Below are positions 1-64,000 of a stretch of DNA of 64,000 nucleotides, one piece after another. The stretch covers positions 24,686 to 88,685 of the forward strand of contig LGRX02027229.1 of assembly GCA_001247695.2 (NCBI GenBank), in the 5' to 3' direction. Both the position numbers and the translations under genes were made by a program. Every line of letters starts with the position of its first letter. The first letter of the stretch is position 1. This stretch comes from Cymbomonas tetramitiformis (lineage: Eukaryota; Chlorophyta; Pyramimonadophyceae; Pyramimonadales; Pyramimonadaceae). The notes below the pieces were generated by a model. The model saw only the letters and a program-made list of their open reading frames with translations. It made no database searches and was not told the origin of the DNA.

Positions 1-554
1 TTGTGCGAGCACGGCAACACGTGCGCATCGACCACCGCATCGTGGCACACGCTGCACTGCAGGATCTCGTCGATGCACCGCGTGCTCGCGCAGTTGACGG
101 GGGCGTCGCTGGTGGATCCCACTTGCGCCAAACCGCGGGAGATTATAAAACGAAATTGGTAGGGATTATCAAATTTAAGACCGTCGCGATCGATGCACGT
201 GCGCGGCCCTCCGAAGCTCACAATCTCGTCGCCAGCAAGGACGCGACCGCCCACGCTGGGTATGTTTACATCCTCCACGAAGGTGCCGTTGGTGCTTTCA
301 TTGTCTACGATTGTGTACACGTTACGCCCGTTTGCGCGTAGGCACGTTATGGTGGCGTGCTTGCGGGATATCATAAACGGCTTGTGCCTCTCGGGCAGTC
401 GCAGATTGCTCGCGACGGAGCGGCCTATGATGCTCTGCACCTCTTGAGCGTCGTCATCGCACGTGGGTAGTTGGAACATGATCCCCGGCTCGCCGTTTTG
501 CCTAAGCAGTTTTAGGTAACCGCGATCTCCGCATCTACGAACGGTGTTGGGCAT
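1..554 (-). CDS. FHA-RING protein, C-terminus cut by window edge
   Basis: The ATG at 552-554 (minus strand) opens a frame that runs off the left edge after about 184 codons. Residues about 40-115 match a forkhead-associated (FHA) phosphothreonine-binding domain: GRS at 44-46, SRKHA at 63-67, TNGTF at 88-92, then a GDEI turn. A RING finger begins at C167, with C170, C182 and H184 visible and the remaining ligands outside the window. FHA plus RING is the layout of ubiquitin E3 ligases such as CHFR, RNF8 and Dma1, so a role in redirecting host ubiquitin signalling or the DNA-damage response is a reasonable inference. It is divergent from the next gene, with a 117-base AT-rich gap between them. 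The domain reading is strong; the substrate is unknown. Confidence 0.8.
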   Translation of the reverse strand, partial: MPNTVRRCGDRGYLKLLRQNGEPGIMFQLPTCDDDAQEVQSIIGRSVASNLRLPERHKPFMISRKHATITCLRANGRNVYTIVDNESTNGTFVEDVNIPSVGGRVLAGDEIVSFGGPRTCIDRDGLKFDNPYQFRFIISRGLAQVGSTSDAPVNCASTRCIDEILQCSVCHDAVVDAHVLPCSH

Positions 555-671
555 GGCGGATTTTATTTTAAATTGCGGGGCTTTGCGCGCGAAATTATGG
601 GCGGGTAATTATTGGAGGGTAAAAAATGCGCGCGCCCATATTAGGAAATCGGCGCGATTTGGAGGTTGATT

Positions 672-2495
672 ATGGAAAATATATACGCTATGCGCGGGCA
701 CATCCTCGATAGCACCCAGCGCGACGGTAAACGCGCGTACGTCGTGCTGCGATGCGATCGATGCGACAGCCACGCTTGCTCCCTGCGACTGCCCATCTAT
801 CGATGCAGATCCAGGCTGATCACGCGCGATTTACTGATCGACGCGGTTCCGACCGAGCTACCGCTCGTCGCGTACAGTCTGAAACGAGCGTCGGAGCGCG
901 AGGAACGTTACGCTATCGTCAATGCTTACGTCCCCAAGGAGGGTCTCACGGTCGCGCATTTTGGATTCTGCCTGGTGGCAACGTGCGAAGAGCTGCGCAG
1001 AACAAGCTGCAGCCGAGCCCAGATGAACCTCGTCGCGCAGCTCGCGCCCAACTCCACCACAACGGTGAGCGCGAAACACGTAAACGAGGCGCGTCGCAAA
1101 GTGGCGCAGTGGCGACAGGATCGGTTCACCCAGACGATCCGACGAGCGATCGAAACCTGCGCTGCCGGGATGTGGGTGTGCCGTACCCAACACGCGACGC
1201 CCGCTGCGCTGGTGCGGTTCTGCGCGCAGTACGGCAAAGCCGCGGCGTTGTGGTGGCTAGTGTCCAAGGCCGAGGCCAGCCCGCGCGTGGCTTGCGGTGA
1301 TGCGCATTTTTGCGAGGCGCTCGCGCTGAGGGAAGTCGACGTGCACGATCTGCCCCTGGATGACCTGGGCACGTGGCCCTTGTGGGCCCAGAGGGCCTTG
1401 AGCGAGTTGGACAACTCGGTGGCACACGCTGAGGCCGAAGGCCACGACCAGACGAACGACCCGGCGCTGGTGCGCGAGTGTCTCCGTCTGTGCGTCGATC
1501 GCCCGGTATGCGTTTGGCACGCCCGAGTGTGCGCTTTGCCGATGGCGCTGATTCAAGAGACACTCTTCGAGATGTGCGAACCGGTGTGCTACGAGCGGCT
1601 CGCGAAAGCGTGGGATTCTTTGCAGACGCGGGCGCCTCTGAGTTTCGTCATCGTAATAGACGCCCGCTCACCCGCGCTCAGAATTACGATTTTCGGCAGC
1701 GGCAACGAAGGAGGCGTGTACTTTCTTTGCACTCAACGATGGACGTGCGATCGTACCTGGCGTCGCTGCCTGCGAGCGCGCGTCGCGTTAAAGACGGTGG
1801 CGCGAACACATATTCACTGTCTCGAAGACACCGCGGCAGCGGCATCCAGTCTTTTAGCGGACTTCACAAAAACGCACTGCGCGGCGCGATCGGAATCGGA
1901 TGTGGTCGACTGCTCCGCAATCATGACGTCCGGTCGGGTTGTCGTCGAGTGCGCGGCCGCGCCTCGCAACGACGGGTTAACTTGTCGAATGGGATGCGCT
2001 GAAACGCGCATAGGTTTACGCGCAGGCGCATGGGCGCGCAATGAGTCGTTAGGTATGGATTGCCGTGTGCTGCGCGTGCACAGCTTGCGGAGCTTTGCCA
2101 CAGGCGTGCAGGGCGCTGCGATGCTTGGAAACGCGGAGCCCTGCATAGTCATGCTGGAGGCGCAGTGGCGCGGCCCTCGGAACGAACCTGCGTGCACGGC
2201 CGGCGTGCTGGTGCATCCGGACAGGTGGACGTTTGGCGCGCATCCGAGTTTACGCGTGATGCACCAGTTGCCCACCGATACGAATTGGTCGCAGCTCAAT
2301 TTGGAGTGCAGCGCAGATTTGGTCGAGGAGGAACCCAGCACGTGGTTGTGTCTGGTGCTTCGAGCCAACTGTGCGCGCGTAACCATTTATCCGCTGGATG
2401 AGGACAGGATCGAAGCGCGCGATGCTTGCGAGCGTTTGCTGTTGGAAGCGCGTACGGAGCTCGAGTATGAACGTGCAGCGGTTTGTGCTGAGTAA
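672..2495 (+). CDS. Unknown 607-aa protein
   Basis: A long GC-rich reading frame in the same codon style as its neighbours. ATG at 672 is preferred over the in-frame TTG at 666. The product is Cys- and Arg-rich, with a Cys cluster near residues 25-45 (CDRCDSHAC and nearby), and has no signal peptide or membrane segment. I do not recognise a family. It is followed after 71 bases by another same-strand gene of unknown function, so the two may be expressed together. Confidence 0.75.
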   Translation: MENIYAMRGHILDSTQRDGKRAYVVLRCDRCDSHACSLRLPIYRCRSRLITRDLLIDAVPTELPLVAYSLKRASEREERYAIVNAYVPKEGLTVAHFGFCLVATCEELRRTSCSRAQMNLVAQLAPNSTTTVSAKHVNEARRKVAQWRQDRFTQTIRRAIETCAAGMWVCRTQHATPAALVRFCAQYGKAAALWWLVSKAEASPRVACGDAHFCEALALREVDVHDLPLDDLGTWPLWAQRALSELDNSVAHAEAEGHDQTNDPALVRECLRLCVDRPVCVWHARVCALPMALIQETLFEMCEPVCYERLAKAWDSLQTRAPLSFVIVIDARSPALRITIFGSGNEGGVYFLCTQRWTCDRTWRRCLRARVALKTVARTHIHCLEDTAAAASSLLADFTKTHCAARSESDVVDCSAIMTSGRVVVECAAAPRNDGLTCRMGCAETRIGLRAGAWARNESLGMDCRVLRVHSLRSFATGVQGAAMLGNAEPCIVMLEAQWRGPRNEPACTAGVLVHPDRWTFGAHPSLRVMHQLPTDTNWSQLNLECSADLVEEEPSTWLCLVLRANCARVTIYPLDEDRIEARDACERLLLEARTELEYERAAVCAE

Positions 2496-2566
2496 CTTTT
2501 TATTTGGACGCCGTAATATTAAGGCGTTTCATCTCCGGATAAAATTAAAAACTTTGTGGAGGCACG

Positions 2567-3409
2567 ATGACCAGTTTTGACGACTTGCGAAACAACCTTA
2601 CGGATACCGTGCTGGCCATTGTGTTTTGGAAGGAGCTGTTGGAACAGCCCAATCTGACCTATTTTAACATAGAGGTGCGCGTGAAGCAAGTTGGCGAAGA
2701 CGATCGCGCGGCGCGGACCGCCAAATTTTACGCGTACAGTCGTCAAGGCCACGGGGTGCTTTTGCTTAGCGCGAAGATGGAACATAATTATTATGTCCAT
2801 GAGCCATGCAGCGGCGCAATAGGTTTAAGCGTGACGCAATCTCAGCGCGTCGTGGGCATGAACCAAGACGAGTACGACGATCAGCTGATTGTGGATACCG
2901 CCTGCGTGAACTTCATACTTGTGGGCGCCATAGAGTGGTACAACAAAAACGTGGGTTGTGTCCGCTGCGTAAAACGTTACGATCTTAAGAGTACGTACAA
3001 ATTGGACCAGCGGTTTTGGAGCGCGCTTGCGAACGCGGCGCCGGAAAGTCTTCCGGACGATGCCAGAACCACCAGGAGGTCCGAGCGCAAACGACCTCGC
3101 GCGGATAGCAGTTTTTACCTGTTTTCGTGCGAGACGGTGCGCGACGTAAAACGTCGCGTGGGTGATTATTCGACGGCTTTGGAGGTGGACAACATATCCA
3201 TGCGAGACTTTGCAAACGCGGTGATCTCCACCGAGAATTGCGTCGCCGGTATGATGTCCTTTATTAGACAAGTGCAGGGCTTGTTCCGCACGCCCTCCAC
3301 GGGCGAGGGTAGCGTCGTGCAAAAGGAATGGACCGTAGCCACGACGCCACGCGAATACTGCACGTGGTCACCCAAACAATATTACCTCGCGGACTTTAAA
3401 ATTTCATGA
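2567..3409 (+). CDS. Unknown 280-aa protein with basic patch
   Basis: ATG at 2567 follows a short AT-rich leader. The protein looks soluble and mixed alpha/beta. A basic cluster (RRSERKRPRA) near residue 170 could be a nuclear localisation signal; that is an inference from composition only. No catalytic motif is visible and I do not recognise the family. It ends 65 bases before the next gene, whose TATAAATA box lies in the gap. Confidence 0.7.
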   Translation: MTSFDDLRNNLTDTVLAIVFWKELLEQPNLTYFNIEVRVKQVGEDDRAARTAKFYAYSRQGHGVLLLSAKMEHNYYVHEPCSGAIGLSVTQSQRVVGMNQDEYDDQLIVDTACVNFILVGAIEWYNKNVGCVRCVKRYDLKSTYKLDQRFWSALANAAPESLPDDARTTRRSERKRPRADSSFYLFSCETVRDVKRRVGDYSTALEVDNISMRDFANAVISTENCVAGMMSFIRQVQGLFRTPSTGEGSVVQKEWTVATTPREYCTWSPKQYYLADFKIS

Positions 3410-3433
3410 ATTTACAATGAGCAAATTTGTAGA

Positions 3434-3441
3434 TATAAATA
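3434..3441 (+). promoter_or_regulatory. TATAAATA promoter box
   Basis: TATAAATA ends 33 bases before the ATG at 3475. The same box at the same distance recurs before several other genes here, supporting a common promoter element. Confidence 0.65.
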
Positions 3442-3474
3442 AGCGCCCGCGCCACAATTGGACCTCAGCGAATT

Positions 3475-6162
3475 ATGAGCGCTGCCTCGTTCCCTGTCGT
3501 GTTGATAGCGGTAGTTTTCGTACAAATCGTTTTGTACGGCACGTTAATATGCCTAATTCCGTATTATCCTAAGGACGACGGCGATACCGATAAGACGCCG
3601 CACAAGCTCGCGCTGAACGCGAGTTTTGATAATAATTTTTACGAGCGGATTTTGGATGAGGATTCGAGTTTTCGGGTTGCGTTCATGTCGGATTACATGA
3701 AGCAGTTGCAAAAATACGCCACGCCGGACGGTTCGACCTTTATAGAACTAATCGATCGTGCAGAAAAACATGCTGGGGTTGCGACCAAAATCGCGTGTCA
3801 ATTTAAGGCCCAAGCGGAGTCGATGCGCGTCGCGGAGGCGCTTCCCTACCACATGGAGCGCGCGTTTCCCATATTCTTCGCGGACCAAACGACGTACGGG
3901 CGCATGAACGCGGAAGAGGTGTGGGTGGATGACATGTTGGTTTATCGTCGCGACGCGCACACGGTCGCCACCGCGACGCCCACGCTGTGCCCAAGCACGA
4001 CATCCCCCACGCGCTCCCCTACGCGCTCCCCGTCGCGACGTTATGTACCCCCCGCTCCGTCCGTCCCGATCGGAGTACCGACGATGACGCCCACGCCCAT
4101 CACCATACTGCCTACCGCGACGTCTCCGACCCCCCCGCCGTCGGCGGCACCGACCAACACTCCGTCCGCGTACAGCGAATTTGTGCTCTACAATCGCGGC
4201 AACCCGATGAACGGCGTAATCAACCTGGGAATGCCCAAAAGCTACTGGGTCAATCACTCTTATTTTAACAGCATTTACAGTTTCCACGGAACTCCTTACA
4301 ACGTTATAAATAAACCGGACAGTTGGGAAGCGGTTAGCGAACGTTTTGAAGCCATATCGCAGATCGTACTGCAAACGAGCTCGATTAATTTGTACGACTC
4401 GGCGACTATGCTGATCGCGCTGGGTCTTATGGACGCCGCAAACACGGTCTACTCGGACGAAGCCTACGAGTACGGCCTGCAGTGGCTCCGGTTCTTGTTG
4501 TGGACGGACGAATTCTCACCGAATTATCACCAAAATAGCGGTTCGAACAATCGGGCACCCACCGTCACGGATTACTCTTTTCTGTACGGAAATCTTTTGG
4601 GCATCATAGCAGGTCCCGATGGGTATATGTACCGCGAAGTGATGGAATATTTTTATACCGAGGGCTTGCCGAACAATTGGTGCATCATTATGCAAGATAA
4701 CACGACCAAGTGGAAAAACTATTACTACACGGAGTGCGATGATGGCAATAAATGGTACGAATATGGGAATGGTGCAGACATCCCAGTAATACGCAAGGCC
4801 CGAAACCAGCTGGCGTACGTCTACGACGACTACAGACCGGTCACCGGGGAGCACGTTTGGGGGCGTATCCTCGGACCGCTTCTTTTCGACGAACTGACCA
4901 TGTCCTCCGCCGGCCTCACAGTCGCCATGAAGGCCTGGGAAGCGGTGCGCGCGATGATGGTTGCCCTCCAGGATGACAGCAGCAATTACCTGGGGCACGT
5001 CATGTACTACATGCCGCTACCCAGTAGTTGTGCTGCTGAGGCAACCCCGGACACAAATCCCAAATCGGAAACCGACGACGAGCTGTGCTTAGCCGGACGC
5101 ACGTTCTCCATCGAGAATTTAGCATCCACGATCGCTGCTGTGCGAAAAATGGCCTCTGTTATGCCGAGCACCACCGTGGTGTACCATATTCGCAACACCA
5201 CAAAGGCGCAAGGGGACGCAAGCTACGTTTACCTCAAACAATTTCTGGAGGAGATGGACTATAACTTAACGCAGGGTTATCTGAGTGTTGGCGTTCGAGA
5301 GAGCGTACAACTCAAAACGAACCTAATTAATAAAGAGGACGAGCAGAATTTCACATGCTCTCCGTGCGTGGTGCAGGGCGGTCTGGTGAAGTACCCGTAC
5401 AACGTCAGCGCCGGCAATTTGAAAACCCAAGATGATCCGAGCAAATACGAAATATCTGAAATTAACCGATATTTCGCCGTGGACGTGCATACTTGGGGTC
5501 TAAGCGTTTTGGCGACCGACATCAGAGACTTTTACAACTTGACGATGCCCTTCGAGCTTTGGCGGCAGGTTCGGAGGTACGGAGGATACAGTTACCAAAG
5601 AGACACGACCGGATGCAGCGAGACCGTGCACGGCGTGGGGTACACCTATCCGAACTCGTACAACAACGATGAAGTAATATCCGGAGAGTGGACTTTGGGC
5701 GCGCTGTTCGCGGTACGCACGCTTCGTCAGATGTACAACGAGAACAACTGCACCAGCACGCAGCAGGATAATTGGAGTTTTTACGAATACGCTCTTTACG
5801 GTTCAACCTCCACTGCGCTGTGTACTAAGACTTTTACCGATGCGAGCAAATTTTGTGAATTCGCCGTGGCACAGCTGGTACAGGACGAGACCAACATGCT
5901 TCAAACACTGGACGCCAAACTCGAGACGAACATTGAAGACATGTCCAGTAACGGCATGGGATTCGCGCATCAGGTGGGGCGATCCGCTAAAGCGCTCTAC
6001 TATAACAACCACGTGCACTACCGGATACCTTTCGGTTGGTACGCCGAAAAAAACCCCTCCATGGCGTCCACGACGTGGAAGATGTACGCGGACGAAGGCA
6101 TAAACCCGATGCGAGTGAACATCAGGGACGGCGGGGCGGGCGTGTCGCAATCAAAAAAGTAA
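3475..6162 (+). CDS. Membrane-anchored glycosidase-like surface protein, 895 aa
   Basis: The N-terminus has one long hydrophobic segment (about residues 5-30) with no obvious cleavage site, suggesting a type II membrane protein. Residues about 165-225 form a Pro/Thr/Ser-rich linker with SPTRSPTRSPS-like repeats, as in the stalk of the giant protease at 16844. The large C-terminal part is rich in Tyr and Trp and has many NxS/T sites. Helical segments such as FAVDVHTWGLSVL and SGEWTLGALFAVRTL suggest an (alpha/alpha)-barrel polysaccharide-active enzyme, but I cannot name a family or its catalytic residues. A TATAAATA box sits upstream, and the gene converges on the next one with a 57-base gap. 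Likely displayed on the virion or infected-cell surface. Confidence 0.75.
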   Translation: MSAASFPVVLIAVVFVQIVLYGTLICLIPYYPKDDGDTDKTPHKLALNASFDNNFYERILDEDSSFRVAFMSDYMKQLQKYATPDGSTFIELIDRAEKHAGVATKIACQFKAQAESMRVAEALPYHMERAFPIFFADQTTYGRMNAEEVWVDDMLVYRRDAHTVATATPTLCPSTTSPTRSPTRSPSRRYVPPAPSVPIGVPTMTPTPITILPTATSPTPPPSAAPTNTPSAYSEFVLYNRGNPMNGVINLGMPKSYWVNHSYFNSIYSFHGTPYNVINKPDSWEAVSERFEAISQIVLQTSSINLYDSATMLIALGLMDAANTVYSDEAYEYGLQWLRFLLWTDEFSPNYHQNSGSNNRAPTVTDYSFLYGNLLGIIAGPDGYMYREVMEYFYTEGLPNNWCIIMQDNTTKWKNYYYTECDDGNKWYEYGNGADIPVIRKARNQLAYVYDDYRPVTGEHVWGRILGPLLFDELTMSSAGLTVAMKAWEAVRAMMVALQDDSSNYLGHVMYYMPLPSSCAAEATPDTNPKSETDDELCLAGRTFSIENLASTIAAVRKMASVMPSTTVVYHIRNTTKAQGDASYVYLKQFLEEMDYNLTQGYLSVGVRESVQLKTNLINKEDEQNFTCSPCVVQGGLVKYPYNVSAGNLKTQDDPSKYEISEINRYFAVDVHTWGLSVLATDIRDFYNLTMPFELWRQVRRYGGYSYQRDTTGCSETVHGVGYTYPNSYNNDEVISGEWTLGALFAVRTLRQMYNENNCTSTQQDNWSFYEYALYGSTSTALCTKTFTDASKFCEFAVAQLVQDETNMLQTLDAKLETNIEDMSSNGMGFAHQVGRSAKALYYNNHVHYRIPFGWYAEKNPSMASTTWKMYADEGINPMRVNIRDGGAGVSQSKK

Positions 6163-6219
6163 AAGTAAACAGAAAGGTAATCTATATTTATATAGTAGAC
6201 TTATCACTACGTTTCTCTA

Positions 6220-8448
6220 TTATCTTATATCACCGGACTCCAAAGCGCGCAAAACCGCCTGATCGGTGCATCTGGCCCAAAAGGTGTTTTCGACTTGCTC
6301 GCCGTCGGCGACGCGAATCATGTCCACATCCGTGCAGCATACGCGGTTAAATTCGTTATTGCGTCGAGGTTTAACGCGCGCGCTGTCCACTCCGACCGCT
6401 CTCTTGCGCTTCTGCTTGCGGGGTGGGCGTTCGCGGTAATCGGTACTGCGCATAAAATCGTAGAACATGGCGAAGGTCCACAGAACGAAGTGATCCGGGT
6501 CGTCGTCCGTGATGCGTTGGAGCACCTCGCGCCACGCGGCGTTGATGTGCTTCGCGCTGAGCAACGCGTCCCGCACCAGCGGAATCTGTAGGTCACGCTC
6601 CTCAAAGCAGGCCCGCATGCGCGCGGTCGAGGGCCACACGATCTCGCACAGATCGGTATGCTGCTGAAGCATCGGCAACGTCTCGAGCACCCGCATCATG
6701 CGCGTCCGTAGTTTCTCTTCCTGCAGCAGAAGCACGACATCGTGCACGCAGAAGCGGATTTTGTGCGCCTTGTTGTCGTTGGCACGCTGCTGCTTCATGA
6801 TGAGTTTGTCCAGCATCTCGCGGTTCTTGTACACCTCGTTCCAGTAACGCGTGCGGGTGTTCGAGTTACCGGTCGCCTCCTTGCGACGTGCGCCGCAGAT
6901 CCGCGTACTGTGATCCGATGGGTCGCTACGCAGCTCTAGTCTAAGCTTGGCTTCGTCCGACGACTCGTCATCTCCTGCATCTTCCGCGTCCGTGTCGCTG
7001 CATTCCGTGCGACCGTCGGATGCGTCGTCGCAGTACATGTCCAGCTTGGGCGTCTCGTTCTGCCAGAAACACTCGGACGCGAACCCCTGAACGCCGGACA
7101 CGTCCAACAGTTTGGACGGCTGCAGGCGGTGCGCGTAAACGATTTTGAGAACCACCTGCGCGAACTCGTCCTGGCATTGCAGGTCAAAAGCGTAAAAGGT
7201 GCCTCTGATGCCGCCGAGGTTTTCCGTGCTGACCTCGCCAAATTTGAACTGCTGGTTCAGCTTGTGGTTCACACGTTTGTAGTGGTACATGAGGATGTGG
7301 ACGCGCAAAGTTCGCAGTCCCAGCAGACAAGGCAGCGACCAATTTTCGGGGTCCTCCCCCGTTTTGCGCAGCAGAGCGCAGTACACGGCCACGGCCACGT
7401 GACTGGCGCTGATTTCCACCGTCTTCGGATGCTGGCGTCGCCGTTTTCTCGGCGCGGTGGGGGCGCCGTGCAGCACGTACTTGAGCCCGACGACGGACAC
7501 CCTGGTAATCAATCGACGATTACGGTTCGAGCGCGCCGCGTGCATGGTGTGCTCGAACAAACCCGCGCTGCTCTCGATCGAGCATCCGTTTACCAGGCCG
7601 CGGCTCTTCAGCCCGCGGACGTGCGCGGCGTCCTCCTTGACAAAGTGCGCGTGGTGGCAGGAGTTTAACCGCCTGGTGTAACGCACGTAGGCCTGAATGT
7701 TACCGGACGCAGCGTCGTCGTCGTTGTCGTCGTCGTCGTCGTCGACGACGTTTTTCCTTCTTCTTGTCCCAGCGCCGCGTTTGCGCGATGCCTGTTTTTC
7801 ATCGGGCCGCTTGGACTGTGCGAGCAGGCGTTTGTAAGTTTTGCGCGCCACGGCGCGGTGCTTAAAAATTTCAGTCATCAGCGTAACAAAGAGGCGTGCG
7901 CGAACGTCGCGTTCGTAGGCGTCGCGGCATACAGCGTCCTCGTTGCACTGCATGCCCAAGAACATCTGCCGCGCGGTCACTCCGATCGCTTCGAGCAGTG
8001 GGTGAAAACGCTCCGCTAGTCTGGCAACAAAATCCTCGTCCGAGACCGTGGTGTCGCTCGCGTTCATGAAGAAGCTCTGCACGCTCGCTGGCGCGTGCGG
8101 AAGCAGTTTACCGATCCGATGCCGCAAATCGATGGTGTGCAGAAAGAAGTACGACATCAAGCCCGCGGCGTTACTGCACCGGTCGTAATCCCGATGCGTG
8201 CACATGGTGATCATCGCGCCATCGTGTTCCAGCTCGCACGGGTTTACGGTCATGCATTGTCGATTCTGCGAACGGCCGAACGCGGTAAACAGCTTAGAGT
8301 AGAAATCGTTACCGGCATCCTCCGTAGCCTGCGTCGCCTGAGTATCCGCGGACGGCGCCTCTTCCTCCCCCTCCTCCTCGTCGTCACTGGGGATAAGGCA
8401 TCGTTCACGATAGCTGCGGTATTTTCGTTTACCGGACGGGCTCATCAT
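6220..8448 (-). CDS. Unknown 742-aa protein with acidic and basic tracts
   Basis: The frame is open further upstream to 8547, but that first ATG lies upstream of the likely minus-strand TATA (8538-8544). The double ATG at 8443-8448 is therefore preferred. The N-terminus has a Glu/Asp-rich stretch (EEEGEEEAP). A KRGAGTRRRKN patch is followed by a run of Asp near residue 240, a second basic patch (RKRRRQH) comes later, and another acidic region lies near residue 510. This alternation is typical of nuclear or DNA/histone-interacting proteins, but no fold is recognised. A second large minus-strand protein at 44690 has a similar feel without clear sequence identity. Confidence 0.7.
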   Translation of the reverse strand: MMSPSGKRKYRSYRERCLIPSDDEEEGEEEAPSADTQATQATEDAGNDFYSKLFTAFGRSQNRQCMTVNPCELEHDGAMITMCTHRDYDRCSNAAGLMSYFFLHTIDLRHRIGKLLPHAPASVQSFFMNASDTTVSDEDFVARLAERFHPLLEAIGVTARQMFLGMQCNEDAVCRDAYERDVRARLFVTLMTEIFKHRAVARKTYKRLLAQSKRPDEKQASRKRGAGTRRRKNVVDDDDDDNDDDAASGNIQAYVRYTRRLNSCHHAHFVKEDAAHVRGLKSRGLVNGCSIESSAGLFEHTMHAARSNRNRRLITRVSVVGLKYVLHGAPTAPRKRRRQHPKTVEISASHVAVAVYCALLRKTGEDPENWSLPCLLGLRTLRVHILMYHYKRVNHKLNQQFKFGEVSTENLGGIRGTFYAFDLQCQDEFAQVVLKIVYAHRLQPSKLLDVSGVQGFASECFWQNETPKLDMYCDDASDGRTECSDTDAEDAGDDESSDEAKLRLELRSDPSDHSTRICGARRKEATGNSNTRTRYWNEVYKNREMLDKLIMKQQRANDNKAHKIRFCVHDVVLLLQEEKLRTRMMRVLETLPMLQQHTDLCEIVWPSTARMRACFEERDLQIPLVRDALLSAKHINAAWREVLQRITDDDPDHFVLWTFAMFYDFMRSTDYRERPPRKQKRKRAVGVDSARVKPRRNNEFNRVCCTDVDMIRVADGEQVENTFWARCTDQAVLRALESGDIR

Positions 8449-8456
8449 TTCCTTTG

Positions 8457-8464
8457 TATAAATA
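8457..8464 (+). promoter_or_regulatory. TATAAATA box of the alpha/beta hydrolase gene
   Basis: Plus-strand TATAAATA located 88 bases before the ATG at 8553, just outside the start of the divergent minus-strand gene (8448). With the minus-strand TATA at 8538-8544 it forms a crossed pair, so the two leaders probably overlap antisense. Confidence 0.45.
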
Positions 8465-8537
8465 CTGTTGCTCTGGGAGAGGTGCAAAACTCTGCGGGTT
8501 GGCCAAATTGTGAAGGGAAAAGTGTTATCGGCGGCCT

Positions 8538-8544
8538 TATATAT
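8538..8544 (-). promoter_or_regulatory. TATATA box of the 742-aa gene
   Basis: TATATAAGG reads on the minus strand, about 90 bases before the ATG at 8448. It lies only 8 bases from the plus-strand ATG at 8553, so it is unlikely to serve that gene. Confidence 0.4.
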
Positions 8545-8552
8545 CAACCAGC

Positions 8553-9452
8553 ATGTCCTTCGACCGTTTCTTGGAACCGCTGGCCTTTGCGCAAACGCAG
8601 GATCTTTCGAACCATCCGATGCGATCGGTTCTCGAAAGGATGCACGGCCGGGGGCTGTACACCTTTTTCCTTCACACGGAGGACGAGTCGGACGCTTTTT
8701 TGTGCGTCGTCAGTTTTCCGGACATGAATGCGCCCTTCGGGAGCCGTGGTCACCACTTGGAACGCGGCAGCGCGCAAGCGATCAACCTTTTACGAAGCGG
8801 TCGCGCGCGTTACGACCGGTTGGGGCTGTACCAGCACGGCAACGCGGAAACCGTGCACGACGCGGCGGCGGCTCTGCAGATGTTCGTCAAGCTTAACGTC
8901 GCGTACGTCGCGCACGAGTGGTACGGTTACGGAACCACCGCCGACCGCGCGCCCACATTTCAGGCGCAATCGCGACGGTGCGCCGCGTTGCTGCGATTGC
9001 TGCGCGCGGCGGCGGAGGACTTGCTTCCGCCGGTGCTCATCGGGTACTCTTTGGGCTGCAGCATTTTGTTGGCGGCGTGGCCGCGCGTGCACGCGGAGTG
9101 GGAGTCGGTCGTGGTGCTACTGGCGCCCTTCTACGACGCCACAGGCGTGGTGGTGCGCGTGCCCATGTTGCGCGAAATCTGCGGGTACTTCGCGCTGCCG
9201 CACATGCACAACGGCCGCCTGGTAATAAATCTGCGCGCTCCATTGATGGTCGCTCATGGCACCAGCGATCAGTTGATTCCCGTTTCGCACGCGCGGGACC
9301 TCGTCAAAGCGTACGACGATGTCAACAACGGTCAGCGCGAGGGGGTACTACGCTGTTACGCCGGGGCGACGCACACGAGCCTGCTCGACTCGTCCAAAAC
9401 GCGCAGCGACCTGATAGCTGATGTGCGCGCCTTTATCCACAAGCTGTCGTAA
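8553..9452 (+). CDS. Alpha/beta hydrolase, ABHD17-like
   Basis: A 299-aa serine hydrolase of the alpha/beta fold. The nucleophile elbow is GYSLG with Ser166, the acid is Asp239 in GTSDQLIP, and the base is His274 in ATHTSLL, so the triad is complete and correctly ordered. An HGNA motif (oxyanion region) and the following YGYG resemble ABHD13/ABHD17-type depalmitoylases and related thioesterases. No signal peptide is seen, so it should act in the cytosol, perhaps on acylated proteins or lipids. Substrate assignment is an inference. Confidence 0.85.
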   Translation: MSFDRFLEPLAFAQTQDLSNHPMRSVLERMHGRGLYTFFLHTEDESDAFLCVVSFPDMNAPFGSRGHHLERGSAQAINLLRSGRARYDRLGLYQHGNAETVHDAAAALQMFVKLNVAYVAHEWYGYGTTADRAPTFQAQSRRCAALLRLLRAAAEDLLPPVLIGYSLGCSILLAAWPRVHAEWESVVVLLAPFYDATGVVVRVPMLREICGYFALPHMHNGRLVINLRAPLMVAHGTSDQLIPVSHARDLVKAYDDVNNGQREGVLRCYAGATHTSLLDSSKTRSDLIADVRAFIHKLS

Positions 9453-9482
9453 AAGGGGGGGGGGAACGCGGCGCACACTGTC

Positions 9483-9752
9483 TCACACCATGCGCGCCAG
9501 CGGCGCGACGGGCACTCCGTGCGCGGCGTGCGTATACCCGCGTCGCCGCATGCTGGGTCTGACTGGGTCGCGCGCGTAACAGGCGCCTTCGTAACACAGG
9601 TAGGCCTGTTTCGCGCTGAGCGACGGATCGTCGGTGAGGTATCGGTATATGACTTTCTCGCGCTTCCGATGCGCGGTTCCGCGTCTGCCGCACGCGTACC
9701 CCCCCATTAGGCTAAAAAAAATAGACGCGGCGACGCAGTACCACAGCCACAT
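9483..9752 (-). CDS. Small single-pass membrane protein, 89 aa
   Basis: An N-terminal hydrophobic segment (about residues 2-19, MWLWYCVAASIFFSLMGGY) is followed by a basic stretch and a short Cys-containing tail. An AT-rich stretch with TATATATATA at about 9782 lies 30 bases upstream on its strand and supports expression. It converges on the hydrolase gene with a 30-base gap that includes a run of ten G. Function unknown. Confidence 0.5.
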   Translation of the reverse strand: MWLWYCVAASIFFSLMGGYACGRRGTAHRKREKVIYRYLTDDPSLSAKQAYLCYEGACYARDPVRPSMRRRGYTHAAHGVPVAPLARMV

Positions 9753-9863
9753 CGCGCTACGGAATTAATTAAACGTGCGATGTATATATATACACAGAGA
9801 CAAAATATACCAGAATTACGGCGCAACCGTTTGCGCATACCCGCGGCGCATTCCGGTGAGTGG

Positions 9864-9871
9864 TATAAATA
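9864..9871 (+). promoter_or_regulatory. TATAAATA promoter box of the capsid gene
   Basis: TATAAATA ends 36 bases before the ATG at 9908, the same geometry as at 3434, 14899 and 31501. Confidence 0.65.
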
Positions 9872-9907
9872 CCTACGTTCGGCGCATCGACGACCGTATC
9901 AGTGAGA

Positions 9908-12900
9908 ATGGCGTACTCCGCGCCCAAAGAACCGCACGGCGACGGTCGACGCGATGTTGCCAACGGCGCCTCCCGCGACTTTCCGAACTCAACGCAAAAA
10001 TTTGCTGACTACTTCGGCCAACCGTCGAAGCCGTACTTGCTCTCCCCTTACGATCAGTACGGTCGCGAAAACTTCGCGCTGCCCGAGGCCTACCTCGGCT
10101 ACTCTCCGTATATGACCGATGTCATGATCAACCTTATACGCGAGGAAGACCTGTGGCCCACCAAGCTGCTGCCCTACCGGGAGACGAAGGACACCTCCAC
10201 CATCACCTGGAACGAGTACCACTTCGACCGACATTTGCTGGGTCCGGTGCCCGAAGAGGGCGTCAGCCGTCTCGTCAGCCAGCGCATGAGCGAGCGCAGG
10301 GACCACTACACCCGCTACGGCCTGGCCATGATCCTGGAACACGGCTTCATGAACACCGAAAAAGGCCGGATGTGTTACACCAACAACCTGCAGCAGATTC
10401 GCAACGCGGTTCTGGAGACGGTGTACCTGGGGGTGCTAGAGTCTCTGCTGCACTGCAAGTCGTACGACGAGGTGTGGAACGAGCGCTGCGGCACCGTCAT
10501 GACCGCTCAAACGGCGCGCAGAGCCCTAGCGACCGAGGTGGAGGACTGGGCCACCGTGCAGAAGACCGAGCACGGTTGGGATCTCCTGGACAGCCGCTGC
10601 AAGCGCATCATGCGAGCCCGCGGCGTCGAGCCGGACAGCTGGATCGTTCCCGACGGCATATAGCACTACGTCACACAGGTGCGACGCGAAAATTACGTCT
10701 ACATGTACGCCGGCCCCGAAGGGCCGCAGAACTTCAAGTCCGGGCTGAACGGTAAATCCCCGAACGTGGTGGACAACCGCAACGACTGCACCATCTACGA
10801 GACCAAATCGTTTGAGATGCCCGATCTCCCGGAACCGGTGGACGTCACCAAGCGGCAGCGCGCCATCGGCGAGTTCTTCCTGATGCAGGACGAGGAGTCC
10901 AGCATGGATCGCCACATGCGCGCGGCCACCGAGCGCTGCATGAGCGCGCAGCGCTCCATCGCCATCTACGACGAGGATGTGGACACCTTTGTGGAGGTCC
11001 GTTTGATCGACGCGTTCGAACACGACGCGCTGATTCAAAACGATGGCTTTACAGCGGTGGGGGACGAATGCGAAGGGTACGGCGACGATCCGAATGATAA
11101 GTACGAGGGGGATACGAGTTTTGGAGATCTGCCGCACAACGAAAAAAATAAGAATCACATGCCCCCTCTTGAGGATGGCACGATCGAGCGTTTCGCGAGC
11201 ACGTATTTCGACGGCATCACCGAGAACGACCTGATCGTGAAGATGCACGCCAACGTACCCAGCTACCTCAAACAAATGGATTACGTAACTGACATGGGCA
11301 GCATTTTAAACGTATCTTCCATGACAGAAATTTTCAAGGATTCATCGTCGGTCGACAGTGCAATTACCACCCACACCGATGCCTACGCGGCGTGGCTGTA
11401 CGCGCATACGATCGCCGAGCATTCAGTTCGGGCGTACGCGTGTGACGAGCTTTTCTTTCGGTACACAGAATCCGTGAAAAGGTACGACGAATGCATGCCG
11501 CTGCCTCCCTGTCTATCCGACAAGATTGGCGTTGAGCAGACGATACTCGCGGTTTTGATTGCTATACGGCAAAACAACCCGATCTACTATTCCACGAAAT
11601 ACGAAAGCGATAGTATAAAAAATATTTACAAAGAATTTCACGATAAGGATGATGGTGGATCATTTGATGGAACAGGCATGTACCTAACAGGTTATAAGAT
11701 AACCAAACGTATTTACGAGTCGATGAGCATCGTGGGCGCCGACAGCAAATATACGTCGCGTACGATGAAGGTCAACCCGATCGGATACAACAACTACGCG
11801 GGCGTTAAACTTTTATCCAAGTGCGACGGACACGAATGCTATCAACCCAACGAATGTAAAGCGTTGATCGAGGCTTTCGACACGCTGTGCGATGGCATGG
11901 ACGTCTGTTTTGAATTTACCAAGGATGTGAAGCAGTCGCTTTTTGGTTTATGCATACTAAAGTGTACATACGCGGGGAACCTCACCGTCAATACCAAAAA
12001 CCCTGAAAGTAATGAAGACAACAGCGCTTACGCACTCACCAGACACGCCATTAACGATTTTAACAGCGGTGAAGATATGCGGCTTCGTATATTCGCTCAG
12101 TCCCAATCAACCGAGAACGGTAATACATCTATGAATGTACCCGCAAACGATACAGACAATGTACTACGTGAATTGATGACGGATCCCGATTTAAAATTCG
12201 CCTACTGTAAACATCGCAGTGATGTCTGTATTGAAACTTCAGACGAGTCAGAATATTTCAACCCGCAAGTGCACAAATTTATTTGTGGGGAAGTTCAAAT
12301 TTTACCACCAGAAACGCGAAATTACATAAAAAAATCTTACAAATTGAAAACAAGCGATCTTACAGACGAAAATATTCGTGATCTTTTGCATTTACCGTTT
12401 CTGATTTCTGTACTAAATTCAAAATCTTATAATTCGATTGAAGAAGAAGAACACATGGCACAATTTAAACATCTTTTAATTGCGGCGTATAAAATCTCAT
12501 TGTATATGCCTATTGCGGATTTACATCATTTGAGACAGCTAGTCCATGAAATACCATTAAAATCCAATTCTCATTGGTACGACGGCGAAATTGATATCAG
12601 TGCTGTTCTAAAGCCATCAATTGCTGCGCACGACTTTCTAAAAATGTTTGTTAATATGTGCTGCTGCGGTTATTACGTTAAAAAAATTACACCGAACACG
12701 GCTGCAAGTACTTTACGATCAAGAATACGTACAATCACGGAGCAAATCCAAAGCTTGTTGAATCGATCCGTGGGTGAATATAATTTATACGTGCACACGT
12801 GTGAAGGAGATGAATTATGCTTTGTGATATCTGATAAAGGGTTTACAAAAATTAAACCCCGGCAGGGTCTGATCATCAGCCCATTTAAGGCGCCGAGCAG

Positions 12901-14041
12901 CTTTAAAAATGTCATCATCGGCCTGACCGCACCAGAAAACGGCTTCTTTGCAAGAATCAAAAATACACATTTTGATACCGAAAAACGCGGCGTCCTCTTT
13001 GGATGGTTGAAGGCAAACAAGGATAGAATTAAAAATTGCAACACTCTAGACGTTGAGCACGACACGCTGGCGTTAATCTATCATCACGCTCACAACCCAT
13101 CTTCTTCGAGTGCCTCGCACACATTTTTGGGAATGCCGTCGGTGCAAATAAACGCAATGCCGACCGGCACGGAACAATTTTGGGTCACCCGCGCATTCTT
13201 GAGACGATTTAACGACAGCGTGCATAGTAAAAGGCCGCACGAGTACTTCATCTACACGCTGATGTGCATGCAAAAAACCGGTCCCAAATTTCTGCGAAAG
13301 GTGATTAACGAGAACAAGCTCTTCCCATTCGGGTATCTGTTGCTGCGGCCGTACCAGACGTACGAGACCTGCACCGCGATCCTTATGAAGGGGGGCGCCG
13401 AGACGGGCGAGACATTGATCGGGTACTACAACTTTCAATTGGCGGACAACGTGGTGCAGAAAATGCACTACGGCAACTTTACCATCTACGAAAAGTCGGT
13501 GGTGTATCGATCTCGAAACGTGCTGCTGCAGCCGGACATTATGGTCACCAATTATTTGGGCGGTGGAGGGAGCAAATTTTACAACGACAAGCGGAGAGAG
13601 GATGCCGTCACGTTCAGCACGGCCGTCCCGTCGCTCTACGCCTGTCTGATAGGCTACAACGAACAGATAAAGGACAATCCGTTGGACGTCACAGGCAAGT
13701 TTGCGTCACATACAGGGCTTCAGAATATTAAAGAGACTATGTACAGCACCGCGGGTTATTACAAAGATAAATACCAATTTGAGCATGCGAATGCCCCGTC
13801 CAGCGACGAGCCCTATTTTGAGCAGCCCGTGCAGAAGAACACGTTGTGTTTTCAGGGGCATCAGGCGCGGTACAATTATCAGACCGGCGGCCTCGATCGC
13901 GTTACGCTCAACACCGGTCATTGGGGCGAGCGCGTGTATCCGGGCTGCGGAAAGGTGCGCAAGGGGCTCAGCAAATACTTGGAGCCGGTCACATATTCGC
14001 ACATGTACCACGGGGGCGGTATGATGATGGGCTCTATGTAA
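9908..14041 (+). CDS. Putative HK97-fold major capsid protein with one in-frame TAG
   Basis: Two same-frame open segments (251 codons, then over 1,120) are separated by a single TAG at 10661-10663. Together they make about 1,377 codons, close to the size of herpesvirus major capsid proteins. The N-terminal segment has features I associate with the mirusvirus/herpesvirus HK97 capsid core: a TDVMINLI helix near residue 75, a TITWNEYHFDRHLL beta segment near 100, then GVSRLVSQRMSERRDHYTRYG and EHGFMNT. The following NLQQIRNAVLETVYLGVLESLL helix reads like the spine helix. The long remainder would form tower-like insertions. The C-terminus is Gly/Met-rich. The middle (about 11.6-13.1 kb) is AT-richer than the two ends. 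Whether TAG is read through, is a mutation (CAG to TAG would be one transition) or a sequencing error cannot be told here. Family call moderate; continuity of the frame certain. Confidence 0.65.
10661..10663 (+). other. In-frame TAG interrupting the capsid gene
   Basis: Codon 252 of the frame opened at 9908. The frame is open without a shift on both sides, and the next codons are CAC TAC GTC ACA CAG. No other stop occurs before 14039. Confidence 0.9.
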
Positions 14042-14090
14042 GCCGCGAGTATACATAGCCCTAAACCTTTAGCCAAAAAGCGCCGAAGAC

Positions 14091-14450
14091 ATGAAACGCG
14101 ACATCCAGATCTACGCCATTATGGCCTCCGTGGCGAATCTGATCGCGTGCCTAGTGACTTTGGCGCTCTACTACGCGGGGGCAAACGCCCTTGCGATGTA
14201 CCGCTCCTTATGCGCCGCGACTGTGGTGCTCACGCTCTACACCTGCAGCGCGCACGACTGTCGATTTAAAACATCCGTGTACCGCAGCACCCTTATCGTC
14301 AACGCTTTCAGCATCATGTCGGGCACCGCCGGACTGCTCATGGCGCGCACCAAACGGACGTCGCTGCACTATATTGCGTTGGCGAACGTGGTATTCGGGG
14401 TTATCATACTATTTTTGCAAGTGCGACAATACAAAATTAGCACCGCGTAA
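14091..14450 (+). CDS. Four-helix membrane protein, 119 aa
   Basis: Four hydrophobic segments (about residues 7-28, 33-50, 65-85 and 92-112) fill most of the protein, with short polar loops. The start is 50 bases after the capsid gene on the same strand, so the two may be co-transcribed. No family is recognised; a virion or host membrane protein is likely. Confidence 0.65.
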   Translation: MKRDIQIYAIMASVANLIACLVTLALYYAGANALAMYRSLCAATVVLTLYTCSAHDCRFKTSVYRSTLIVNAFSIMSGTAGLLMARTKRTSLHYIALANVVFGVIILFLQVRQYKISTA

Positions 14451-14483
14451 AATAAGTGCATATTTTTTTTAATCCAAGAGTGC

Positions 14484-14819
14484 TCATATGCAGTCCGCTA
14501 GGTTTATCACGAGCAAAGGTCCCGCGATCGTATTTCCGCACACGTGTTCGCCGTAAACAGAGGTGGCCTCGACGTTCACGGGAAGCTGCTTGTTCTGCGC
14601 GTCCTCATCCATCCACAGGACGAGCTCGTCCTCTCTCCATTCGTCATCGTCCATAACGGGTACCATCTGCACCATGGCGCAACATCCGAGCAAAAAACGC
14701 AATCGCTCCAGGTCGAAGGGACCGTCCACCAAACGCGGTGCACCTTGCGCAAGTTGCAGTATGCCCTTTCCGAGAGGTGGCGCGTCGTACAGTTCGCAAT
14801 TGTTGACGTTCGAAATCAT
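14484..14819 (-). CDS. DUF3846-like protein, 111 aa
   Basis: The layout matches small DUF3846-type proteins: a central LERLRFLLGCC helix, a run of acidic residues, LPVNVEATSVYG, then a C-terminal GNTIAGPLLVIN strand. Such proteins occur in phages and algal viruses and have no known biochemical role. Convergent with the membrane protein gene to its left (33-base gap). Family assignment comes from pattern memory only. Confidence 0.55.
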   Translation of the reverse strand: MISNVNNCELYDAPPLGKGILQLAQGAPRLVDGPFDLERLRFLLGCCAMVQMVPVMDDDEWREDELVLWMDEDAQNKQLPVNVEATSVYGEHVCGNTIAGPLLVINLADCI

Positions 14820-14898
14820 CGCGGCATGACCGCACGGTACACTATGATTGATCTTGCAACAGCGTTGTTTAATTTTTTCGTAAAATGCGCACCTTAAG

Positions 14899-14906
14899 TA
14901 TAAATA
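14899..14906 (+). promoter_or_regulatory. TATAAATA promoter box
   Basis: TATAAATA ends 30 bases before the ATG at 14937. Confidence 0.65.
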
Positions 14907-14936
14907 TATTTTGTTATGTCTAATCTATCGTGAAAT

Positions 14937-15620
14937 ATGAATTTTTTAAACGTGACCGCTCAAAAAGCGGACCCGAAACCAAACGTGAAATACGGGCAAG
15001 GACGTCCCATTCCCGACGCGCTCAAAGCGAAAAGTGCGGCGCAGCCGCAGTCCGAAAATTTGCACACCGCCGCGCAAACGCACGTTTTTGTGGTGTGCTC
15101 CACGACCGCGTACGCGATGTGCGCGGGATCGGTTCTGCGATTGTGCAACGATACGCTCGACGCGGACGATTTGGACACTCCGGATAGACGGTTCACTCTC
15201 CTGCTCGCGGCGGACGATGGAAATTTTGAAATGCACGCTCCCGATATGAAGTTATTCTTTCAGGAGTATAAGCAATTCGCGCGCACCAAAAACTTGGTGC
15301 GCTTGAATAACGTGGCAACGCACAATCGACTCGCCATCGAACTGTCCAAAATGATTGGGCAAATCGTTCACAAAGAGACGTCCGACATGTACGCCGTCAT
15401 GTGGCTTACGCCGGATCTCGCAACAATCGAACCCTACGTCAAGTTTCTGCGCGGCATTTGCGGCAAAGCCGAAGACCGCGTGCGTGTGCACAGCATAAGC
15501 ATCGAACAAAAGGCTGTGCGCCAGCCCAGGGATCACCCACACGCCAGGGTCGCCCGCACCGTGGATCGGGATTCTCTCAACGGCACGTTCGCCAAAACCA
15601 AAATTACCGAACTAATTTAA
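14937..15620 (+). CDS. Unknown 227-aa protein
   Basis: Soluble protein with a polar, basic N-terminus (about residues 1-45) and then a mixed alpha/beta core starting at HVFVVCSTTAYAM. A well-placed TATAAATA box supports the ATG. No motif is recognised. Its 3' end overlaps a possible small minus-strand gene by 9 bases. Confidence 0.7.
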   Translation: MNFLNVTAQKADPKPNVKYGQGRPIPDALKAKSAAQPQSENLHTAAQTHVFVVCSTTAYAMCAGSVLRLCNDTLDADDLDTPDRRFTLLLAADDGNFEMHAPDMKLFFQEYKQFARTKNLVRLNNVATHNRLAIELSKMIGQIVHKETSDMYAVMWLTPDLATIEPYVKFLRGICGKAEDRVRVHSISIEQKAVRQPRDHPHARVARTVDRDSLNGTFAKTKITELI

Positions 15621-15884
15621 TTTGTTACAAATTTTCGAATGTTCCTCATCGGAGGTGCGTTTTTTATTCTTTTCGACGACTACGTGGGTAGTGGAGGAGC
15701 AGGAGCTGCACAGCGCATCCCAGTTTACGAAACGGTGCCAGTCGCGACAGTCCTCGTTCGACTGCACCGAACAGTTGCTCTCCGCCGTGTCCGTCGTGCC
15801 ACACGATTCAGTTATGTCCCCTGCGACAGTCAGGATGCGCGAGTTTCGTATTGTGGTGTTGGCGCGCGTCAGGAGGATCATCAT
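15612..15884 (-). CDS. Possible small Cys-rich protein, 90 aa
   Basis: The ATG overlaps the stop of the upstream membrane-protein gene as ATGA (15881-15884), a compact arrangement. The protein has about seven Cys between residues 28 and 65 and a basic tail, but no signal peptide. Plus-strand frames of similar length cover the same bases, so the coding strand is uncertain. Confidence 0.35.
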   Translation of the reverse strand: MMILLTRANTTIRNSRILTVAGDITESCGTTDTAESNCSVQSNEDCRDWHRFVNWDALCSSCSSTTHVVVEKNKKRTSDEEHSKICNKLN

Positions 15885-16745
15885 ACACGTAATATGCGGG
15901 TGTTGTACGTCGTCATGCGCTGCGTATTGCTGGGACGGTAGTCCGGTACCAACGAATCCTCATCGGCGGCGTATTGTTTCTCGGTGAGAAATTTGTGCGT
16001 CATGCACGCTGTGACGATGATAGTGGCGGTGGTTTGTGCAACCAAAAACCAAAAGTTGGAAAACATGAAGAAGAGGTTCACCGCGCTAGACAGAGATAGA
16101 AAGACGGTGTGCAGCATCATGGTCAGCTGTATGCGAGTCGTGGAGTCGAGATCCGATCGCGGCACGTGCGGCGAGTTTAAATAATTGATCTGCCACGCGG
16201 ATATCTTGCGACGAACGTACACGTTCACCGCAGTCAGTAGAGCGGTACCCATAAGAGCTACCAGCGCTTTGTAAATGTTATCGATGACGTACGTGTCGTA
16301 GAAGCGCACGTCGTCGGAGTAAAGATCGAAGTAGTAGGACGGCAAGAACTCGGCAAAGAACATCACAAGAAATACCGACGCGAATAGACCGACGGACAAC
16401 ACAGCCGTTACCGTTGGCGTGCGCTGCGTCAACAGGTCGAAATCGTTTGCGCGTTCCTTTGAAGGAGGTCTTGCGGGCGCGTGAGTGTACGCGGCGCATG
16501 GTTTTTGACTAGGCGCTAGAGCGTAGTACACCGTATTGGGGAGATTCGGATCGTTTGCGTTTGTTCTGCGATGAGACGCTATCTGGCTGCGCGCGGACGT
16601 TATTTTCATACCAATACCCGTACAAACGATCTTCGCCTATGTGTGGTTGGTCGTAAGTTTTGTAATTACGCATGTGGCGCGCAAGTAAACTGGCGTGCTC
16701 GGAAGCGCTGCGATCAGAGTGTCCCACATCGAAGTTGTATTGCAT
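15881..16745 (-). CDS. Four-helix membrane protein, apparently split by a +1 frameshift
   Basis: The main frame (stop at 15881) carries four hydrophobic segments in its C-terminal part. Its only nearby ATG, at 16609, gives a low-complexity N-terminus and has no TATA. A second minus-strand frame (ATG at 16745, stop at 16509) overlaps it by 100 bases. That frame reads as a natural protein start rich in Tyr, Asn and Asp, ends in KRKRSESP, and has a TATA run 45 bases upstream. A +1 shift near the CCCC run at about 16535-16540 would join them into one product of roughly 290 residues. Indel, programmed shift and two overlapping genes are all possible. Confidence 0.5.
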
Positions 16746-16791
16746 GGCGTGAAGCGTTTTGCATAATTCGCGGTTGTAAGGCCGCACGAAG

Positions 16792-16803
16792 TATATATAT
16801 ATA
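16792..16803. promoter_or_regulatory. Bidirectional TATATATATATA promoter
   Basis: Self-complementary TA run between divergent genes: 46 bases to the minus-strand ATG at 16745 and 40 bases to the plus-strand ATG at 16844. Confidence 0.6.
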
Positions 16804-16843
16804 CTTACCCACGTCGCGGTTTGTACGCTGCGGTTGTAGAACT

Positions 16844-19800
16844 ATGCGCGTCAGGTACAACACACGTTATACACCCCAATACCGCGATTGTCGCATCGGG
16901 AAATCTGTGGATTGCAACGAGATCGTGCTCCACAGTACCACGGACGCGTCGCAATCGGAGAAAATCAAACCGCACGTTACGCCCGAATGGATTCAAAAGC
17001 TCAACACGCCCACCGCAAAGGCGGTCGGCATGCTGGTGCTGCTCTTTCTGGTGTTGACGGTAAGCATCTGCGTCATCGTGCTGTTGGCCGTCGACGAAAC
17101 GCACGATCGACAGGACACCAACGTCTTCAACAACGCGCACTCCACGCCGAATGTGCAGAACACGCACACCACGATCATCGAGACGCCGAGCGCAGTCACC
17201 GGCTCGCCCGTGACGGTCGACGCGCAACGGGTCCAAGTGCACACAACCGTCCGATTTTCCAGTCTAAACTGGTCGGAGTACAGCACGGTAACCGCTCAGA
17301 GCGCGCTCCTTACGAGCGTGCAAGCGTCTTTGCGGTACGCGGACGCCCGTTACGAAAATTTCGTCGCGCACAACGTTTACCCCGGCAGCGTCGTTGTGGA
17401 GTTCAGTTTTGTGCTTCCAAACTTGGACGAGCACGCGGTGCAAACCATCAAAACGCTGCGCGACTACCCCAGCGCGATTTTTGTGGAGCGGGCAGACGAC
17501 CCAGGCACGATCGCTTACGGCGAGAGCACGACCGTGCAGATCAGCACGCTTAGCGTTCGCGCACGCGAGACCGCGCATCCAACCCTGCCTGCACGCCTTG
17601 ATAAACCCTTCCCCCACGAGCATCGCGTCACGTTGCAGCCGGTTGCAACGCCGCACACCACAAGGCCGACAACCCATCCACCGAGCGCGCATCCCACGAC
17701 CGAATCGCCCACCCGCTCCCCCGAAACATCAACTCCCACGACGCCACCGACCGCCGCCCCGCTCACCCTCGTGCCCACCCTCGCGCCGACCACTCGATCA
17801 CCGAGCGCGTCGCCCATTACCGGCACGCCCACCAAAACTCCAACAACGATGCGACCAACGATGGCGCCGACGGCACCACCGACCGCATCACCGTCAACTC
17901 TCAACCCCTCCGCTGGCCCCACCGGTTCACCGCACACCGCAGCGCCCATCACCGACGCTCCCACCACACGCGCGCCTACGACCGCAACTCCGACGCGCAA
18001 TCCCACCACGGACGCTCCCACGGCGTCGCCGACGACCGGCGCACCGACCACCGCACCGACTGCATCGCCGATCACGCGATCGCCTATTACCGAGCACCCA
18101 AGCGCAAGCCCGACGTCCGACGCACCGACCGGCGGTCCCACGCGTTCACCACAGACGGCATGGCCCAGCGACGCGCCAACTTCAAAAACGCCGACCCGGA
18201 GTCCGACGTCCATGGCACCGACCGTGACGACAATCGGTCCTACTGCAGCGCCGCACACTCAAAATCCAACAACAAAGCACCCGAGCGCCGCACCCACGAC
18301 GACCGGGCCGACTGCGTCGCCGCAGAGCGACTTTCCGACGCGTCAACCCACCGCGGCGCCGCAAACGCGGTCGCCCGTCACCATGGGGCCAAGCTCTGCG
18401 CCGACGCGCACACCCACCACCACGAATCCTACCGCCGCGCCGACCTCTTCGCCATCCACCGTCTCACCGACGAGAAGCCCCACGATACCGCCCACAAACG
18501 CGCCACAGACCACTCCCCCGTCGCAGTCGCCGACATCGCCGCACCCCACGGTCGCACCCACGACTTCGCCCCACACGACGGAGCCCACCAGCGTCGCACC
18601 GACTGTCGCCCCGACCGATTCGCCGATGACCAACGCGCCCAGCACGCAACCGCCCTCGACCGCCGCACCCACCAAAACCCCGACCACCGTAAGCCCCATC
18701 ACGGCGACACCCAGCAGCCTAAATCCTACCGCATCACCCGCGACCCACGCTCCCACCACGCAGCCGCCGTCAACTGCGGCGCCCACAAAAGCCCCTGCGA
18801 CGAGCGCGCCCACGACCGTTCATCCCAGTACATTTAATCCGACCCAAAATCCGACGACGTCGATGCCGACAACCTCGAATCCCACAACTCGCGTACCCAC
18901 ACGGAGCCCCGCAACCGCAACCCCCAGCACGGATTCGCCTCTAACGACGGCGCCAACGACTGCCCCGACGTCGCGCACACCGACCACCAACCCACCCACC
19001 ACCGTCGCACCCACGTCGCCTCCCGAAACTGGCGCACCATCCACCAAATCGCCCACCACCATCCCGCCCACGAAGACTCCAACAACCGTGTCGCCAAGCA
19101 CGTTGTCGCCATCCACCGGTACTCCGACGATGACGCCGACGTCCGCGACGCCGACGACGCGCTCGCCCACTTCAACCAATCCCACGACGAGTCCGTATTC
19201 CGCAGCACCGACGACCCAACATCCATCCACGGACGCGCCAAACACCCAATCCCCAACCGTAGCGCCCACGTCGTACACGCCCACCACCGTTTCGCCCATC
19301 ACGACGAATCCGACCAAAGCACCCTCGACTCCGACGCCTACCACAAGGGCACCGAGCGTGGCACCCACGACCGACGCACCCGCGACCGCCACACCCTCGA
19401 CTTCCGTCCCAACAAGAACACCGACCACTCAAGCGCCCATCACGAAGACGCCCACCCGCGCTCCAACAACCGATGCCCCGCTTACGATGGCACCGACTAC
19501 TGAAACGCCCACGACCAGCCCGTTCACCACAGAGCCCACCACGGACGCCCCTTCAAACGCTCCTACGTCTCGGACGCCGACCACTGTCGCTCCATCTACA
19601 ATCGCACCCACGACGCATGAACCTACTTTCGCACCCACGACTCAGGTTCCAACCACCAAATCGCCCATCACAACTGCGCCTACCACCGCAGGACCCACAT
19701 CGTCTCCAACCACCATGTCGCCGTTGACCAACGCGCCCACCATATCACCAATTACCGAGGCACCCATCACTACGGCGCCCACCACCAAAACGCCCGTCAC

Positions 19801-22800
19801 CGGGAGACCCACCGCAGCACCAATCACGGATGAGCCCATCACAATCGGACCTACAACCTCCGTACCGACAGTGACACCGACCACAATAACACCCATTACC
19901 GAAAGTCCCACCAACGAACCTGCCACTTTAAACCCTAGCACAATACTCCCCACGACTGCACCAACAACCGCAGGTCCCATTACCCGAACTCCAACCACCA
20001 AATCACCTATTACAAAAAACCCTACCACTCTAGCACCCATTACGTATGAGCCCACCACAGCTAAACCCACCGCCGCACCGACCACCGAAAGTCCCGTCAC
20101 TTCTAACCCAACCACTGCGACACCAACCACTGAAGCTCCCATCACGTATCAGCCCACTGTAAACCCGACCACCAAGGCACCGGTCACGATTAGACCTACG
20201 ACCGTCGCGCCAACATTCACGCCGAGCACTAACGCTCCTACCACGCATGAGCCCACCACTGCTAAACCTACCGCCGCACCAACCACCAAAAGTCCCGTCA
20301 CCGACAGACCCACTTCTAGCCCAACCACTAATGCTCCCATCACGTATCAGCCCACTGTCAACCCAACCACCGCAACCCCGACCACCAAGGCACCGGTTAC
20401 GATTGGACCTACCACCATCGCGCCAACATTTACGCCGAGCACCAACGCTCCTACTACGCATGAGCCCACCACTGTCGCGCCTACCGCTGCACCAACCACC
20501 GAAAGTCCCGTCACCGACAAACCCACTTCTAACCCAACCACCGCGACGCCAACTACCAAATCTCCCATCACGCATCATCCCACTGTGAACCCAACCACCG
20601 CAACGCCGACCACCAAGGCACCGGTCACGATTGGACCCACCACCATCGCGCCGACGTTTACGCCGAGCACCCATGCGCCTACTACGTACGAGCCCACCAC
20701 AGCTAAACCCACCGTCGCACCGACCACCGAAAGTCCCGTCACCGACAAACCCACTTCTAACCCAACCACCGCGACGCCAACTACCAAAGCTCCCATCACG
20801 CATCATCCCACTGTGAACCCAATCACCGCAACGCCGACCACCAAGGCACCGGTCACGATTGGACCCACCACCATCGCGCCAACATTCACACCGAGCACCA
20901 GCGCTCCTACTACGCATGAGCCCACCACAGCTAAACCCACCGCCGCACCGACCACCGAAAGTCCCGTCACCGACAAACCCACTTCTAGCCCAACCACCGC
21001 GACGCCATATACCAAAGCTCCCATCACGTATCATCCCACTGTAAACCCAACCACCGCAACGCCGAACACGAAGGCACCGGTCACGATTGGACCCACCACC
21101 ATCGCGCCAACATTTACACCGAGCACCAATGCTCCTACTACGCATGAGCCCACCACAGCTAAACCCACCGCCGCACCGACCACCAAAAGTCCCGTCACCG
21201 ACAAACCCACTTCTAGCCCAACCACCGCGGCGCCATATACCAAAGCTCCCATCACGTATCATCCCACTGTAAACCCAACCACCGCAACGCCGAACACGAA
21301 GGCACCGGTCACGATTGGACCCACCACCATCGCGCCAACATTCACACCGAGCACCAGCGCTCCTACCACGCATGAGCCCATTACGACTGAACCGACCGCC
21401 GCACCGACCACCGAAAGTCCCGTCACCGACAAACCCACTTCTAGCCCAACCACCGCAACGCCGACCACCAAGGCACCGGTTACGATTGGACCCACCACCC
21501 TTGAGCCGACGTTTACGCCAAGCACCATTGCGCCCACCACACACGAGCCCACAACAGTTACGCCCACCACCGCACCAACCACCAAAAGTCCCGTCACCGA
21601 TCAACCCACCGCAACGCCCACCACCAAATCACCGCTTACAATTGGACCTACCACCATCGCGCCCACCGTAACGCCCGTGACCGACCGACCCACCAGCGCA
21701 CCAAGCACTTTGTTACTGGCGACATCACCACCAACAACCAATTCGCCAGTCTCTAGTGCGCGCTGTCACGACGTGGCTTGGAGTGTGCTGACAGATACAA
21801 GCAATTATGTGTTACACTATATGGACGACAATCATAATTTCCCGTATTATGTAAACGTGAAAATTACAATTCTGTTTGAAAATGGAACTAACGTGGAATT
21901 GATAAATTTACAACAAATCAACAACTCGAGTGGTACGATTACTTTCTGTTACGAAAGCTCCATGCAAGGCGAGCTGAAGACTCAAGTGACAAATCCCGAT
22001 GGTGGTATCTATTCTCTTGTTAAGTACGGCACTTGTTACTCCATATACCACAGCTACGCGCATCACGTGAATTTTTCGAATTTGAGCTATACCATGCAGT
22101 TAACCGATGAGTTGCGCATGGGGTATCACGTGTTTACAGTGGACGGGGTGGTCGTGCACTCTGGGCATTACTTTGTCAATACGGTAGACGAAAAAATCAC
22201 CGCAATTCCTTTTGCACCGCTTCAACGCAGTGACACTTGCGTGGTAACCGACGCAAGTACCGACACGCAGGGTCGACGCCTGATCGCTGGTGGCACAGAG
22301 GTCGCGAATGGGAAGGCCTACAGGTTTATGGGTTCCATTACCGACGCTAGACGCAATCACATATGCGGTGGTACGCTCGTCGCGTCCGACAAGCTGCTCA
22401 CCGCCGCTCACTGCTTCAGTCAAACCGTCGAAGGTTGGCCGTACTACATGAAACCGGTATGCAACAACGATTGCGCGTACAACGACGCGCACAGAGCACG
22501 CAACAGTATCTGCGACGACGTAAGCGACGACGGCGAGGGGTACTGCAAACTGGGCTCGGACTGCGACGATTGTGGGGTGTATGTAAGTAACAACACTTGC
22601 GCGAACGGACTGCACCAAGTGACACTGGGTACGGTCGATATTGACGCGTACGCTTCGAACGCGTGTGCGGAGGTCATCCCGCTGAAATCGGTGGATGGGT
22701 ATCCGACATACGCCGCGACTAGCGGAGAAGGTTCAAATCTAAAATACTTTTCTCTGCACGATATGGCAATAATAACTCTCGCGGGGGGTTCCGGGTACTC

Positions 22801-23215
22801 GCCGATCGCTCTGTACACGGGCAACGTCACTAATCTGATTGGCGCGTCGGTAGTGGCCTTGGGTTGGGGTCACACGTATCAGGGAGGGGTTACGGTTGAC
22901 AACCTTCGGAGCGTGAGCGGTACGGTACAGTGCGTGGGCAACGCGTGCTACCAAAATCAACATGACGGGTGCTACTCTAGCAACATCGATCACAGCAACA
23001 ACAACGAGCTCTGCGTGCGATACGGGATTGACGACGTAGGTGGGGCTTGCAAGGGTGACTCCGGTGGTCCCGTGGTGTTGATCGGTGACGAGTTGCTGCT
23101 GGTGGGCGTGGTGTCCTACATGAAGGGCACATGCGGTTCGTCGGACGCTCGCTACTACGCAATGAATGTGGCAGATCCAGAGCACGCGGATTGGCTGCGA
23201 TCTTTCCAACTTTAG
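16844..23215 (+). CDS. Giant Pro-Thr-stalk surface protein with trypsin-like protease domain, 2,123 aa
   Basis: ATG at 16844 sits 40 bases after the TATA run; the frame is open upstream but that part is promoter. Residues 61-83 form one membrane anchor, giving a type II protein. A folded region (about 90-260) is followed by a Pro/Thr stalk from about 265 to 1635, built from short xPTxxP units and expected to be heavily O-glycosylated. A Cys-containing beta domain (about 1645-1800) leads to a chymotrypsin-fold protease: LIAGG start, His1856 (TAAHC), Asp1973 (HDMAIITL), Ser2073 (GDSGGP). Between His and Asp lies a Cys/Asp-rich insert (CNNDCAYND to DCDDCG) resembling a Notch/LNR-type calcium-binding repeat. 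The triad is complete, so activity is likely. Suggested roles are host attachment and digestion of host surface protein. Confidence 0.85.
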   Translation: MRVRYNTRYTPQYRDCRIGKSVDCNEIVLHSTTDASQSEKIKPHVTPEWIQKLNTPTAKAVGMLVLLFLVLTVSICVIVLLAVDETHDRQDTNVFNNAHSTPNVQNTHTTIIETPSAVTGSPVTVDAQRVQVHTTVRFSSLNWSEYSTVTAQSALLTSVQASLRYADARYENFVAHNVYPGSVVVEFSFVLPNLDEHAVQTIKTLRDYPSAIFVERADDPGTIAYGESTTVQISTLSVRARETAHPTLPARLDKPFPHEHRVTLQPVATPHTTRPTTHPPSAHPTTESPTRSPETSTPTTPPTAAPLTLVPTLAPTTRSPSASPITGTPTKTPTTMRPTMAPTAPPTASPSTLNPSAGPTGSPHTAAPITDAPTTRAPTTATPTRNPTTDAPTASPTTGAPTTAPTASPITRSPITEHPSASPTSDAPTGGPTRSPQTAWPSDAPTSKTPTRSPTSMAPTVTTIGPTAAPHTQNPTTKHPSAAPTTTGPTASPQSDFPTRQPTAAPQTRSPVTMGPSSAPTRTPTTTNPTAAPTSSPSTVSPTRSPTIPPTNAPQTTPPSQSPTSPHPTVAPTTSPHTTEPTSVAPTVAPTDSPMTNAPSTQPPSTAAPTKTPTTVSPITATPSSLNPTASPATHAPTTQPPSTAAPTKAPATSAPTTVHPSTFNPTQNPTTSMPTTSNPTTRVPTRSPATATPSTDSPLTTAPTTAPTSRTPTTNPPTTVAPTSPPETGAPSTKSPTTIPPTKTPTTVSPSTLSPSTGTPTMTPTSATPTTRSPTSTNPTTSPYSAAPTTQHPSTDAPNTQSPTVAPTSYTPTTVSPITTNPTKAPSTPTPTTRAPSVAPTTDAPATATPSTSVPTRTPTTQAPITKTPTRAPTTDAPLTMAPTTETPTTSPFTTEPTTDAPSNAPTSRTPTTVAPSTIAPTTHEPTFAPTTQVPTTKSPITTAPTTAGPTSSPTTMSPLTNAPTISPITEAPITTAPTTKTPVTGRPTAAPITDEPITIGPTTSVPTVTPTTITPITESPTNEPATLNPSTILPTTAPTTAGPITRTPTTKSPITKNPTTLAPITYEPTTAKPTAAPTTESPVTSNPTTATPTTEAPITYQPTVNPTTKAPVTIRPTTVAPTFTPSTNAPTTHEPTTAKPTAAPTTKSPVTDRPTSSPTTNAPITYQPTVNPTTATPTTKAPVTIGPTTIAPTFTPSTNAPTTHEPTTVAPTAAPTTESPVTDKPTSNPTTATPTTKSPITHHPTVNPTTATPTTKAPVTIGPTTIAPTFTPSTHAPTTYEPTTAKPTVAPTTESPVTDKPTSNPTTATPTTKAPITHHPTVNPITATPTTKAPVTIGPTTIAPTFTPSTSAPTTHEPTTAKPTAAPTTESPVTDKPTSSPTTATPYTKAPITYHPTVNPTTATPNTKAPVTIGPTTIAPTFTPSTNAPTTHEPTTAKPTAAPTTKSPVTDKPTSSPTTAAPYTKAPITYHPTVNPTTATPNTKAPVTIGPTTIAPTFTPSTSAPTTHEPITTEPTAAPTTESPVTDKPTSSPTTATPTTKAPVTIGPTTLEPTFTPSTIAPTTHEPTTVTPTTAPTTKSPVTDQPTATPTTKSPLTIGPTTIAPTVTPVTDRPTSAPSTLLLATSPPTTNSPVSSARCHDVAWSVLTDTSNYVLHYMDDNHNFPYYVNVKITILFENGTNVELINLQQINNSSGTITFCYESSMQGELKTQVTNPDGGIYSLVKYGTCYSIYHSYAHHVNFSNLSYTMQLTDELRMGYHVFTVDGVVVHSGHYFVNTVDEKITAIPFAPLQRSDTCVVTDASTDTQGRRLIAGGTEVANGKAYRFMGSITDARRNHICGGTLVASDKLLTAAHCFSQTVEGWPYYMKPVCNNDCAYNDAHRARNSICDDVSDDGEGYCKLGSDCDDCGVYVSNNTCANGLHQVTLGTVDIDAYASNACAEVIPLKSVDGYPTYAATSGEGSNLKYFSLHDMAIITLAGGSGYSPIALYTGNVTNLIGASVVALGWGHTYQGGVTVDNLRSVSGTVQCVGNACYQNQHDGCYSSNIDHSNNNELCVRYGIDDVGGACKGDSGGPVVLIGDELLLVGVVSYMKGTCGSSDARYYAMNVADPEHADWLRSFQL
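17640..21750 (+). repeat. Pro-Thr stalk-coding low-complexity repeat
   Basis: About 4.1 kb of degenerate repeat coding for xPTxxPTxxP units inside the protease gene. The C-rich plus strand produces long spurious frames on both strands. Confidence 0.9.
20110..21610 (+). repeat. 228-bp tandem repeats in the stalk
   Basis: The segment around CCCATCACGTATCAGCCCAC recurs near 20335, 20563, 20791, 21019 and 21247, exactly 228 bases (76 codons) apart, with a shorter copy before and a partial copy after. Copies are nearly identical, so this part has expanded recently or is kept uniform by conversion. The period keeps the frame. Confidence 0.85.
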
Positions 23216-23268
23216 CTGTCGCCACGAAGACGCCGGTAACATTTTGATAGGACAGGAAGTGCAAAACG

Positions 23269-23437
23269 CGTATATAAATATTTTTATCCTAATAAACACA
23301 CGAGATTGATCTCCGCGCCGCTCGGCGATCTGATGGCAACTTTATGTTCCGCGTCGAACGTGATACTGCAGAATGCGGCTGCCATGCGTGTGCACCGGTA
23401 CCGTATGTCCTTCGAAATTTACTTTGGCTTCACATAA
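23269..23437 (+). other. TATA box with short orphan frame
   Basis: A TATAAATA-like box (23270-23278) is followed 55 bases later by an ATG at 23333 and a 34-codon frame ending at 23437, which overlaps the 3' end of the histidine kinase gene. It looks like the start of a gene whose body was lost or replaced when the AT-rich kinase gene arrived. AATAAA at 23291 could instead serve as polyadenylation signal of the protease gene. Confidence 0.3.
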
Positions 23438-25226
23438 ATTTTGAATCGATATACTGTATGATTTTATCGATTCCTTCCGTCTTGTCCCAGATGGAATCGA
23501 TGTTCAAATCTCTTCGCATCATCTCAGTTTCTGAGTCCACGCAGTCCGCTGAATACATCATGCACAACGCAGGTTTGTTTCTTGACCTTTGTAATTCTCT
23601 GAGAAGCGTTATGCCATCCATCACGGGCATCGACTTATCCGTCAACAAGATATCATATCGATTGTTTCTGCAGAGTGTCAAAGCGTGAGATCCATCAACC
23701 GCTTCGGTGACTTTATACATGCCACTTTTGGTCAACTTGTTTGTTAGGATGATTCTTTGTAGTTTATCATCTTCCACCAATAACAATTTGAACATGTTTG
23801 ATGTCTGCATGTTTTGAACGTTCTGCTTTATTTCATCGACCTGTGCAGTTTCTACAGCATCTACACTCCTTCTTAGTTCCGTTATTTCTACTTTATAGTC
23901 GGGACATCTGTACGGTAGATTGAGTCTTATTCTAACTCCTTTCGAGTCGTCCGCGAAATCGGGATTGTTTACAATATCAATACGTCCTTGAATCTTGCTC
24001 AAAAATAAATTTACCGTCGACAATCCTATTCCCAGTCCTCCCGAATTATTCTGTAACTGTATCCGATCTTCTATGATAGCCGAACGTTTTTCATGCGGTA
24101 TACCCTTTCCGGTATCGTCGATATCGATTACAAGATCTTCTTGAGTTTTTGAAACTCTTAATTGAATATATCCAGATGTCGTAAACTTTATGGAGTTGGA
24201 TAAGCAGTTTTCAACACATCTCATCGTCCAATCTTCGTCGATGTACATGCAATCTTCTGCGTCCATTTCATCGACATACCGAAAGTCTATATTCGGTAAA
24301 ATATCGACCATCGGTTTGTATATCGTGTAAAGATTATGGAAATAAGATTTTAGATGGACAATATGGTATTTGGGCACGATTTCCGTTATGTTGATGGTTA
24401 GAATTCTATTGGTCAGTATGGTAGACATTGTTTTGATGATGTCGGATTTGTCGTGTATCAACGATTGAATACAACTGATGGGTGTTTTTAAATCGTGCAG
24501 TATTCTTTGATAACTTTTTTGTTGAGTGTGCAATTGAACATTGTGAAGTTTGTATAATTCGAAGGTGAATACGGACGTGACTATAAGAACTAGGTAGATC
24601 GACGAACACACACGCGAAACAATCGACGTACGCTTCAAAAAATTCAGATTGTCGATCGTGTTTCTTTCGTGCTTTTTCGTTTCTGAAAAAATATTGTTTT
24701 GATTATTCAAAAATAGGAATCGGATGTTGTTCAGGTACCTCGATTCTTTAATCGTAAAATTAAAATGATATCGCTCGATAAAGTTTTGAACGCTTGATCT
24801 GTTGGTAGTATCGGGATGATTTGAAAAGTACGTGTAGAATTTGTTTAGTATATTGTACAATACATGATCGGCGTAAGTATGGTTAAGACAAAAGGAAAGA
24901 TCCGTAATAACTGTTTCTTTATTCCAAAATAAATGGCGAAGATTTACGTGTGAAGTGTTCATAAGTTTTACGAAGTTGGACGTATTTAGTGCCTCGTGGT
25001 AAGAAAGCTCGTGCAGCGTGTACACATTGTTCATCTGATTCAGAACGAAGCCACAATACGAGTTTGATTGCAAGGCGGTTTCACCGATCGAATCATGCTC
25101 CTCTTGTATCTGTTTCTGATATCCGACATGTATATTCGTAATCCAAACAGACTCGAACGCAAAGCACACCATATACGTTAAAAGGCATGCTAAGGACCAT
25201 TTAAACGCGTACAACATCACAAACAC
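23430..25226 (-). CDS. Hybrid sensor histidine kinase with receiver domain, 598 aa
   Basis: Domains in order: a membrane segment (about 8-30), an external sensor (about 31-205) with several NxS/T sites, and a second membrane segment (about 206-228). A HisKA domain follows with phospho-acceptor His244 in LHDLKTPIS, then an HATPase_c domain with N-box (NCLSNSIKF), G1 (DDTGKGIP) and G2 (GGLGIGLS). A C-terminal receiver has LLVEDD and phospho-acceptor Asp530 in LLTDKSMPVMDG. All catalytic boxes are present, so it should autophosphorylate and relay to its own receiver. The gene is clearly AT-richer than its neighbours, suggesting capture from a host or another virus. It could retune host osmotic or stress signalling; the ligand is unknown. 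Confidence 0.9.
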   Translation of the reverse strand: MFVMLYAFKWSLACLLTYMVCFAFESVWITNIHVGYQKQIQEEHDSIGETALQSNSYCGFVLNQMNNVYTLHELSYHEALNTSNFVKLMNTSHVNLRHLFWNKETVITDLSFCLNHTYADHVLYNILNKFYTYFSNHPDTTNRSSVQNFIERYHFNFTIKESRYLNNIRFLFLNNQNNIFSETKKHERNTIDNLNFLKRTSIVSRVCSSIYLVLIVTSVFTFELYKLHNVQLHTQQKSYQRILHDLKTPISCIQSLIHDKSDIIKTMSTILTNRILTINITEIVPKYHIVHLKSYFHNLYTIYKPMVDILPNIDFRYVDEMDAEDCMYIDEDWTMRCVENCLSNSIKFTTSGYIQLRVSKTQEDLVIDIDDTGKGIPHEKRSAIIEDRIQLQNNSGGLGIGLSTVNLFLSKIQGRIDIVNNPDFADDSKGVRIRLNLPYRCPDYKVEITELRRSVDAVETAQVDEIKQNVQNMQTSNMFKLLLVEDDKLQRIILTNKLTKSGMYKVTEAVDGSHALTLCRNNRYDILLTDKSMPVMDGITLLRELQRSRNKPALCMMYSADCVDSETEMMRRDLNIDSIWDKTEGIDKIIQYIDSKFM

Positions 25227-25295
25227 ACTTTAGTGGGATATGCTTTATGTTACCATTTTCTGCATGAATATGTTGTCCAATGATGACGATTATAC

Positions 25296-25316
25296 GTATA
25301 TATATATATATATACA
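25296..25316. repeat. TA microsatellite / TATA run upstream of the kinase gene
   Basis: An uninterrupted TA repeat about 70 bases before the kinase ATG on the minus strand. It may act as its promoter, as shorter TA runs do elsewhere in the window. Confidence 0.5.
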
Positions 25317-25375
25317 TATAACAAATTTCGGAGGTTCGGTCAATTGACAAACGTACCAGCCTGCGGGCCTGGCTT

Positions 25376-25657
25376 TCAAGGACAATACGCGCAGCGGCAC
25401 AGACAAGCGCCTCGTGTATACAATAGCGTGCTGTTAAAGTCGGTGTACGCGGAGCACGACACGAATTTTCTCGGTATTTGGAGTCTATACGTCTCAGAAT
25501 AGCACGCGCTTGTCTTGTTTTCGATGCACCCGCGTACGCACGCTGTTACTGACAACGTCATATGCAAAGATCCCAACTGTCGCGCGTTTAACGGATCCAG
25601 CGTCACTACGATCGCGTATATCGCAAGCAATATGAAACAAAAAGAAACAGAACGCAT
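25376..25657 (-). CDS. Small secreted Cys-rich protein, 93 aa
   Basis: The ATG at 25657 is chosen because it starts a clean signal peptide (SVSFCFILLAIYAIVV) and lies about 75 bases after a TATATAT stretch. The mature part has nine Cys, with ACVRGC and a CLCRCAYC end, and two NxT/S sites, typical of a disulphide-rich secreted protein. Longer in-frame starts up to 25768 exist but would put a polar extension before the signal. Function unknown. Confidence 0.55.
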   Translation of the reverse strand: MRSVSFCFILLAIYAIVVTLDPLNARQLGSLHMTLSVTACVRGCIENKTSACYSETYRLQIPRKFVSCSAYTDFNSTLLYTRGACLCRCAYCP

Positions 25658-25844
25658 AGTCGGGCACGCCCGCGATTTCAAATTTAGCAAATTGAACGTA
25701 TACATCCCGCTACATCTTCCCAAATAGCTATTCAAATATATACATACCATTGTAGAATTCAAGTGCACAAGGTAATCTGTATGTAAATACGTGCGAGCAC
25801 TCGCGATAAACGCACCTTGCGCGCCAATTTAAATAATTCTAGGT

Positions 25845-26564
25845 CTAAACTCGTGTAATGTTTTCGTAATAAGCGCGAAGCTCGGCGGCGTTCATCAACC
25901 CGTCCCACACCACCGTCGCGTGCGCTCTGCTTACTGGCTTATCGACATGACCCAGAGCTAGAAACGCCACCTCCAGAATGTTGACCCATACGTGGCAGTG
26001 AGCGTTGAGCATATTTCGACGATCGTGCCTAAGAATAAGATGCGACGGAGTTAACCTGTCATTTTCGCTCGCGAGCGCTTCCAACAAAACGCGACGCAGG
26101 TACGAACGAGATTCGTCCTTTGTATCGTAATAGATCAGCTCGGCGAGGTTGCGCGTAGGGCACGCGGTACGCGCACCAAAATAACGCGCTACGGGTACGG
26201 ATTGGCCTATCTTGTGCACGGACGCTACAACGTCCGAAGTTTCTATGTCGTATCCGAAATCAACGCCAGGGCTTGTTGTGAGGACGGCGTACAGATGGAT
26301 AAATGCCGCCAAGTCGTTGGCGCAAAAGTCGGGCGTGGCCACCCTCATCCGCACCGATGCCGCGGTTCCCCTAATCTCTACGGCTAGAGTACAACGGAGT
26401 ATGTTGGTCGCGTGGCTTATCGGAACGAAATCCCCGTACCGTATGGGGATCGATATGCAAAAACCCCGCGCGTCACCGTAATTGAAGAAAAACAGGGTTG
26501 CCGTGGGATGCATACGACGCAGGCACAAAAAAGGGTGCATTATGACTGCAACAGGTACACGCAC
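25845..26564 (-). CDS. Unknown protein, up to 239 aa
   Basis: Well-formed GC-rich frame. Three in-frame Met codons lie in the first 18; the third (MHPTATLFFFNYGDARG) looks the most natural start, but no TATA box decides it. No membrane segment or motif is recognised. The stop of the next minus-strand gene is 28 bases upstream, so the two may form one transcription unit. Confidence 0.65.
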   Translation of the reverse strand: MRVPVAVIMHPFLCLRRMHPTATLFFFNYGDARGFCISIPIRYGDFVPISHATNILRCTLAVEIRGTAASVRMRVATPDFCANDLAAFIHLYAVLTTSPGVDFGYDIETSDVVASVHKIGQSVPVARYFGARTACPTRNLAELIYYDTKDESRSYLRRVLLEALASENDRLTPSHLILRHDRRNMLNAHCHVWVNILEVAFLALGHVDKPVSRAHATVVWDGLMNAAELRAYYENITRV

Positions 26565-26592
26565 GCATCACCAGACACTTACAGCGACCGTA

Positions 26593-27369
26593 TTATTCGC
26601 GCTCCAAGTCAATTTTCTGTCGTTTGTTTGACTGCCGACTTTCGTAATGGTTTTTGTTATCAAAAGTGACAACCAAGGTTGCCTCGTGCATTCGCACGTC
26701 CACCCTTAGGCGTCTGTCATCGCACACCATACGCGGGGCTTCCTGCGCGATCGCCTGCAGCGTGGCGAATGGTACGAAATGCGCACACGTAATTTGAATC
26801 GCGACCAGACCACCGTCGCCGTCGGAGTTTATAATGCTGCGCACTCGGCTGTCTCGCGCGGTCGCCTCGCAGAGCGGTATCAGCCGCTTCAGAGTCGCAT
26901 CGTCCCAGTGCCTCTTTCCGGCTTCGCTCACAAAGGTCGTCGCGTGCTTCGTGCGCTGGCGCCAGACGTACTCTACGCTCTGCGCTAACGCTCGATCCCG
27001 CGCACGCAATACCTCTTCGTCGCCCACGTTGGTTGACGCGGCGCCATCGATTTTCGGTGGCTGCGGACTGGTCGTCGGCGTCGCCGGCTCCACGCGGTGC
27101 ATGCACAGGAGCATGCACCGATTTTTTAGGTCCAGATCGTTGGCCAGGTAGCACATCCGCCCGCACTGAAGAGCCGCGCGGTTGACACTCTCCCACGCGA
27201 CGTGATCGATCTGCATGTACTCGGCGCTCACGCGAGCGATCAAAGACGCCTCGCCGTCCGTGTGCGACCAGGTGGTCTCGTACGCGTAACCGCACTCATC
27301 GCGCACAGCAGCGCCCGCTGCGCGCGTGGCGCTCGTTATTACGCCCTTACGATTCCAAAACAGACCCAT
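26593..27369 (-). CDS. Unknown 258-aa protein with C-terminal basic signal
   Basis: ATG at 27369 lies 20 bases from the bidirectional TATATATA at 27390. The protein is soluble, with a Pro/Ser/Thr-rich linker near residue 100 that divides two folded halves and an SNKRQKIDLE end that could be a nuclear signal. No family recognised. Confidence 0.7.
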   Translation of the reverse strand: MGLFWNRKGVITSATRAAGAAVRDECGYAYETTWSHTDGEASLIARVSAEYMQIDHVAWESVNRAALQCGRMCYLANDLDLKNRCMLLCMHRVEPATPTTSPQPPKIDGAASTNVGDEEVLRARDRALAQSVEYVWRQRTKHATTFVSEAGKRHWDDATLKRLIPLCEATARDSRVRSIINSDGDGGLVAIQITCAHFVPFATLQAIAQEAPRMVCDDRRLRVDVRMHEATLVVTFDNKNHYESRQSNKRQKIDLERE

Positions 27370-27389
27370 AATGCACGGCGTTGCGCTTG

Positions 27390-27397
27390 TATATATA
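27390..27397. promoter_or_regulatory. Bidirectional TATATATA promoter
   Basis: Palindromic TATATATA between the divergent ATGs at 27369 (minus) and 27426 (plus), 20 and 28 bases away. Confidence 0.6.
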
Positions 27398-27425
27398 CAC
27401 GCATCGCCGCAAACGACAATTTGTT

Positions 27426-27776
27426 ATGAACGTGGTGCACACGCGCGTTCGCTCTTTGCGGACCACCTTCTTGCTGACAGCGCTGCAGCGAATACAGACG
27501 GTGGTGGAGATTAGCATATCATTTTCGGTGGCCAACGCCGTCGTCCCTTATGTGCATCGAGAGATGCGCTCGTTCCCGTGGGACGACGGCCTGATGGTGA
27601 CCCGTTTCGTATCGGGCGCCTTTGGCGTGTATCTGCTGTGGTGCGCGTACGTGTGGGGGGTGCAGCAATTGGAGTGCAACCTGGAGGACGCCGAGCTCGC
27701 GGCCGACACCGGCCGCGCTAGGATGACGTGCAACACCCGCAGCGGGGGGAAAAGGTATACGCGCGTGCGAGTGTGA
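27426..27776 (+). CDS. Small membrane protein, 116 aa
   Basis: ATG at 27426 is preferred over the upstream in-frame start, which lies before the TATA box. One moderately hydrophobic region (about 30-40) and one clear membrane segment (about residues 60-78, SGAFGVYLLWCAYVWG) are seen. The C-terminus is basic. No family recognised. About 190 bases of AT-rich sequence with no gene follow it. Confidence 0.6.
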   Translation: MNVVHTRVRSLRTTFLLTALQRIQTVVEISISFSVANAVVPYVHREMRSFPWDDGLMVTRFVSGAFGVYLLWCAYVWGVQQLECNLEDAELAADTGRARMTCNTRSGGKRYTRVRV

Positions 27777-27969
27777 TGTAAGCGTTATCTGATATTTTTA
27801 CGTGCTTACGCGAACTTCCGCGTAAGTGTGACGGGTATGCGCAGAAACTTTAAACCATTCCAATATAAAGAATTATTTTAGCGTTTTAATGAAAGTACAC
27901 TTGTTTTGGAATTCAAATGATTTGTTAATTCAAGTTGGTTATTGTTTGGGCGTGTTTGCATCAGTGTAA

Positions 27970-29019
27970 CTAGCTTATAACTTTCATACTTTCTATGGTG
28001 TACGTAAATTCTCTTTCCCTGTAGAGTTGCATATTCTGCGTGGCTTTCACACGAAATTTCAAAAAGTTTTTTGATACTGCAAAATCTTTATTTGCATGTT
28101 TATCCTCGATTTGAAGATATCCACGCTCCCTCAAAATGGAAATCGTAAAACACGGGTTTAGTGTAAACCGAATGCACACTTCGTCCGTAACGCCGTCGGT
28201 ATTACGAGGATCGCGCCGGTTCACACTAAAAACCGAGGTGTTATAGAGATAAGTTTCATTCTGTTCGTCAATCGGGTCGTTTATGACGGATAGCGCGCCC
28301 GTTTCAAAATTCACGTGCACGTTTTTTACTAGGTGGGCGGCGTGACCAATGTCATATAATTTCAGAATGGACGTCTCAGTTTCGTGATGCAGTCTGATTA
28401 GAGCTTTACCTAGAGACGTAAACATAAAATTCAGCTCGCATGGTTTTTTACCATCCGAGTTATAAACGTAGATAAAAATTTTGGGATTCAGATATTCAAA
28501 GATTGCCGCATCTTCAAAAAATTGAAGCCTATTTACCGAATTTGGAATCATGCCAATTTTTTTGTACGGTGTGTTCATCGTGCCTCCGGAATCAAATGTA
28601 ATACTCACATTTTCCTGAACTTTTTCTACAAAAAATATTCGTTTTGCACTTTTATACGTAATGGAAACGTGCGCATCCTTATATTCACATTGTACAACAC
28701 CACCGTCGATTTCTATATGAAGGTACAAAGCTTGCTCGGGTTCGTATGAAAATGTTTTGAAGTTTCCATTTAGGAATAAGGCAAAAGAACGATAACAGTA
28801 TTTAGAGGTTTTTACTAAGGTTTTTAAGTCTTTGTCGTAACATAATGTTTCCGGATTTGTTTTGCTGCACAGCTGTGTGCTGCATACCGGTGAGATATTA
28901 TCCCGTATTACATTGTTTGTCCCTCTCATATTTAGTCGTGCTTCAATATCATTGATATGTGGATCGAGCAATTTCGCGATAATCACTTGCGACTGGGTGT
29001 TCATTTCATTTACCGACAT
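27970..29019 (-). CDS. Unknown 349-aa beta-rich protein
   Basis: The ATG at 29019 (MSVNEMNTQ) is preferred over the one at 29058, because the TATATATA stretch near 29064-29072 is too close to the latter. The sequence alternates short hydrophobic strands with polar residues, suggesting a beta-rich structural or binding protein, and it is AT-richer than the genes to its left. No motif recognised. Confidence 0.65.
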   Translation of the reverse strand: MSVNEMNTQSQVIIAKLLDPHINDIEARLNMRGTNNVIRDNISPVCSTQLCSKTNPETLCYDKDLKTLVKTSKYCYRSFALFLNGNFKTFSYEPEQALYLHIEIDGGVVQCEYKDAHVSITYKSAKRIFFVEKVQENVSITFDSGGTMNTPYKKIGMIPNSVNRLQFFEDAAIFEYLNPKIFIYVYNSDGKKPCELNFMFTSLGKALIRLHHETETSILKLYDIGHAAHLVKNVHVNFETGALSVINDPIDEQNETYLYNTSVFSVNRRDPRNTDGVTDEVCIRFTLNPCFTISILRERGYLQIEDKHANKDFAVSKNFLKFRVKATQNMQLYREREFTYTIESMKVIS

Positions 29020-29207
29020 AGTTCGGTACTGCGTGCAAAGCAACCCACTTGTGTGCACAATTATATATATTATTGTATTTATACTTTATGTTTGGTTGAT
29101 TGTACCCGAGAGTGGTAAATCGTGCAAATTTGTGTGGTGCAATTATTCGAAAAAAAATTATTTATGTTAATTGTGTCAAACAAACCAAAAAAAAATCTAT
29201 TGAGATC

Positions 29208-29759
29208 TCACAAATCCTCTATCGTCAAATCGTGCTCGACGCTCTCGGGCGACTCCGCCAGCATCACGCATACGTCGTGCAGCTGGCTCAGCGTTTTGAC
29301 GCAATGGCGCATAGCGATGCCCGAATCGATCGCGTCGCGCGGACAGCCGCGAAGGGTGGCTTCGTGCTGCGCGAAGGCGCTCGCAGCCTCCGCCGCCAGC
29401 CCGTAGTGTCGGACGAAATGCTTACACGCCAGCGCCGTGAAGTGTCCCATACCGAGACGCTCGCAGGCGTTTGTGGCGCGGGACTCCTCCTCGGTCGCGC
29501 CCGGCGTCGGGTGGATGCAGCCCGCGCGCGCCATGCGGATGAGAAACGAAATCACGGCATCGCCGTGTTCGGACAACAAGGCCGGACCATCCAAAACGCT
29601 ACGCGCGTATTCTCGCACCTCTCGTGGAGCGCTAGCGGGGCGAAGCGTTCTTTCGGGGCGCATCGTGTCCATAAAGGCGGTCCAGCGATGCTGGGCATCC
29701 GTGGAATCCTCCATCGTAGCGATCGCGCTACGAGAGCGCGCGGGGCCATACCGCAACAT
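29208..29759 (-). CDS. Unknown 183-aa helical protein
   Basis: Either the ATG at 29759 (30 bases from the shared TATA at 29789) or the one at 29714 (MEDSTDAQ) could be used. The product is Ala-rich and helical, with a conserved-looking His/Cys region (HFTALACKHFVRHYG) in the middle. No family recognised. It is divergent from the next plus-strand gene. Confidence 0.6.
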   Translation of the reverse strand: MLRYGPARSRSAIATMEDSTDAQHRWTAFMDTMRPERTLRPASAPREVREYARSVLDGPALLSEHGDAVISFLIRMARAGCIHPTPGATEEESRATNACERLGMGHFTALACKHFVRHYGLAAEAASAFAQHEATLRGCPRDAIDSGIAMRHCVKTLSQLHDVCVMLAESPESVEHDLTIEDL

Positions 29760-29788
29760 CGTTCGGGGTAAGCGATCGACCTAGGTCG

Positions 29789-29798
29789 TATAAATATA
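29789..29798. promoter_or_regulatory. TATAAATATA shared divergent promoter
   Basis: Reads TATAAATA on plus (63 bases to ATG 29860) and TATATTTATA on minus (30 bases to ATG 29759). Confidence 0.6.
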
Positions 29799-29859
29799 CG
29801 CACGCGATCGGTAGGCGTGATACGCAATTCACGTTGCCATAAGCGATTTGCAAACGGAT

Positions 29860-30831
29860 ATGGCGCATCCCTTTTTCGGCAGTTTTCCGATGAACAACCC
29901 TCCGGCGCCCACGCTTATAAGCACCAAAGCAGCGCTGATCCAAGCGAACATCGATGATAGAACGCCCATCTACAACCAACTGCCCAACGCCTCGATGATG
30001 GCGTGCTTGACGGACGCTCGCATATGCATCGACCAGTTCATGGATTGCGTGAAACAAGCGCTCGAGGCGGACATGCTCTTTGACGCCACGGGCAAAGCGC
30101 AGATCGCCATGCATCATGCCAAGCTACTGAAATGCCTCGAGAACCTGCAGATCTGCATGCGCGGTTGCCACACGCAATTCGAAAATAAGATGCGCATGCA
30201 GGTTGACGACAAGGCCTTCTACTGTAACTTCAAAATGATGTCTCACTTTTTCGTGCAGGAGGCCGAGGGCATTCTGGGCCTTTTCAAATTATACCACGCC
30301 ATGGGCGATACCATGCACGCCATGGACGATATGCACGAACTGATCATCAAAAGCAAGTGCGCCTCCGAAGAAGAAACACGCAGAATGTGCGGACAGGCGC
30401 TGCTTAGCGCCCGTACGATGGGCCGGATGTCTGCGTGCGAAATTCCAGAAATCATGTGGCAGGTGACGATGGCATGGATCACGCAGCTCAACGCGAGAGG
30501 ACAGGGCACGGTCGCAGCGACCGTGACGAACGCCTTCAACAGCCTGATCAACTCCGTCAACGACCTACGAAAATGCGAAAGCCTCTACGACTACCATTAC
30601 AACAGCGTCAAAGAGGCCTGCCACTTTCGACAGATCGCCATGGCGTGCTGCGAACCGGACAATATCGCCGAAGCCAAACGTAGGCACCCCGCGCACGGCA
30701 GCGCGAACGACTACAGCAAGGCGATGATCCTCGTGTGCAAGAAAGCTATCTCGGATGGAAACGAGGCCGTTGAGAGGGTGGGCAAGCAATCCACCAACCT
30801 TCTGGTGGACATATCAAAGCTGCCTTATTGA
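29860..30831 (+). CDS. Unknown 323-aa all-helical protein
   Basis: ATG at 29860 is chosen over the upstream TTG. The protein is rich in Met, Cys, Ala and His and is predicted almost wholly helical, with no membrane segment. The composition and length would suit a structural, tegument-like or scaffold component, but this is only a guess. The gene at 35845 has a similar Cys/Ala-rich helical character. Confidence 0.7.
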   Translation: MAHPFFGSFPMNNPPAPTLISTKAALIQANIDDRTPIYNQLPNASMMACLTDARICIDQFMDCVKQALEADMLFDATGKAQIAMHHAKLLKCLENLQICMRGCHTQFENKMRMQVDDKAFYCNFKMMSHFFVQEAEGILGLFKLYHAMGDTMHAMDDMHELIIKSKCASEEETRRMCGQALLSARTMGRMSACEIPEIMWQVTMAWITQLNARGQGTVAATVTNAFNSLINSVNDLRKCESLYDYHYNSVKEACHFRQIAMACCEPDNIAEAKRRHPAHGSANDYSKAMILVCKKAISDGNEAVERVGKQSTNLLVDISKLPY

Positions 30832-30850
30832 GCGCATACTTTTATGTATA

Positions 30851-31429
30851 TTAAGTAATACAGCACGTGCTCGGGTTACCCCCGTTCGCGCGCAATCCCG
30901 TAATCACGTTGAACCCGTTGTGCCGCGTGAACATGTCCGTGCGTAGATCCACCAGCCCGTCCCGTTTGTACGAGGGGTGGCGCTGCAGGTCTTCGATTAT
31001 CCGTGCGGTGCCTAGGTAGAGCTCCCAATGAGGTAACGAAGCCTCGGCCACTCGAGCCCCCAGCGTGGCCACCCCGAAAAGCGCGTCGTCGCCCACGCAT
31101 AAGGTGTTCTCGTTGCTCAGCACCACGTCGTAGATGTGGTGGCACGTGGGCGAAGGCACCACGTCCCCCGTGTCCTTAGCGTACATCCAGCGCGTCGCTC
31201 GCTCGACGCGAAGCCTGCGCACCGGCAGGTGCTCGCTGACCCAGCACCGACTCCCGCAATTGACCAGTCGATACCCGTCCGGCACCATCGACACGTCCGT
31301 GCGCACCACGCACGCCACCAGAGCCGTGGACCCGCTCAGTGTGCGCACGGCCATGCCGCGAACGAGTTTGCGCGCGGGGATCGGATCCGCGTCCACGCGG
31401 TGCACCAGAGTGTCGCCGTGCAGACCCAT
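30851..31429 (-). CDS. Hint (hedgehog/intein-type) domain protein, 192 aa
   Basis: The N-terminal LHGDTLV and the following RKLVRGMAV match the opening of Hint domains. The middle VSEHLPVR resembles the block with the conserved His. HHIYDVVL at 97-104, a CVGDDALFGVATLG stretch and the distal NG match the closing blocks. The Cys that normally precedes the xxGDT motif and starts self-cleavage is replaced by Gly2, so ordinary splicing chemistry looks impossible. Similar stand-alone Hint-like proteins occur in large DNA viruses. TATTTATA at 31455-31462 gives a minus-strand TATAAATA 25 bases upstream. The role is unknown. Confidence 0.55.
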   Translation of the reverse strand: MGLHGDTLVHRVDADPIPARKLVRGMAVRTLSGSTALVACVVRTDVSMVPDGYRLVNCGSRCWVSEHLPVRRLRVERATRWMYAKDTGDVVPSPTCHHIYDVVLSNENTLCVGDDALFGVATLGARVAEASLPHWELYLGTARIIEDLQRHPSYKRDGLVDLRTDMFTRHNGFNVITGLRANGGNPSTCCIT

Positions 31430-31454
31430 GGCGGTAACTTACGTCCCGCGGACT

Positions 31455-31462
31455 TATTTATA
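31455..31462 (-). promoter_or_regulatory. TATAAATA promoter box (minus)
   Basis: 25 bases before the ATG at 31429; back to back with the plus-strand box at 31501. Confidence 0.65.
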
Positions 31463-31500
31463 CTCGAAGCACAAAAAGCGTTATAACTTGCGTCGCGCAC

Positions 31501-31508
31501 TATAAATA
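31501..31508 (+). promoter_or_regulatory. TATAAATA promoter box (plus)
   Basis: 34 bases before the ATG at 31543; this decides the start of the 759-aa gene. Confidence 0.65.
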
Positions 31509-31542
31509 CTTGTTGGTAGACAGCGATAAAGCAATAGCACAC

Positions 31543-33822
31543 ATGACCATGTCAATCGAGTCGGATTGTCCCACATCCAAAGTTTTTATGCCAGGTTCGT
31601 CCATTTATAAAGAAGCAGCGGCTGGTGCTGCTGCAAATACTTTTAATAATAGTGGTAATGTTATAAATGCGGCTAATAAGTGGCAGAAACTTGTAATGGC
31701 ACTCGGTGCTGCTAAATTACTAAAGGGAAATGCTACTTCTGTTGCAAAATTAAAGGAAACTAGTACTTCTGATGCAGACCTTGCTGCGATAGGAACGCAA
31801 ACTGACGAACAAAAAAATTCATCTCAGAAACCTGTGTTACCTGAAATTGTAGACAAAACTGACAAATCTGGGATAGTATCTGCAGACCATCCGTCTAGCG
31901 CCACCGACAAAGATAATAAATCCCAAAACAACACCTATATCAAAACACTTGAGAATATAAAGAGTAAGAATACCAAAAAAAGTAAACAAAGGTTTTTTAA
32001 ATCTTTAAAAAAAATAATGCGTATGCAGATAGAGCACGAGATGAATATATGCAAAATATATAACAAACCGAAAGAAATTGGGTACACCGAAGAAAATGAT
32101 GATAACGACGCCATCCCGATCTACCCACAAAATTGGAATGAAGATTTTTCAAAACTTAATGCAAAATTCCGAAGTGATTTTGCAAAGATAGAGTTTAACT
32201 TGCAAGAATATCAGTATAATTCAATGAAGGTATTAAACAAATCTGAAATAAATCCTCAGGACTGTGAAACAATTGCGAAAAATTCGGAAATAGCAATGAA
32301 AAGTGCTAAGGAGTTGCTGCAAAATTACCCTAATGAAATAAATAAATTGCCAAAAGGTAACAAGGTTTTTGAGGACACGACAAAAAGATTTGCAGATGTT
32401 TATATTTCTAAAAGTAAAATTTGTACTGATGCATTATCAATCTTTTGGAACAACATACTCGAACAAGGTTACCCGCTAAATACGGCCAATAAATTATCTG
32501 CACATGGTACCATTACAGATGAATATAATCCCTATGCACATAAAGAAAAATTACAAAATATACATGATGAATTATATGCGGATAATGAAACTGAAATAAA
32601 TATGTTACAAAATGAGTTAGAATTGTATAAACAGGAATTTGAAAAATTATTTAAAAGTGACCCTAATGAAGCTATGAACAGAGTTTATCCTCAAATAGTA
32701 TCAACAGAAAGTAAACTGTATAATTTGATCGACGGTTTAGAGGAAAGTTTTTACAAAAAAACCGCAGAACTCGAATCTACGAACCAAAACCTTTACGGAT
32801 TTTCCGCGCTAGGCATTATTGGTGGAGCCGTGAGTGCTGGCACCACTGCATTTAGTAATACCGCTAAATTATTAGGCACCACTGTATTTGATAGAATGAA
32901 TGGCCTATCTACAAATTCCGCAACCGCTGCAATTACTGGATCCACGGTCGCTCAGGTTACCGGTGACGTAGCAGCAACTATAGGTCAAAATGCTACTACG
33001 GTCAACAATACCATAAACAATACCAACGCCGCGTTAAATGCAGTAAAAACCGCTGCGGTGCAGTCCGCAAAAATTAGCAATTTTACCCTTGCTGCTAGCG
33101 CACTCGGCGTCGTTACAGTAGGCGTCGGTGCGGCCACGATTGGCGTATTGCGCGTTAAACTTGCGGACAAAAACGCGGCTTTAGATCAATTGCAGCAAGC
33201 GTACGATCAGATCAATAAATTGAACAAAAGTCTGTCTTCAAATCTTGACACCCAAACGGGTCTAACGCGAGCGTTGCAAACAAAGCTCGACCGCATGGCT
33301 AACTGGCACTTACCCGCCATGCATCGCGCCAACGGGCCAACAATGCGCGATACGGTTCGGGTGCATCTGACCGTTACACCGAGATACATGCTGACCGACG
33401 CGGACGGTAGGATTACGGAAACGTGGCTTGATCTAGGTCCTGCCAGACGCGGCAAAGAGTTGAAATGCGACACGGACAGCGATCTCGAACAGTGCGTAAA
33501 AACGTTCGTGAATCAATTATACCAATCGCCAGAGTTGGCGACCGACCCACCGCGCGACTTCACCTCTTGGGACACTTCGGTGCTGATAGCGCAAAAACCG
33601 CGTTACGCGGTGCTGCTTTCGCCGATTGCCGGTAAAATATCGAAATCGACGTGGAAGCCAGGTGACAACTTCGAGCTGTTGCCCGTCGCCATGAAAACCG
33701 GCGGCATGCCTGCATGGATGCGTGCAGCCATCGAACCGTGGGGCGCGTCGTACCCGATTAACGAGTGCAAGCGTCTGTCGTCGGACTCGACCACTGCGCT
33801 GCGGCAGCTGTTTATCAAGTGA
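31543..33822 (+). CDS. Chimeric coiled-coil protein with glycine-rich hydrophobic segments, 759 aa
   Basis: The first roughly 450 residues are AT-rich in codon use, Lys/Asn/Glu-rich and helical. Two Ala/Gly/Thr-rich hydrophobic stretches follow (about 445-475 and 540-570) and could cross or fuse with a membrane. A coiled coil comes next (about 575-625). The last roughly 150 residues are coded by GC-rich sequence like the rest of the left region and look like a separate globular domain (VRVHLTVTPRYMLTDADGR onward). The composition break suggests that an AT-rich segment was inserted into or joined to an older gene. The final codons are duplicated at 34528-34580. Confidence 0.7.
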   Translation: MTMSIESDCPTSKVFMPGSSIYKEAAAGAAANTFNNSGNVINAANKWQKLVMALGAAKLLKGNATSVAKLKETSTSDADLAAIGTQTDEQKNSSQKPVLPEIVDKTDKSGIVSADHPSSATDKDNKSQNNTYIKTLENIKSKNTKKSKQRFFKSLKKIMRMQIEHEMNICKIYNKPKEIGYTEENDDNDAIPIYPQNWNEDFSKLNAKFRSDFAKIEFNLQEYQYNSMKVLNKSEINPQDCETIAKNSEIAMKSAKELLQNYPNEINKLPKGNKVFEDTTKRFADVYISKSKICTDALSIFWNNILEQGYPLNTANKLSAHGTITDEYNPYAHKEKLQNIHDELYADNETEINMLQNELELYKQEFEKLFKSDPNEAMNRVYPQIVSTESKLYNLIDGLEESFYKKTAELESTNQNLYGFSALGIIGGAVSAGTTAFSNTAKLLGTTVFDRMNGLSTNSATAAITGSTVAQVTGDVAATIGQNATTVNNTINNTNAALNAVKTAAVQSAKISNFTLAASALGVVTVGVGAATIGVLRVKLADKNAALDQLQQAYDQINKLNKSLSSNLDTQTGLTRALQTKLDRMANWHLPAMHRANGPTMRDTVRVHLTVTPRYMLTDADGRITETWLDLGPARRGKELKCDTDSDLEQCVKTFVNQLYQSPELATDPPRDFTSWDTSVLIAQKPRYAVLLSPIAGKISKSTWKPGDNFELLPVAMKTGGMPAWMRAAIEPWGASYPINECKRLSSDSTTALRQLFIK

Positions 33823-33930
33823 CTTGCACCGTATACATGTATATTAATTTAGCACGCCACGACAAAGTTCACCAACGCGCAATATGTCGGTGCAATGTTA
33901 TGACGTCACGGTCGCGCCACGCGCTGATGT
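33760..33930 (+). repeat. Direct repeat, left copy (gene end, gap and next gene start)
   Basis: This segment matches 34528-34675 with small gaps. It covers the last codons of the 759-aa gene, a leader with GCACCGTATACAT, and the first codons of the 175-aa gene. Confidence 0.8.
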
Positions 33931-34411
33931 TTATAACAATGGTACCACCAGAGGTACAGAAAAATACATACCGAACGACGGTGGTTTGAACAAGGTCATT
34001 ACGTATCCATTTGAGAAAACGTGGAAATCGTCGCTTGACAAGCTACTAGCGCGTAACCCTGGTGAAAAATACGTGGTTTGCGTGGATGGGAATGTCGTTA
34101 CTTCGAAAGGACTTGAAAGTGAAATAGAGCATTTAAAAAATGAATTAAAAGAGGAACAAAACTTAAATAAGCGGTTTACACATAATATGAATGAATTAAT
34201 TAATAAGAATATACAAATGGAACGTGAAATTGACGAACTTAAATTAAATTTAAGAGCACATGAAAATAAGCCTAAAAAGGCCCAGGAGGAAGTCGAGAAA
34301 GTTGAAGTTTCAAACGACGAATTCTACGATCCTCCATCAGATTTTGAGGATGAAAAAACAAAACCCGAAAATGGAACGAATGATCAGGACGATCTGGATA
34401 CCCTGGATTAA
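33884..34411 (+). CDS. Coiled-coil protein, tandem paralogue A, 175 aa
   Basis: N-terminus with CYDVTVAP, then YVVCVD near residue 65, then a Glu/Lys/Asn-rich coiled coil (about 75-125) and an acidic tail. The same two motifs in the same order open the next gene, so the two are paralogues made by tandem duplication. No function recognised. The head domain may be a shared docking unit with a variable coiled-coil arm. Confidence 0.65.
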   Translation: MSVQCYDVTVAPRADVYNNGTTRGTEKYIPNDGGLNKVITYPFEKTWKSSLDKLLARNPGEKYVVCVDGNVVTSKGLESEIEHLKNELKEEQNLNKRFTHNMNELINKNIQMEREIDELKLNLRAHENKPKKAQEEVEKVEVSNDEFYDPPSDFEDEKTKPENGTNDQDDLDTLD

Positions 34412-34527
34412 CAGGAGCCAGACGACGACGCTAACCTGGATTATATATTAGCGAACATCGGATAGCTGATAACAAATAACACCAGCATAACAACATTTCC
34501 AAGCTCAATAAATTTATTGGGTGCGGC

Positions 34528-34675
34528 AACGAGTGCAAGCGTCTGGCGTTGGACTCTGCCACTGCACTGCGGCAGTTGCACCGTATACATATAACTCTAT
34601 CACACCATGACAAAAACCATCAGCTTGCATTATGTCCGTCGTGTCAACATGTTATGATGTTACGGTCGCGCCACA
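34528..34675 (+). repeat. Direct repeat, right copy, with remnant of the 759-aa gene end
   Basis: Bases 34528-34580 still code for NECKRL and the ALRQL end seen at 33760-33810, but without a gene in front. This is the duplicated tail of the 759-aa gene, carried along when the paralogue was copied. Confidence 0.75.
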
Positions 34676-35702
34676 CACCGATAAGCGTGACATTACCAAC
34701 ACCAGCGGTAACGTAACCTACATACGGAGCGAATCACAAGGGATTACGCGCAACAAGGTTACTACGCATCCATCCAGGAAAAAATTTCAATCGGTGGTCA
34801 AGTCAATAATTCGAAAATCTGATGTTCATGACTACGTGGTGTGTGTGGATGAAGAAGAAGACGATCCGGCCGCCCTCGGCCAAAATTTAATTGTTGCTGA
34901 TATTCAAGAAAAACAACAAAAAATAGCATCACTTGAAAGAGAAATTCTTAGTTATGTAAATGATAACCATGAATATGATATGCAATATGACAAATGCCAG
35001 GAAGATTTACAGGCAAGTCGTATGGAATATGAGAAATGCAAAGAAGACTACGAAAAGCTATCTACTATAGTACTGGATGCATTTGATTGTAGTTTGGAGA
35101 AATCAGAATTAGAAGATAAACTACGAAATCAAATACAAGATTGCGAAGTTGAAAAACAAAATTGCAAAGAAACTTTAGACAAGTTACAAAATACGGTAGA
35201 AGAAAAAAATAATGAGCTAGAACAGAAAATTGAAGAAACGTTAAAAACAAAAACTAAGTTGACTGAATGTGAAAACGAGAGTGAAAGATTACGGGAAATT
35301 CATGATCAGCTTTCAGATCAATTTCAGAGAGAAATGTTACGCGTAAAGGAAGAAAATGAAAAAGATATGCAAACATTAACGAATTCTGCAGAAGAAGTAT
35401 TTCATGAATTGACTGAAGAATTAAATAAACTTGAGGAAGAAAAAAAGAAACTCGAAGAAAGCCTAGAAAATTCTAAAAATGAATTACAAGAAAATATAGA
35501 GGAAAACGGAAATATTTTACTCCAGTTACGCGAAAGTATGAATAATGTGATAATCCTTCAATCCCAGAATTTAGAAGACCTAAAAACAAGAATAAGGACT
35601 ACATTAAACAATTGTAAATCAGGAAACCTAGAATGTAATACTTGCGTAGAAAAAGTTGAAGGTACGTTAAATGGTTTTATTCCCAGAACATCTGCAGTAT
35701 AA
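34632..35702 (+). CDS. Long coiled-coil protein, tandem paralogue B, 356 aa
   Basis: Shares the CYDVTVAP and YVVCVD head with paralogue A. Residues about 85-325 form one long coiled coil with dense Glu, Lys, Leu and Asn, and the short C-terminal part has three Cys. It is AT-rich, like the middle of the 759-aa gene. A filament or tether role is plausible. ATG at 34632 is supported by the repeat of the leader and start in both copies. Confidence 0.65.
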   Translation: MSVVSTCYDVTVAPHTDKRDITNTSGNVTYIRSESQGITRNKVTTHPSRKKFQSVVKSIIRKSDVHDYVVCVDEEEDDPAALGQNLIVADIQEKQQKIASLEREILSYVNDNHEYDMQYDKCQEDLQASRMEYEKCKEDYEKLSTIVLDAFDCSLEKSELEDKLRNQIQDCEVEKQNCKETLDKLQNTVEEKNNELEQKIEETLKTKTKLTECENESERLREIHDQLSDQFQREMLRVKEENEKDMQTLTNSAEEVFHELTEELNKLEEEKKKLEESLENSKNELQENIEENGNILLQLRESMNNVIILQSQNLEDLKTRIRTTLNNCKSGNLECNTCVEKVEGTLNGFIPRTSAV

Positions 35703-35844
35703 TTTGAAACTACTTTTATTTATATATATACTATATCTTAGGTGTCACTCAAAGAATAAATTTCGCCGTTCTTATAAATCTGCTTTAAAATCAAAATTAA
35801 TATAGATATGTGGATAATAAAGAATACTGCGGAATACCCTTACC

Positions 35845-36660
35845 ATGTTGGAATACGTCAAAACCACGTCCGTCGCGAATATCTACCGACTGCACCTCGA
35901 CGGAAACTCTTACGACGTGGAGCTACCTCATACGGATGCCTGCGCGGAGCCGCTGCGACAATTTGTGCGTCTTCACGTCTCACACAGCACGCTCATTTCG
36001 CCGGAGGTAGATACCGCCGCGTGCTGCGATTACGCGAGCTGTTGCGCAAAACTGCATGCAGCGTTGATCGAAAATTGTGGGCCTTACGGCAACATCTGGG
36101 CGGTGTGCGCGCCCGCCCTCGATCCGAGCTACGTCAAAATGTGCGGCAACCTAGCGCGTACTCGAGGCGCCGTAAACGCCTGGAGCACCAGTCCGGGTGC
36201 CGTGTACAATGTGTTGTGTAATCTCTGCGAGTGCATGTCGTTCGTGTCGGGCGCGTCCATTCCGGCTCAGGCGGTCCTTTTGCTGAAAGAGGTGGCGCCG
36301 CGCATGGTGGACGCTTCTTGGGAGTTGTGCATGGACCACGCCGACTACTCCGTCGCCGCGAGCCTTATGGGTCTAACGACCTGCGCGGCGCACATGGCGG
36401 CGTGTCTGGGCATCGACGACGACAACGCGATGCAGGTGAAATCGTGGAGCGACCGCTGGGAGCGATCGTTGATCGTGCTGCGGCGCGCGGACCCCCTGCA
36501 CGCGGATTTGGAGGAGAGCCATCGAGATTTAAATTCGCTGCGAGATGGCGGTAAGAAAATGAACGAGGCGAACGTGGAACGCGCGAATCGATGCATAGAT
36601 CGTTTTTATCGCGCCCTTGCTGCGCCCAAACACCCCACTGGACTGTGCGACGAGACGTAG
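35845..36660 (+). CDS. Unknown 271-aa Cys-rich helical protein
   Basis: Return to GC-rich codon use. The first 45 residues look beta-rich, and the rest is helical with many Cys and Ala (CCDYASCCAKLHAAL and similar). No membrane segment. It resembles the 323-aa protein at 29860 in composition, though I cannot show homology. A TATATATATA stretch lies at about 35720, over 100 bases upstream. Confidence 0.7.
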   Translation: MLEYVKTTSVANIYRLHLDGNSYDVELPHTDACAEPLRQFVRLHVSHSTLISPEVDTAACCDYASCCAKLHAALIENCGPYGNIWAVCAPALDPSYVKMCGNLARTRGAVNAWSTSPGAVYNVLCNLCECMSFVSGASIPAQAVLLLKEVAPRMVDASWELCMDHADYSVAASLMGLTTCAAHMAACLGIDDDNAMQVKSWSDRWERSLIVLRRADPLHADLEESHRDLNSLRDGGKKMNEANVERANRCIDRFYRALAAPKHPTGLCDET

Positions 36661-36690
36661 ATTGGTCAAACCGTGTTATAGCACTTCCGC

Positions 36691-37215
36691 ATGACCACTT
36701 TCGCTCAAGAGCTGCACATCGCCGAAAACGCCCCCGCCTGGTGCGGCGGCGCTGAAGTGCGCGTACCCGAAGGACGGGCGGACCACATCCACGAGTTCAT
36801 CCGTCTGGTCGCGAGGGACGCCTCCGACGCTGGTCCGACGTTGGTGCTGTGCGAACTGCGCGACTTGAAGACGTGGACCGCCGCCGCGACGGACGGGGGG
36901 TTGCGCGTCGCGCGTCCTGCGGATAACCTTTGGCGGTACCCCGGAAACGCGTGGCTACCACGCCACGCGCACGGCAATCTATACCTGGCTACCCACATGC
37001 AGCACGCGGGCATGCGCGACGCGTACGCGAGTTATGCAAACTTCGTATGGCATCGCTTGGTGGTGGACGACGCGCAAACCCTGGAGCAAGACATAATCGT
37101 AACACGACGCGGTCAGGCTGTGTCGGACACGGCGTGCACGCGACGGTGGATGTGCGTGCGCAAGAAACAGAAACGCAGATCAAATCAGGATGCACACAAG
37201 TATTTTCATCTTTAA
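36691..37215 (+). CDS. Possible degenerate SNF2-like N-terminal domain, 174 aa
   Basis: Segments PTLVLCELRDLKTW (about 48-62) and WHRLVVDDAQTL (about 119-130) resemble the motif Ia and DEAH (motif II) regions of SNF2-type ATPases, which read TLIV-P-LL-QW and W-R-VLDEAH. No Walker A precedes them and the DEAH position is DDAQ, so ATPase activity is unlikely. It may be a vestigial or repurposed half-domain; the likeness could also be chance. The end is strongly basic (RKKQKRRSNQD), suiting nuclear or nucleic-acid contact. Lies 30 bases after the preceding gene. Confidence 0.5.
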   Translation: MTTFAQELHIAENAPAWCGGAEVRVPEGRADHIHEFIRLVARDASDAGPTLVLCELRDLKTWTAAATDGGLRVARPADNLWRYPGNAWLPRHAHGNLYLATHMQHAGMRDAYASYANFVWHRLVVDDAQTLEQDIIVTRRGQAVSDTACTRRWMCVRKKQKRRSNQDAHKYFHL

Positions 37216-37249
37216 ATTTACATGTCGCTACAGTTTTTGGTTGTTTCGT

Positions 37250-37699
37250 CTACAGCTTGACATACACGGTATCGGACAGAATATCACAAACGTCCTTGCT
37301 CCAGTCTAGGTTTAATGTGTAGTAAACCCCTTTTAAAACGTTCGGATTTTTTAAAAATATTCCGTCGTGCAAATCAAAACTCGAGGGTTCGTCCGTCTTC
37401 ACGTGCAGCGGCGGTAAAAATCGAGTCACGATTTTCAAAATACCCGTATACTGCTCGCGAGCCTGTAATATAATTTGGCGCGTGCGAATCCGAGGCAGCG
37501 TTTCCGTTACCAATTTGCGCAATTCTTCCGGGTCCACGCGTGGCAGGTCGATGCCGAAGTATTCTTTGCACGCGCGCATCAACAACGCGTCCACTTCTTG
37601 CACACTTTTGCTGGACGCGCGGTCGGCATTGACGAACATTCGCGAGGCCGCCAGGTTCGTGAGCTTATCCATAATATCAATCTGTTTAGGTGGGTTCAT
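37250..37699 (-). CDS. Unknown 149-aa protein
   Basis: ATG at 37699 (MNPPKQIDIMD) is chosen because a minus-strand TATAAAG lies about 45 bases before it, at 37745-37751. The longer frame starts only with GTG, next to that box. The protein has a helical first half and then a beta-containing C-terminus. No family recognised. Confidence 0.6.
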   Translation of the reverse strand: MNPPKQIDIMDKLTNLAASRMFVNADRASSKSVQEVDALLMRACKEYFGIDLPRVDPEELRKLVTETLPRIRTRQIILQAREQYTGILKIVTRFLPPLHVKTDEPSSFDLHDGIFLKNPNVLKGVYYTLNLDWSKDVCDILSDTVYVKL

Positions 37700-37901
37700 G
37701 CGGTCGTCTGTGCAAGAAATGAAGAAATTCGGATTCGCAATCACTTTATAAGCAATCAGCGTCAGTAAACACGTGGATTTTACCCGTCGATCAAAAAATT
37801 AAATCGACGGTCCTAAGGGGTTTAAACAATCATCCGCCGACACCAGTGCTTGATCGCCAGTATAAAGTATTTCCGAGCCGCACGGTGGTATTATTTTAAC
37901 C

Positions 37902-38195
37902 ATGGAAGCCAACAAGAGAAAGTTCTCTAAAGGTAATGGGGTAGAAGAGGAAGAACGTGTTTTTTATTATGACTCTTCTGATTGTAGTGACGGAGAAATC
38001 GAACGAAACAAACAAGATAATCGCAGGTTGGGAAGGCTTGAAAATGCGACTCATTGGTTAGAACTGTCCTTGAAGAATGTCGAGAGGGAAATCTTTGAAA
38101 TAGAAAATAATTTGAAAGAAATGTCTGGCAGGTTTCAAAAAGTTCAAAAGATACTTAAAGAAGCTATGAATGAGTTTGTAAAGGACATAGAATAA
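37902..38195 (+). CDS. Small coiled-coil protein, 97 aa
   Basis: TATAAAG at 37861 lies 34 bases before the ATG. The N-terminus is basic, an acidic patch follows, and the second half (about 45-95) is a short coiled coil. This gene opens the AT-richer island that also holds the spliced gene at 39340. No function recognised. Confidence 0.5.
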   Translation: MEANKRKFSKGNGVEEEERVFYYDSSDCSDGEIERNKQDNRRLGRLENATHWLELSLKNVEREIFEIENNLKEMSGRFQKVQKILKEAMNEFVKDIE

Positions 38196-38326
38196 ACCGT
38201 GTATCTTTGATAGAAGCAAACAGAAGGTACATACAAACTGTAAAATCTTGAATGATTAGCTAAAGCGTAGCTGCGCAAAACTTTTTGTGCCGTGTATACA
38301 AACAGCTTTACTTACTTGTCCCAAGA

Positions 38327-38620
38327 ATGTTAGAAAACATTTACGATTATTTAAGTTGCAGCACACAAGGTATCTCCAAGACAACAAAATGTGAAAAATG
38401 CACGGTTCAGGCAGGTGAAAACTTATATAAAAAGTATTATAAAATAAATACCACGGTAAAGTTTGCCTACACTTCTACTTCAGAAGTTTTTGACGTTGAT
38501 TTATGCCCAAAGCGTAGATTTGAAGTTGTTCTACATGCTGCACCAATAAGTTTTCCAAGCTTGTTTTGTGGCACCCATATAAGAATTCCGGCGCAATTTT
38601 CGAAGGTTAACAGAAATTAG
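38327..38620 (+). CDS. Possible small protein, 97 aa
   Basis: The ATG at 38327 follows an AAG context. The product has a CEKC pair near residue 25 and looks soluble. Because the next gene in this island is spliced, this frame may be an exon of a larger gene rather than a complete one. I could not find a convincing junction joining it to 37902-38195. Confidence 0.35.
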   Translation: MLENIYDYLSCSTQGISKTTKCEKCTVQAGENLYKKYYKINTTVKFAYTSTSEVFDVDLCPKRRFEVVLHAAPISFPSLFCGTHIRIPAQFSKVNRN

Positions 38621-38980
38621 CCTGTTAAAGCTGTACTTCTGGAAAATAGACAAACCGTACCGCACCGTTTTGCAAATTAACTTCGGGGGGCTGGAAAGAA
38701 TTCATCGGAACTGCGTTAGAAACAATACTCAGCAAACATGACAGCAAAGTAAACTCAAAATAAAAAATATATAAATTACCTAAAGTAGTCGTGCCTGATA
38801 GAGGAAACATTCTTGCATCAAAAGTCGAAGTGACGGCTTATAAGAAAGTGATAGATATTGCAGATTTGTAGCTCAACATTAAGTGGCTCTATGGAACCGA
38901 TGCGGATCTGACGTCACCCGATCGAATCTGCGTTTGCTGCACCAAATTTCGACGGATGATGTCATCACTGACCAATAAGA

Positions 38981-39055
38981 TCCACAATGACCATGATATA
39001 AATATATAAAGAATACACAAGTAACGGAAAGTAACGGACGGAACCTTGACATGGT
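38981..39055 (+). repeat. Direct repeat, left copy
   Basis: About 75 bases around CCATGATATAAATATATAAA, GAATACAC and TAACGGAAAG, ending in CCTTGACATGG. It matches 39188-39261 with a few changes. It contains a TATA-like core, so it may be a duplicated promoter. Confidence 0.8.
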
Positions 39056-39099
39056 TGAGCCCTGGAGCTCTTGAGCCCTTGAGCCCTTGAGCCCTTGAT
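39055..39099 (+). repeat. TTGAGCCC microrepeat
   Basis: Several adjacent units of TTGAGCCC or close variants. Confidence 0.8.
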
Positions 39100-39187
39100 G
39101 AGCCGGAGACGTCCCGTGATTACCCGACCGCCGACATGCAATCTGTCGTTTCGATCGCGCGCGCGTGTACGGAATGGCCGAGGATTG

Positions 39188-39261
39188 TCCACGATGGCCA
39201 TGATAAAAATATATAAAGAATACACTAGTAACGGAAAGTACGGACAGAACCTTGACATGGG
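39188..39261 (+). repeat. Direct repeat, right copy
   Basis: Second copy of the 38981-39055 element. It lies about 80 bases before the ATG of the spliced gene. Confidence 0.8.
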
Positions 39262-39339
39262 TGCAACTTGTCTAGATTTATCGGTGCACCTATATAACCC
39301 CTTTATTTTTGCAACTTATTTCAATTTTTTGCTGGTGCC

Positions 39340-40752
39340 ATGGTTTATCCATTTGTGGAATATGAACCGGAATTCGCTGATGCCTTGGTTTCAGTCTTGG
39401 CGCTAACCATCCCTTCGAATTTCTGGAAAGCCGTCGATAACGATTCTTATTGGAAAAAGTACGCAGATTGTGACGACAGTGTGAAGAACAGTTTACAGCT
39501 CGTGCGGTGCTCTTACAGCGAAAAATGGTGTTGCAAGCCTTTCCACGGTATGCTGTTTGGCTTAAGCAAAGAAAACGCTTTTCAGTACGTGGCCTACCCT
39601 GATGGGAAATTCAGAATGGAAGATTCGACTGAGCTCGAATTGTGCACCGAGGTAAGTTACTATGCTATGAGCTCCTTTATGATAGGAACTGTTTTAAGCG
39701 TGCATGCCCTTTTCGGTCGACAGGGCACCGAACTTGTGCGGGAATACGCGCAAGCTTTCCTCAAAGCGCTGAAGATTGGAAAGGAAAAGTGCAAGAACTT
39801 TCAAGATATTCTCAACAACGAACTTAGAGTTTGCTTCGGTACATAATCTTCAACAAATACTTTTTCTAAGCTTGCAAAGCCCAAGAATTCAAACAAAAGC
39901 GCTGTGTTTTATTTGCAGATTTCGTACTTTCAGACCAGGGTCTTGGAAAAGAGGTGAACGTTACACAGTTCTCGAAGGAACTTGCTGCAGGTGCTTGCGG
40001 TTATGTTATTTTTTGTGTAACAGTCTTCTATGTTTTTGTTTTGTAGCAAATGAAGGTTGCTTTTGGAATACAGAGAGCGCTCATTCTTCTCACACTGTAA
40101 AAATACCAAGAGGCGCACCAATCGAAAATCGCGATGAGGCGCATTTTAAAATCTTACAGAGCGGTACGTACCTTCAATAACTTTTGTAACATACTTGCGA
40201 GTGCAATTGGTGTATTTATTTTAACAACGTTTGAAAGTTGCAGATTTTATGTCCTACCTCGTACTCGAAAAGCCAGTTCTCGGTGACGAAGTGTCTTTCG
40301 AGGAAAGGGAACTGATGAAATCTTGCGTAGTATTGGAGATTAAAAAACGGAAGTTGGATGTTTTTGAACCAAGATGTTTTGAAACTGATCTGACTTGGAC
40401 GGAGAAGGACCTCGATATGGAGTTAATTTACTACAGTAAGTATGGTTTTGGTGGTTTTGCCAAAGTGGTAAAGTTGTTAACTTCTGGCCGTAACAAGATT
40501 CTGGAAATTGAAGTGACTCAGACGTTAAGATGGTGGCCCTTAAAGCAGACGCCAGAGCACGTTGTATGCGTAGGCGATAAATACCAATTAAACGAGCTTC
40601 TGTGGAGAAACCCCCGCGGGCATATCTTTCAAGCTGGTTACTTTTGTTTTGAAGGTAAGGCGAAAATTGAGGAGGTGGCTTGTCACAAAGGTTCGGACAA
40701 TCACGCAAGCCTCGGTAGCAAGCGTAAGCATGAATTAGCTTTTGAGGCATAG
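39340..40752 (+). CDS. Spliced gene, four exons, 398-aa unknown protein
   Basis: Exons 39340-39838, 39919-39990, 40047-40163 and 40244-40752 join into one open frame. The introns are 80, 56 and 80 bases, all GT-AG, all phase 1 and all following a G. Donors are GTACAT, GTGCTT and GTACGT; acceptors are TTTGCAG, TTTGTAG and TTGCAG with pyrimidine- or T-rich tracts. Unspliced, the first exon ends at a TAA just inside intron 1 (39844). The start has an ideal GCCATGG context and TATATAA about 45 bases upstream. The protein has no recognised domain; its C-terminus has a GSKRKHE basic motif. It differs from the intronless genes around it and could be host-derived or a captured cellular gene. Confidence 0.75.
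39839..39918 (+). other. Predicted spliceosomal intron 1, 80 bases
   Basis: GTACATAATC to TTTATTTGCAG. Phase 1. Contains the in-frame TAA at 39844, so splicing is needed to continue. Confidence 0.75.
39991..40046 (+). other. Predicted spliceosomal intron 2, 56 bases
   Basis: GTGCTTGCGG to GTTTTGTAG. Phase 1, T-rich 3' end. Short but within the range of protist introns. Confidence 0.7.
40164..40243 (+). other. Predicted spliceosomal intron 3, 80 bases
   Basis: GTACGTACC to GAAAGTTGCAG. Phase 1, with a TTTAACAAC branch-like stretch upstream of the acceptor. Confidence 0.75.
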
Positions 40753-41154
40753 CGCGGTCATAAAATGCTTTTACAGACATGCTACTTCAACTGTATATAT
40801 TGGCTAGGTTTAATCTTAGAATACCTATTCCGCCCTTTTCCGCTGCAACCTTCTCTTCAAACAAAGAATAGCGTTTTGATTGTCAAAACTTTGAAAATAT
40901 GGTCAAAATGTCAGCCCCCAAGAGTGCACCCCACCACTGCAGGCAGGTTTTGGTGTTAACCGACCCGAGGCGTTAACACAAAGTCGAACACATTCCGTAG
41001 AAACTATACCGCCACCTTGCCATTCCCACTCACCCTTACCTCCACCATTCACCTGCGCCTTTGCGTATGTAAGTCTCCCCATACCATTGAAACCTTGCTT
41101 GCACCAGCCACGACACAAGCATACATACCGTGCTAAAAAAAAACGTTCGCCGAC
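40753..41154. other. 402-base gap without a clear gene
   Basis: Contains a TATATATT stretch near 40793 and a C/A-rich, CCACC-containing tract (about 40915-41110). I see no convincing coding frame or RNA gene. Confidence 0.5.
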
Positions 41155-41976
41155 ATGCAAAAATTTTGTCTTTATCGCGCGCGCATATTAAGAATGACCG
41201 AAACCGCTTGCGCGTCTCGCGTGGTCGTCATTTTTGATTTGGAGACCACAGGCTTGCACAGCACATCCGAAATCATCTCCCTGGCTGCTGTGGAGGAAAG
41301 CAGCGGTAAATCTTTTTATCGCGATGCGCGACCGCGAAGAATGCCAATCTCGAAACGCATCACGCAGATTACGGGCATCACCAACGCGCGACTTTCCACT
41401 AAACCGCCTTGGTCCGTGATCGGACGCCTCTTCTGGGACTGGATCGCAGGTCTCTGTACGGAGCGTAGCACTCTGGTGCTGGTGGGTCACAACGCGCGCA
41501 AATTCGACGTTCCCGTGCTGCTGCGCTGCAGCGCGGAACTGAAGAGGACCGCGCCCGTCAGTGTGCGATCCCTGCTGGTGTTGGACACTCTGGCAGTGTC
41601 ACGTCGTCGGTTCGCCGGTCGAGTCGCGAATCACAAGCAGGCCACCATCTACGCGCACATCTTCGGATCGGAGCCGGCGTTGCAGCACAACGCCATGGGT
41701 GATGTGGATGCTCTGCGACAAATTGTCAAATCGGACGCGTTTCAATTTGAGGACGCGCAGCGTGGCGCGTACGACGCGAGCGTGGTGCACGGCGAGGAGT
41801 TGAGAAAATGCGTCGCCGTGTTACGCGCACGCGCCGAAAGTTTTCGGGAGTTTTTGCAACCGCATATTCCTGTTGTTGTTGACACGGTAATATCCACCGA
41901 AACCGTACCGTCACAACGGACGTGCCACCAATGCAAACGAGTACACAGCGTGTACTTCACGCACGCGTGCGTTTAG
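41155..41976 (+). CDS. DEDDh 3'-5' exonuclease, 273 aa
   Basis: Exo I is FDLETTGL with Asp28 and Glu30, Exo II is GHNARKFD with Asp118, and Exo III is HNAMGD with His178 and Asp183, the HxAxxD signature of the DEDDh (DnaQ/TREX) class. All metal-binding and catalytic residues are present, so it should degrade DNA or RNA 3' ends. It is a stand-alone enzyme without polymerase domain, which suggests repair, proofreading in trans, or nucleic-acid turnover. The C-terminus (CHQCKRVHSVYFTHAC) looks like a small zinc-binding knuckle. The ATG at 41194 (MTETACAS) is an alternative start 13 codons in. GC-rich codon use marks the return to the main genome style. Confidence 0.9.
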   Translation: MQKFCLYRARILRMTETACASRVVVIFDLETTGLHSTSEIISLAAVEESSGKSFYRDARPRRMPISKRITQITGITNARLSTKPPWSVIGRLFWDWIAGLCTERSTLVLVGHNARKFDVPVLLRCSAELKRTAPVSVRSLLVLDTLAVSRRRFAGRVANHKQATIYAHIFGSEPALQHNAMGDVDALRQIVKSDAFQFEDAQRGAYDASVVHGEELRKCVAVLRARAESFREFLQPHIPVVVDTVISTETVPSQRTCHQCKRVHSVYFTHACV

Positions 41977-42255
41977 TAGGCATCCGAACACTATGTAGTT
42001 TTCGTGCGCCTTCGCATGATGCATCCCCCCTCGGACAGAATACGTCGCCTTAAATGCGGGTGATCGACTGTTTAAGTGTTTAAAAAAATTTGAGCGCGCC
42101 ACACATTTTAGCGCAATTGCAAGGTATGGGGGGGATGTGTCTCGCGCGCGCGAAAGTTTTTCATATTGACCCCTACAGCCGCGACTTGAAGGGCGATTTG
42201 GGTCCCGAGACCGTCGAAAGCGCACCAGTTCCCTCCTCTTTCAACACTGCCTTTA

Positions 42256-43509
42256 TCAATCAAATAAAGTTATTTCAGGTTCGTTCTTAGCTCTTCCAAT
42301 AGTATCTACACTACCTTCAAAGTAGCGAAACAAATCTGCAACTACAATTGTCCAGTCTTCGGAAATTCTCGTCCATAAGTCTTCCACCTCTTCGTCAATA
42401 ATATCGTATTCTCTGTCTTCGGGTTCATGTAGCCTCTCGTGCTCATGAACGACGAGCCTGAGTAATAGATTTTTCGGTGAATCTATAATCTGTCGAAAGT
42501 GGTTCAAGACCGTGTCTTGCGTGTCTTCGTTATTGTCCAGGAGTTTGTGTTTAAGGTGCACGGCGTATGCATTCGTGTACATGCAAGTCGAATTAAACAT
42601 TACAATTCCCCAATTATCCACCACCGTGGCGTGCATAAAACTGAGCGTTGCGAAATGAATCACTCTTTCGATGTAATCCTTAGTGAAACCTTCAGATAGC
42701 TTGCACCTTGATTCGATGGCGGCGATGTTCAACGATATTACGAGCGGATTAAGGAAATCGTGTAAAAATCGATAGTAATTATTGATTTCCAACTCCTGCA
42801 TACATACATAGGATGCCCAGAGAGGGGGTATATTATAAGAACACAGAAAATCCCTAAGAACATCCAAAAAGGTGTAGTTTTCAAATCTTGTAACCGACGG
42901 TGGAAAATCGCGGTGTCTTTCTCTTCTGTCTTCTGGGATATACAAGTTATCGTAGTATGTTTGAGCGGCCTCCTCGACGCGAGGATATTTTCGGCATACC
43001 ATTTCGCATATCTCCTGCGCTCGAAACAGATGTCTTTGCTCCGAAGGTACTTGGTTCGTTATCAGGTCTAATTTGTTAATTTCGCTGTAAGACCTATCAA
43101 CGACTTCGCACAAAATTAGAGCTTGCGCAAAAATGTACCCGTGTAACAGTAGCTCTTTGATACTAGTATAGTCGCCTTCTTGCAACCAGATTGCGCATAA
43201 ACGCATAAAGTACAGGCACTGATTTGCCAGGTACGTTTCGCAGTAGTTGTTTGTGTAAACGACCGCGCCCTGCGAATCTTTACACGTTCTGGGTCGGACC
43301 GTCTTGTCTAAGTTCGTTGTTGCTTCCGGTAGGACGCACAAGCCTGGAGAGCATTTGGCAGTATTTTCGTCGTTTCGCAGTGGTGGAATCGGATGCGGTA
43401 CAACTTCGCAGAGATTTTTCAAATCTCGTTTGTCTGACAGGTAATCCGAAAGGACTTCCGGCGTCTCTCTTAGAAATGCCATATTTTTAGGGTTTTGTAA
43501 TACAGACAT
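42256..43509 (-). CDS. Unknown 417-aa helical protein
   Basis: A TA run at 43536-43547 lies 27 bases upstream of the ATG. The product is largely helical, rich in Tyr, Asn and Leu, with no membrane segment, and ends in an acidic region. It is AT-richer than the neighbouring exonuclease gene, similar to 27970-29019. No family recognised. Confidence 0.7.
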   Translation of the reverse strand: MSVLQNPKNMAFLRETPEVLSDYLSDKRDLKNLCEVVPHPIPPLRNDENTAKCSPGLCVLPEATTNLDKTVRPRTCKDSQGAVVYTNNYCETYLANQCLYFMRLCAIWLQEGDYTSIKELLLHGYIFAQALILCEVVDRSYSEINKLDLITNQVPSEQRHLFRAQEICEMVCRKYPRVEEAAQTYYDNLYIPEDRRERHRDFPPSVTRFENYTFLDVLRDFLCSYNIPPLWASYVCMQELEINNYYRFLHDFLNPLVISLNIAAIESRCKLSEGFTKDYIERVIHFATLSFMHATVVDNWGIVMFNSTCMYTNAYAVHLKHKLLDNNEDTQDTVLNHFRQIIDSPKNLLLRLVVHEHERLHEPEDREYDIIDEEVEDLWTRISEDWTIVVADLFRYFEGSVDTIGRAKNEPEITLFD

Positions 43510-43535
43510 ATTTATTGCGTACCAATATCCATTTG

Positions 43536-43547
43536 TATATATATATA
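43536..43547 (-). promoter_or_regulatory. TATATATATATA promoter run
   Basis: 27 bases before the minus-strand ATG at 43509. Confidence 0.55.
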
Positions 43548-43794
43548 CGCCCTAAATAAAACTTTTGCCATAATTACAACACAACCGAAAATGAAGCGTG
43601 CATCATAATTTTAGGTGTTCAGTTTGTATATGGTAATCAGATTGTTTTTTTGACCCTAACGTTACATCGATTGACGCGGCGACAGGTTAATTCACCGTGT
43701 GTACGAATAAGTACGCACTCACGGTTGGTCTTGAGGCGTTAAAAATAATTATAGCAGGCGCAAAAATGTCTGTGAAGGCTCAAGTTTTAATCCA

Positions 43795-44442
43795 ATGGAC
43801 CATAACAATTGGTCTTGCAATATCCGTCTTAACGATAACGAAACGCAAGTTGTGTCATACAAATACCAAACAATAAACGATGGCCACGACGTATTTACAA
43901 ATATAAGTGTACCGAATGTAGATCTTTTTAAGGTCAGGGCAGACGACGAGTATGTCCTCAACGAAAATTCAACAACCTTACTCGATGAGACGATCCAAAC
44001 TTTGGCTTACAAAAATTATCCCATGGGCGTCTTCGAATACTTAAGATGGAATAAAACATTTCCGAATTTGTCGAACGTCGAAACGATGGCGGATAATGAA
44101 GGATACTACGAAGCTGTACCGATCGAGACATTGTATTTTGAAATTGAGCAGGGATATCTCAAAAAATTACGCTTGCGCAACACTGGTATGTCACATTTTA
44201 CCATTGCCGAATTGGCCTTCGGCGATGAAGAGAACAAAAAAATACCCATCTTCATCGAAGAGGTATCCAAAAAAACTTCTGGGTATCAAGCACACTCCAT
44301 CAAGATTACGGAGTCGAGAGAACCTGCGCCGCATCTAACTTTTCCTTCCAAAGAAGATAAAAGTTTCAAGTCTGACGACGGGATCACATCAAATACCAAG
44401 CATTGGTTTCGCGACGATACGGTGTATCTACCGATCGAATGA
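43795..44442 (+). CDS. Unknown 215-aa protein
   Basis: ATG at 43795. Soluble beta-rich protein with many acidic residues and several NxT/S sites but no signal peptide. No motif recognised. Codon use resembles the 417-aa gene from which it diverges. About 250 bases without a convincing gene follow. Confidence 0.65.
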   Translation: MDHNNWSCNIRLNDNETQVVSYKYQTINDGHDVFTNISVPNVDLFKVRADDEYVLNENSTTLLDETIQTLAYKNYPMGVFEYLRWNKTFPNLSNVETMADNEGYYEAVPIETLYFEIEQGYLKKLRLRNTGMSHFTIAELAFGDEENKKIPIFIEEVSKKTSGYQAHSIKITESREPAPHLTFPSKEDKSFKSDDGITSNTKHWFRDDTVYLPIE

Positions 44443-44689
44443 TAGATGCAGAGCTCTCCTTTTGTGCCGGACCGGTCTTCGACACCGATCGTGTATTATG
44501 CGCGGCACATGCCTTCGTTAAAAATTGTTCACACATTTTAAATAACTGATCAGGTGTATCTAGTACCAAACTCATTTTCTGAGTTTTGATTTTTGTAATC
44601 CGATTTCGTGTGAGTAGCAGTTCATCTGTCGGTAAAGATCTACGGTGTAAAATATCCTTATGATTAAATGCGACAATGGACGCACATTC

Positions 44690-46957
44690 CTACCGCGATC
44701 GGATACCCACAACAACCAATTCGTCCGTCCGTGCACGTGCGATTGTTGCGCCAACTTCGACCAACACGTTGCAAAAAGCCGTTTGGGTGCAGATCGTTTC
44801 GACGAACGCGCAATCGGTAAAATGGTCCACGTACGCCTTGTACACCGCGGCGACGTCCACGCACCAGCCATGCTCCGCCTCTTCGGTCGGTCGTTGCACT
44901 TGTTGAACGTCCTCGTAGCACAAATCGCTTGCGACGTCGCCTCCGTAGAATTTGTAAACGTCCGCTGCCCACGCGGCGGTGCGAGTCCTTGTGACGTCGT
45001 GCTTGGAGGTTGGTTTCGAATGATCGGGTCGACGCGCGGTATGGCCGTCGCAGGTCCAATTGTACCCATCGTACGGTTCGATCTGCGCGACCGAGGGGTT
45101 TTCCGACGCCGGCTCTTCGTCGGCCGTAAACTCATGCGTGGTCGTGTTCATCGAGGGTCCCGTCTCTTCGCGATCGTCGTCCGTCTCGTAATCGCTACCG
45201 TACTCTTCGCGAAGGCAGACACGCCTCACGCGCTCAATGTATTCGGCGGGCGCGGTAATGTTGGAGGAAGCGTCCGCATCCATGCTCGGGTCCGCGTCGC
45301 GTGCACACCACCACCTGCTGAATTCATCGGGCGTACACTGCAGTCGCGTCTGCAATTCGGCCAAGTAATCGAACATGCTGTAAAAGTTGTGATTCGTAAG
45401 GACCGAAGCGGCCATAACCAGATAAGGTCGACGTTCGTACCAAATTCGATTGGCGGGCACGTTGGTCTCCAACATCTGGTCCAGGTGTACACGCGCGGTG
45501 GCCACCACCGCGGCGTGCTTGCGTTGCGCTGCGACGCAGCTGACGCTCATATCGCGCACAAAGCGTTCCGGGCTCGCGCCTTCCCCGTCGAAGGCGTTCC
45601 GCACATTCCAGGCTTGCAGGAACCGCTCCGGGTGGGCGGTGTCGCACATGTGAATTGCGTTGGGCACGAGGCGTATGTCGCCGCGAACCAATGTTGATAC
45701 GGCGGCGATCAGTGGGTATCGTTTGGCCTTCCAAAGCAGATCCACCGGGTGCCCCTTGTCCAGAATGACGTCCAGATCCAAACGCGCGTTGTGAGCCACG
45801 TCCTTGTCCAGCGCGTACACCGGATTGCGTTCCGTCCTGAGCTTATTCCTGACGGAGTTCATGATCTTCTTCTGTTCCTCGGTGAGCTTGGGGTGGTCCG
45901 CGGACATGTAGATGTCGCACTCCTCGCTGTCGGAGTCCGGGTGCAACGCTTCCTCCTCGAACGTTTTCTCAGCCCATCCGATGGCCGTCTCCAGTACCAA
46001 TCGGGACACGCTGCGTTTGGTTTTGCTGCATTTTTTGTACGCGTCGAAGCAGTTGGACTCCGCCCATTTCTTTTGAAAGACATCTTCTTCGGAGGCGTTG
46101 TAGAGCTCGCGCACCTGCGGCACCAGCTGCAGGTTTCCGCAGCTGATAAAGACGGCGGCGTCTACCCAATGCTCGCGTCTGCGACGCAGCACCTGCCTAC
46201 CGACCCGGGACTGCAGACGACACTGCAGCATGAGCCGGAAGGCGCGCACGTCCTCCCGGTCCGGTTTACGCCTGATGCCGCGTTCGTTGTACGCGACGCC
46301 GGGACGTAGATTGGACGACGTGAGTATCACGTGCCCCAGCTTACGGTCCTCCGCGTCGCCCTTCGCGATGTTGTCCAGACGGGATTGGTCTTTGGGGACG
46401 TACGTCGGGCGGGCGCGTTCCTTGACCACTCGACGCTTGCGTTTTTCGCGAGCGGGCGGCGTACGCGCTGGACGGGAGGGCTCGACCTGCGCGTGCGGTT
46501 GGGTTGCATTGCGACAAGTATCCTTCATGCAGACGGTGTGAAGGTTGCGCCGTCGTTCACTCCGGCGTGGTTGGTCGGCGCCGCTCTGAGGCTCGTTGGG
46601 GGGTTTATTCGTTTCCGACATGCGGGTGCAACTCCTAAAGGTCGATCGTCTTTTGGATACGCCCTGCTGCGCCAGAAAAGTGTTATAGGAGCGCTCGTAT
46701 TGCGAACGATGTTGCGACGCCAGCGTAATTCTGTGGCGCAAACGGGTCAACACTTTTTGCACGTGACCCTCGTCGTAGCGAGCACCATCCGACGGTTCGT
46801 CAGCGTACGCCCCTTCCGGATCTGCCTGCGCCTCCAACCACACGTTCAACAACAGGCGCAGACTGTGCGTTGTCCACCTTCCGAGGTAGGCGTTTTTTAC
46901 CAAAAAGACGCTCAACGGGTCGTGAGTCGGGTCGTGAGCGTCCACCACGGCATCCAT
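44690..46957 (-). CDS. Unknown 755-aa protein with basic linker
   Basis: Long GC-rich frame with several shadow frames on the other strand. Order: an N-terminal helical part (1-110), a polar and strongly basic region with RRSERRR and REKRKRRVVKERAR (about 125-185), a helical core, an acidic stretch (SDYETDDDREETG) near 590, and a C-terminal domain with GWCVDVAAVYKAYVDHF. This alternation of basic and acidic tracts suggests a nuclear, nucleic-acid-related protein. No catalytic motif is seen. Confidence 0.7.
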   Translation of the reverse strand: MDAVVDAHDPTHDPLSVFLVKNAYLGRWTTHSLRLLLNVWLEAQADPEGAYADEPSDGARYDEGHVQKVLTRLRHRITLASQHRSQYERSYNTFLAQQGVSKRRSTFRSCTRMSETNKPPNEPQSGADQPRRSERRRNLHTVCMKDTCRNATQPHAQVEPSRPARTPPAREKRKRRVVKERARPTYVPKDQSRLDNIAKGDAEDRKLGHVILTSSNLRPGVAYNERGIRRKPDREDVRAFRLMLQCRLQSRVGRQVLRRRREHWVDAAVFISCGNLQLVPQVRELYNASEEDVFQKKWAESNCFDAYKKCSKTKRSVSRLVLETAIGWAEKTFEEEALHPDSDSEECDIYMSADHPKLTEEQKKIMNSVRNKLRTERNPVYALDKDVAHNARLDLDVILDKGHPVDLLWKAKRYPLIAAVSTLVRGDIRLVPNAIHMCDTAHPERFLQAWNVRNAFDGEGASPERFVRDMSVSCVAAQRKHAAVVATARVHLDQMLETNVPANRIWYERRPYLVMAASVLTNHNFYSMFDYLAELQTRLQCTPDEFSRWWCARDADPSMDADASSNITAPAEYIERVRRVCLREEYGSDYETDDDREETGPSMNTTTHEFTADEEPASENPSVAQIEPYDGYNWTCDGHTARRPDHSKPTSKHDVTRTRTAAWAADVYKFYGGDVASDLCYEDVQQVQRPTEEAEHGWCVDVAAVYKAYVDHFTDCAFVETICTQTAFCNVLVEVGATIARARTDELVVVGIRSR

Positions 46958-46982
46958 GCATCAGGTCGAAATGCGGTCGCGA

Positions 46983-47789
46983 CTAATGTCGGCGTCCCTT
47001 TTTCTTACGCTCCCGGGCTCGTTTATAACGTCGGTGTTTTTTGATGCGCTTGGTCTTTTTTTTGCGCGGAGAAGCACTTATTGCGGGTACGTTGTCGATG
47101 ATTCGCAGCTCGTGCAAGGCCAGGTTGTGCTTTTTTGCGGCGTATCGAAAGAGTCGTAACAGCAAGCTCGATGCGCCGTCGTCCGTGGGCGGTTGCAAGT
47201 TTAAAACGGAGGTCAGATACATGTTTCGATCCGGCACTCCGCGTAGCCGTCGCGTGGGCACCGCGTACGATTCCTCCTCCGCGCCGTTGTCGTAGATGGC
47301 GGTGCCCGCGCCGACGATCATGGCGGAGTTGGCCAATCTCGCAATCTCGTCGCATCGGCGTAGCGGCGCGTCGCAGGCGATCACGATGGTAAATCGGGAA
47401 GACCGCGGCGAAAGGGCCGACGACCTGTGCGCGGCCGACTGCATCGCTCGCAGATTTGTAACCGCGATACGTTGCGCGTCCAGGCATCGGATTAGGCGCT
47501 CCGCGCGCGGCGAGCTCACGTTCAGGGCTGTGGCCACTTGCTGTGTAAGGTTTAGGTACCGCGCATCGGAACGCGTAAAAGTACGAATATTGTCGGGGGT
47601 TGCGGATGTGTGGTACGCCAAGCGACCGACGGTGATGGAGTCGGCAGCGAGGCACCGGGTGATGGCGACCTTGTTTGCGGTGACATTTTGAGGGCAATCG
47701 TACAACGCGGCGTCAACACGCCCCGCTTTAACAGCAACGAGCTGTACCCACGCCAGCAAGCCCACTAATAAAGCCACACGAGTCGGCAT
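46983..47789 (-). CDS. Secreted or virion protein with signal peptide and basic tail, 268 aa
   Basis: The ATG at 47789 is fixed by a minus-strand TATAAATA 26 bases upstream (47816-47823). It starts a clear signal peptide (ALLVGLLAWVQLVAV). The mature part has a few Cys and NxT/S sites. The last 35 residues are almost entirely Lys/Arg (KKKTKRIKKHRRYKR and similar), unusual for a secreted protein and suggestive of contact with DNA or a polyanionic surface. No family recognised. Confidence 0.7.
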   Translation of the reverse strand: MPTRVALLVGLLAWVQLVAVKAGRVDAALYDCPQNVTANKVAITRCLAADSITVGRLAYHTSATPDNIRTFTRSDARYLNLTQQVATALNVSSPRAERLIRCLDAQRIAVTNLRAMQSAAHRSSALSPRSSRFTIVIACDAPLRRCDEIARLANSAMIVGAGTAIYDNGAEEESYAVPTRRLRGVPDRNMYLTSVLNLQPPTDDGASSLLLRLFRYAAKKHNLALHELRIIDNVPAISASPRKKKTKRIKKHRRYKRARERKKKGRRH

Positions 47790-47815
47790 GCCTGCGATTG
47801 AAAGGCGCGAGCGCG

Positions 47816-47823
47816 TATTTATA
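47816..47823 (-). promoter_or_regulatory. TATAAATA promoter box (minus)
   Basis: 26 bases before the ATG at 47789; it rules out the longer in-frame start at 47888. Confidence 0.65.
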
Positions 47824-47848
47824 CAGACAGTACACTTTTGATATTGAT

Positions 47849-48919
47849 TTACACGCTTGTCCGTAAACAGAGAGCCATGCGAACGCACGCGGTCGCGTGT
47901 GAAAAACGCGGTTTGCGAAAACCGAATACGGACAGATTGTTCAGGTTGGGCAAGTACTTGTTGAGGTACGCGTCTCGTTTGACCAGCACGTGATCCTTGC
48001 TGTCCCGCAGCCCGTCGCGCATTATGTACAGTATGGCCAAGGAGAAGTACTCGTACTGAAGCAGTTTACCGAGTTGGAATATGGGCGATTGCAACTTTGC
48101 TCGCACGCGCTGATTCGTCATCATGCGCTGCACATTCACGCACTGCTCGATCAGAAATTGGAGGCGCCCGCTGCTGGGCTTCGCGTTGCTGCACATCCAA
48201 CCGTCGGTTCTATGCATCTCGGTGACGAAGAGGTTCTGCAGATCGGTGAGCACTATGGGCAGGGACTTGAGGTTCCGTGCGCGCACGTAAGCGGCCATCT
48301 GACGATGAGCCACGCGGCTGTGTCTGTACTCAATCTGCGTCTCCAACTTGCTGCGCGTTTCGGAACACAGAAGCAGAGTGACGGTGCGCCGCGCGACCAT
48401 GCGCATACGGTCAAAATCCGCCGCGACGCACTGTTTGCGATCCGCCGCATCGCGGGTTCTTTCCTTGCTTAGGGCGCGGCGCATCCGATTGGTGATTGCG
48501 CAAATCTCAAACCCGTCCCGATTGCTCGAGCCGCTGATGTCGTCCACGGTGTAGTTGTGTCGTTCCTCGGTGCCGACGCAGGCGCCCGTTATCTCGCATA
48601 CGTAGCATTCGTTGGTGACGGTGTACGCGCGGCACGACACGCCGCAAGCGTGCACGTTTTGCGACACGGTGCAGCGGTACAGCACATGCTCCTTGTTGTC
48701 GATGCGATGCATAGGGCATTCTGCGGTGCACACGTGATTGCAATCAATCTGCACATCTATGGCATGCCCACCCTCGTCCAATCTCACGTCACCGCACGCG
48801 GAAGTGTCAAAATTTGCATCGCCGTCGCGCGCCTTCTGAAGTCTCTCCATGCAACTCCATATTTGTTTGTAACATTTGTTTGTCGCGTCATTTTCTTGCG
48901 GCTCGCGCAAACGACTCAT
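47849..48919 (-). CDS. Cys/His-rich putative zinc-binding protein, 356 aa
   Basis: Residues about 58-115 hold an ordered Cys/His array: CNHVCTAEC, HVLYRCTVSQNVHACGVSC, then CYVCEITGAC. The YxC...S...HxCxxxC...CxITG pattern is one I associate with a zinc-binding family in large algal DNA viruses, but I cannot name it with certainty. The C-terminal two thirds are helical and basic. Placed just upstream of the signal-peptide gene on the same strand (59-base gap). A transcription or packaging role is possible; evidence is only the metal-site pattern. Confidence 0.7.
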   Translation of the reverse strand: MSRLREPQENDATNKCYKQIWSCMERLQKARDGDANFDTSACGDVRLDEGGHAIDVQIDCNHVCTAECPMHRIDNKEHVLYRCTVSQNVHACGVSCRAYTVTNECYVCEITGACVGTEERHNYTVDDISGSSNRDGFEICAITNRMRRALSKERTRDAADRKQCVAADFDRMRMVARRTVTLLLCSETRSKLETQIEYRHSRVAHRQMAAYVRARNLKSLPIVLTDLQNLFVTEMHRTDGWMCSNAKPSSGRLQFLIEQCVNVQRMMTNQRVRAKLQSPIFQLGKLLQYEYFSLAILYIMRDGLRDSKDHVLVKRDAYLNKYLPNLNNLSVFGFRKPRFSHATACVRMALCLRTSV

Positions 48920-49013
48920 GATTGGTGAAAACGCAGTTCTGGGCGTGAAATCGATTGGTTCGTCTTCTAGGATCGACGGTTGTTTTTTTTTGTGATACTA
49001 CTTTGCAAATCCA

Positions 49014-49997
49014 ATGTCGTGGCACGCAATTCCGTGGATTCTGTACGAGCGCTTGCACGCGGCCGAGATGGAAGCCATCGACGTGGATGCGATAGCCACG
49101 CCGTACCTCACGACGTCCTCAGCCTCGTTAACCGCGCGCTTGGCGCTAACTCTCAATCTGGGGACGAACCACGCGCATTCGCACTGTTTGGACGGTAGCA
49201 CGTGTACGCACAGCACGGAATTCCGGACGACGCGAAGCGAGCGAAGCTTGGGTAGCGAGTGGCTAGCGACACGAGCGACGTGTATCCCAAAGTCCTGCAG
49301 AAAGCTATGCCTCAAAAACATGATAACGCAGCGCAACGCGGTGGCGTTGATGCGAAGTATGATGACCCCCGGAAACCACCTGCACAGTTTAATTTTTGAG
49401 TGCGCGCCGGACCCCGGGTTGGTGCACCTGCAAAAGCTGCGCTGTCTCTGCGTAATACAATCCCCGTGCAAGATAGTGCTATCGCACACACCGCTGCCTA
49501 GTTTGTCGGTGCTATACTTGCGAGGCGTGACAATCGCCGGCAACGTGCCCGTCCCTCCACGTCTCCGAGTGGCATGCCTGATTGACGTGTACACCGAAGA
49601 CGCGACCTTTTTGTCGGAAGTCGTGCGGTCGAAAAGTCTACGCGTACTGTGCCTTAAGAGATGCTTGGAACGGTTGTCGGACGTGGACGAAGCGCGGGTT
49701 TTGGATAGTTTAAAGGAAAGGGCGCATCCCTTAAAACACCTGCGCATCTTGGTATTTTTGAGCAGTCAAGGCGGGTTCGCAGAAAGCATGCAGCGGCTGC
49801 AGCACAAATTTCTGTCGTACATACTGCTGTGCGTAATCGCCGGATTGGCGGATGCGGATGTGCACATCACGGCGCAGTGTCAGAACCTTCTCATAAGCAA
49901 CCGATTGGAGAATATGCACCATACCTCGGAATGCGATGAGGGGGATGATCGGTCGCTCATCGAGGACATGTTAGAAAAGGATTCATTCGCGCGTTAA
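49014..49997 (+). CDS. LRR-like protein with F-box-like start, 327 aa
   Basis: The N-terminal SWHAIPWILYERL resembles the opening helix of F-box domains. From about 140 to 230 there are irregular leucine-rich repeats (LQKLRCLCVIQ, LPSLSVLYLRGV, SKSLRVLCLKRC). F-box plus LRR proteins act as substrate receptors of SCF ubiquitin ligases, which would fit with the FHA-RING gene at the left edge. The repeat register is weak, so the call is tentative. Divergent from the Cys-rich gene, with a 94-base gap. Confidence 0.5.
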   Translation: MSWHAIPWILYERLHAAEMEAIDVDAIATPYLTTSSASLTARLALTLNLGTNHAHSHCLDGSTCTHSTEFRTTRSERSLGSEWLATRATCIPKSCRKLCLKNMITQRNAVALMRSMMTPGNHLHSLIFECAPDPGLVHLQKLRCLCVIQSPCKIVLSHTPLPSLSVLYLRGVTIAGNVPVPPRLRVACLIDVYTEDATFLSEVVRSKSLRVLCLKRCLERLSDVDEARVLDSLKERAHPLKHLRILVFLSSQGGFAESMQRLQHKFLSYILLCVIAGLADADVHITAQCQNLLISNRLENMHHTSECDEGDDRSLIEDMLEKDSFAR

Positions 49998-50030
49998 ACT
50001 TTGCGGTATTTTGACTTTATTTTTGTTTTG

Positions 50031-50041
50031 TATATATATAT
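50031..50041 (+). promoter_or_regulatory. TATATATATAT promoter run
   Basis: 35 bases before the ATG at 50077; it excludes the longer in-frame start at 50011. Confidence 0.55.
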
Positions 50042-50076
50042 GTTGGTTTAAGCGGACAAAACCGTACACTGTAAAC

Positions 50077-50847
50077 ATGTGCGATGATAACGACCGCGCG
50101 CACAATTGGCAACGGGACGTGGCCCTTTTTTTTGTGCTGCTTATTCTCATTTTCGGCGTCACGCGCATCCGAAATATGCTGCGCGCTTTCGACTGCGACG
50201 TGCTGCGATCCTTTTACAGGGACAGCGCCGAGGTCGTGCATTTGCTTCCAAGTTGGTGCGCCACGCTGGTGTGTCTGTTGATGCTGGTCTTTTTTTCACT
50301 CGCGTATATCAGCCCGTGCCGTCTTTCAATAAACGGTGGAAAGCACGACCTGTGCCTACTCGCGGGGCAGGCCCTGCTTATTTTCGGCGCGCACGCCTGT
50401 TCCACGCACGCGCACTTGGACGATTACAGCGTGATCGTCATGATCACGCACGTGCTGCTCATGCAAGCTCGCACCGACGAACCCTCAGACGGGATCTGCG
50501 GTGACGATCTATCACCCCTTAAAAGCTTGGACTGCGAGCACATGTCCTTTTTGGCATTCTGCCTGTGCATCATCGGAGCCGCGCATCTGGTGGTCCGCGT
50601 GCGCCGCGATAGAAGCGTCACGTTGTACTCCGAGCAGAACGAAACGGACGAGCACGCGTACACCGTCTTGCTGTTGCTGCTTCTGGCGCAGTTTTGTTGC
50701 GCGTGCGGGGCCTGGCTGTCCCCTTGCTGCCACGCGCGCGACAGTGACGTCGTCAATCATTTTATGCTGATCAGCCGCATTTTTTACGCGTGCCAAGATG
50801 GGATGACCATCCTTGGCGCGCGCTGGCTGCATCGCAGCCCCATCTGA
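50077..50847 (+). CDS. Multi-pass membrane protein, 256 aa
   Basis: Hydrophobic segments at about residues 15-30, 58-78, 87-103 (weaker), 155-173 and 198-220 suggest five or so membrane passes, with short charged loops and many Cys. No family recognised. The next gene starts 46 bases later on the same strand. Confidence 0.65.
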   Translation: MCDDNDRAHNWQRDVALFFVLLILIFGVTRIRNMLRAFDCDVLRSFYRDSAEVVHLLPSWCATLVCLLMLVFFSLAYISPCRLSINGGKHDLCLLAGQALLIFGAHACSTHAHLDDYSVIVMITHVLLMQARTDEPSDGICGDDLSPLKSLDCEHMSFLAFCLCIIGAAHLVVRVRRDRSVTLYSEQNETDEHAYTVLLLLLLAQFCCACGAWLSPCCHARDSDVVNHFMLISRIFYACQDGMTILGARWLHRSPI

Positions 50848-50893
50848 TGACGCAAAAAAAAAATCCGCCCATTGATCTTGCGGGGTGCGCCGC

Positions 50894-51808
50894 ATGTGCA
50901 TGCGCATGCCGACGATCGCAACGGGCGCGATGGGTGTCACGAATCAATTGAACGCCAAGTACAATCACATCAAGGGTCAACAGGTGCAGAATGGTAAAAT
51001 CAGTGCCAGGCGAACCCTCTCCTTCTTTTTTCGCGCCACCGACTTTAAATGCACGCACTGCATGTCAGAGGCGCGGATATTGGGCCTAATGCAGCGCACC
51101 GAGGATGCGAGCGAGCTCCGACGCCTAGTCAACGTGAAGCTGATGCTGAGCTTGCTATACAGGAGCATGCGCATGTGGATCGGGGACGTGCACGCCAAGC
51201 AGCTGCTCCGACTCCCGCGCGTCATTTTCAAATTCATTCCTTACAAGTCTTTTAGCAACGCGCACCGCACCGTAGAGAATATGCACCGCGCCTTTGAAGA
51301 GTGCGGCGATGTGCAGTGGCTCGAGGGCCATCGCCACATCGCGGTGATCGGTATATTCTTTGTGTTCGACGAGGATGGGGAGGCGGCGAACGAGAACAAC
51401 GATGATGACGGCCACGCGCCGGAGTACCTCTACGACGCCGGGTGCGTAAACGAGGTGCTCAACCGCATTTGGAGGGACAACTACACTCTGCACGTTAATC
51501 GCTGCAAGGCCAAAACTCGTACGGACTTTAGGGGGTCGCAGCAGCTGAGCATGGTCGAGGCGGACAATTACAACGTGCTCTGCGGGAACATCGACGGCAG
51601 CGGCTACGAACTCGATCGTCCCAACGGCCAGGACATGTCCGAGATACCAAACAACGCCATGGATATTTTTAACGTGCTGCAGCAGTTTAATCGCATACCG
51701 CCGGTGCCCTCGAACGTGAGTAGTAAGTGTACGACTACGGTGTCCCTCCGCCCTACACTGACTACCGATAGAGGCGCAAGCGCCTCGATTATTGTGGTAG
51801 CATTGTAG
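50894..51808 (+). CDS. Unknown 304-aa protein with C-terminus in a junction hairpin
   Basis: Several in-frame ATGs lie at the start (50894, 50900, 50906). The first 270 residues are well formed, with a CTHC pair near residue 55 and an acidic loop (DEDGEAANENNDDD). The last roughly 30 codons (after VPSNV) fall inside the inverted repeat at 51719-51852 and read as low-complexity Ser/Thr. They may be acquired sequence, and the native C-terminus may have been lost there. Last gene of the GC-rich region. Confidence 0.65.
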   Translation: MCMRMPTIATGAMGVTNQLNAKYNHIKGQQVQNGKISARRTLSFFFRATDFKCTHCMSEARILGLMQRTEDASELRRLVNVKLMLSLLYRSMRMWIGDVHAKQLLRLPRVIFKFIPYKSFSNAHRTVENMHRAFEECGDVQWLEGHRHIAVIGIFFVFDEDGEAANENNDDDGHAPEYLYDAGCVNEVLNRIWRDNYTLHVNRCKAKTRTDFRGSQQLSMVEADNYNVLCGNIDGSGYELDRPNGQDMSEIPNNAMDIFNVLQQFNRIPPVPSNVSSKCTTTVSLRPTLTTDRGASASIIVVAL

Positions 51809-51852
51809 AAAATGTGAGATGGTCGGAACACCGTAGTCGTACACTTACTACT
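51719..51852. repeat. Perfect 25-bp inverted repeat with nested hairpin at module junction
   Basis: Arms 51719-51743 and 51828-51852 are exact reverse complements. The 84-base spacer holds a second hairpin, GAGGCGC-AA-GCGCCTC (51771-51786), with imperfect pairing between. The whole could fold into one long stem. It overlaps the 3' end of the previous gene and lies where base composition changes. Confidence 0.9.
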
Positions 51853-51892
51853 GAAACAAAGGGAGGACGAAGTGAGAAGCGGACTAAACGCA

Positions 51893-51968
51893 AAAAAGGG
51901 GTGAATTGGTTACAATTCCACATTATCTTTAAGATATATGCATATTATAACCATTTCCCCCCAAAAAA
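51893..51968. repeat. PLV palindrome, copy 1
   Basis: GGGG, then GGTTACAA, a 30-base centre with CTTTAAGATATA, then TTATAACC and a run of C. Lies just beyond the 3' end of the leftmost PLV gene and matches copies at 57738 and 61398. Confidence 0.75.
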
Positions 51969-52028
51969 GTTAGAAATTTCTTCTCATCTTGCGTCGAAAT
52001 TAATTGTTTAAAAATGTGGAATTGTCGA

Positions 52029-52682
52029 TTAAGCCTTTTTGAATTTCACCGTGTTGTCAGAACCAGATTCCAAATAGAACTGCCCAACGGCTGCCGCACC
52101 TTCTCCTACAGGCATATTTGCGGGATTTACAAACAACCCTTCCCCTATATACATATTTTTGGCAATTGAAGCGCTTCCAGCACTTCTTAAAGGATTGTTA
52201 TTTGCAGTTATATATTTATTAGTTGGATCGTCGTTATCATTCTCTACTGAAAGTTGTTGACAAAACCAACGACCGTCGACTCGCATCAACATAGGCAACG
52301 TTTTACTTATACCTGCCGATGGATTTGCTATGTTTTGATATGAAAAAATTATAGCGCTGTTATTCGTAACGATATCTGTGAGGCATTGAATGGCAGGTTT
52401 GTTTATATCATCCACGGCTTTTACGCGCATTTGTCCATTGCAATGAAGCACCCCCGTTGCCGAACTAGTGGGACCAATTTCTATTTTGCTAGAAGTAATG
52501 ATGTCATACGTACTTTGTAAAACTTGATTCAAAAATATTGTTTTGCTTGTTGTTGGTTGTAATGTATCTGCTTGTATTGCCCACAAACCATCACCACCAC
52601 CACCACTCGTTGGAGGTACCCCGCCGTTAAACGTCGTGCATTGTAAATTTCTGCAAACTAAATCTTTTCCAAAAGAAGCCAT
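52029..52682 (-). CDS. PLV fibre-like protein, short form, 217 aa
   Basis: The N-terminus MASFGKDLVCRNLQC matches that of the next gene (MSSFGKNAIFKTVQC), so both probably use it as a tail that docks in the capsid, as adenovirus fibre tails do. A Gly-rich stretch follows, then a beta-rich part with ASIAKNMYIGEGLFVN, a pattern common in trimeric phage and virus fibres. It lacks the long middle of its paralogue. Receptor binding is a likely but unproven role. Confidence 0.65.
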   Translation of the reverse strand: MASFGKDLVCRNLQCTTFNGGVPPTSGGGGDGLWAIQADTLQPTTSKTIFLNQVLQSTYDIITSSKIEIGPTSSATGVLHCNGQMRVKAVDDINKPAIQCLTDIVTNNSAIIFSYQNIANPSAGISKTLPMLMRVDGRWFCQQLSVENDNDDPTNKYITANNNPLRSAGSASIAKNMYIGEGLFVNPANMPVGEGAAAVGQFYLESGSDNTVKFKKA

Positions 52683-52769
52683 GTGTTATTACTATATGCA
52701 TAACATAAATATAAGCAAAAGGTAGATGATTTAATTATTCATACCAACAACGCTAAAGTGCAACGCGCG

Positions 52770-54737
52770 TTATGTGTTATAATTGGGATTGAGCCATACA
52801 AGCAAGCCCGAACCAGGTGTCGTTATAACCTTTGTCTCCATCGCTGTACCAATAACACCAACGTTGGTTGTTACTTGGGTGGAATCTACCTGTCCGTTTG
52901 TAGTGCATTTTAGAAGTTGCCCTTTTACATAAGACCCATCTAATGCTTTAACGGTTGTAAAACCTTTTGTACATACGAAGCACGAGTTCCCAATGGTACT
53001 ATTTTGAACACATATCCCTATTGGTGAGCAATTTTGATTTGCTTGTGTTGCAGTTGCCGAAAATATTTTGACCCCGTTCACATTTGTAGAGTTGTCATCA
53101 AATTGAAGGATGTCACCCGCGGCAATTGTTCCTCCAGTAGTATTTTCAAACGTATAGACTTCACCTGTGTGTGGGACCGCCGATATTGGTAGTGACGCTG
53201 CATATGCGCTAGAAATTGTTGTCAACGGTATTCCGGCTGTGGTGATTGATGCCGTCGGGGCTGTGTAACTAAAGTTTAAACTATTTGTAAGAATGACGCT
53301 TGTAGCGTCTAAATCCCCCGTAAGATTAATGTTAGAACCACTATTGCCGACTGCAAGAACTTGTGCAAGGGATCCTACACTACCAGAAGCGACTGTTCCG
53401 CTTCGTATTTCTCCACTTAATGCATCGTAATACAGTTGCAAAGTTTCGGTTGCTATATCAGGTGAAGCTCGTATTGGCTTAACCGTAAATGAATCGGGAC
53501 TGCTTTGGTCTAAAGCGGCTCCAGTTCCATTAATGATTATTCTATTTGAAACGTTGTCACTTTGCCTATTGGTATTAAAACCAGCATAACTACCTAAAAA
53601 TGTGCAATTATTCCCCGCTGAATATCCACCACTTTCTCTTCCGATAGCTACAACGTTATTGACTGAAGCGCCATTAAAGTTACAAGCATCGTCGCCAATC
53701 GCAACCGAAAACGACGGTGCTGTGTTATAACATGCTCCTGAACCTATAGCAATGGTGTCTTCACTTGTGGCAGAGTTTGTAGTCATTGCATTGCGCCCGA
53801 TAGCGATCGAGCGTTGACCTATGTAGTCGCAGTTTGTAAACCCTTGAGTGTTTTCTCCTATACTAATTTTGCCAAGCCCTCCTGTACCCGATTCCACCCG
53901 AAAGTTTGTTCCCTTTATGCTATCTTGCAAAATTGTAAAATCGCCAGAACCGCTAAATGCCACATCTGGAACGGTGCTCGTTGCACCACGGGTGGTTACG
54001 TCTTGGAGAGTAGACGTATCGGGTTGCGAAGGCAAGTTGGTAAGTGAGGAACCATCGCCGATAAAACCTGTAGCAGTTATGGTGTCGGTTGTTATAGCAC
54101 CCCGAGTAGTCACGTCTTGAAGAGTGGATGTATCGGGTTGTAAAGGCAAATTGGTCAGTGAGGAGCCATCGCCTATAAATGAATTTGCCGTTATATCTGC
54201 GGTTGTAGTAGCACCCAATTGACACACGCCATTTAAATCTTGCGCACCGCCACCACCTCCCGGAACATTAACTAATCCTGAACCATCCCCACTTAAAGTG
54301 TATCCCGCACCAACCACAAAATTACCATTGCAAAGCACGCCCGAGCCATCAAGATTCATCGTAAGTTGACTCATATTAAGCTCCGAGGTGCCATCTTCCC
54401 CTATAGACAATCGATCTACATCTCCCGTTGCTTCTTTTGATGTTATAACAAAATTTTGGTCAGTCTCGTCAAGCTTAAGTTCAAATTTAGTCGTCGAGAT
54501 TGGATTGTTGAGAACAAAGTCATTGATTGCGATGCCTGAATGGATTTTTAATGAACCATCAGTCAGCAATGACATTTGCTCACGTTCGTTTGTAGGATCT
54601 TTAGTATCAATAAATTTGATATCATTTTGGTATTTAATGTCGCTAGCCATGTGTAATGTTTCTAACGGGTTGCTAACAGAGCCCAATGATTCACATTGGA
54701 CTGTTTTGAATATTGCATTTTTGCCAAAACTGGACAT
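52770..54737 (-). CDS. PLV fibre-like protein, long form, 655 aa
   Basis: ATG at 54737 puts the shared tail motif (SSFGKN) at the N-terminus. At about 150-235 there are repeats of the GDGSSLTNLP type seen in trimeric phage tail fibres. At about 300-400, SIAIGRNAM, TIAIGSGA, SVAIGDDA, VAIGRESG and FLGSYAG repeats match the left-handed beta-roll of YadA-like heads. The C-terminal part is a Thr/Gly-rich beta domain. This is a virion spike, probably trimeric, and the likely host-recognition protein of the PLV module. Confidence 0.75.
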   Translation of the reverse strand: MSSFGKNAIFKTVQCESLGSVSNPLETLHMASDIKYQNDIKFIDTKDPTNEREQMSLLTDGSLKIHSGIAINDFVLNNPISTTKFELKLDETDQNFVITSKEATGDVDRLSIGEDGTSELNMSQLTMNLDGSGVLCNGNFVVGAGYTLSGDGSGLVNVPGGGGGAQDLNGVCQLGATTTADITANSFIGDGSSLTNLPLQPDTSTLQDVTTRGAITTDTITATGFIGDGSSLTNLPSQPDTSTLQDVTTRGATSTVPDVAFSGSGDFTILQDSIKGTNFRVESGTGGLGKISIGENTQGFTNCDYIGQRSIAIGRNAMTTNSATSEDTIAIGSGACYNTAPSFSVAIGDDACNFNGASVNNVVAIGRESGGYSAGNNCTFLGSYAGFNTNRQSDNVSNRIIINGTGAALDQSSPDSFTVKPIRASPDIATETLQLYYDALSGEIRSGTVASGSVGSLAQVLAVGNSGSNINLTGDLDATSVILTNSLNFSYTAPTASITTAGIPLTTISSAYAASLPISAVPHTGEVYTFENTTGGTIAAGDILQFDDNSTNVNGVKIFSATATQANQNCSPIGICVQNSTIGNSCFVCTKGFTTVKALDGSYVKGQLLKCTTNGQVDSTQVTTNVGVIGTAMETKVITTPGSGLLVWLNPNYNT

Positions 54738-54760
54738 AAATATGTGTGTATACAATAGAG

Positions 54761-55072
54761 TTAATAAAAAAACGTGCCAGCGATGGGCGGTAACGGCGTG
54801 TTTATGGGATGTTCCGGAAAGTATCCAATAATATTAATGGCATTTACCTTATCATCTCGTCCGAGCAGTGTCGGTTTGTATCCATATAATGGATTTACAT
54901 TACTTATTTTTGCTGGTGGTTGTGTGATATCGTTTATCGTCTTACATGGCAGTTGTTGCATAAAAGGGCTACGAGCGCCGCTCATTTGTATCATACACAT
55001 TGGTTGTTGAATTGTATTGTTACCAATTGGTAAGCCTAAAGATGTTGAATATAAACCGGGTTGTTGTGACAT
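54761..55072 (-). CDS. Small Pro-rich PLV protein, 103 aa
   Basis: Lies between the major capsid gene (44-base gap) and the long fibre gene (23-base gap), all on the minus strand. Pro, Gln and Ile rich, without membrane segment. Position suggests a small virion component or fibre-associated protein; no family recognised. Confidence 0.55.
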   Translation of the reverse strand: MSQQPGLYSTSLGLPIGNNTIQQPMCMIQMSGARSPFMQQLPCKTINDITQPPAKISNVNPLYGYKPTLLGRDDKVNAINIIGYFPEHPINTPLPPIAGTFFY

Positions 55073-55116
55073 AAAAGTATTCTATATATTATTGCACCTA
55101 AAAAATAGTGTGTTGC

Positions 55117-56454
55117 TTATATAACGACCTCAATCATTCTACCTTGACCGATTCTTAATATGCTAGTGCATGCAGAAACGACAAACACTTCGTTAAGTTT
55201 TAGTTCATCTTGTGTTGCATCTATTCCAACGGAAGTTTGAAAATACATACTTGTATTCAATCCACGACTATCCAATCCTGACATGCTTCTTACTCCCATC
55301 TCATTGGGCATATTTAGTCGTACCATAGCTGTAAAGAAGTGATTGTACCAATCGAGCAAGCTATTGATTTTACATCCAGGTCGCACTGAATATTGGTCGG
55401 CTTTTGAAACACACAACGTGTTGAAAAATCCTATCGCGTCGTTGCGATAATTTGGGATATAAAGATTATTGATATTAAATTGTCCGCTACCAAGTCGTCC
55501 TGCTTTGAAATTAAAATATGACGGAGTATAACTTGGTCCTATAATATCTGTGTATTCTATCAACCCTTCGTTTTTGTCTCGATAATCTTGTTTACGTTGA
55601 ACAGCGTATATTTCGTCAATGGATTGAGCGCTTAACGAAAATCGTGTCGATTTATCCATCGTATTATGGGACTCGGTGAATGTAAAATAGTTTTTAAACG
55701 GTATTTGTAACATGCCATCGCTTTTTAATTTTGATTCAATGGCAGAGTCGTACACGCCCGTAGAAAACGTGATGGTTTCAACGGTAAAATATATATCTTT
55801 TAAAGAAAATGCACCTTTGTTTATAAGTTCAGTCTGTGCTTTTAAATCTAGTCCGTTACCTATTTTTTTTGAATCTTGAATTGCTCCAAGTACCTCTGGT
55901 CCGCTCAAATATATTCTCATTTGCATTGAAGGCAGTAATGAAGTATCTACATACGTTGGTTCACAGCTGCCGATAAACGACAACCAATTTTGTAATATAT
56001 AAGGATGATAATTTTGGTAATATTTGTCATCATTAACTTCAATTTCTTGATTTTGCAGCACTCGCTGATATGTAGAAGCTTTTGAAAACGTGGTGTAAAT
56101 GTTGTCTAAAATTGTGCTTACCGTATTATATTGTTGAAAGCCACTTTGCAATTGTATTCCTCCTGCGTAAAGTTCTACTCGCTGAATCAGCTTATCTAGT
56201 GCGTTTGGCAATTGAGTACGTAAAATATCGTTTGCAGCTGCATCATTGGTAAAAGCCAAATCGGCGTCATTAGCCCGAGCGGTACAATGCATTGCAATGC
56301 TCTTCATGTTTACCACTGAATTTACGGGCAAATTCAATGTTATTACGCCATTTTGTATTGCTTCAGTCATGTTTGTCGTTTCCAATCGGAAATAATTGGT
56401 TTGATAACCGCTCAATTTGTTGAGTGCGAACGCTAATGAAAACGGCAAGCTCAT
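55117..56454 (-). CDS. PLV major capsid protein, double jelly-roll, 445 aa
   Basis: ATG at 56454 (MSLPFSLAFALNK). The start KLSGYQTNYFRLE, the ITLNLPVNSVVNMKSIAMHC strand, the LDKLIQRVELYAGGIQLQSGFQQYN block and the following long helix are features I know from PLV/virophage major capsid proteins of the double jelly-roll fold. Somewhat shorter than many PLV capsid proteins. It is preceded, 36 bases upstream on the same strand, by the minor capsid gene, the usual PLV order. Confidence 0.75.
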   Translation of the reverse strand: MSLPFSLAFALNKLSGYQTNYFRLETTNMTEAIQNGVITLNLPVNSVVNMKSIAMHCTARANDADLAFTNDAAANDILRTQLPNALDKLIQRVELYAGGIQLQSGFQQYNTVSTILDNIYTTFSKASTYQRVLQNQEIEVNDDKYYQNYHPYILQNWLSFIGSCEPTYVDTSLLPSMQMRIYLSGPEVLGAIQDSKKIGNGLDLKAQTELINKGAFSLKDIYFTVETITFSTGVYDSAIESKLKSDGMLQIPFKNYFTFTESHNTMDKSTRFSLSAQSIDEIYAVQRKQDYRDKNEGLIEYTDIIGPSYTPSYFNFKAGRLGSGQFNINNLYIPNYRNDAIGFFNTLCVSKADQYSVRPGCKINSLLDWYNHFFTAMVRLNMPNEMGVRSMSGLDSRGLNTSMYFQTSVGIDATQDELKLNEVFVVSACTSILRIGQGRMIEVVI

Positions 56455-56490
56455 TGTGTATAATATATACAATTAAGACAATAAAATATT

Positions 56491-57480
56491 TTACATCGTA
56501 GCCAGTTCTTTAACCGCAATTGACATACTATAACTTATACTTCCATCTCGGGCTTGAGTTTTGCTTACGAGGGGAATTGGGCGTGCTTTGGAATCTGTAA
56601 GCGTAAATTTTAAGTCTGTTAATTGACTGCCTTGAATTTCGATTGCAAAATTATCATTTGGGTTAATGAAGTTGATAAAATTAGTTGTTAAATCTGATGG
56701 CAGCAAAATTTTGGCAAATATATCACTGGCTAACAATGAATTTGTCCTTACATTGATTCTGGATAAGTTGGTGCTTTCGGCATTATGTGTGGGTAAACTG
56801 CTTATACGCAAATACAACGCATCATTTGTTTGTAAATTTCCGGGAAAGAAGCTTGTAAAAACCTGATTTGGCGTAACCTCATTAAACATATCGGTTAACT
56901 CTTGTACGGTGGACAAGCCGGTGACATTTCTTACAACTCGACCCCCTAAAACTTGATCAATGTCATTATACTTACCTTCATCTTGGACACCCACGGATGA
57001 TGTTAATGCCGCTTGCAACGGACCAGTCGCGTCAAAATCTTCCTTGATGGAAAACGCCACAAATTTGATATCGGTTACGGCTGTTTTTAAGTCAATCTGA
57101 AAATGATTTTGGTAGTCTGCGGGGTCTCCGTTAAAGGTGACTTCCACCTGCCCTGTATACCCGAAATTTTCGGTCAACGTTTGGGTAATGGCAGTTGCCA
57201 AAAATGGAGCAATTTGGGACAACAATGTATAATTGCCCGGAGGGACGATAACGCTAAACAACTTGTTGTCCGATAGTCTTGCAATGTAAAACGTGTTGTT
57301 GAAGGAATTAATGGTATACCACGACTTCGCTGCACTAAACGTGTTCAGAATTAATCGCAATTTGCTTGAAGGATAATATCCAAACAATTGTGTCGGAATG
57401 CTGATGTCAATCTTACGACTATCCCCGCTTGCATTATTTTCACTATTTAGATATATTGTTCGTGTCGACAAAATGTTCAT
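56491..57480 (-). CDS. PLV minor capsid (penton-like) protein, 329 aa
   Basis: Opens with RTIYLNSENNASGDSRKIDISIP, a start typical of PLV and virophage minor capsid proteins, followed by FGYYPSSKLRLILN and GNYTLLSQIAPFL. Beta-rich throughout, consistent with a single jelly-roll. Its start overlaps the end of the 86-aa gene by 38 bases, and it lies next to the major capsid gene. Confidence 0.7.
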   Translation of the reverse strand: MNILSTRTIYLNSENNASGDSRKIDISIPTQLFGYYPSSKLRLILNTFSAAKSWYTINSFNNTFYIARLSDNKLFSVIVPPGNYTLLSQIAPFLATAITQTLTENFGYTGQVEVTFNGDPADYQNHFQIDLKTAVTDIKFVAFSIKEDFDATGPLQAALTSSVGVQDEGKYNDIDQVLGGRVVRNVTGLSTVQELTDMFNEVTPNQVFTSFFPGNLQTNDALYLRISSLPTHNAESTNLSRINVRTNSLLASDIFAKILLPSDLTTNFINFINPNDNFAIEIQGSQLTDLKFTLTDSKARPIPLVSKTQARDGSISYSMSIAVKELATM

Positions 57481-57703
57481 TATCTATAGTTATATAGTTT
57501 ACACATTTTATATCATCGATAGTTTCTCTTGGTTTGGCATCCCCTATTTCAACATTGCCTTTAGCATATTGGTCATAAAAGTCGGAGCGCTTTAAATAAT
57601 CATCGACAAGTAGCTCTATGTGGCATTGGGGAATGTCTTTAAAAAAGGTCGATGCCTCGTGAATCAACAAGTCGCGTTTTAACTTGTCTCCCTCGGAATT
57701 CAT
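57443..57703 (-). CDS. Small PLV protein, 86 aa
   Basis: Soluble, charged, mostly helical, starting MNSEGDKLKRD. First gene of the minus-strand capsid block after the palindrome at 57738, and overlapping the minor capsid gene by 38 bases, so it is probably translated from the same region. No function recognised. Confidence 0.55.
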   Translation of the reverse strand: MNSEGDKLKRDLLIHEASTFFKDIPQCHIELLVDDYLKRSDFYDQYAKGNVEIGDAKPRETIDDIKCVNYITIDNEHFVDTNNISK

Positions 57704-57737
57704 TTGTTATAATATGTATATTATTAAATTTTGTATG

Positions 57738-57811
57738 AAAAGGGGGGAAATGGTTATAAACGTGTATACTCTATAAGAAATACCAAATTGTAACCAAAAT
57801 CCCCCTTTTTT
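57738..57811. repeat. PLV palindrome, copy 2
   Basis: GGGGGGAAATGGTTATAA, a centre with CTCTATAAGAAATA, then TTGTAACCAAAATCCCCC. Located between the stop of the lipase gene (57810) and the start of the 86-aa gene. Confidence 0.75.
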
Positions 57812-59363
57812 ACTTCACTTTTTTGTGCCCTATAATAAAGGTAGGTTGTTTGTTCAATACACCGACGTGCTGCACGTTAGAAGTACCCGCCCCGACATAA
57901 ACCTTATATTTGACGTTTGGAAGGAAGGAGTGACTTCTATAGGCAGTATTTTCGTAAGTGATACCGGTTGTGGGCGCAAACAACGTTTTATCTTGTTTTA
58001 AGCGCCCGGTTGCTTTTCTTAATTTTTCGGTAATCGGGTCGTATACGGGGACTTTGTCGATACGTTTTTCAATAATAGGGTGCAATCCAAGATGTTTTCG
58101 TATGTAATTTTTTTCTGCGAATGACTCGGTGACACCCATGGTGGACATGAAATCGGTAAAATTGATCGGAGGTGTTTCAGATAATAACGCACCTTCTACT
58201 ACACCTTGAGTAGTTCTGAATATATGCTCATCATTAGTGCTAGCCGGTGCGTAGTATCCTAGGTACCCACCCAAGGCACCTCCTGTTAAGCCATTTGCAA
58301 GCCCATAACGTCCTCTTGCGACACTGACACGCTCCGTGCTCGGAGAATTGCGCGTATACATTTGTTCGACTGAATGCAACGCAACCAAATCATTTTCAGT
58401 GCCAGGTTTAGGTTGCACGTGTACTATAGTATACTTGCTTTCAGGGTGAGGGATTACACGACTCGGAAGGCTTACAAGGTCACCCTCCGTAGAGTAAACA
58501 GTTTGCTTCGCGGTAGGTTTTCCCGCGGGTTGCTGCATTGGGTTGATAGCGGGATTAAAGTGATGCCCTTCTACATTATTGGTTTCGGCTATAAAATTAC
58601 TTTGACCTCCTCCGTTAGAGTGTCCCGTGACTTTAATGTCATACACATTGCCGTACTTAACTTTAACATCGTTAAACGTTCGTTGAGCTTCATGGTATCT
58701 TTGTGAATTTCTTTGCCGTCCGATTGCCGTGAGTAAATTGACATACCAATCCTCTATGTTCTTTAATCTAGAAGGGGTTTTCATTAAAGTTTCCAATTTT
58801 CTGAATTCTGTGTCGCTGCCCCTATATGAGATAACGGCTTCTTTGGTTCCCGGGCTTACCAACACCGTACTATTTCGACCCGATAAAGTGGAATCGATAT
58901 GGAAGCCCTCGAGCTCTCGCATAAGCTCTTTCAACTTCGCTTTGTCGTCGTATGCATATGCATATGAGGCGTTTGCCAACAACGCAAATTTCTTTTGTAC
59001 GGGATTGTCTACGTCTATCACATTGTTGCCTAATAGTTTACTACTGACTTTAGATGGAAGTTTTACGACATCGGCTTCTATCGCTTGCAACAATTCTGCC
59101 GTTTGTTTCTTAACTAGGTCTTGTGGCTGATTTGTTGGATGAGAATGATTTTTTATGAAGGTGGATTCTATGGCATTAGATTTAGCGTTTGTTACGACTT
59201 CGCGGTTGCGATAATTTTGACGCAAAACTTTCCCCCCACTATTCACGGTTGGTGTGCGTGCATACTCCTCGACGTGTGCATGCTCGTCGGTACCAGAATT
59301 ATACTTCGGTCTATATTCTTTGCAAAATTTGGAATCGTTGGCAAAAATTCCACATGTAAACAT
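57810..59363 (-). CDS. PLV lipase-like protein, class 3 type, 517 aa
   Basis: The hydrolase core runs from about residue 125 to 330: VISYRGSD strand, nucleophile elbow GHSNGG with Ser249, probable acid Asp in EGDLVSLPS, and His in LVALHSV. Class-3-type lipases are frequent in PLVs and are thought to act on host membranes during entry or exit. The first 120 residues are polar and the C-terminal part (about 340-517) contains a Gly-rich hydrophobic stretch (GLTGGALGGYLGYYA) that could insert into a membrane. Domain call strong; role inferred. Confidence 0.75.
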   Translation of the reverse strand: MFTCGIFANDSKFCKEYRPKYNSGTDEHAHVEEYARTPTVNSGGKVLRQNYRNREVVTNAKSNAIESTFIKNHSHPTNQPQDLVKKQTAELLQAIEADVVKLPSKVSSKLLGNNVIDVDNPVQKKFALLANASYAYAYDDKAKLKELMRELEGFHIDSTLSGRNSTVLVSPGTKEAVISYRGSDTEFRKLETLMKTPSRLKNIEDWYVNLLTAIGRQRNSQRYHEAQRTFNDVKVKYGNVYDIKVTGHSNGGGQSNFIAETNNVEGHHFNPAINPMQQPAGKPTAKQTVYSTEGDLVSLPSRVIPHPESKYTIVHVQPKPGTENDLVALHSVEQMYTRNSPSTERVSVARGRYGLANGLTGGALGGYLGYYAPASTNDEHIFRTTQGVVEGALLSETPPINFTDFMSTMGVTESFAEKNYIRKHLGLHPIIEKRIDKVPVYDPITEKLRKATGRLKQDKTLFAPTTGITYENTAYRSHSFLPNVKYKVYVGAGTSNVQHVGVLNKQPTFIIGHKKVK

Positions 59364-59387
59364 ATCTATATGATGTATCGCACAAAA

Positions 59388-59999
59388 TTAACGGGGTACG
59401 GCTCGGCTGCGCAAAGCTGTCGTACCACTAGTCGAGACACTGCGGGCCATTTCACTAGGGGATAGATTTAACAAATTGGCTTGGTCCGCTAGTGGGAATT
59501 GGGATAAATCTGGAAACTGGGTTGGACCTTGATAATCTCCATCGCCAACACCGTCTGTATCTGATTTGGCGTCGTCAAAAGCAGGGTTTGAATCGAACGG
59601 TGACGCGATATCCTGTATGTAAGATGAAGGCGTACTACTCCTTGACGGTGGGGGTGTCGACATTTGCTGGAAAAAGTTGATATCGCCCACACGTGTTTGA
59701 TTTAATCGACTTAATGTTTGAGCAGTGTACGCGCTTTGCACCGCTGATACCCTATCAGGTTGACTATCGAATAATATGTCCTCGTTAATTCTTGCGACCA
59801 AACTATTCGGTTTGACTGGTGCATTCATAAGCGTCGCGTAAAACATGACATTATTTTTTGGCGGTGCAGTTATACTATATGATTTGCCAGCCAAATTTGA
59901 GTATTCTGAAAATATTTTATTGCTCGAGGAGGGATTTCTAAACCCCATTTTGTTCAAACAGTGAGTGCGTGTAGCTTCGTCGGTTAAAATACGTCTCAT
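59388..59999 (-). CDS. Unknown PLV protein, 203 aa
   Basis: Soluble protein with a Ser/Pro/Asp-rich disordered middle (about 110-165) and a short basic C-terminus. It is 24 bases upstream of the lipase gene on the same strand and diverges from the methyltransferase gene with a 31-base AT-rich gap. Could be a scaffold or minor virion protein; no family recognised. Confidence 0.6.
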   Translation of the reverse strand: MRRILTDEATRTHCLNKMGFRNPSSSNKIFSEYSNLAGKSYSITAPPKNNVMFYATLMNAPVKPNSLVARINEDILFDSQPDRVSAVQSAYTAQTLSRLNQTRVGDINFFQQMSTPPPSRSSTPSSYIQDIASPFDSNPAFDDAKSDTDGVGDGDYQGPTQFPDLSQFPLADQANLLNLSPSEMARSVSTSGTTALRSRAVPR

Positions 60000-60030
60000 T
60001 TATATTATTATAGACATATAATATTAATAG

Positions 60031-60753
60031 ATGGCTAACTTCGTTATGTATCATGATGATTGTTTTAACGTGCTCCCTAATATAGCCGACTCCAGTATAG
60101 ACCTTTGCATATGTGATTTGCCCTACCAACAAACTGCTTGCGAATGGGACACGTCAATAAATTTACAATTGTTGTGGAGTCATTTGAAACGAGTCGGGAA
60201 ACACAATTGTGCATACATTTTCATTTGCTCTACTCGGTTTGGGCACTCACTGATAACCAGTAACCCAAAGTGGTTTCGATACGACCTCGTATTTGAAAAA
60301 ACGGCGAGCCTAGGCTTTTATCATTGTAATCAAATGCCCCTCCGGTCACACGAAATGATTTACGTATTCTATAATAAATTGCCTACATACAATCCTCAAA
60401 AAACAGATGGTGAACCATATGGGACCCGGCAAGCGGGTCGTCATACAGAGTTGTATACTAAACACTCTAAACGTATCGACACAACCAATACTGACGGTAA
60501 ACGATTTCCACGCAGTGTCATAAAGTTCTCCAACAAGAATTATAAGTCTAAACACCCTGCAGCTAAACCTGTAGATTTACTGGAATGGTTGATTAAAACG
60601 TACTCCAATGAACACGAGAGAGTCCTTGACCCGACGATGGGTTCTGGATCCACCGCTAAAGCTTGCAAAAACACCCATCGAAACTTCGTCGGTATCGAAA
60701 ACAATGATAGCTTTTTTAAAATCGCTTATGAAGCTATCACCATGGGAAGGTGA
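60031..60753 (+). CDS. DNA N6-adenine/N4-cytosine methyltransferase, 240 aa
   Basis: Motif IV DLPY is at residues 29-32 and the AdoMet-binding motif DPTMGSGS is at 200-207, so the catalytic motif precedes the cofactor motif (beta-class order). KPVDLLEWLI ahead of DPTMGSG is typical of N6_N4_Mtase family members (PF01555). No restriction enzyme is next to it. It probably marks the element's own DNA. The only plus-strand gene in the PLV module. Confidence 0.85.
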   Translation: MANFVMYHDDCFNVLPNIADSSIDLCICDLPYQQTACEWDTSINLQLLWSHLKRVGKHNCAYIFICSTRFGHSLITSNPKWFRYDLVFEKTASLGFYHCNQMPLRSHEMIYVFYNKLPTYNPQKTDGEPYGTRQAGRHTELYTKHSKRIDTTNTDGKRFPRSVIKFSNKNYKSKHPAAKPVDLLEWLIKTYSNEHERVLDPTMGSGSTAKACKNTHRNFVGIENNDSFFKIAYEAITMGR

Positions 60754-61380
60754 TTAACATATGTCCCATATCAATTTGTTAGGTATGGCATATGCCTCTT
60801 TTAGCCGGGAAACCCCCGTAATGTTTGTGGTAGTTGGAAAATGACGACTGCGTTGAGCTGTCTTTAAATGTTTGTTATACGTTCTTTTTACATCGCAGGG
60901 CGTGGACTTGTTGCACATTTTCAGTTTTAAACCGGGTTTGTTTGTCCATATGTTTGTGGCTTTACGATACTCGAAACCATATCGACAATAACAACACGTG
61001 TGCTTGTAACGGGATAATTTCTGCATGAAAGCACGATGTTGCAATAATCCACCGTCCGAAGGATTCTCTATGTACCAATATGTTGGTTGATGATAATCGA
61101 TAATTTCTAGAGTGCGTATAACGATACTGTCCGCTAACGGCAAATTACGTCTTCCCCGTGTGTGCGCCTTGGAGTATTGTGTACAAGGAGGTGACGCCCA
61201 TATGATATCAAAGTATTTCGGAGGATATATTGTGTAATCCCAGCAAAGTATGTCGGCGGTGATATTTGCATTGAAGTTTGGGCAGATATCCAAGCTTGTA
61301 ATTTGCACACCAGTATCATATTTGTTGTGCAGTGCTTTGCCAACTGAACACGTACCGCTGAATAACTCTAACACTTTCAT
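60754..61380 (-). CDS. Cytosine-5 type DNA methyltransferase-like, 208 aa
   Basis: ATG at 61380 (MKVLELFSGTCSVG). Motif I is LELFSGTCSVGKAL, motif IV is ASPPCTQYS with catalytic Cys66, and motif VI is IENP at 104-107. At 208 residues it is short for a C5 methyltransferase and the target-recognition part is small, as in phage and PLV versions. It is tail to tail with the adenine methyltransferase with no base between the two stop codons (TGA at 60751, TAA at 60754 on the other strand). Confidence 0.8.
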   Translation of the reverse strand: MKVLELFSGTCSVGKALHNKYDTGVQITSLDICPNFNANITADILCWDYTIYPPKYFDIIWASPPCTQYSKAHTRGRRNLPLADSIVIRTLEIIDYHQPTYWYIENPSDGGLLQHRAFMQKLSRYKHTCCYCRYGFEYRKATNIWTNKPGLKLKMCNKSTPCDVKRTYNKHLKTAQRSRHFPTTTNITGVSRLKEAYAIPNKLIWDIC

Positions 61381-61397
61381 TACCATACTTAAAACAT

Positions 61398-61470
61398 AAA
61401 AACGGGGGAGAATGGTTATAATTTGATATTCTCTATAAGATATACACTTTTATAACCGGTTCCCCCCAAA
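61398..61470. repeat. PLV palindrome, copy 3
   Basis: GGGGGAGAATGGTTATAA, a centre with CTCTATAAGATATA, then TTATAACCGGTTCCCCCC. Lies directly upstream of the cytosine methyltransferase gene and at the right limit of the recognisable PLV genes. Confidence 0.75.
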
Positions 61471-61675
61471 GTAAATCGGCTTGAGTGTTCCATATGATTG
61501 TGTACAGCAAAGTACGGAGACCCTGCCCGCCTGTAAGCTTTGCCGGTAGCTTGTTAAAACGTGCAAATAATGCAAAACAACTTGAATATATTGTTAAACC
61601 TAAAACCTGGTGTTTTTTCTTAACAGTTAGGGCTATTGAACCTACAGTGACTGTCTCTGGTGTCCCGGATGACAC
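61433..61675 (-). CDS. Possible small protein ending inside palindrome 3, 80 aa
   Basis: The frame reads naturally for about 65 residues (TVKKKHQVLGLTIYSSC and on), then its last codons and stop fall within the palindrome. This could be a gene truncated by the palindrome's arrival. A plus-strand frame covers the same bases, so the coding status is uncertain. Confidence 0.3.
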   Translation of the reverse strand: MSSGTPETVTVGSIALTVKKKHQVLGLTIYSSCFALFARFNKLPAKLTGGQGLRTLLYTIIWNTQADLLWGEPVIKVYIL

Positions 61676-61722
61676 TGTACTTTAGGGTTTTCCGTAGTGT
61701 ATGCCTACTATATTGCATAAAG

Positions 61723-61834
61723 TGATATGCAAGTGTTGCGTATGACCTACGTAAACTTATTGTTTGGAAATCCACAACTCTCCTTTAACAGTGGGGCTAC
61801 AGTGCACGTGGTGGGTATGACGGATGAGCAGTAG
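61723..61834 (+). repeat. Imperfect direct repeat, left copy
   Basis: Shared anchors with 61911-62022: TGATATG, GTTG-GTATGAC, CAGTGCACGTG and CGGATGAGCAGT, all offset by 188 bases. Confidence 0.7.
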
Positions 61835-61845
61835 TTGCTCATCCG
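61821..61845. repeat. Perfect 10-bp stem hairpin
   Basis: CGGATGAGCA and TGCTCATCCG around a GTAGT loop. Only the left arm recurs in the second direct-repeat copy. Confidence 0.85.
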
Positions 61846-61910
61846 CAGCACGAGTGCCACTACACTAGAGGGTTTTTAAACATCGCACGCACACAAATAT
61901 CAAACAAATA

Positions 61911-62022
61911 TGATATGGAACCGTTGTGTATGACTTACATACACCTAGTGCTTCTACATCCGTGACCATGCGTGGTAGTGGGAAGGCAGTGCACGTGCTA
62001 GGCGAGTACGGATGAGCAGTGC
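61911..62022 (+). repeat. Imperfect direct repeat, right copy
   Basis: Second copy of 61723-61834. It lacks the right arm of the hairpin. Confidence 0.7.
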
Positions 62023-62080
62023 CAACACGTTTCAAAGCACACACAACTGCGGAGAGTCTCTGTTAAAATAACGTTATCAT

Positions 62081-62102
62081 TCGCGTGGTTACTTACACGC
62101 GA
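62081..62102. repeat. Perfect 7-bp stem hairpin
   Basis: TCGCGTG and CACGCGA around an 8-base loop, about 90 bases beyond the stop of the next gene. Confidence 0.75.
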
Positions 62103-62189
62103 GAAAAGGTCCAAAGGTTAACCAGTGAAGATTGCTTCAAGTCACAAAAGATTCGCACAACACAAGGGGGCTTGCGCATTGCACACTAC

Positions 62190-63314
62190 CTAAGACTCAT
62201 TCATTGCAGTAGGCTCTGAGGCAGTCGCACCTTTCTTTGAAGACTTTTTTTCTTTAGCCTTTAACTGTTCCTCAAGTTTTTTTATAGTCTCGAGATGCGC
62301 TTTTACTTCCGCATTCAGCGCATCAACACTCGACGTCGACTGTTGTGCACTTTCCAACTCTTTCTCAAGTTCAAGAATGCGCTCTGTTTGCGCACTAAGA
62401 GTTTGCTGAAGCTGCAGGGTGTCACTCGCGTGTTTTGCAGCACGCGTTTGCTGACGTAATAAGCGTATCTTGAAAGAAGCAACTTGGTGCTTGCGAATCT
62501 TCAAAGCAGCGTCTCGCTGCGCATCCTGATTCGCGCCTACTGGCGCAGCTACTGCTGCTGGAGACTCTACCTCGCTTTCTTCTTGGCGAATCTGTTGAAG
62601 TATTTTCTGGTTCCTTCTCGACACTGGTGCAGGAGAGCGAGAGCGAGAGCGCGAGCTGTCCGAGGCAGCAGCGGAACGCTTTCCTTTCAGCTTTTCCAAT
62701 TCGCTCTCTGCTTGGGCTGTGTCACTCGCTAGCTTGGTTAGCTTGAAAGCTTTTACCTCCTGTTTTGCAACGTGCTCGCGACGTTTTTTCATACGTTGTT
62801 TCGCCAGGTGTGCTTTCACAGTCTGGATACCTTCATCGATAATATCAACAAAAGTGTCACGCAAGCATTCGACATCCGCACTTTCCAAACAATCAGGTAC
62901 TTCTTTGTACCTTTGTACCACTTCGCATTCGTTGCACTGAAGAAACTGTTGAACTCCTAGCTTGTGGTTCACGTTGTTGCAAAAAAACGGGTCGCGCATG
63001 GTGACTGGGTTGTTGCAACGAATATAGCTACCATTCTTATCTTTCTGCAAAGTAATGCTGTCGAACGACTGGGTGTTCTTGACCAAATAACCAAGACACG
63101 TGAAACCTTTAACTTCGCATCCTAAAGGAACGATAGGATATTCCGAAAGCTGTGTTAACACGTCTATCGCACACGGATCGCTCTTTCCGTCCGAACTTGC
63201 GAACGTCACTTGTGTGGAGCCTTCCTCGTGCAACGGGTATTCTGAACCAGACATGGGGGGCTTTGCAGTAAACTTTTCTTCTTCAGCCGCGTTATCCACA
63301 TACGGATTAGACAT
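62190..63314 (-). CDS. Unknown 374-aa protein with RS patch and coiled coil
   Basis: The first 145 residues form a possible globular domain with several Cys (CNNVNHK and FLQCNEC). A helical basic stretch follows, then a Ser/Arg patch (SSRSRSRSPAP) near 225 as in nuclear RNA-binding proteins, and a long coiled coil (about 270-360) with a Lys-rich end. It is less AT-rich than the PLV genes and may not belong to that module. No family recognised. Confidence 0.65.
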   Translation of the reverse strand: MSNPYVDNAAEEEKFTAKPPMSGSEYPLHEEGSTQVTFASSDGKSDPCAIDVLTQLSEYPIVPLGCEVKGFTCLGYLVKNTQSFDSITLQKDKNGSYIRCNNPVTMRDPFFCNNVNHKLGVQQFLQCNECEVVQRYKEVPDCLESADVECLRDTFVDIIDEGIQTVKAHLAKQRMKKRREHVAKQEVKAFKLTKLASDTAQAESELEKLKGKRSAAASDSSRSRSRSPAPVSRRNQKILQQIRQEESEVESPAAVAAPVGANQDAQRDAALKIRKHQVASFKIRLLRQQTRAAKHASDTLQLQQTLSAQTERILELEKELESAQQSTSSVDALNAEVKAHLETIKKLEEQLKAKEKKSSKKGATASEPTAMNES

Positions 63315-63339
63315 AACTGCGAATATTTGTACCGTAACT

Positions 63340-63359
63340 CAAGGGGAATAGTCCCCTTG
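63340..63359. promoter_or_regulatory. Perfect 8-bp hairpin upstream of the 374-aa gene
   Basis: CAAGGGGA-ATAG-TCCCCTTG, 25 bases upstream of the minus-strand ATG at 63314. It could be a leader hairpin or a protein-binding palindrome. Confidence 0.6.
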
Positions 63360-63839
63360 CTGTAACTGAACTGGGCTGCAGAACTGTGCAGGACTTAAAA
63401 CCGTTCATTTAGGTTTTGTGGGAAATCGAGCCACCATCGTCGATTTTCAAATCTTGAGACCGTCGATCGAAAATTAATGCAATCACGTCTCTGCATTGCA
63501 GATGCACCATCCATATATATCGATTATGTAGAAAGCACTGTATCGTGGTATATAAATATATGCATCGCACGTGGACAGTCGATGGATATCTGAGATTGAA
63601 ATTAGAGAAATATATTCAGATCTACATATATTATTGCTTGTTAATATTAGAATATAATTTAAAGCCATATTTAAACGATCAAAAAATAACGTATTTTCCC
63701 CAGTCGCACGTAATCGTCATGACGCGTCATTGGTATCTGTGTATATTTATATATTTATTGAATCCCTTGCGGTGTCGTGTCTCCCACAGTTCACCTTTTT
63801 AGAGGTACATCGCTTCATCGGTTGGGGCTCGTCCAAAGC

Positions 63840-64000
63840 TCGATTGTACCTCGATTGGACTTCGATTTGAGCTCGAGCAGAGTTCGATTGCGCCACAGGT
63901 GCGTTTAAAATTGGGGAAAATTCTATAGATCATATACTATATATGAGAAAATCTGCATTTAGTCAATTTTAGATATCGAAATCTGATCGAGGTCCAATCG
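63840..64000. repeat. TCGATT-type repeats with inverted copy at the right edge
   Basis: Several TCGATT-containing units lie in 63840-63893. The last 23 bases, read on the minus strand (CGATTGGACCTCGAT...), match 63852-63870 imperfectly, so the edge is part of an inverted repeat. Confidence 0.6.

Follow-up and report, generated by a model that had tools for sequence, protein, structure and literature searches.

Cymbomonas tetramitiformis is described as carrying many integrated polinton-like viruses (PLVs; PLVA, PLVB and PLV2) as well as mirus-like elements with HK97-type capsid genes, the heliorhodopsin-containing CHeCMEs (PMC10675990). According to the same report, one PLVB is nested in CtGEV, a giant endogenous nucleocytovirus (Algavirales) of this alga (PMC10675990). 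The locus presented here resembles this arrangement in that a PLV of ~23 kb lies inside a large endogenous DNA virus of the same alga. The recipients differ, however, as PLVB entered a nucleocytovirus whereas our recipient is a mirusvirus-like element of the HK97 lineage. No published report of a PLV inside a mirus-like element was found among the titles and abstracts of the open-licence literature, and such an insertion is unreported in the available portions of PMC10675990, PMC12768974, PMC12480563, PMC12721341, PMC12911909, PMC10132985, PMC12455990 and PMC12210455. For this alga, the nesting of a PLV in a giant-virus element is known already; nesting in a mirus-like element is seemingly new, as judged by the reports we found.

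The window, i.e. the whole 64,000-nt stretch analysed, comprises the last 64,000 bases of the 88,685-base contig C18184 (C18184:24686-88685), and its right end is the contig end. Genome-wide searches covered the C. tetramitiformis assembly (851.7 Mb, 25,745 contigs). Positions 1..51718 belong to a mirusvirus-like, apparently endogenous element that continues to the left on the contig and resumes after the PLV on contig C23283. Its GC content exceeds 0.5 over most of its length but falls as low as 0.34 in places. With Mirusviricota as described in PMC10132985 it shares a herpesvirus-fold capsid, a trypsin-like protease, a histidine kinase and a putative ubiquitin ligase, and with the CHeCMEs as described in PMC10675990 an HK97-type capsid, an alpha/beta hydrolase, an exonuclease and a possible RING/ubiquitin-ligase gene. 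The corresponding features are an FHA-domain protein that may also carry a RING finger (3..554, minus strand, running off the window; FHA E 9e-11, RING below cut-off), an alpha/beta hydrolase (8553..9452, plus strand; Hydrolase_4, E 4e-10), a repeat-rich protein with a C-terminal trypsin-like protease (16571..23215, plus strand; Trypsin E 4.5e-21), a histidine kinase with receiver domain (23430..25226, minus strand) and an RNase T-type exonuclease (41155..41976, plus strand; E 1.3e-13). The terminase, portal, triplexes and maturation protease of Mirusviricota (PMC10132985) had no match among the window proteins scanned, which represent part of the element only, and heliorhodopsin had no Pfam match among them. 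In contrast to the window, a double jelly-roll gene could not be identified in the CHeCMEs, according to the available text of PMC10675990. The published CHeCME is flanked by retroelement genes (PMC10675990); here, an open-ended ORF at C18184:1-455 bears a by-eye resemblance to retrotransposon gag. In the repeat-rich ORF, which spans 2,214 codons, the repeats within window 17000-22000 recur at multiples of 57 nt, and GC skew as well as AT skew is strong there. On the minus strand, 47849-48919 resembles the herpesvirus UL92 family, with a score below threshold (E 0.015). The motif TATAAAT occurs 5′ of eight of the 27 mirus-like genes examined in window 1-51718, as expected from host-type nuclear transcription.

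An HK97-type capsid gene in the window had been the first element of the original prediction, and it is real. The gene at 9902..14041 (plus strand) encodes the HK97-fold, herpesvirus-type major capsid protein that marks Mirusviricota and has relatives at further loci in the same genome. A protein search returned 37 proteins at E <= 1, among them an annotated C. tetramitiformis protein with 100% identity over the aligned part, other proteins from Cymbomonas and relatives from metagenomes. An in-frame TAG at 10661-10663 interrupts the gene, whose frame comprises 1125 codons here versus 1239-1441 in the other full-length genome matches, all 24 of which are longer. An intron at the stop was rejected: in the relatives the two parts adjoin except for the position of the stop codon itself. 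A sequencing error is a possible source of the TAG.

The second capsid lineage is that of the PLV, the left half of which occupies 51719..64000 and runs off the contig end, the whole PLV measuring 23.6 kb. Its double jelly-roll major capsid gene (55117..56472, minus strand), likewise predicted, is genuine and of the type that defines PLVs. A putative minor capsid protein (56491..57480, minus strand) is named by its position beside the major capsid gene and had no family match in Pfam or PHROGs. For both HK97 and double jelly-roll capsid proteins, single-sequence and alignment searches found no relatives among IMG/VR viral contigs, and sequence searches with both capsid alignments found no credible relative among solved structures. 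Further genes encode a class 3 lipase-like protein (57810..59363, minus strand; Lipase_3 E 2.6e-4, just below cut-off), an N6/N4 DNA methyltransferase (60031..60753, plus strand; E 3.6e-24) and a C5 cytosine DNA methyltransferase-like protein (60754..61386, minus strand; E 1.5e-5). An ORF at 62190..63314 (minus strand), which has no Pfam match, lies in DNA that recurs with identical spacing in further PLV copies. A long ORF (52770..54755, minus strand) weakly matches Phage_cement_2 (PF09956; E 0.035, below cut-off), a family that we take to be DUF2190. The window PLV resembles PLVA/PLVB by their described features, its DUF2190-type match being weak. These Gezel-like PLVs are given as 19.5-29.5 kb long with PolB or TVpol, a Tyr recombinase or DDE-type transposase and a DUF2190-like long ORF (PMC10675990). 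Among 14 PLV genes, TATAAAT did not rank in the top 15 motifs, a weak comparison, and a search for a promoter motif common to the mirus-like element and the PLV revealed none.

The left end of the PLV is defined by comparison with its relatives. Of 11 stretches taken from the vicinity of other PLV copies, eight show homology that begins at window 51714-51719; in the remaining three, the match of C22995 starts only deeper within the PLV, and none was obtained with C2985 and C9190. Flanks are visible in seven of the eight matching stretches, all unlike the flank in the window; the eighth stretch, that of C882, starts at the contig's first bases. A left terminal inverted repeat of about 300 bp (51719..52018) begins here with a tip hairpin, the 28-bp arms of which lie at 51719-51746 and 51825-51852. 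Genome-wide, 33 such repeat ends were found, and a reversed-pattern control gave 0. PLVs are described as 14-40 kb long with terminal inverted repeats, and both features apply here (about 300-bp repeats; repeat-to-repeat length of 23.6 kb at C2986 and C882, and 24.0 kb at C16578). The left and right repeats of the window PLV differ by 1 mismatch and a 3-nt gap over 300 positions according to BLAST and by 0 mismatches over 294 aligned positions in a global alignment, which yielded 5/296 at C2986 and, for contig pairs, 2/296 (C18769/C18768), 3/297 (C22995/C18185) and 3/295 (C13404/C19271). Because its two repeats carry the fewest mismatches, the window PLV looks like the youngest of the five copies compared at sequence level.

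Individual copies vary in structure. At C10669:136700-138200, the 134-bp tip hairpin has the opposite orientation to that in the other copies, reminiscent of the flip and flop states of viral DNA with hairpin ends. The copy at C22995:15800-17300 is longer close to its left end by ~0.8 kb of additional DNA, located where window 52187-52190 would lie. Three intergenic quasi-palindromes of ~75 bp (51886-51965, 57735-57812 and 61392-61470), 76-79% alike in both orientations, are possible transcription-end or start elements. They were rejected as element ends, as the copy comparison sets the PLV end at 51,719.

The right half of the PLV was found on C23283, the first 267 nt of which equal the last 267 nt of the window with 1 mismatch, and we infer that C18184 and C23283 join. 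Genes on C23283:1-11578 encode a CyRepA1-like protein (E 1.3e-24, yet below the family cut-off), a P-loop ATPase, PolB (DNA_pol_B_2, E 5.3e-49) and an rve integrase (E 5.3e-7; 30.3 bits, 2.3 below the Pfam cut-off of 32.6). The PLV ends at C23283:11578 with the right repeat, followed by AACGTG and the remainder of the interrupted ORF. Given the inferred join, the element possesses the replication gene, the integrase and the target duplication that characterise PLVs. A candidate for the A32-type packaging ATPase (ORF L073:3816-4721) has a P-loop and AAA-type matches that are all sub-threshold. The 12,282 bp of the visible half and C23283:268-11578 add up to 23.6 kb, the whole insertion being found on no single contig. 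As the final 259 nt of C12591 are also 100% identical to the last 259 nt of the window, more than one continuation is possible; C12591, with 10,423 bases, is shorter than the right half of the PLV. The terminal stretch 61480-64000 has 23 matches in the genome. It lies 5,008 nt from the capsid gene here and 5,008-5,009 nt from it in C22995, C18769, C2986 and C882, and this spacing, kept in four copies, identifies it as PLV DNA. Several contigs begin or stop within the homologous stretch, and these ends are assembly breaks in a repeat.

At the insertion point, a mirus-like gene is split. Its 5′ part of 278 codons (50885..51718, plus strand) continues as an open frame to 51808 into the PLV; ORF 50885-51808 as a whole gene was rejected, since its end is PLV sequence. 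CYMTET_6142 (P0074) is an uninterrupted homologue of 1301 residues, to which the left part aligns at residues 2-258 and the right part on C23283 at 261-1295. Both parts remain open frames, and the interrupted gene would have had a length of about 1,320 codons. A protein search in which the best 8,000 candidates were scored returned four matches, namely one unnamed EukProt entry and three named Cymbomonas proteins, one of the latter being the C23283 gene itself. The gene encodes a P-loop protein, and its P-loop and subsequent motifs are by eye presumably superfamily 3 helicase-like. Neither a Pfam or NCBIfam family nor a credible solved-structure relative was found for the product, its structure matches being designed helical proteins.

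The insertion is framed by the target site duplication AACGTG, with the left copy at 51713..51718 and the right copy at C23283:11579-11584. Among 24 stretches around PLV ends, only that of C23283 continues the ORF; the pairing rests on this ORF and the 6-mer was no part of the search, though both surfaced in one search. The left flank (50885-51718) recurs at C5043 with 91% identity over 582 nt, up to the exact insertion point, and at 19 more places at 72%, and a search with this flank for an allele lacking the PLV found no other copy above 91% (40 of 55 candidates scored). Of the 20 homologous loci, three (C5043, C16161 and C16993) were followed across the site, and all three have an uninterrupted ORF. 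Joined flanks (300+300 nt) align there without gaps, over 599 nt at 92.2%, 551 nt at 72.6% and 551 nt at 72.2%, respectively. The genome-wide repeat-end search found no PLV repeat end on the 20 contigs carrying left-flank homologues. Duplications at other copies are mixed. The complete copy at C2986 has GGCCTG at both ends, i.e. a 6-bp duplication, whereas the 6 bp differ (AGTGTG/AGTGCT) at C16578, the second copy whose two ends share a contig and whose flanks were read on either side. The contig pairs C18769/C18768, C22995/C18185 and C13404/C19271 have matching 6-mers, but were chosen by that match.

As the boundary is formed by an inverted repeat, the 6-bp duplications match, parts of one gene lie on both sides and homologous sites are uninterrupted, the predicted insertion of a PLV into a mirus-like genome is supported. 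The DNA of one capsid lineage sits inside that of the other, with a clean insertion scar and without fusion. The same observations are inconsistent with the alternatives raised in the original prediction. A GC shift close to the junction and a contig end inside a repeat might point to two endogenous elements side by side in a chromosome or to a false contig join. This is very unlikely in view of the target duplication, the two parts of one gene and the gapless uninterrupted sites; furthermore, the left junction lies inside one contig, at the hairpin tip of the PLV family's repeat. Even less credible is a hybrid virus genome using both capsid lineages: both capsid genes reside on one contig, but the PLV is a repeat-to-repeat unit present elsewhere (C2986 and C882) and mirus-like copies exist without it.

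How the PLV met the mirus-like element is a separate matter. We consider it likely that the 23.6-kb PLV inserted into a mirus-like element already resident in the nuclear genome, thereby splitting one gene. In this economical scenario, the mirusvirus-like element would first have become endogenous, and the PLV would recently have transposed into it inside the host nucleus, its own rve-type integrase presumably making a 6-bp staggered cut in the mirus-like gene. Virophages integrate into giant-virus genomes, and by analogy the PLV might instead have integrated, as a parasite of mirusviruses, into the genome of a mirusvirus that was replicating in a co-infected host, both being endogenised together. 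In support of such an encounter, the split gene was undecayed when it was hit, since neither part has lost its open frame. According to predictions, mirusviruses multiply in the nucleus (PMC12768974), and they are maintained as episomes or in integrated form (PMC12911909); in these settings a PLV could encounter them. Nevertheless, this course of events seems improbable. PolB and an integrase are encoded by the PLV itself, TATAAAT is not among its top motifs, a weak argument, and flank and PLV are spanned together at one place only (40 of 55 candidates scored). Moreover, a mirus-like flank was recognisable at only one of the 15 distinct PLV-family insertion sites examined, that of the window; the other 14 lack recognisable mirus-like sequence save for a 135-nt repeat at one of them. 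This survey comprised 20 flanks, each 312-1,022 nt long, which were assigned to one site when they had a flank or duplication in common; counting the window, 21 of the 33 repeat ends were covered. The window element and the C5043 stretch served as mirus-like reference, so that divergent mirus-like flanks could escape. Since these other sites lack a recognisable mirus-like flank, the nesting is explained by a PLV that transposed into an endogenous element already in place. The proposal that the insertion demonstrates a parasite relationship is therefore not supported: both elements have the appearance of endogenous DNA, and PLVs abound in this alga.

In summary, the nested locus, with a double jelly-roll PLV inside an HK97-lineage element, documents in DNA that representatives of two virion lineages came together in a single nucleus. 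Contigs broken within a repeat of this kind can be paired via the interrupted gene and the target duplication, and the locus is checkable by PCR, which bears on whether PLVs merely land in endogenous mirus-like DNA or interact with live mirusviruses. If the PLV were a virophage-like partner of mirusviruses, it would have entered a mirus genome as a provirus, splitting an apparent replication gene, and the relationship between PLVs or virophages and giant viruses would extend to the HK97 lineage.
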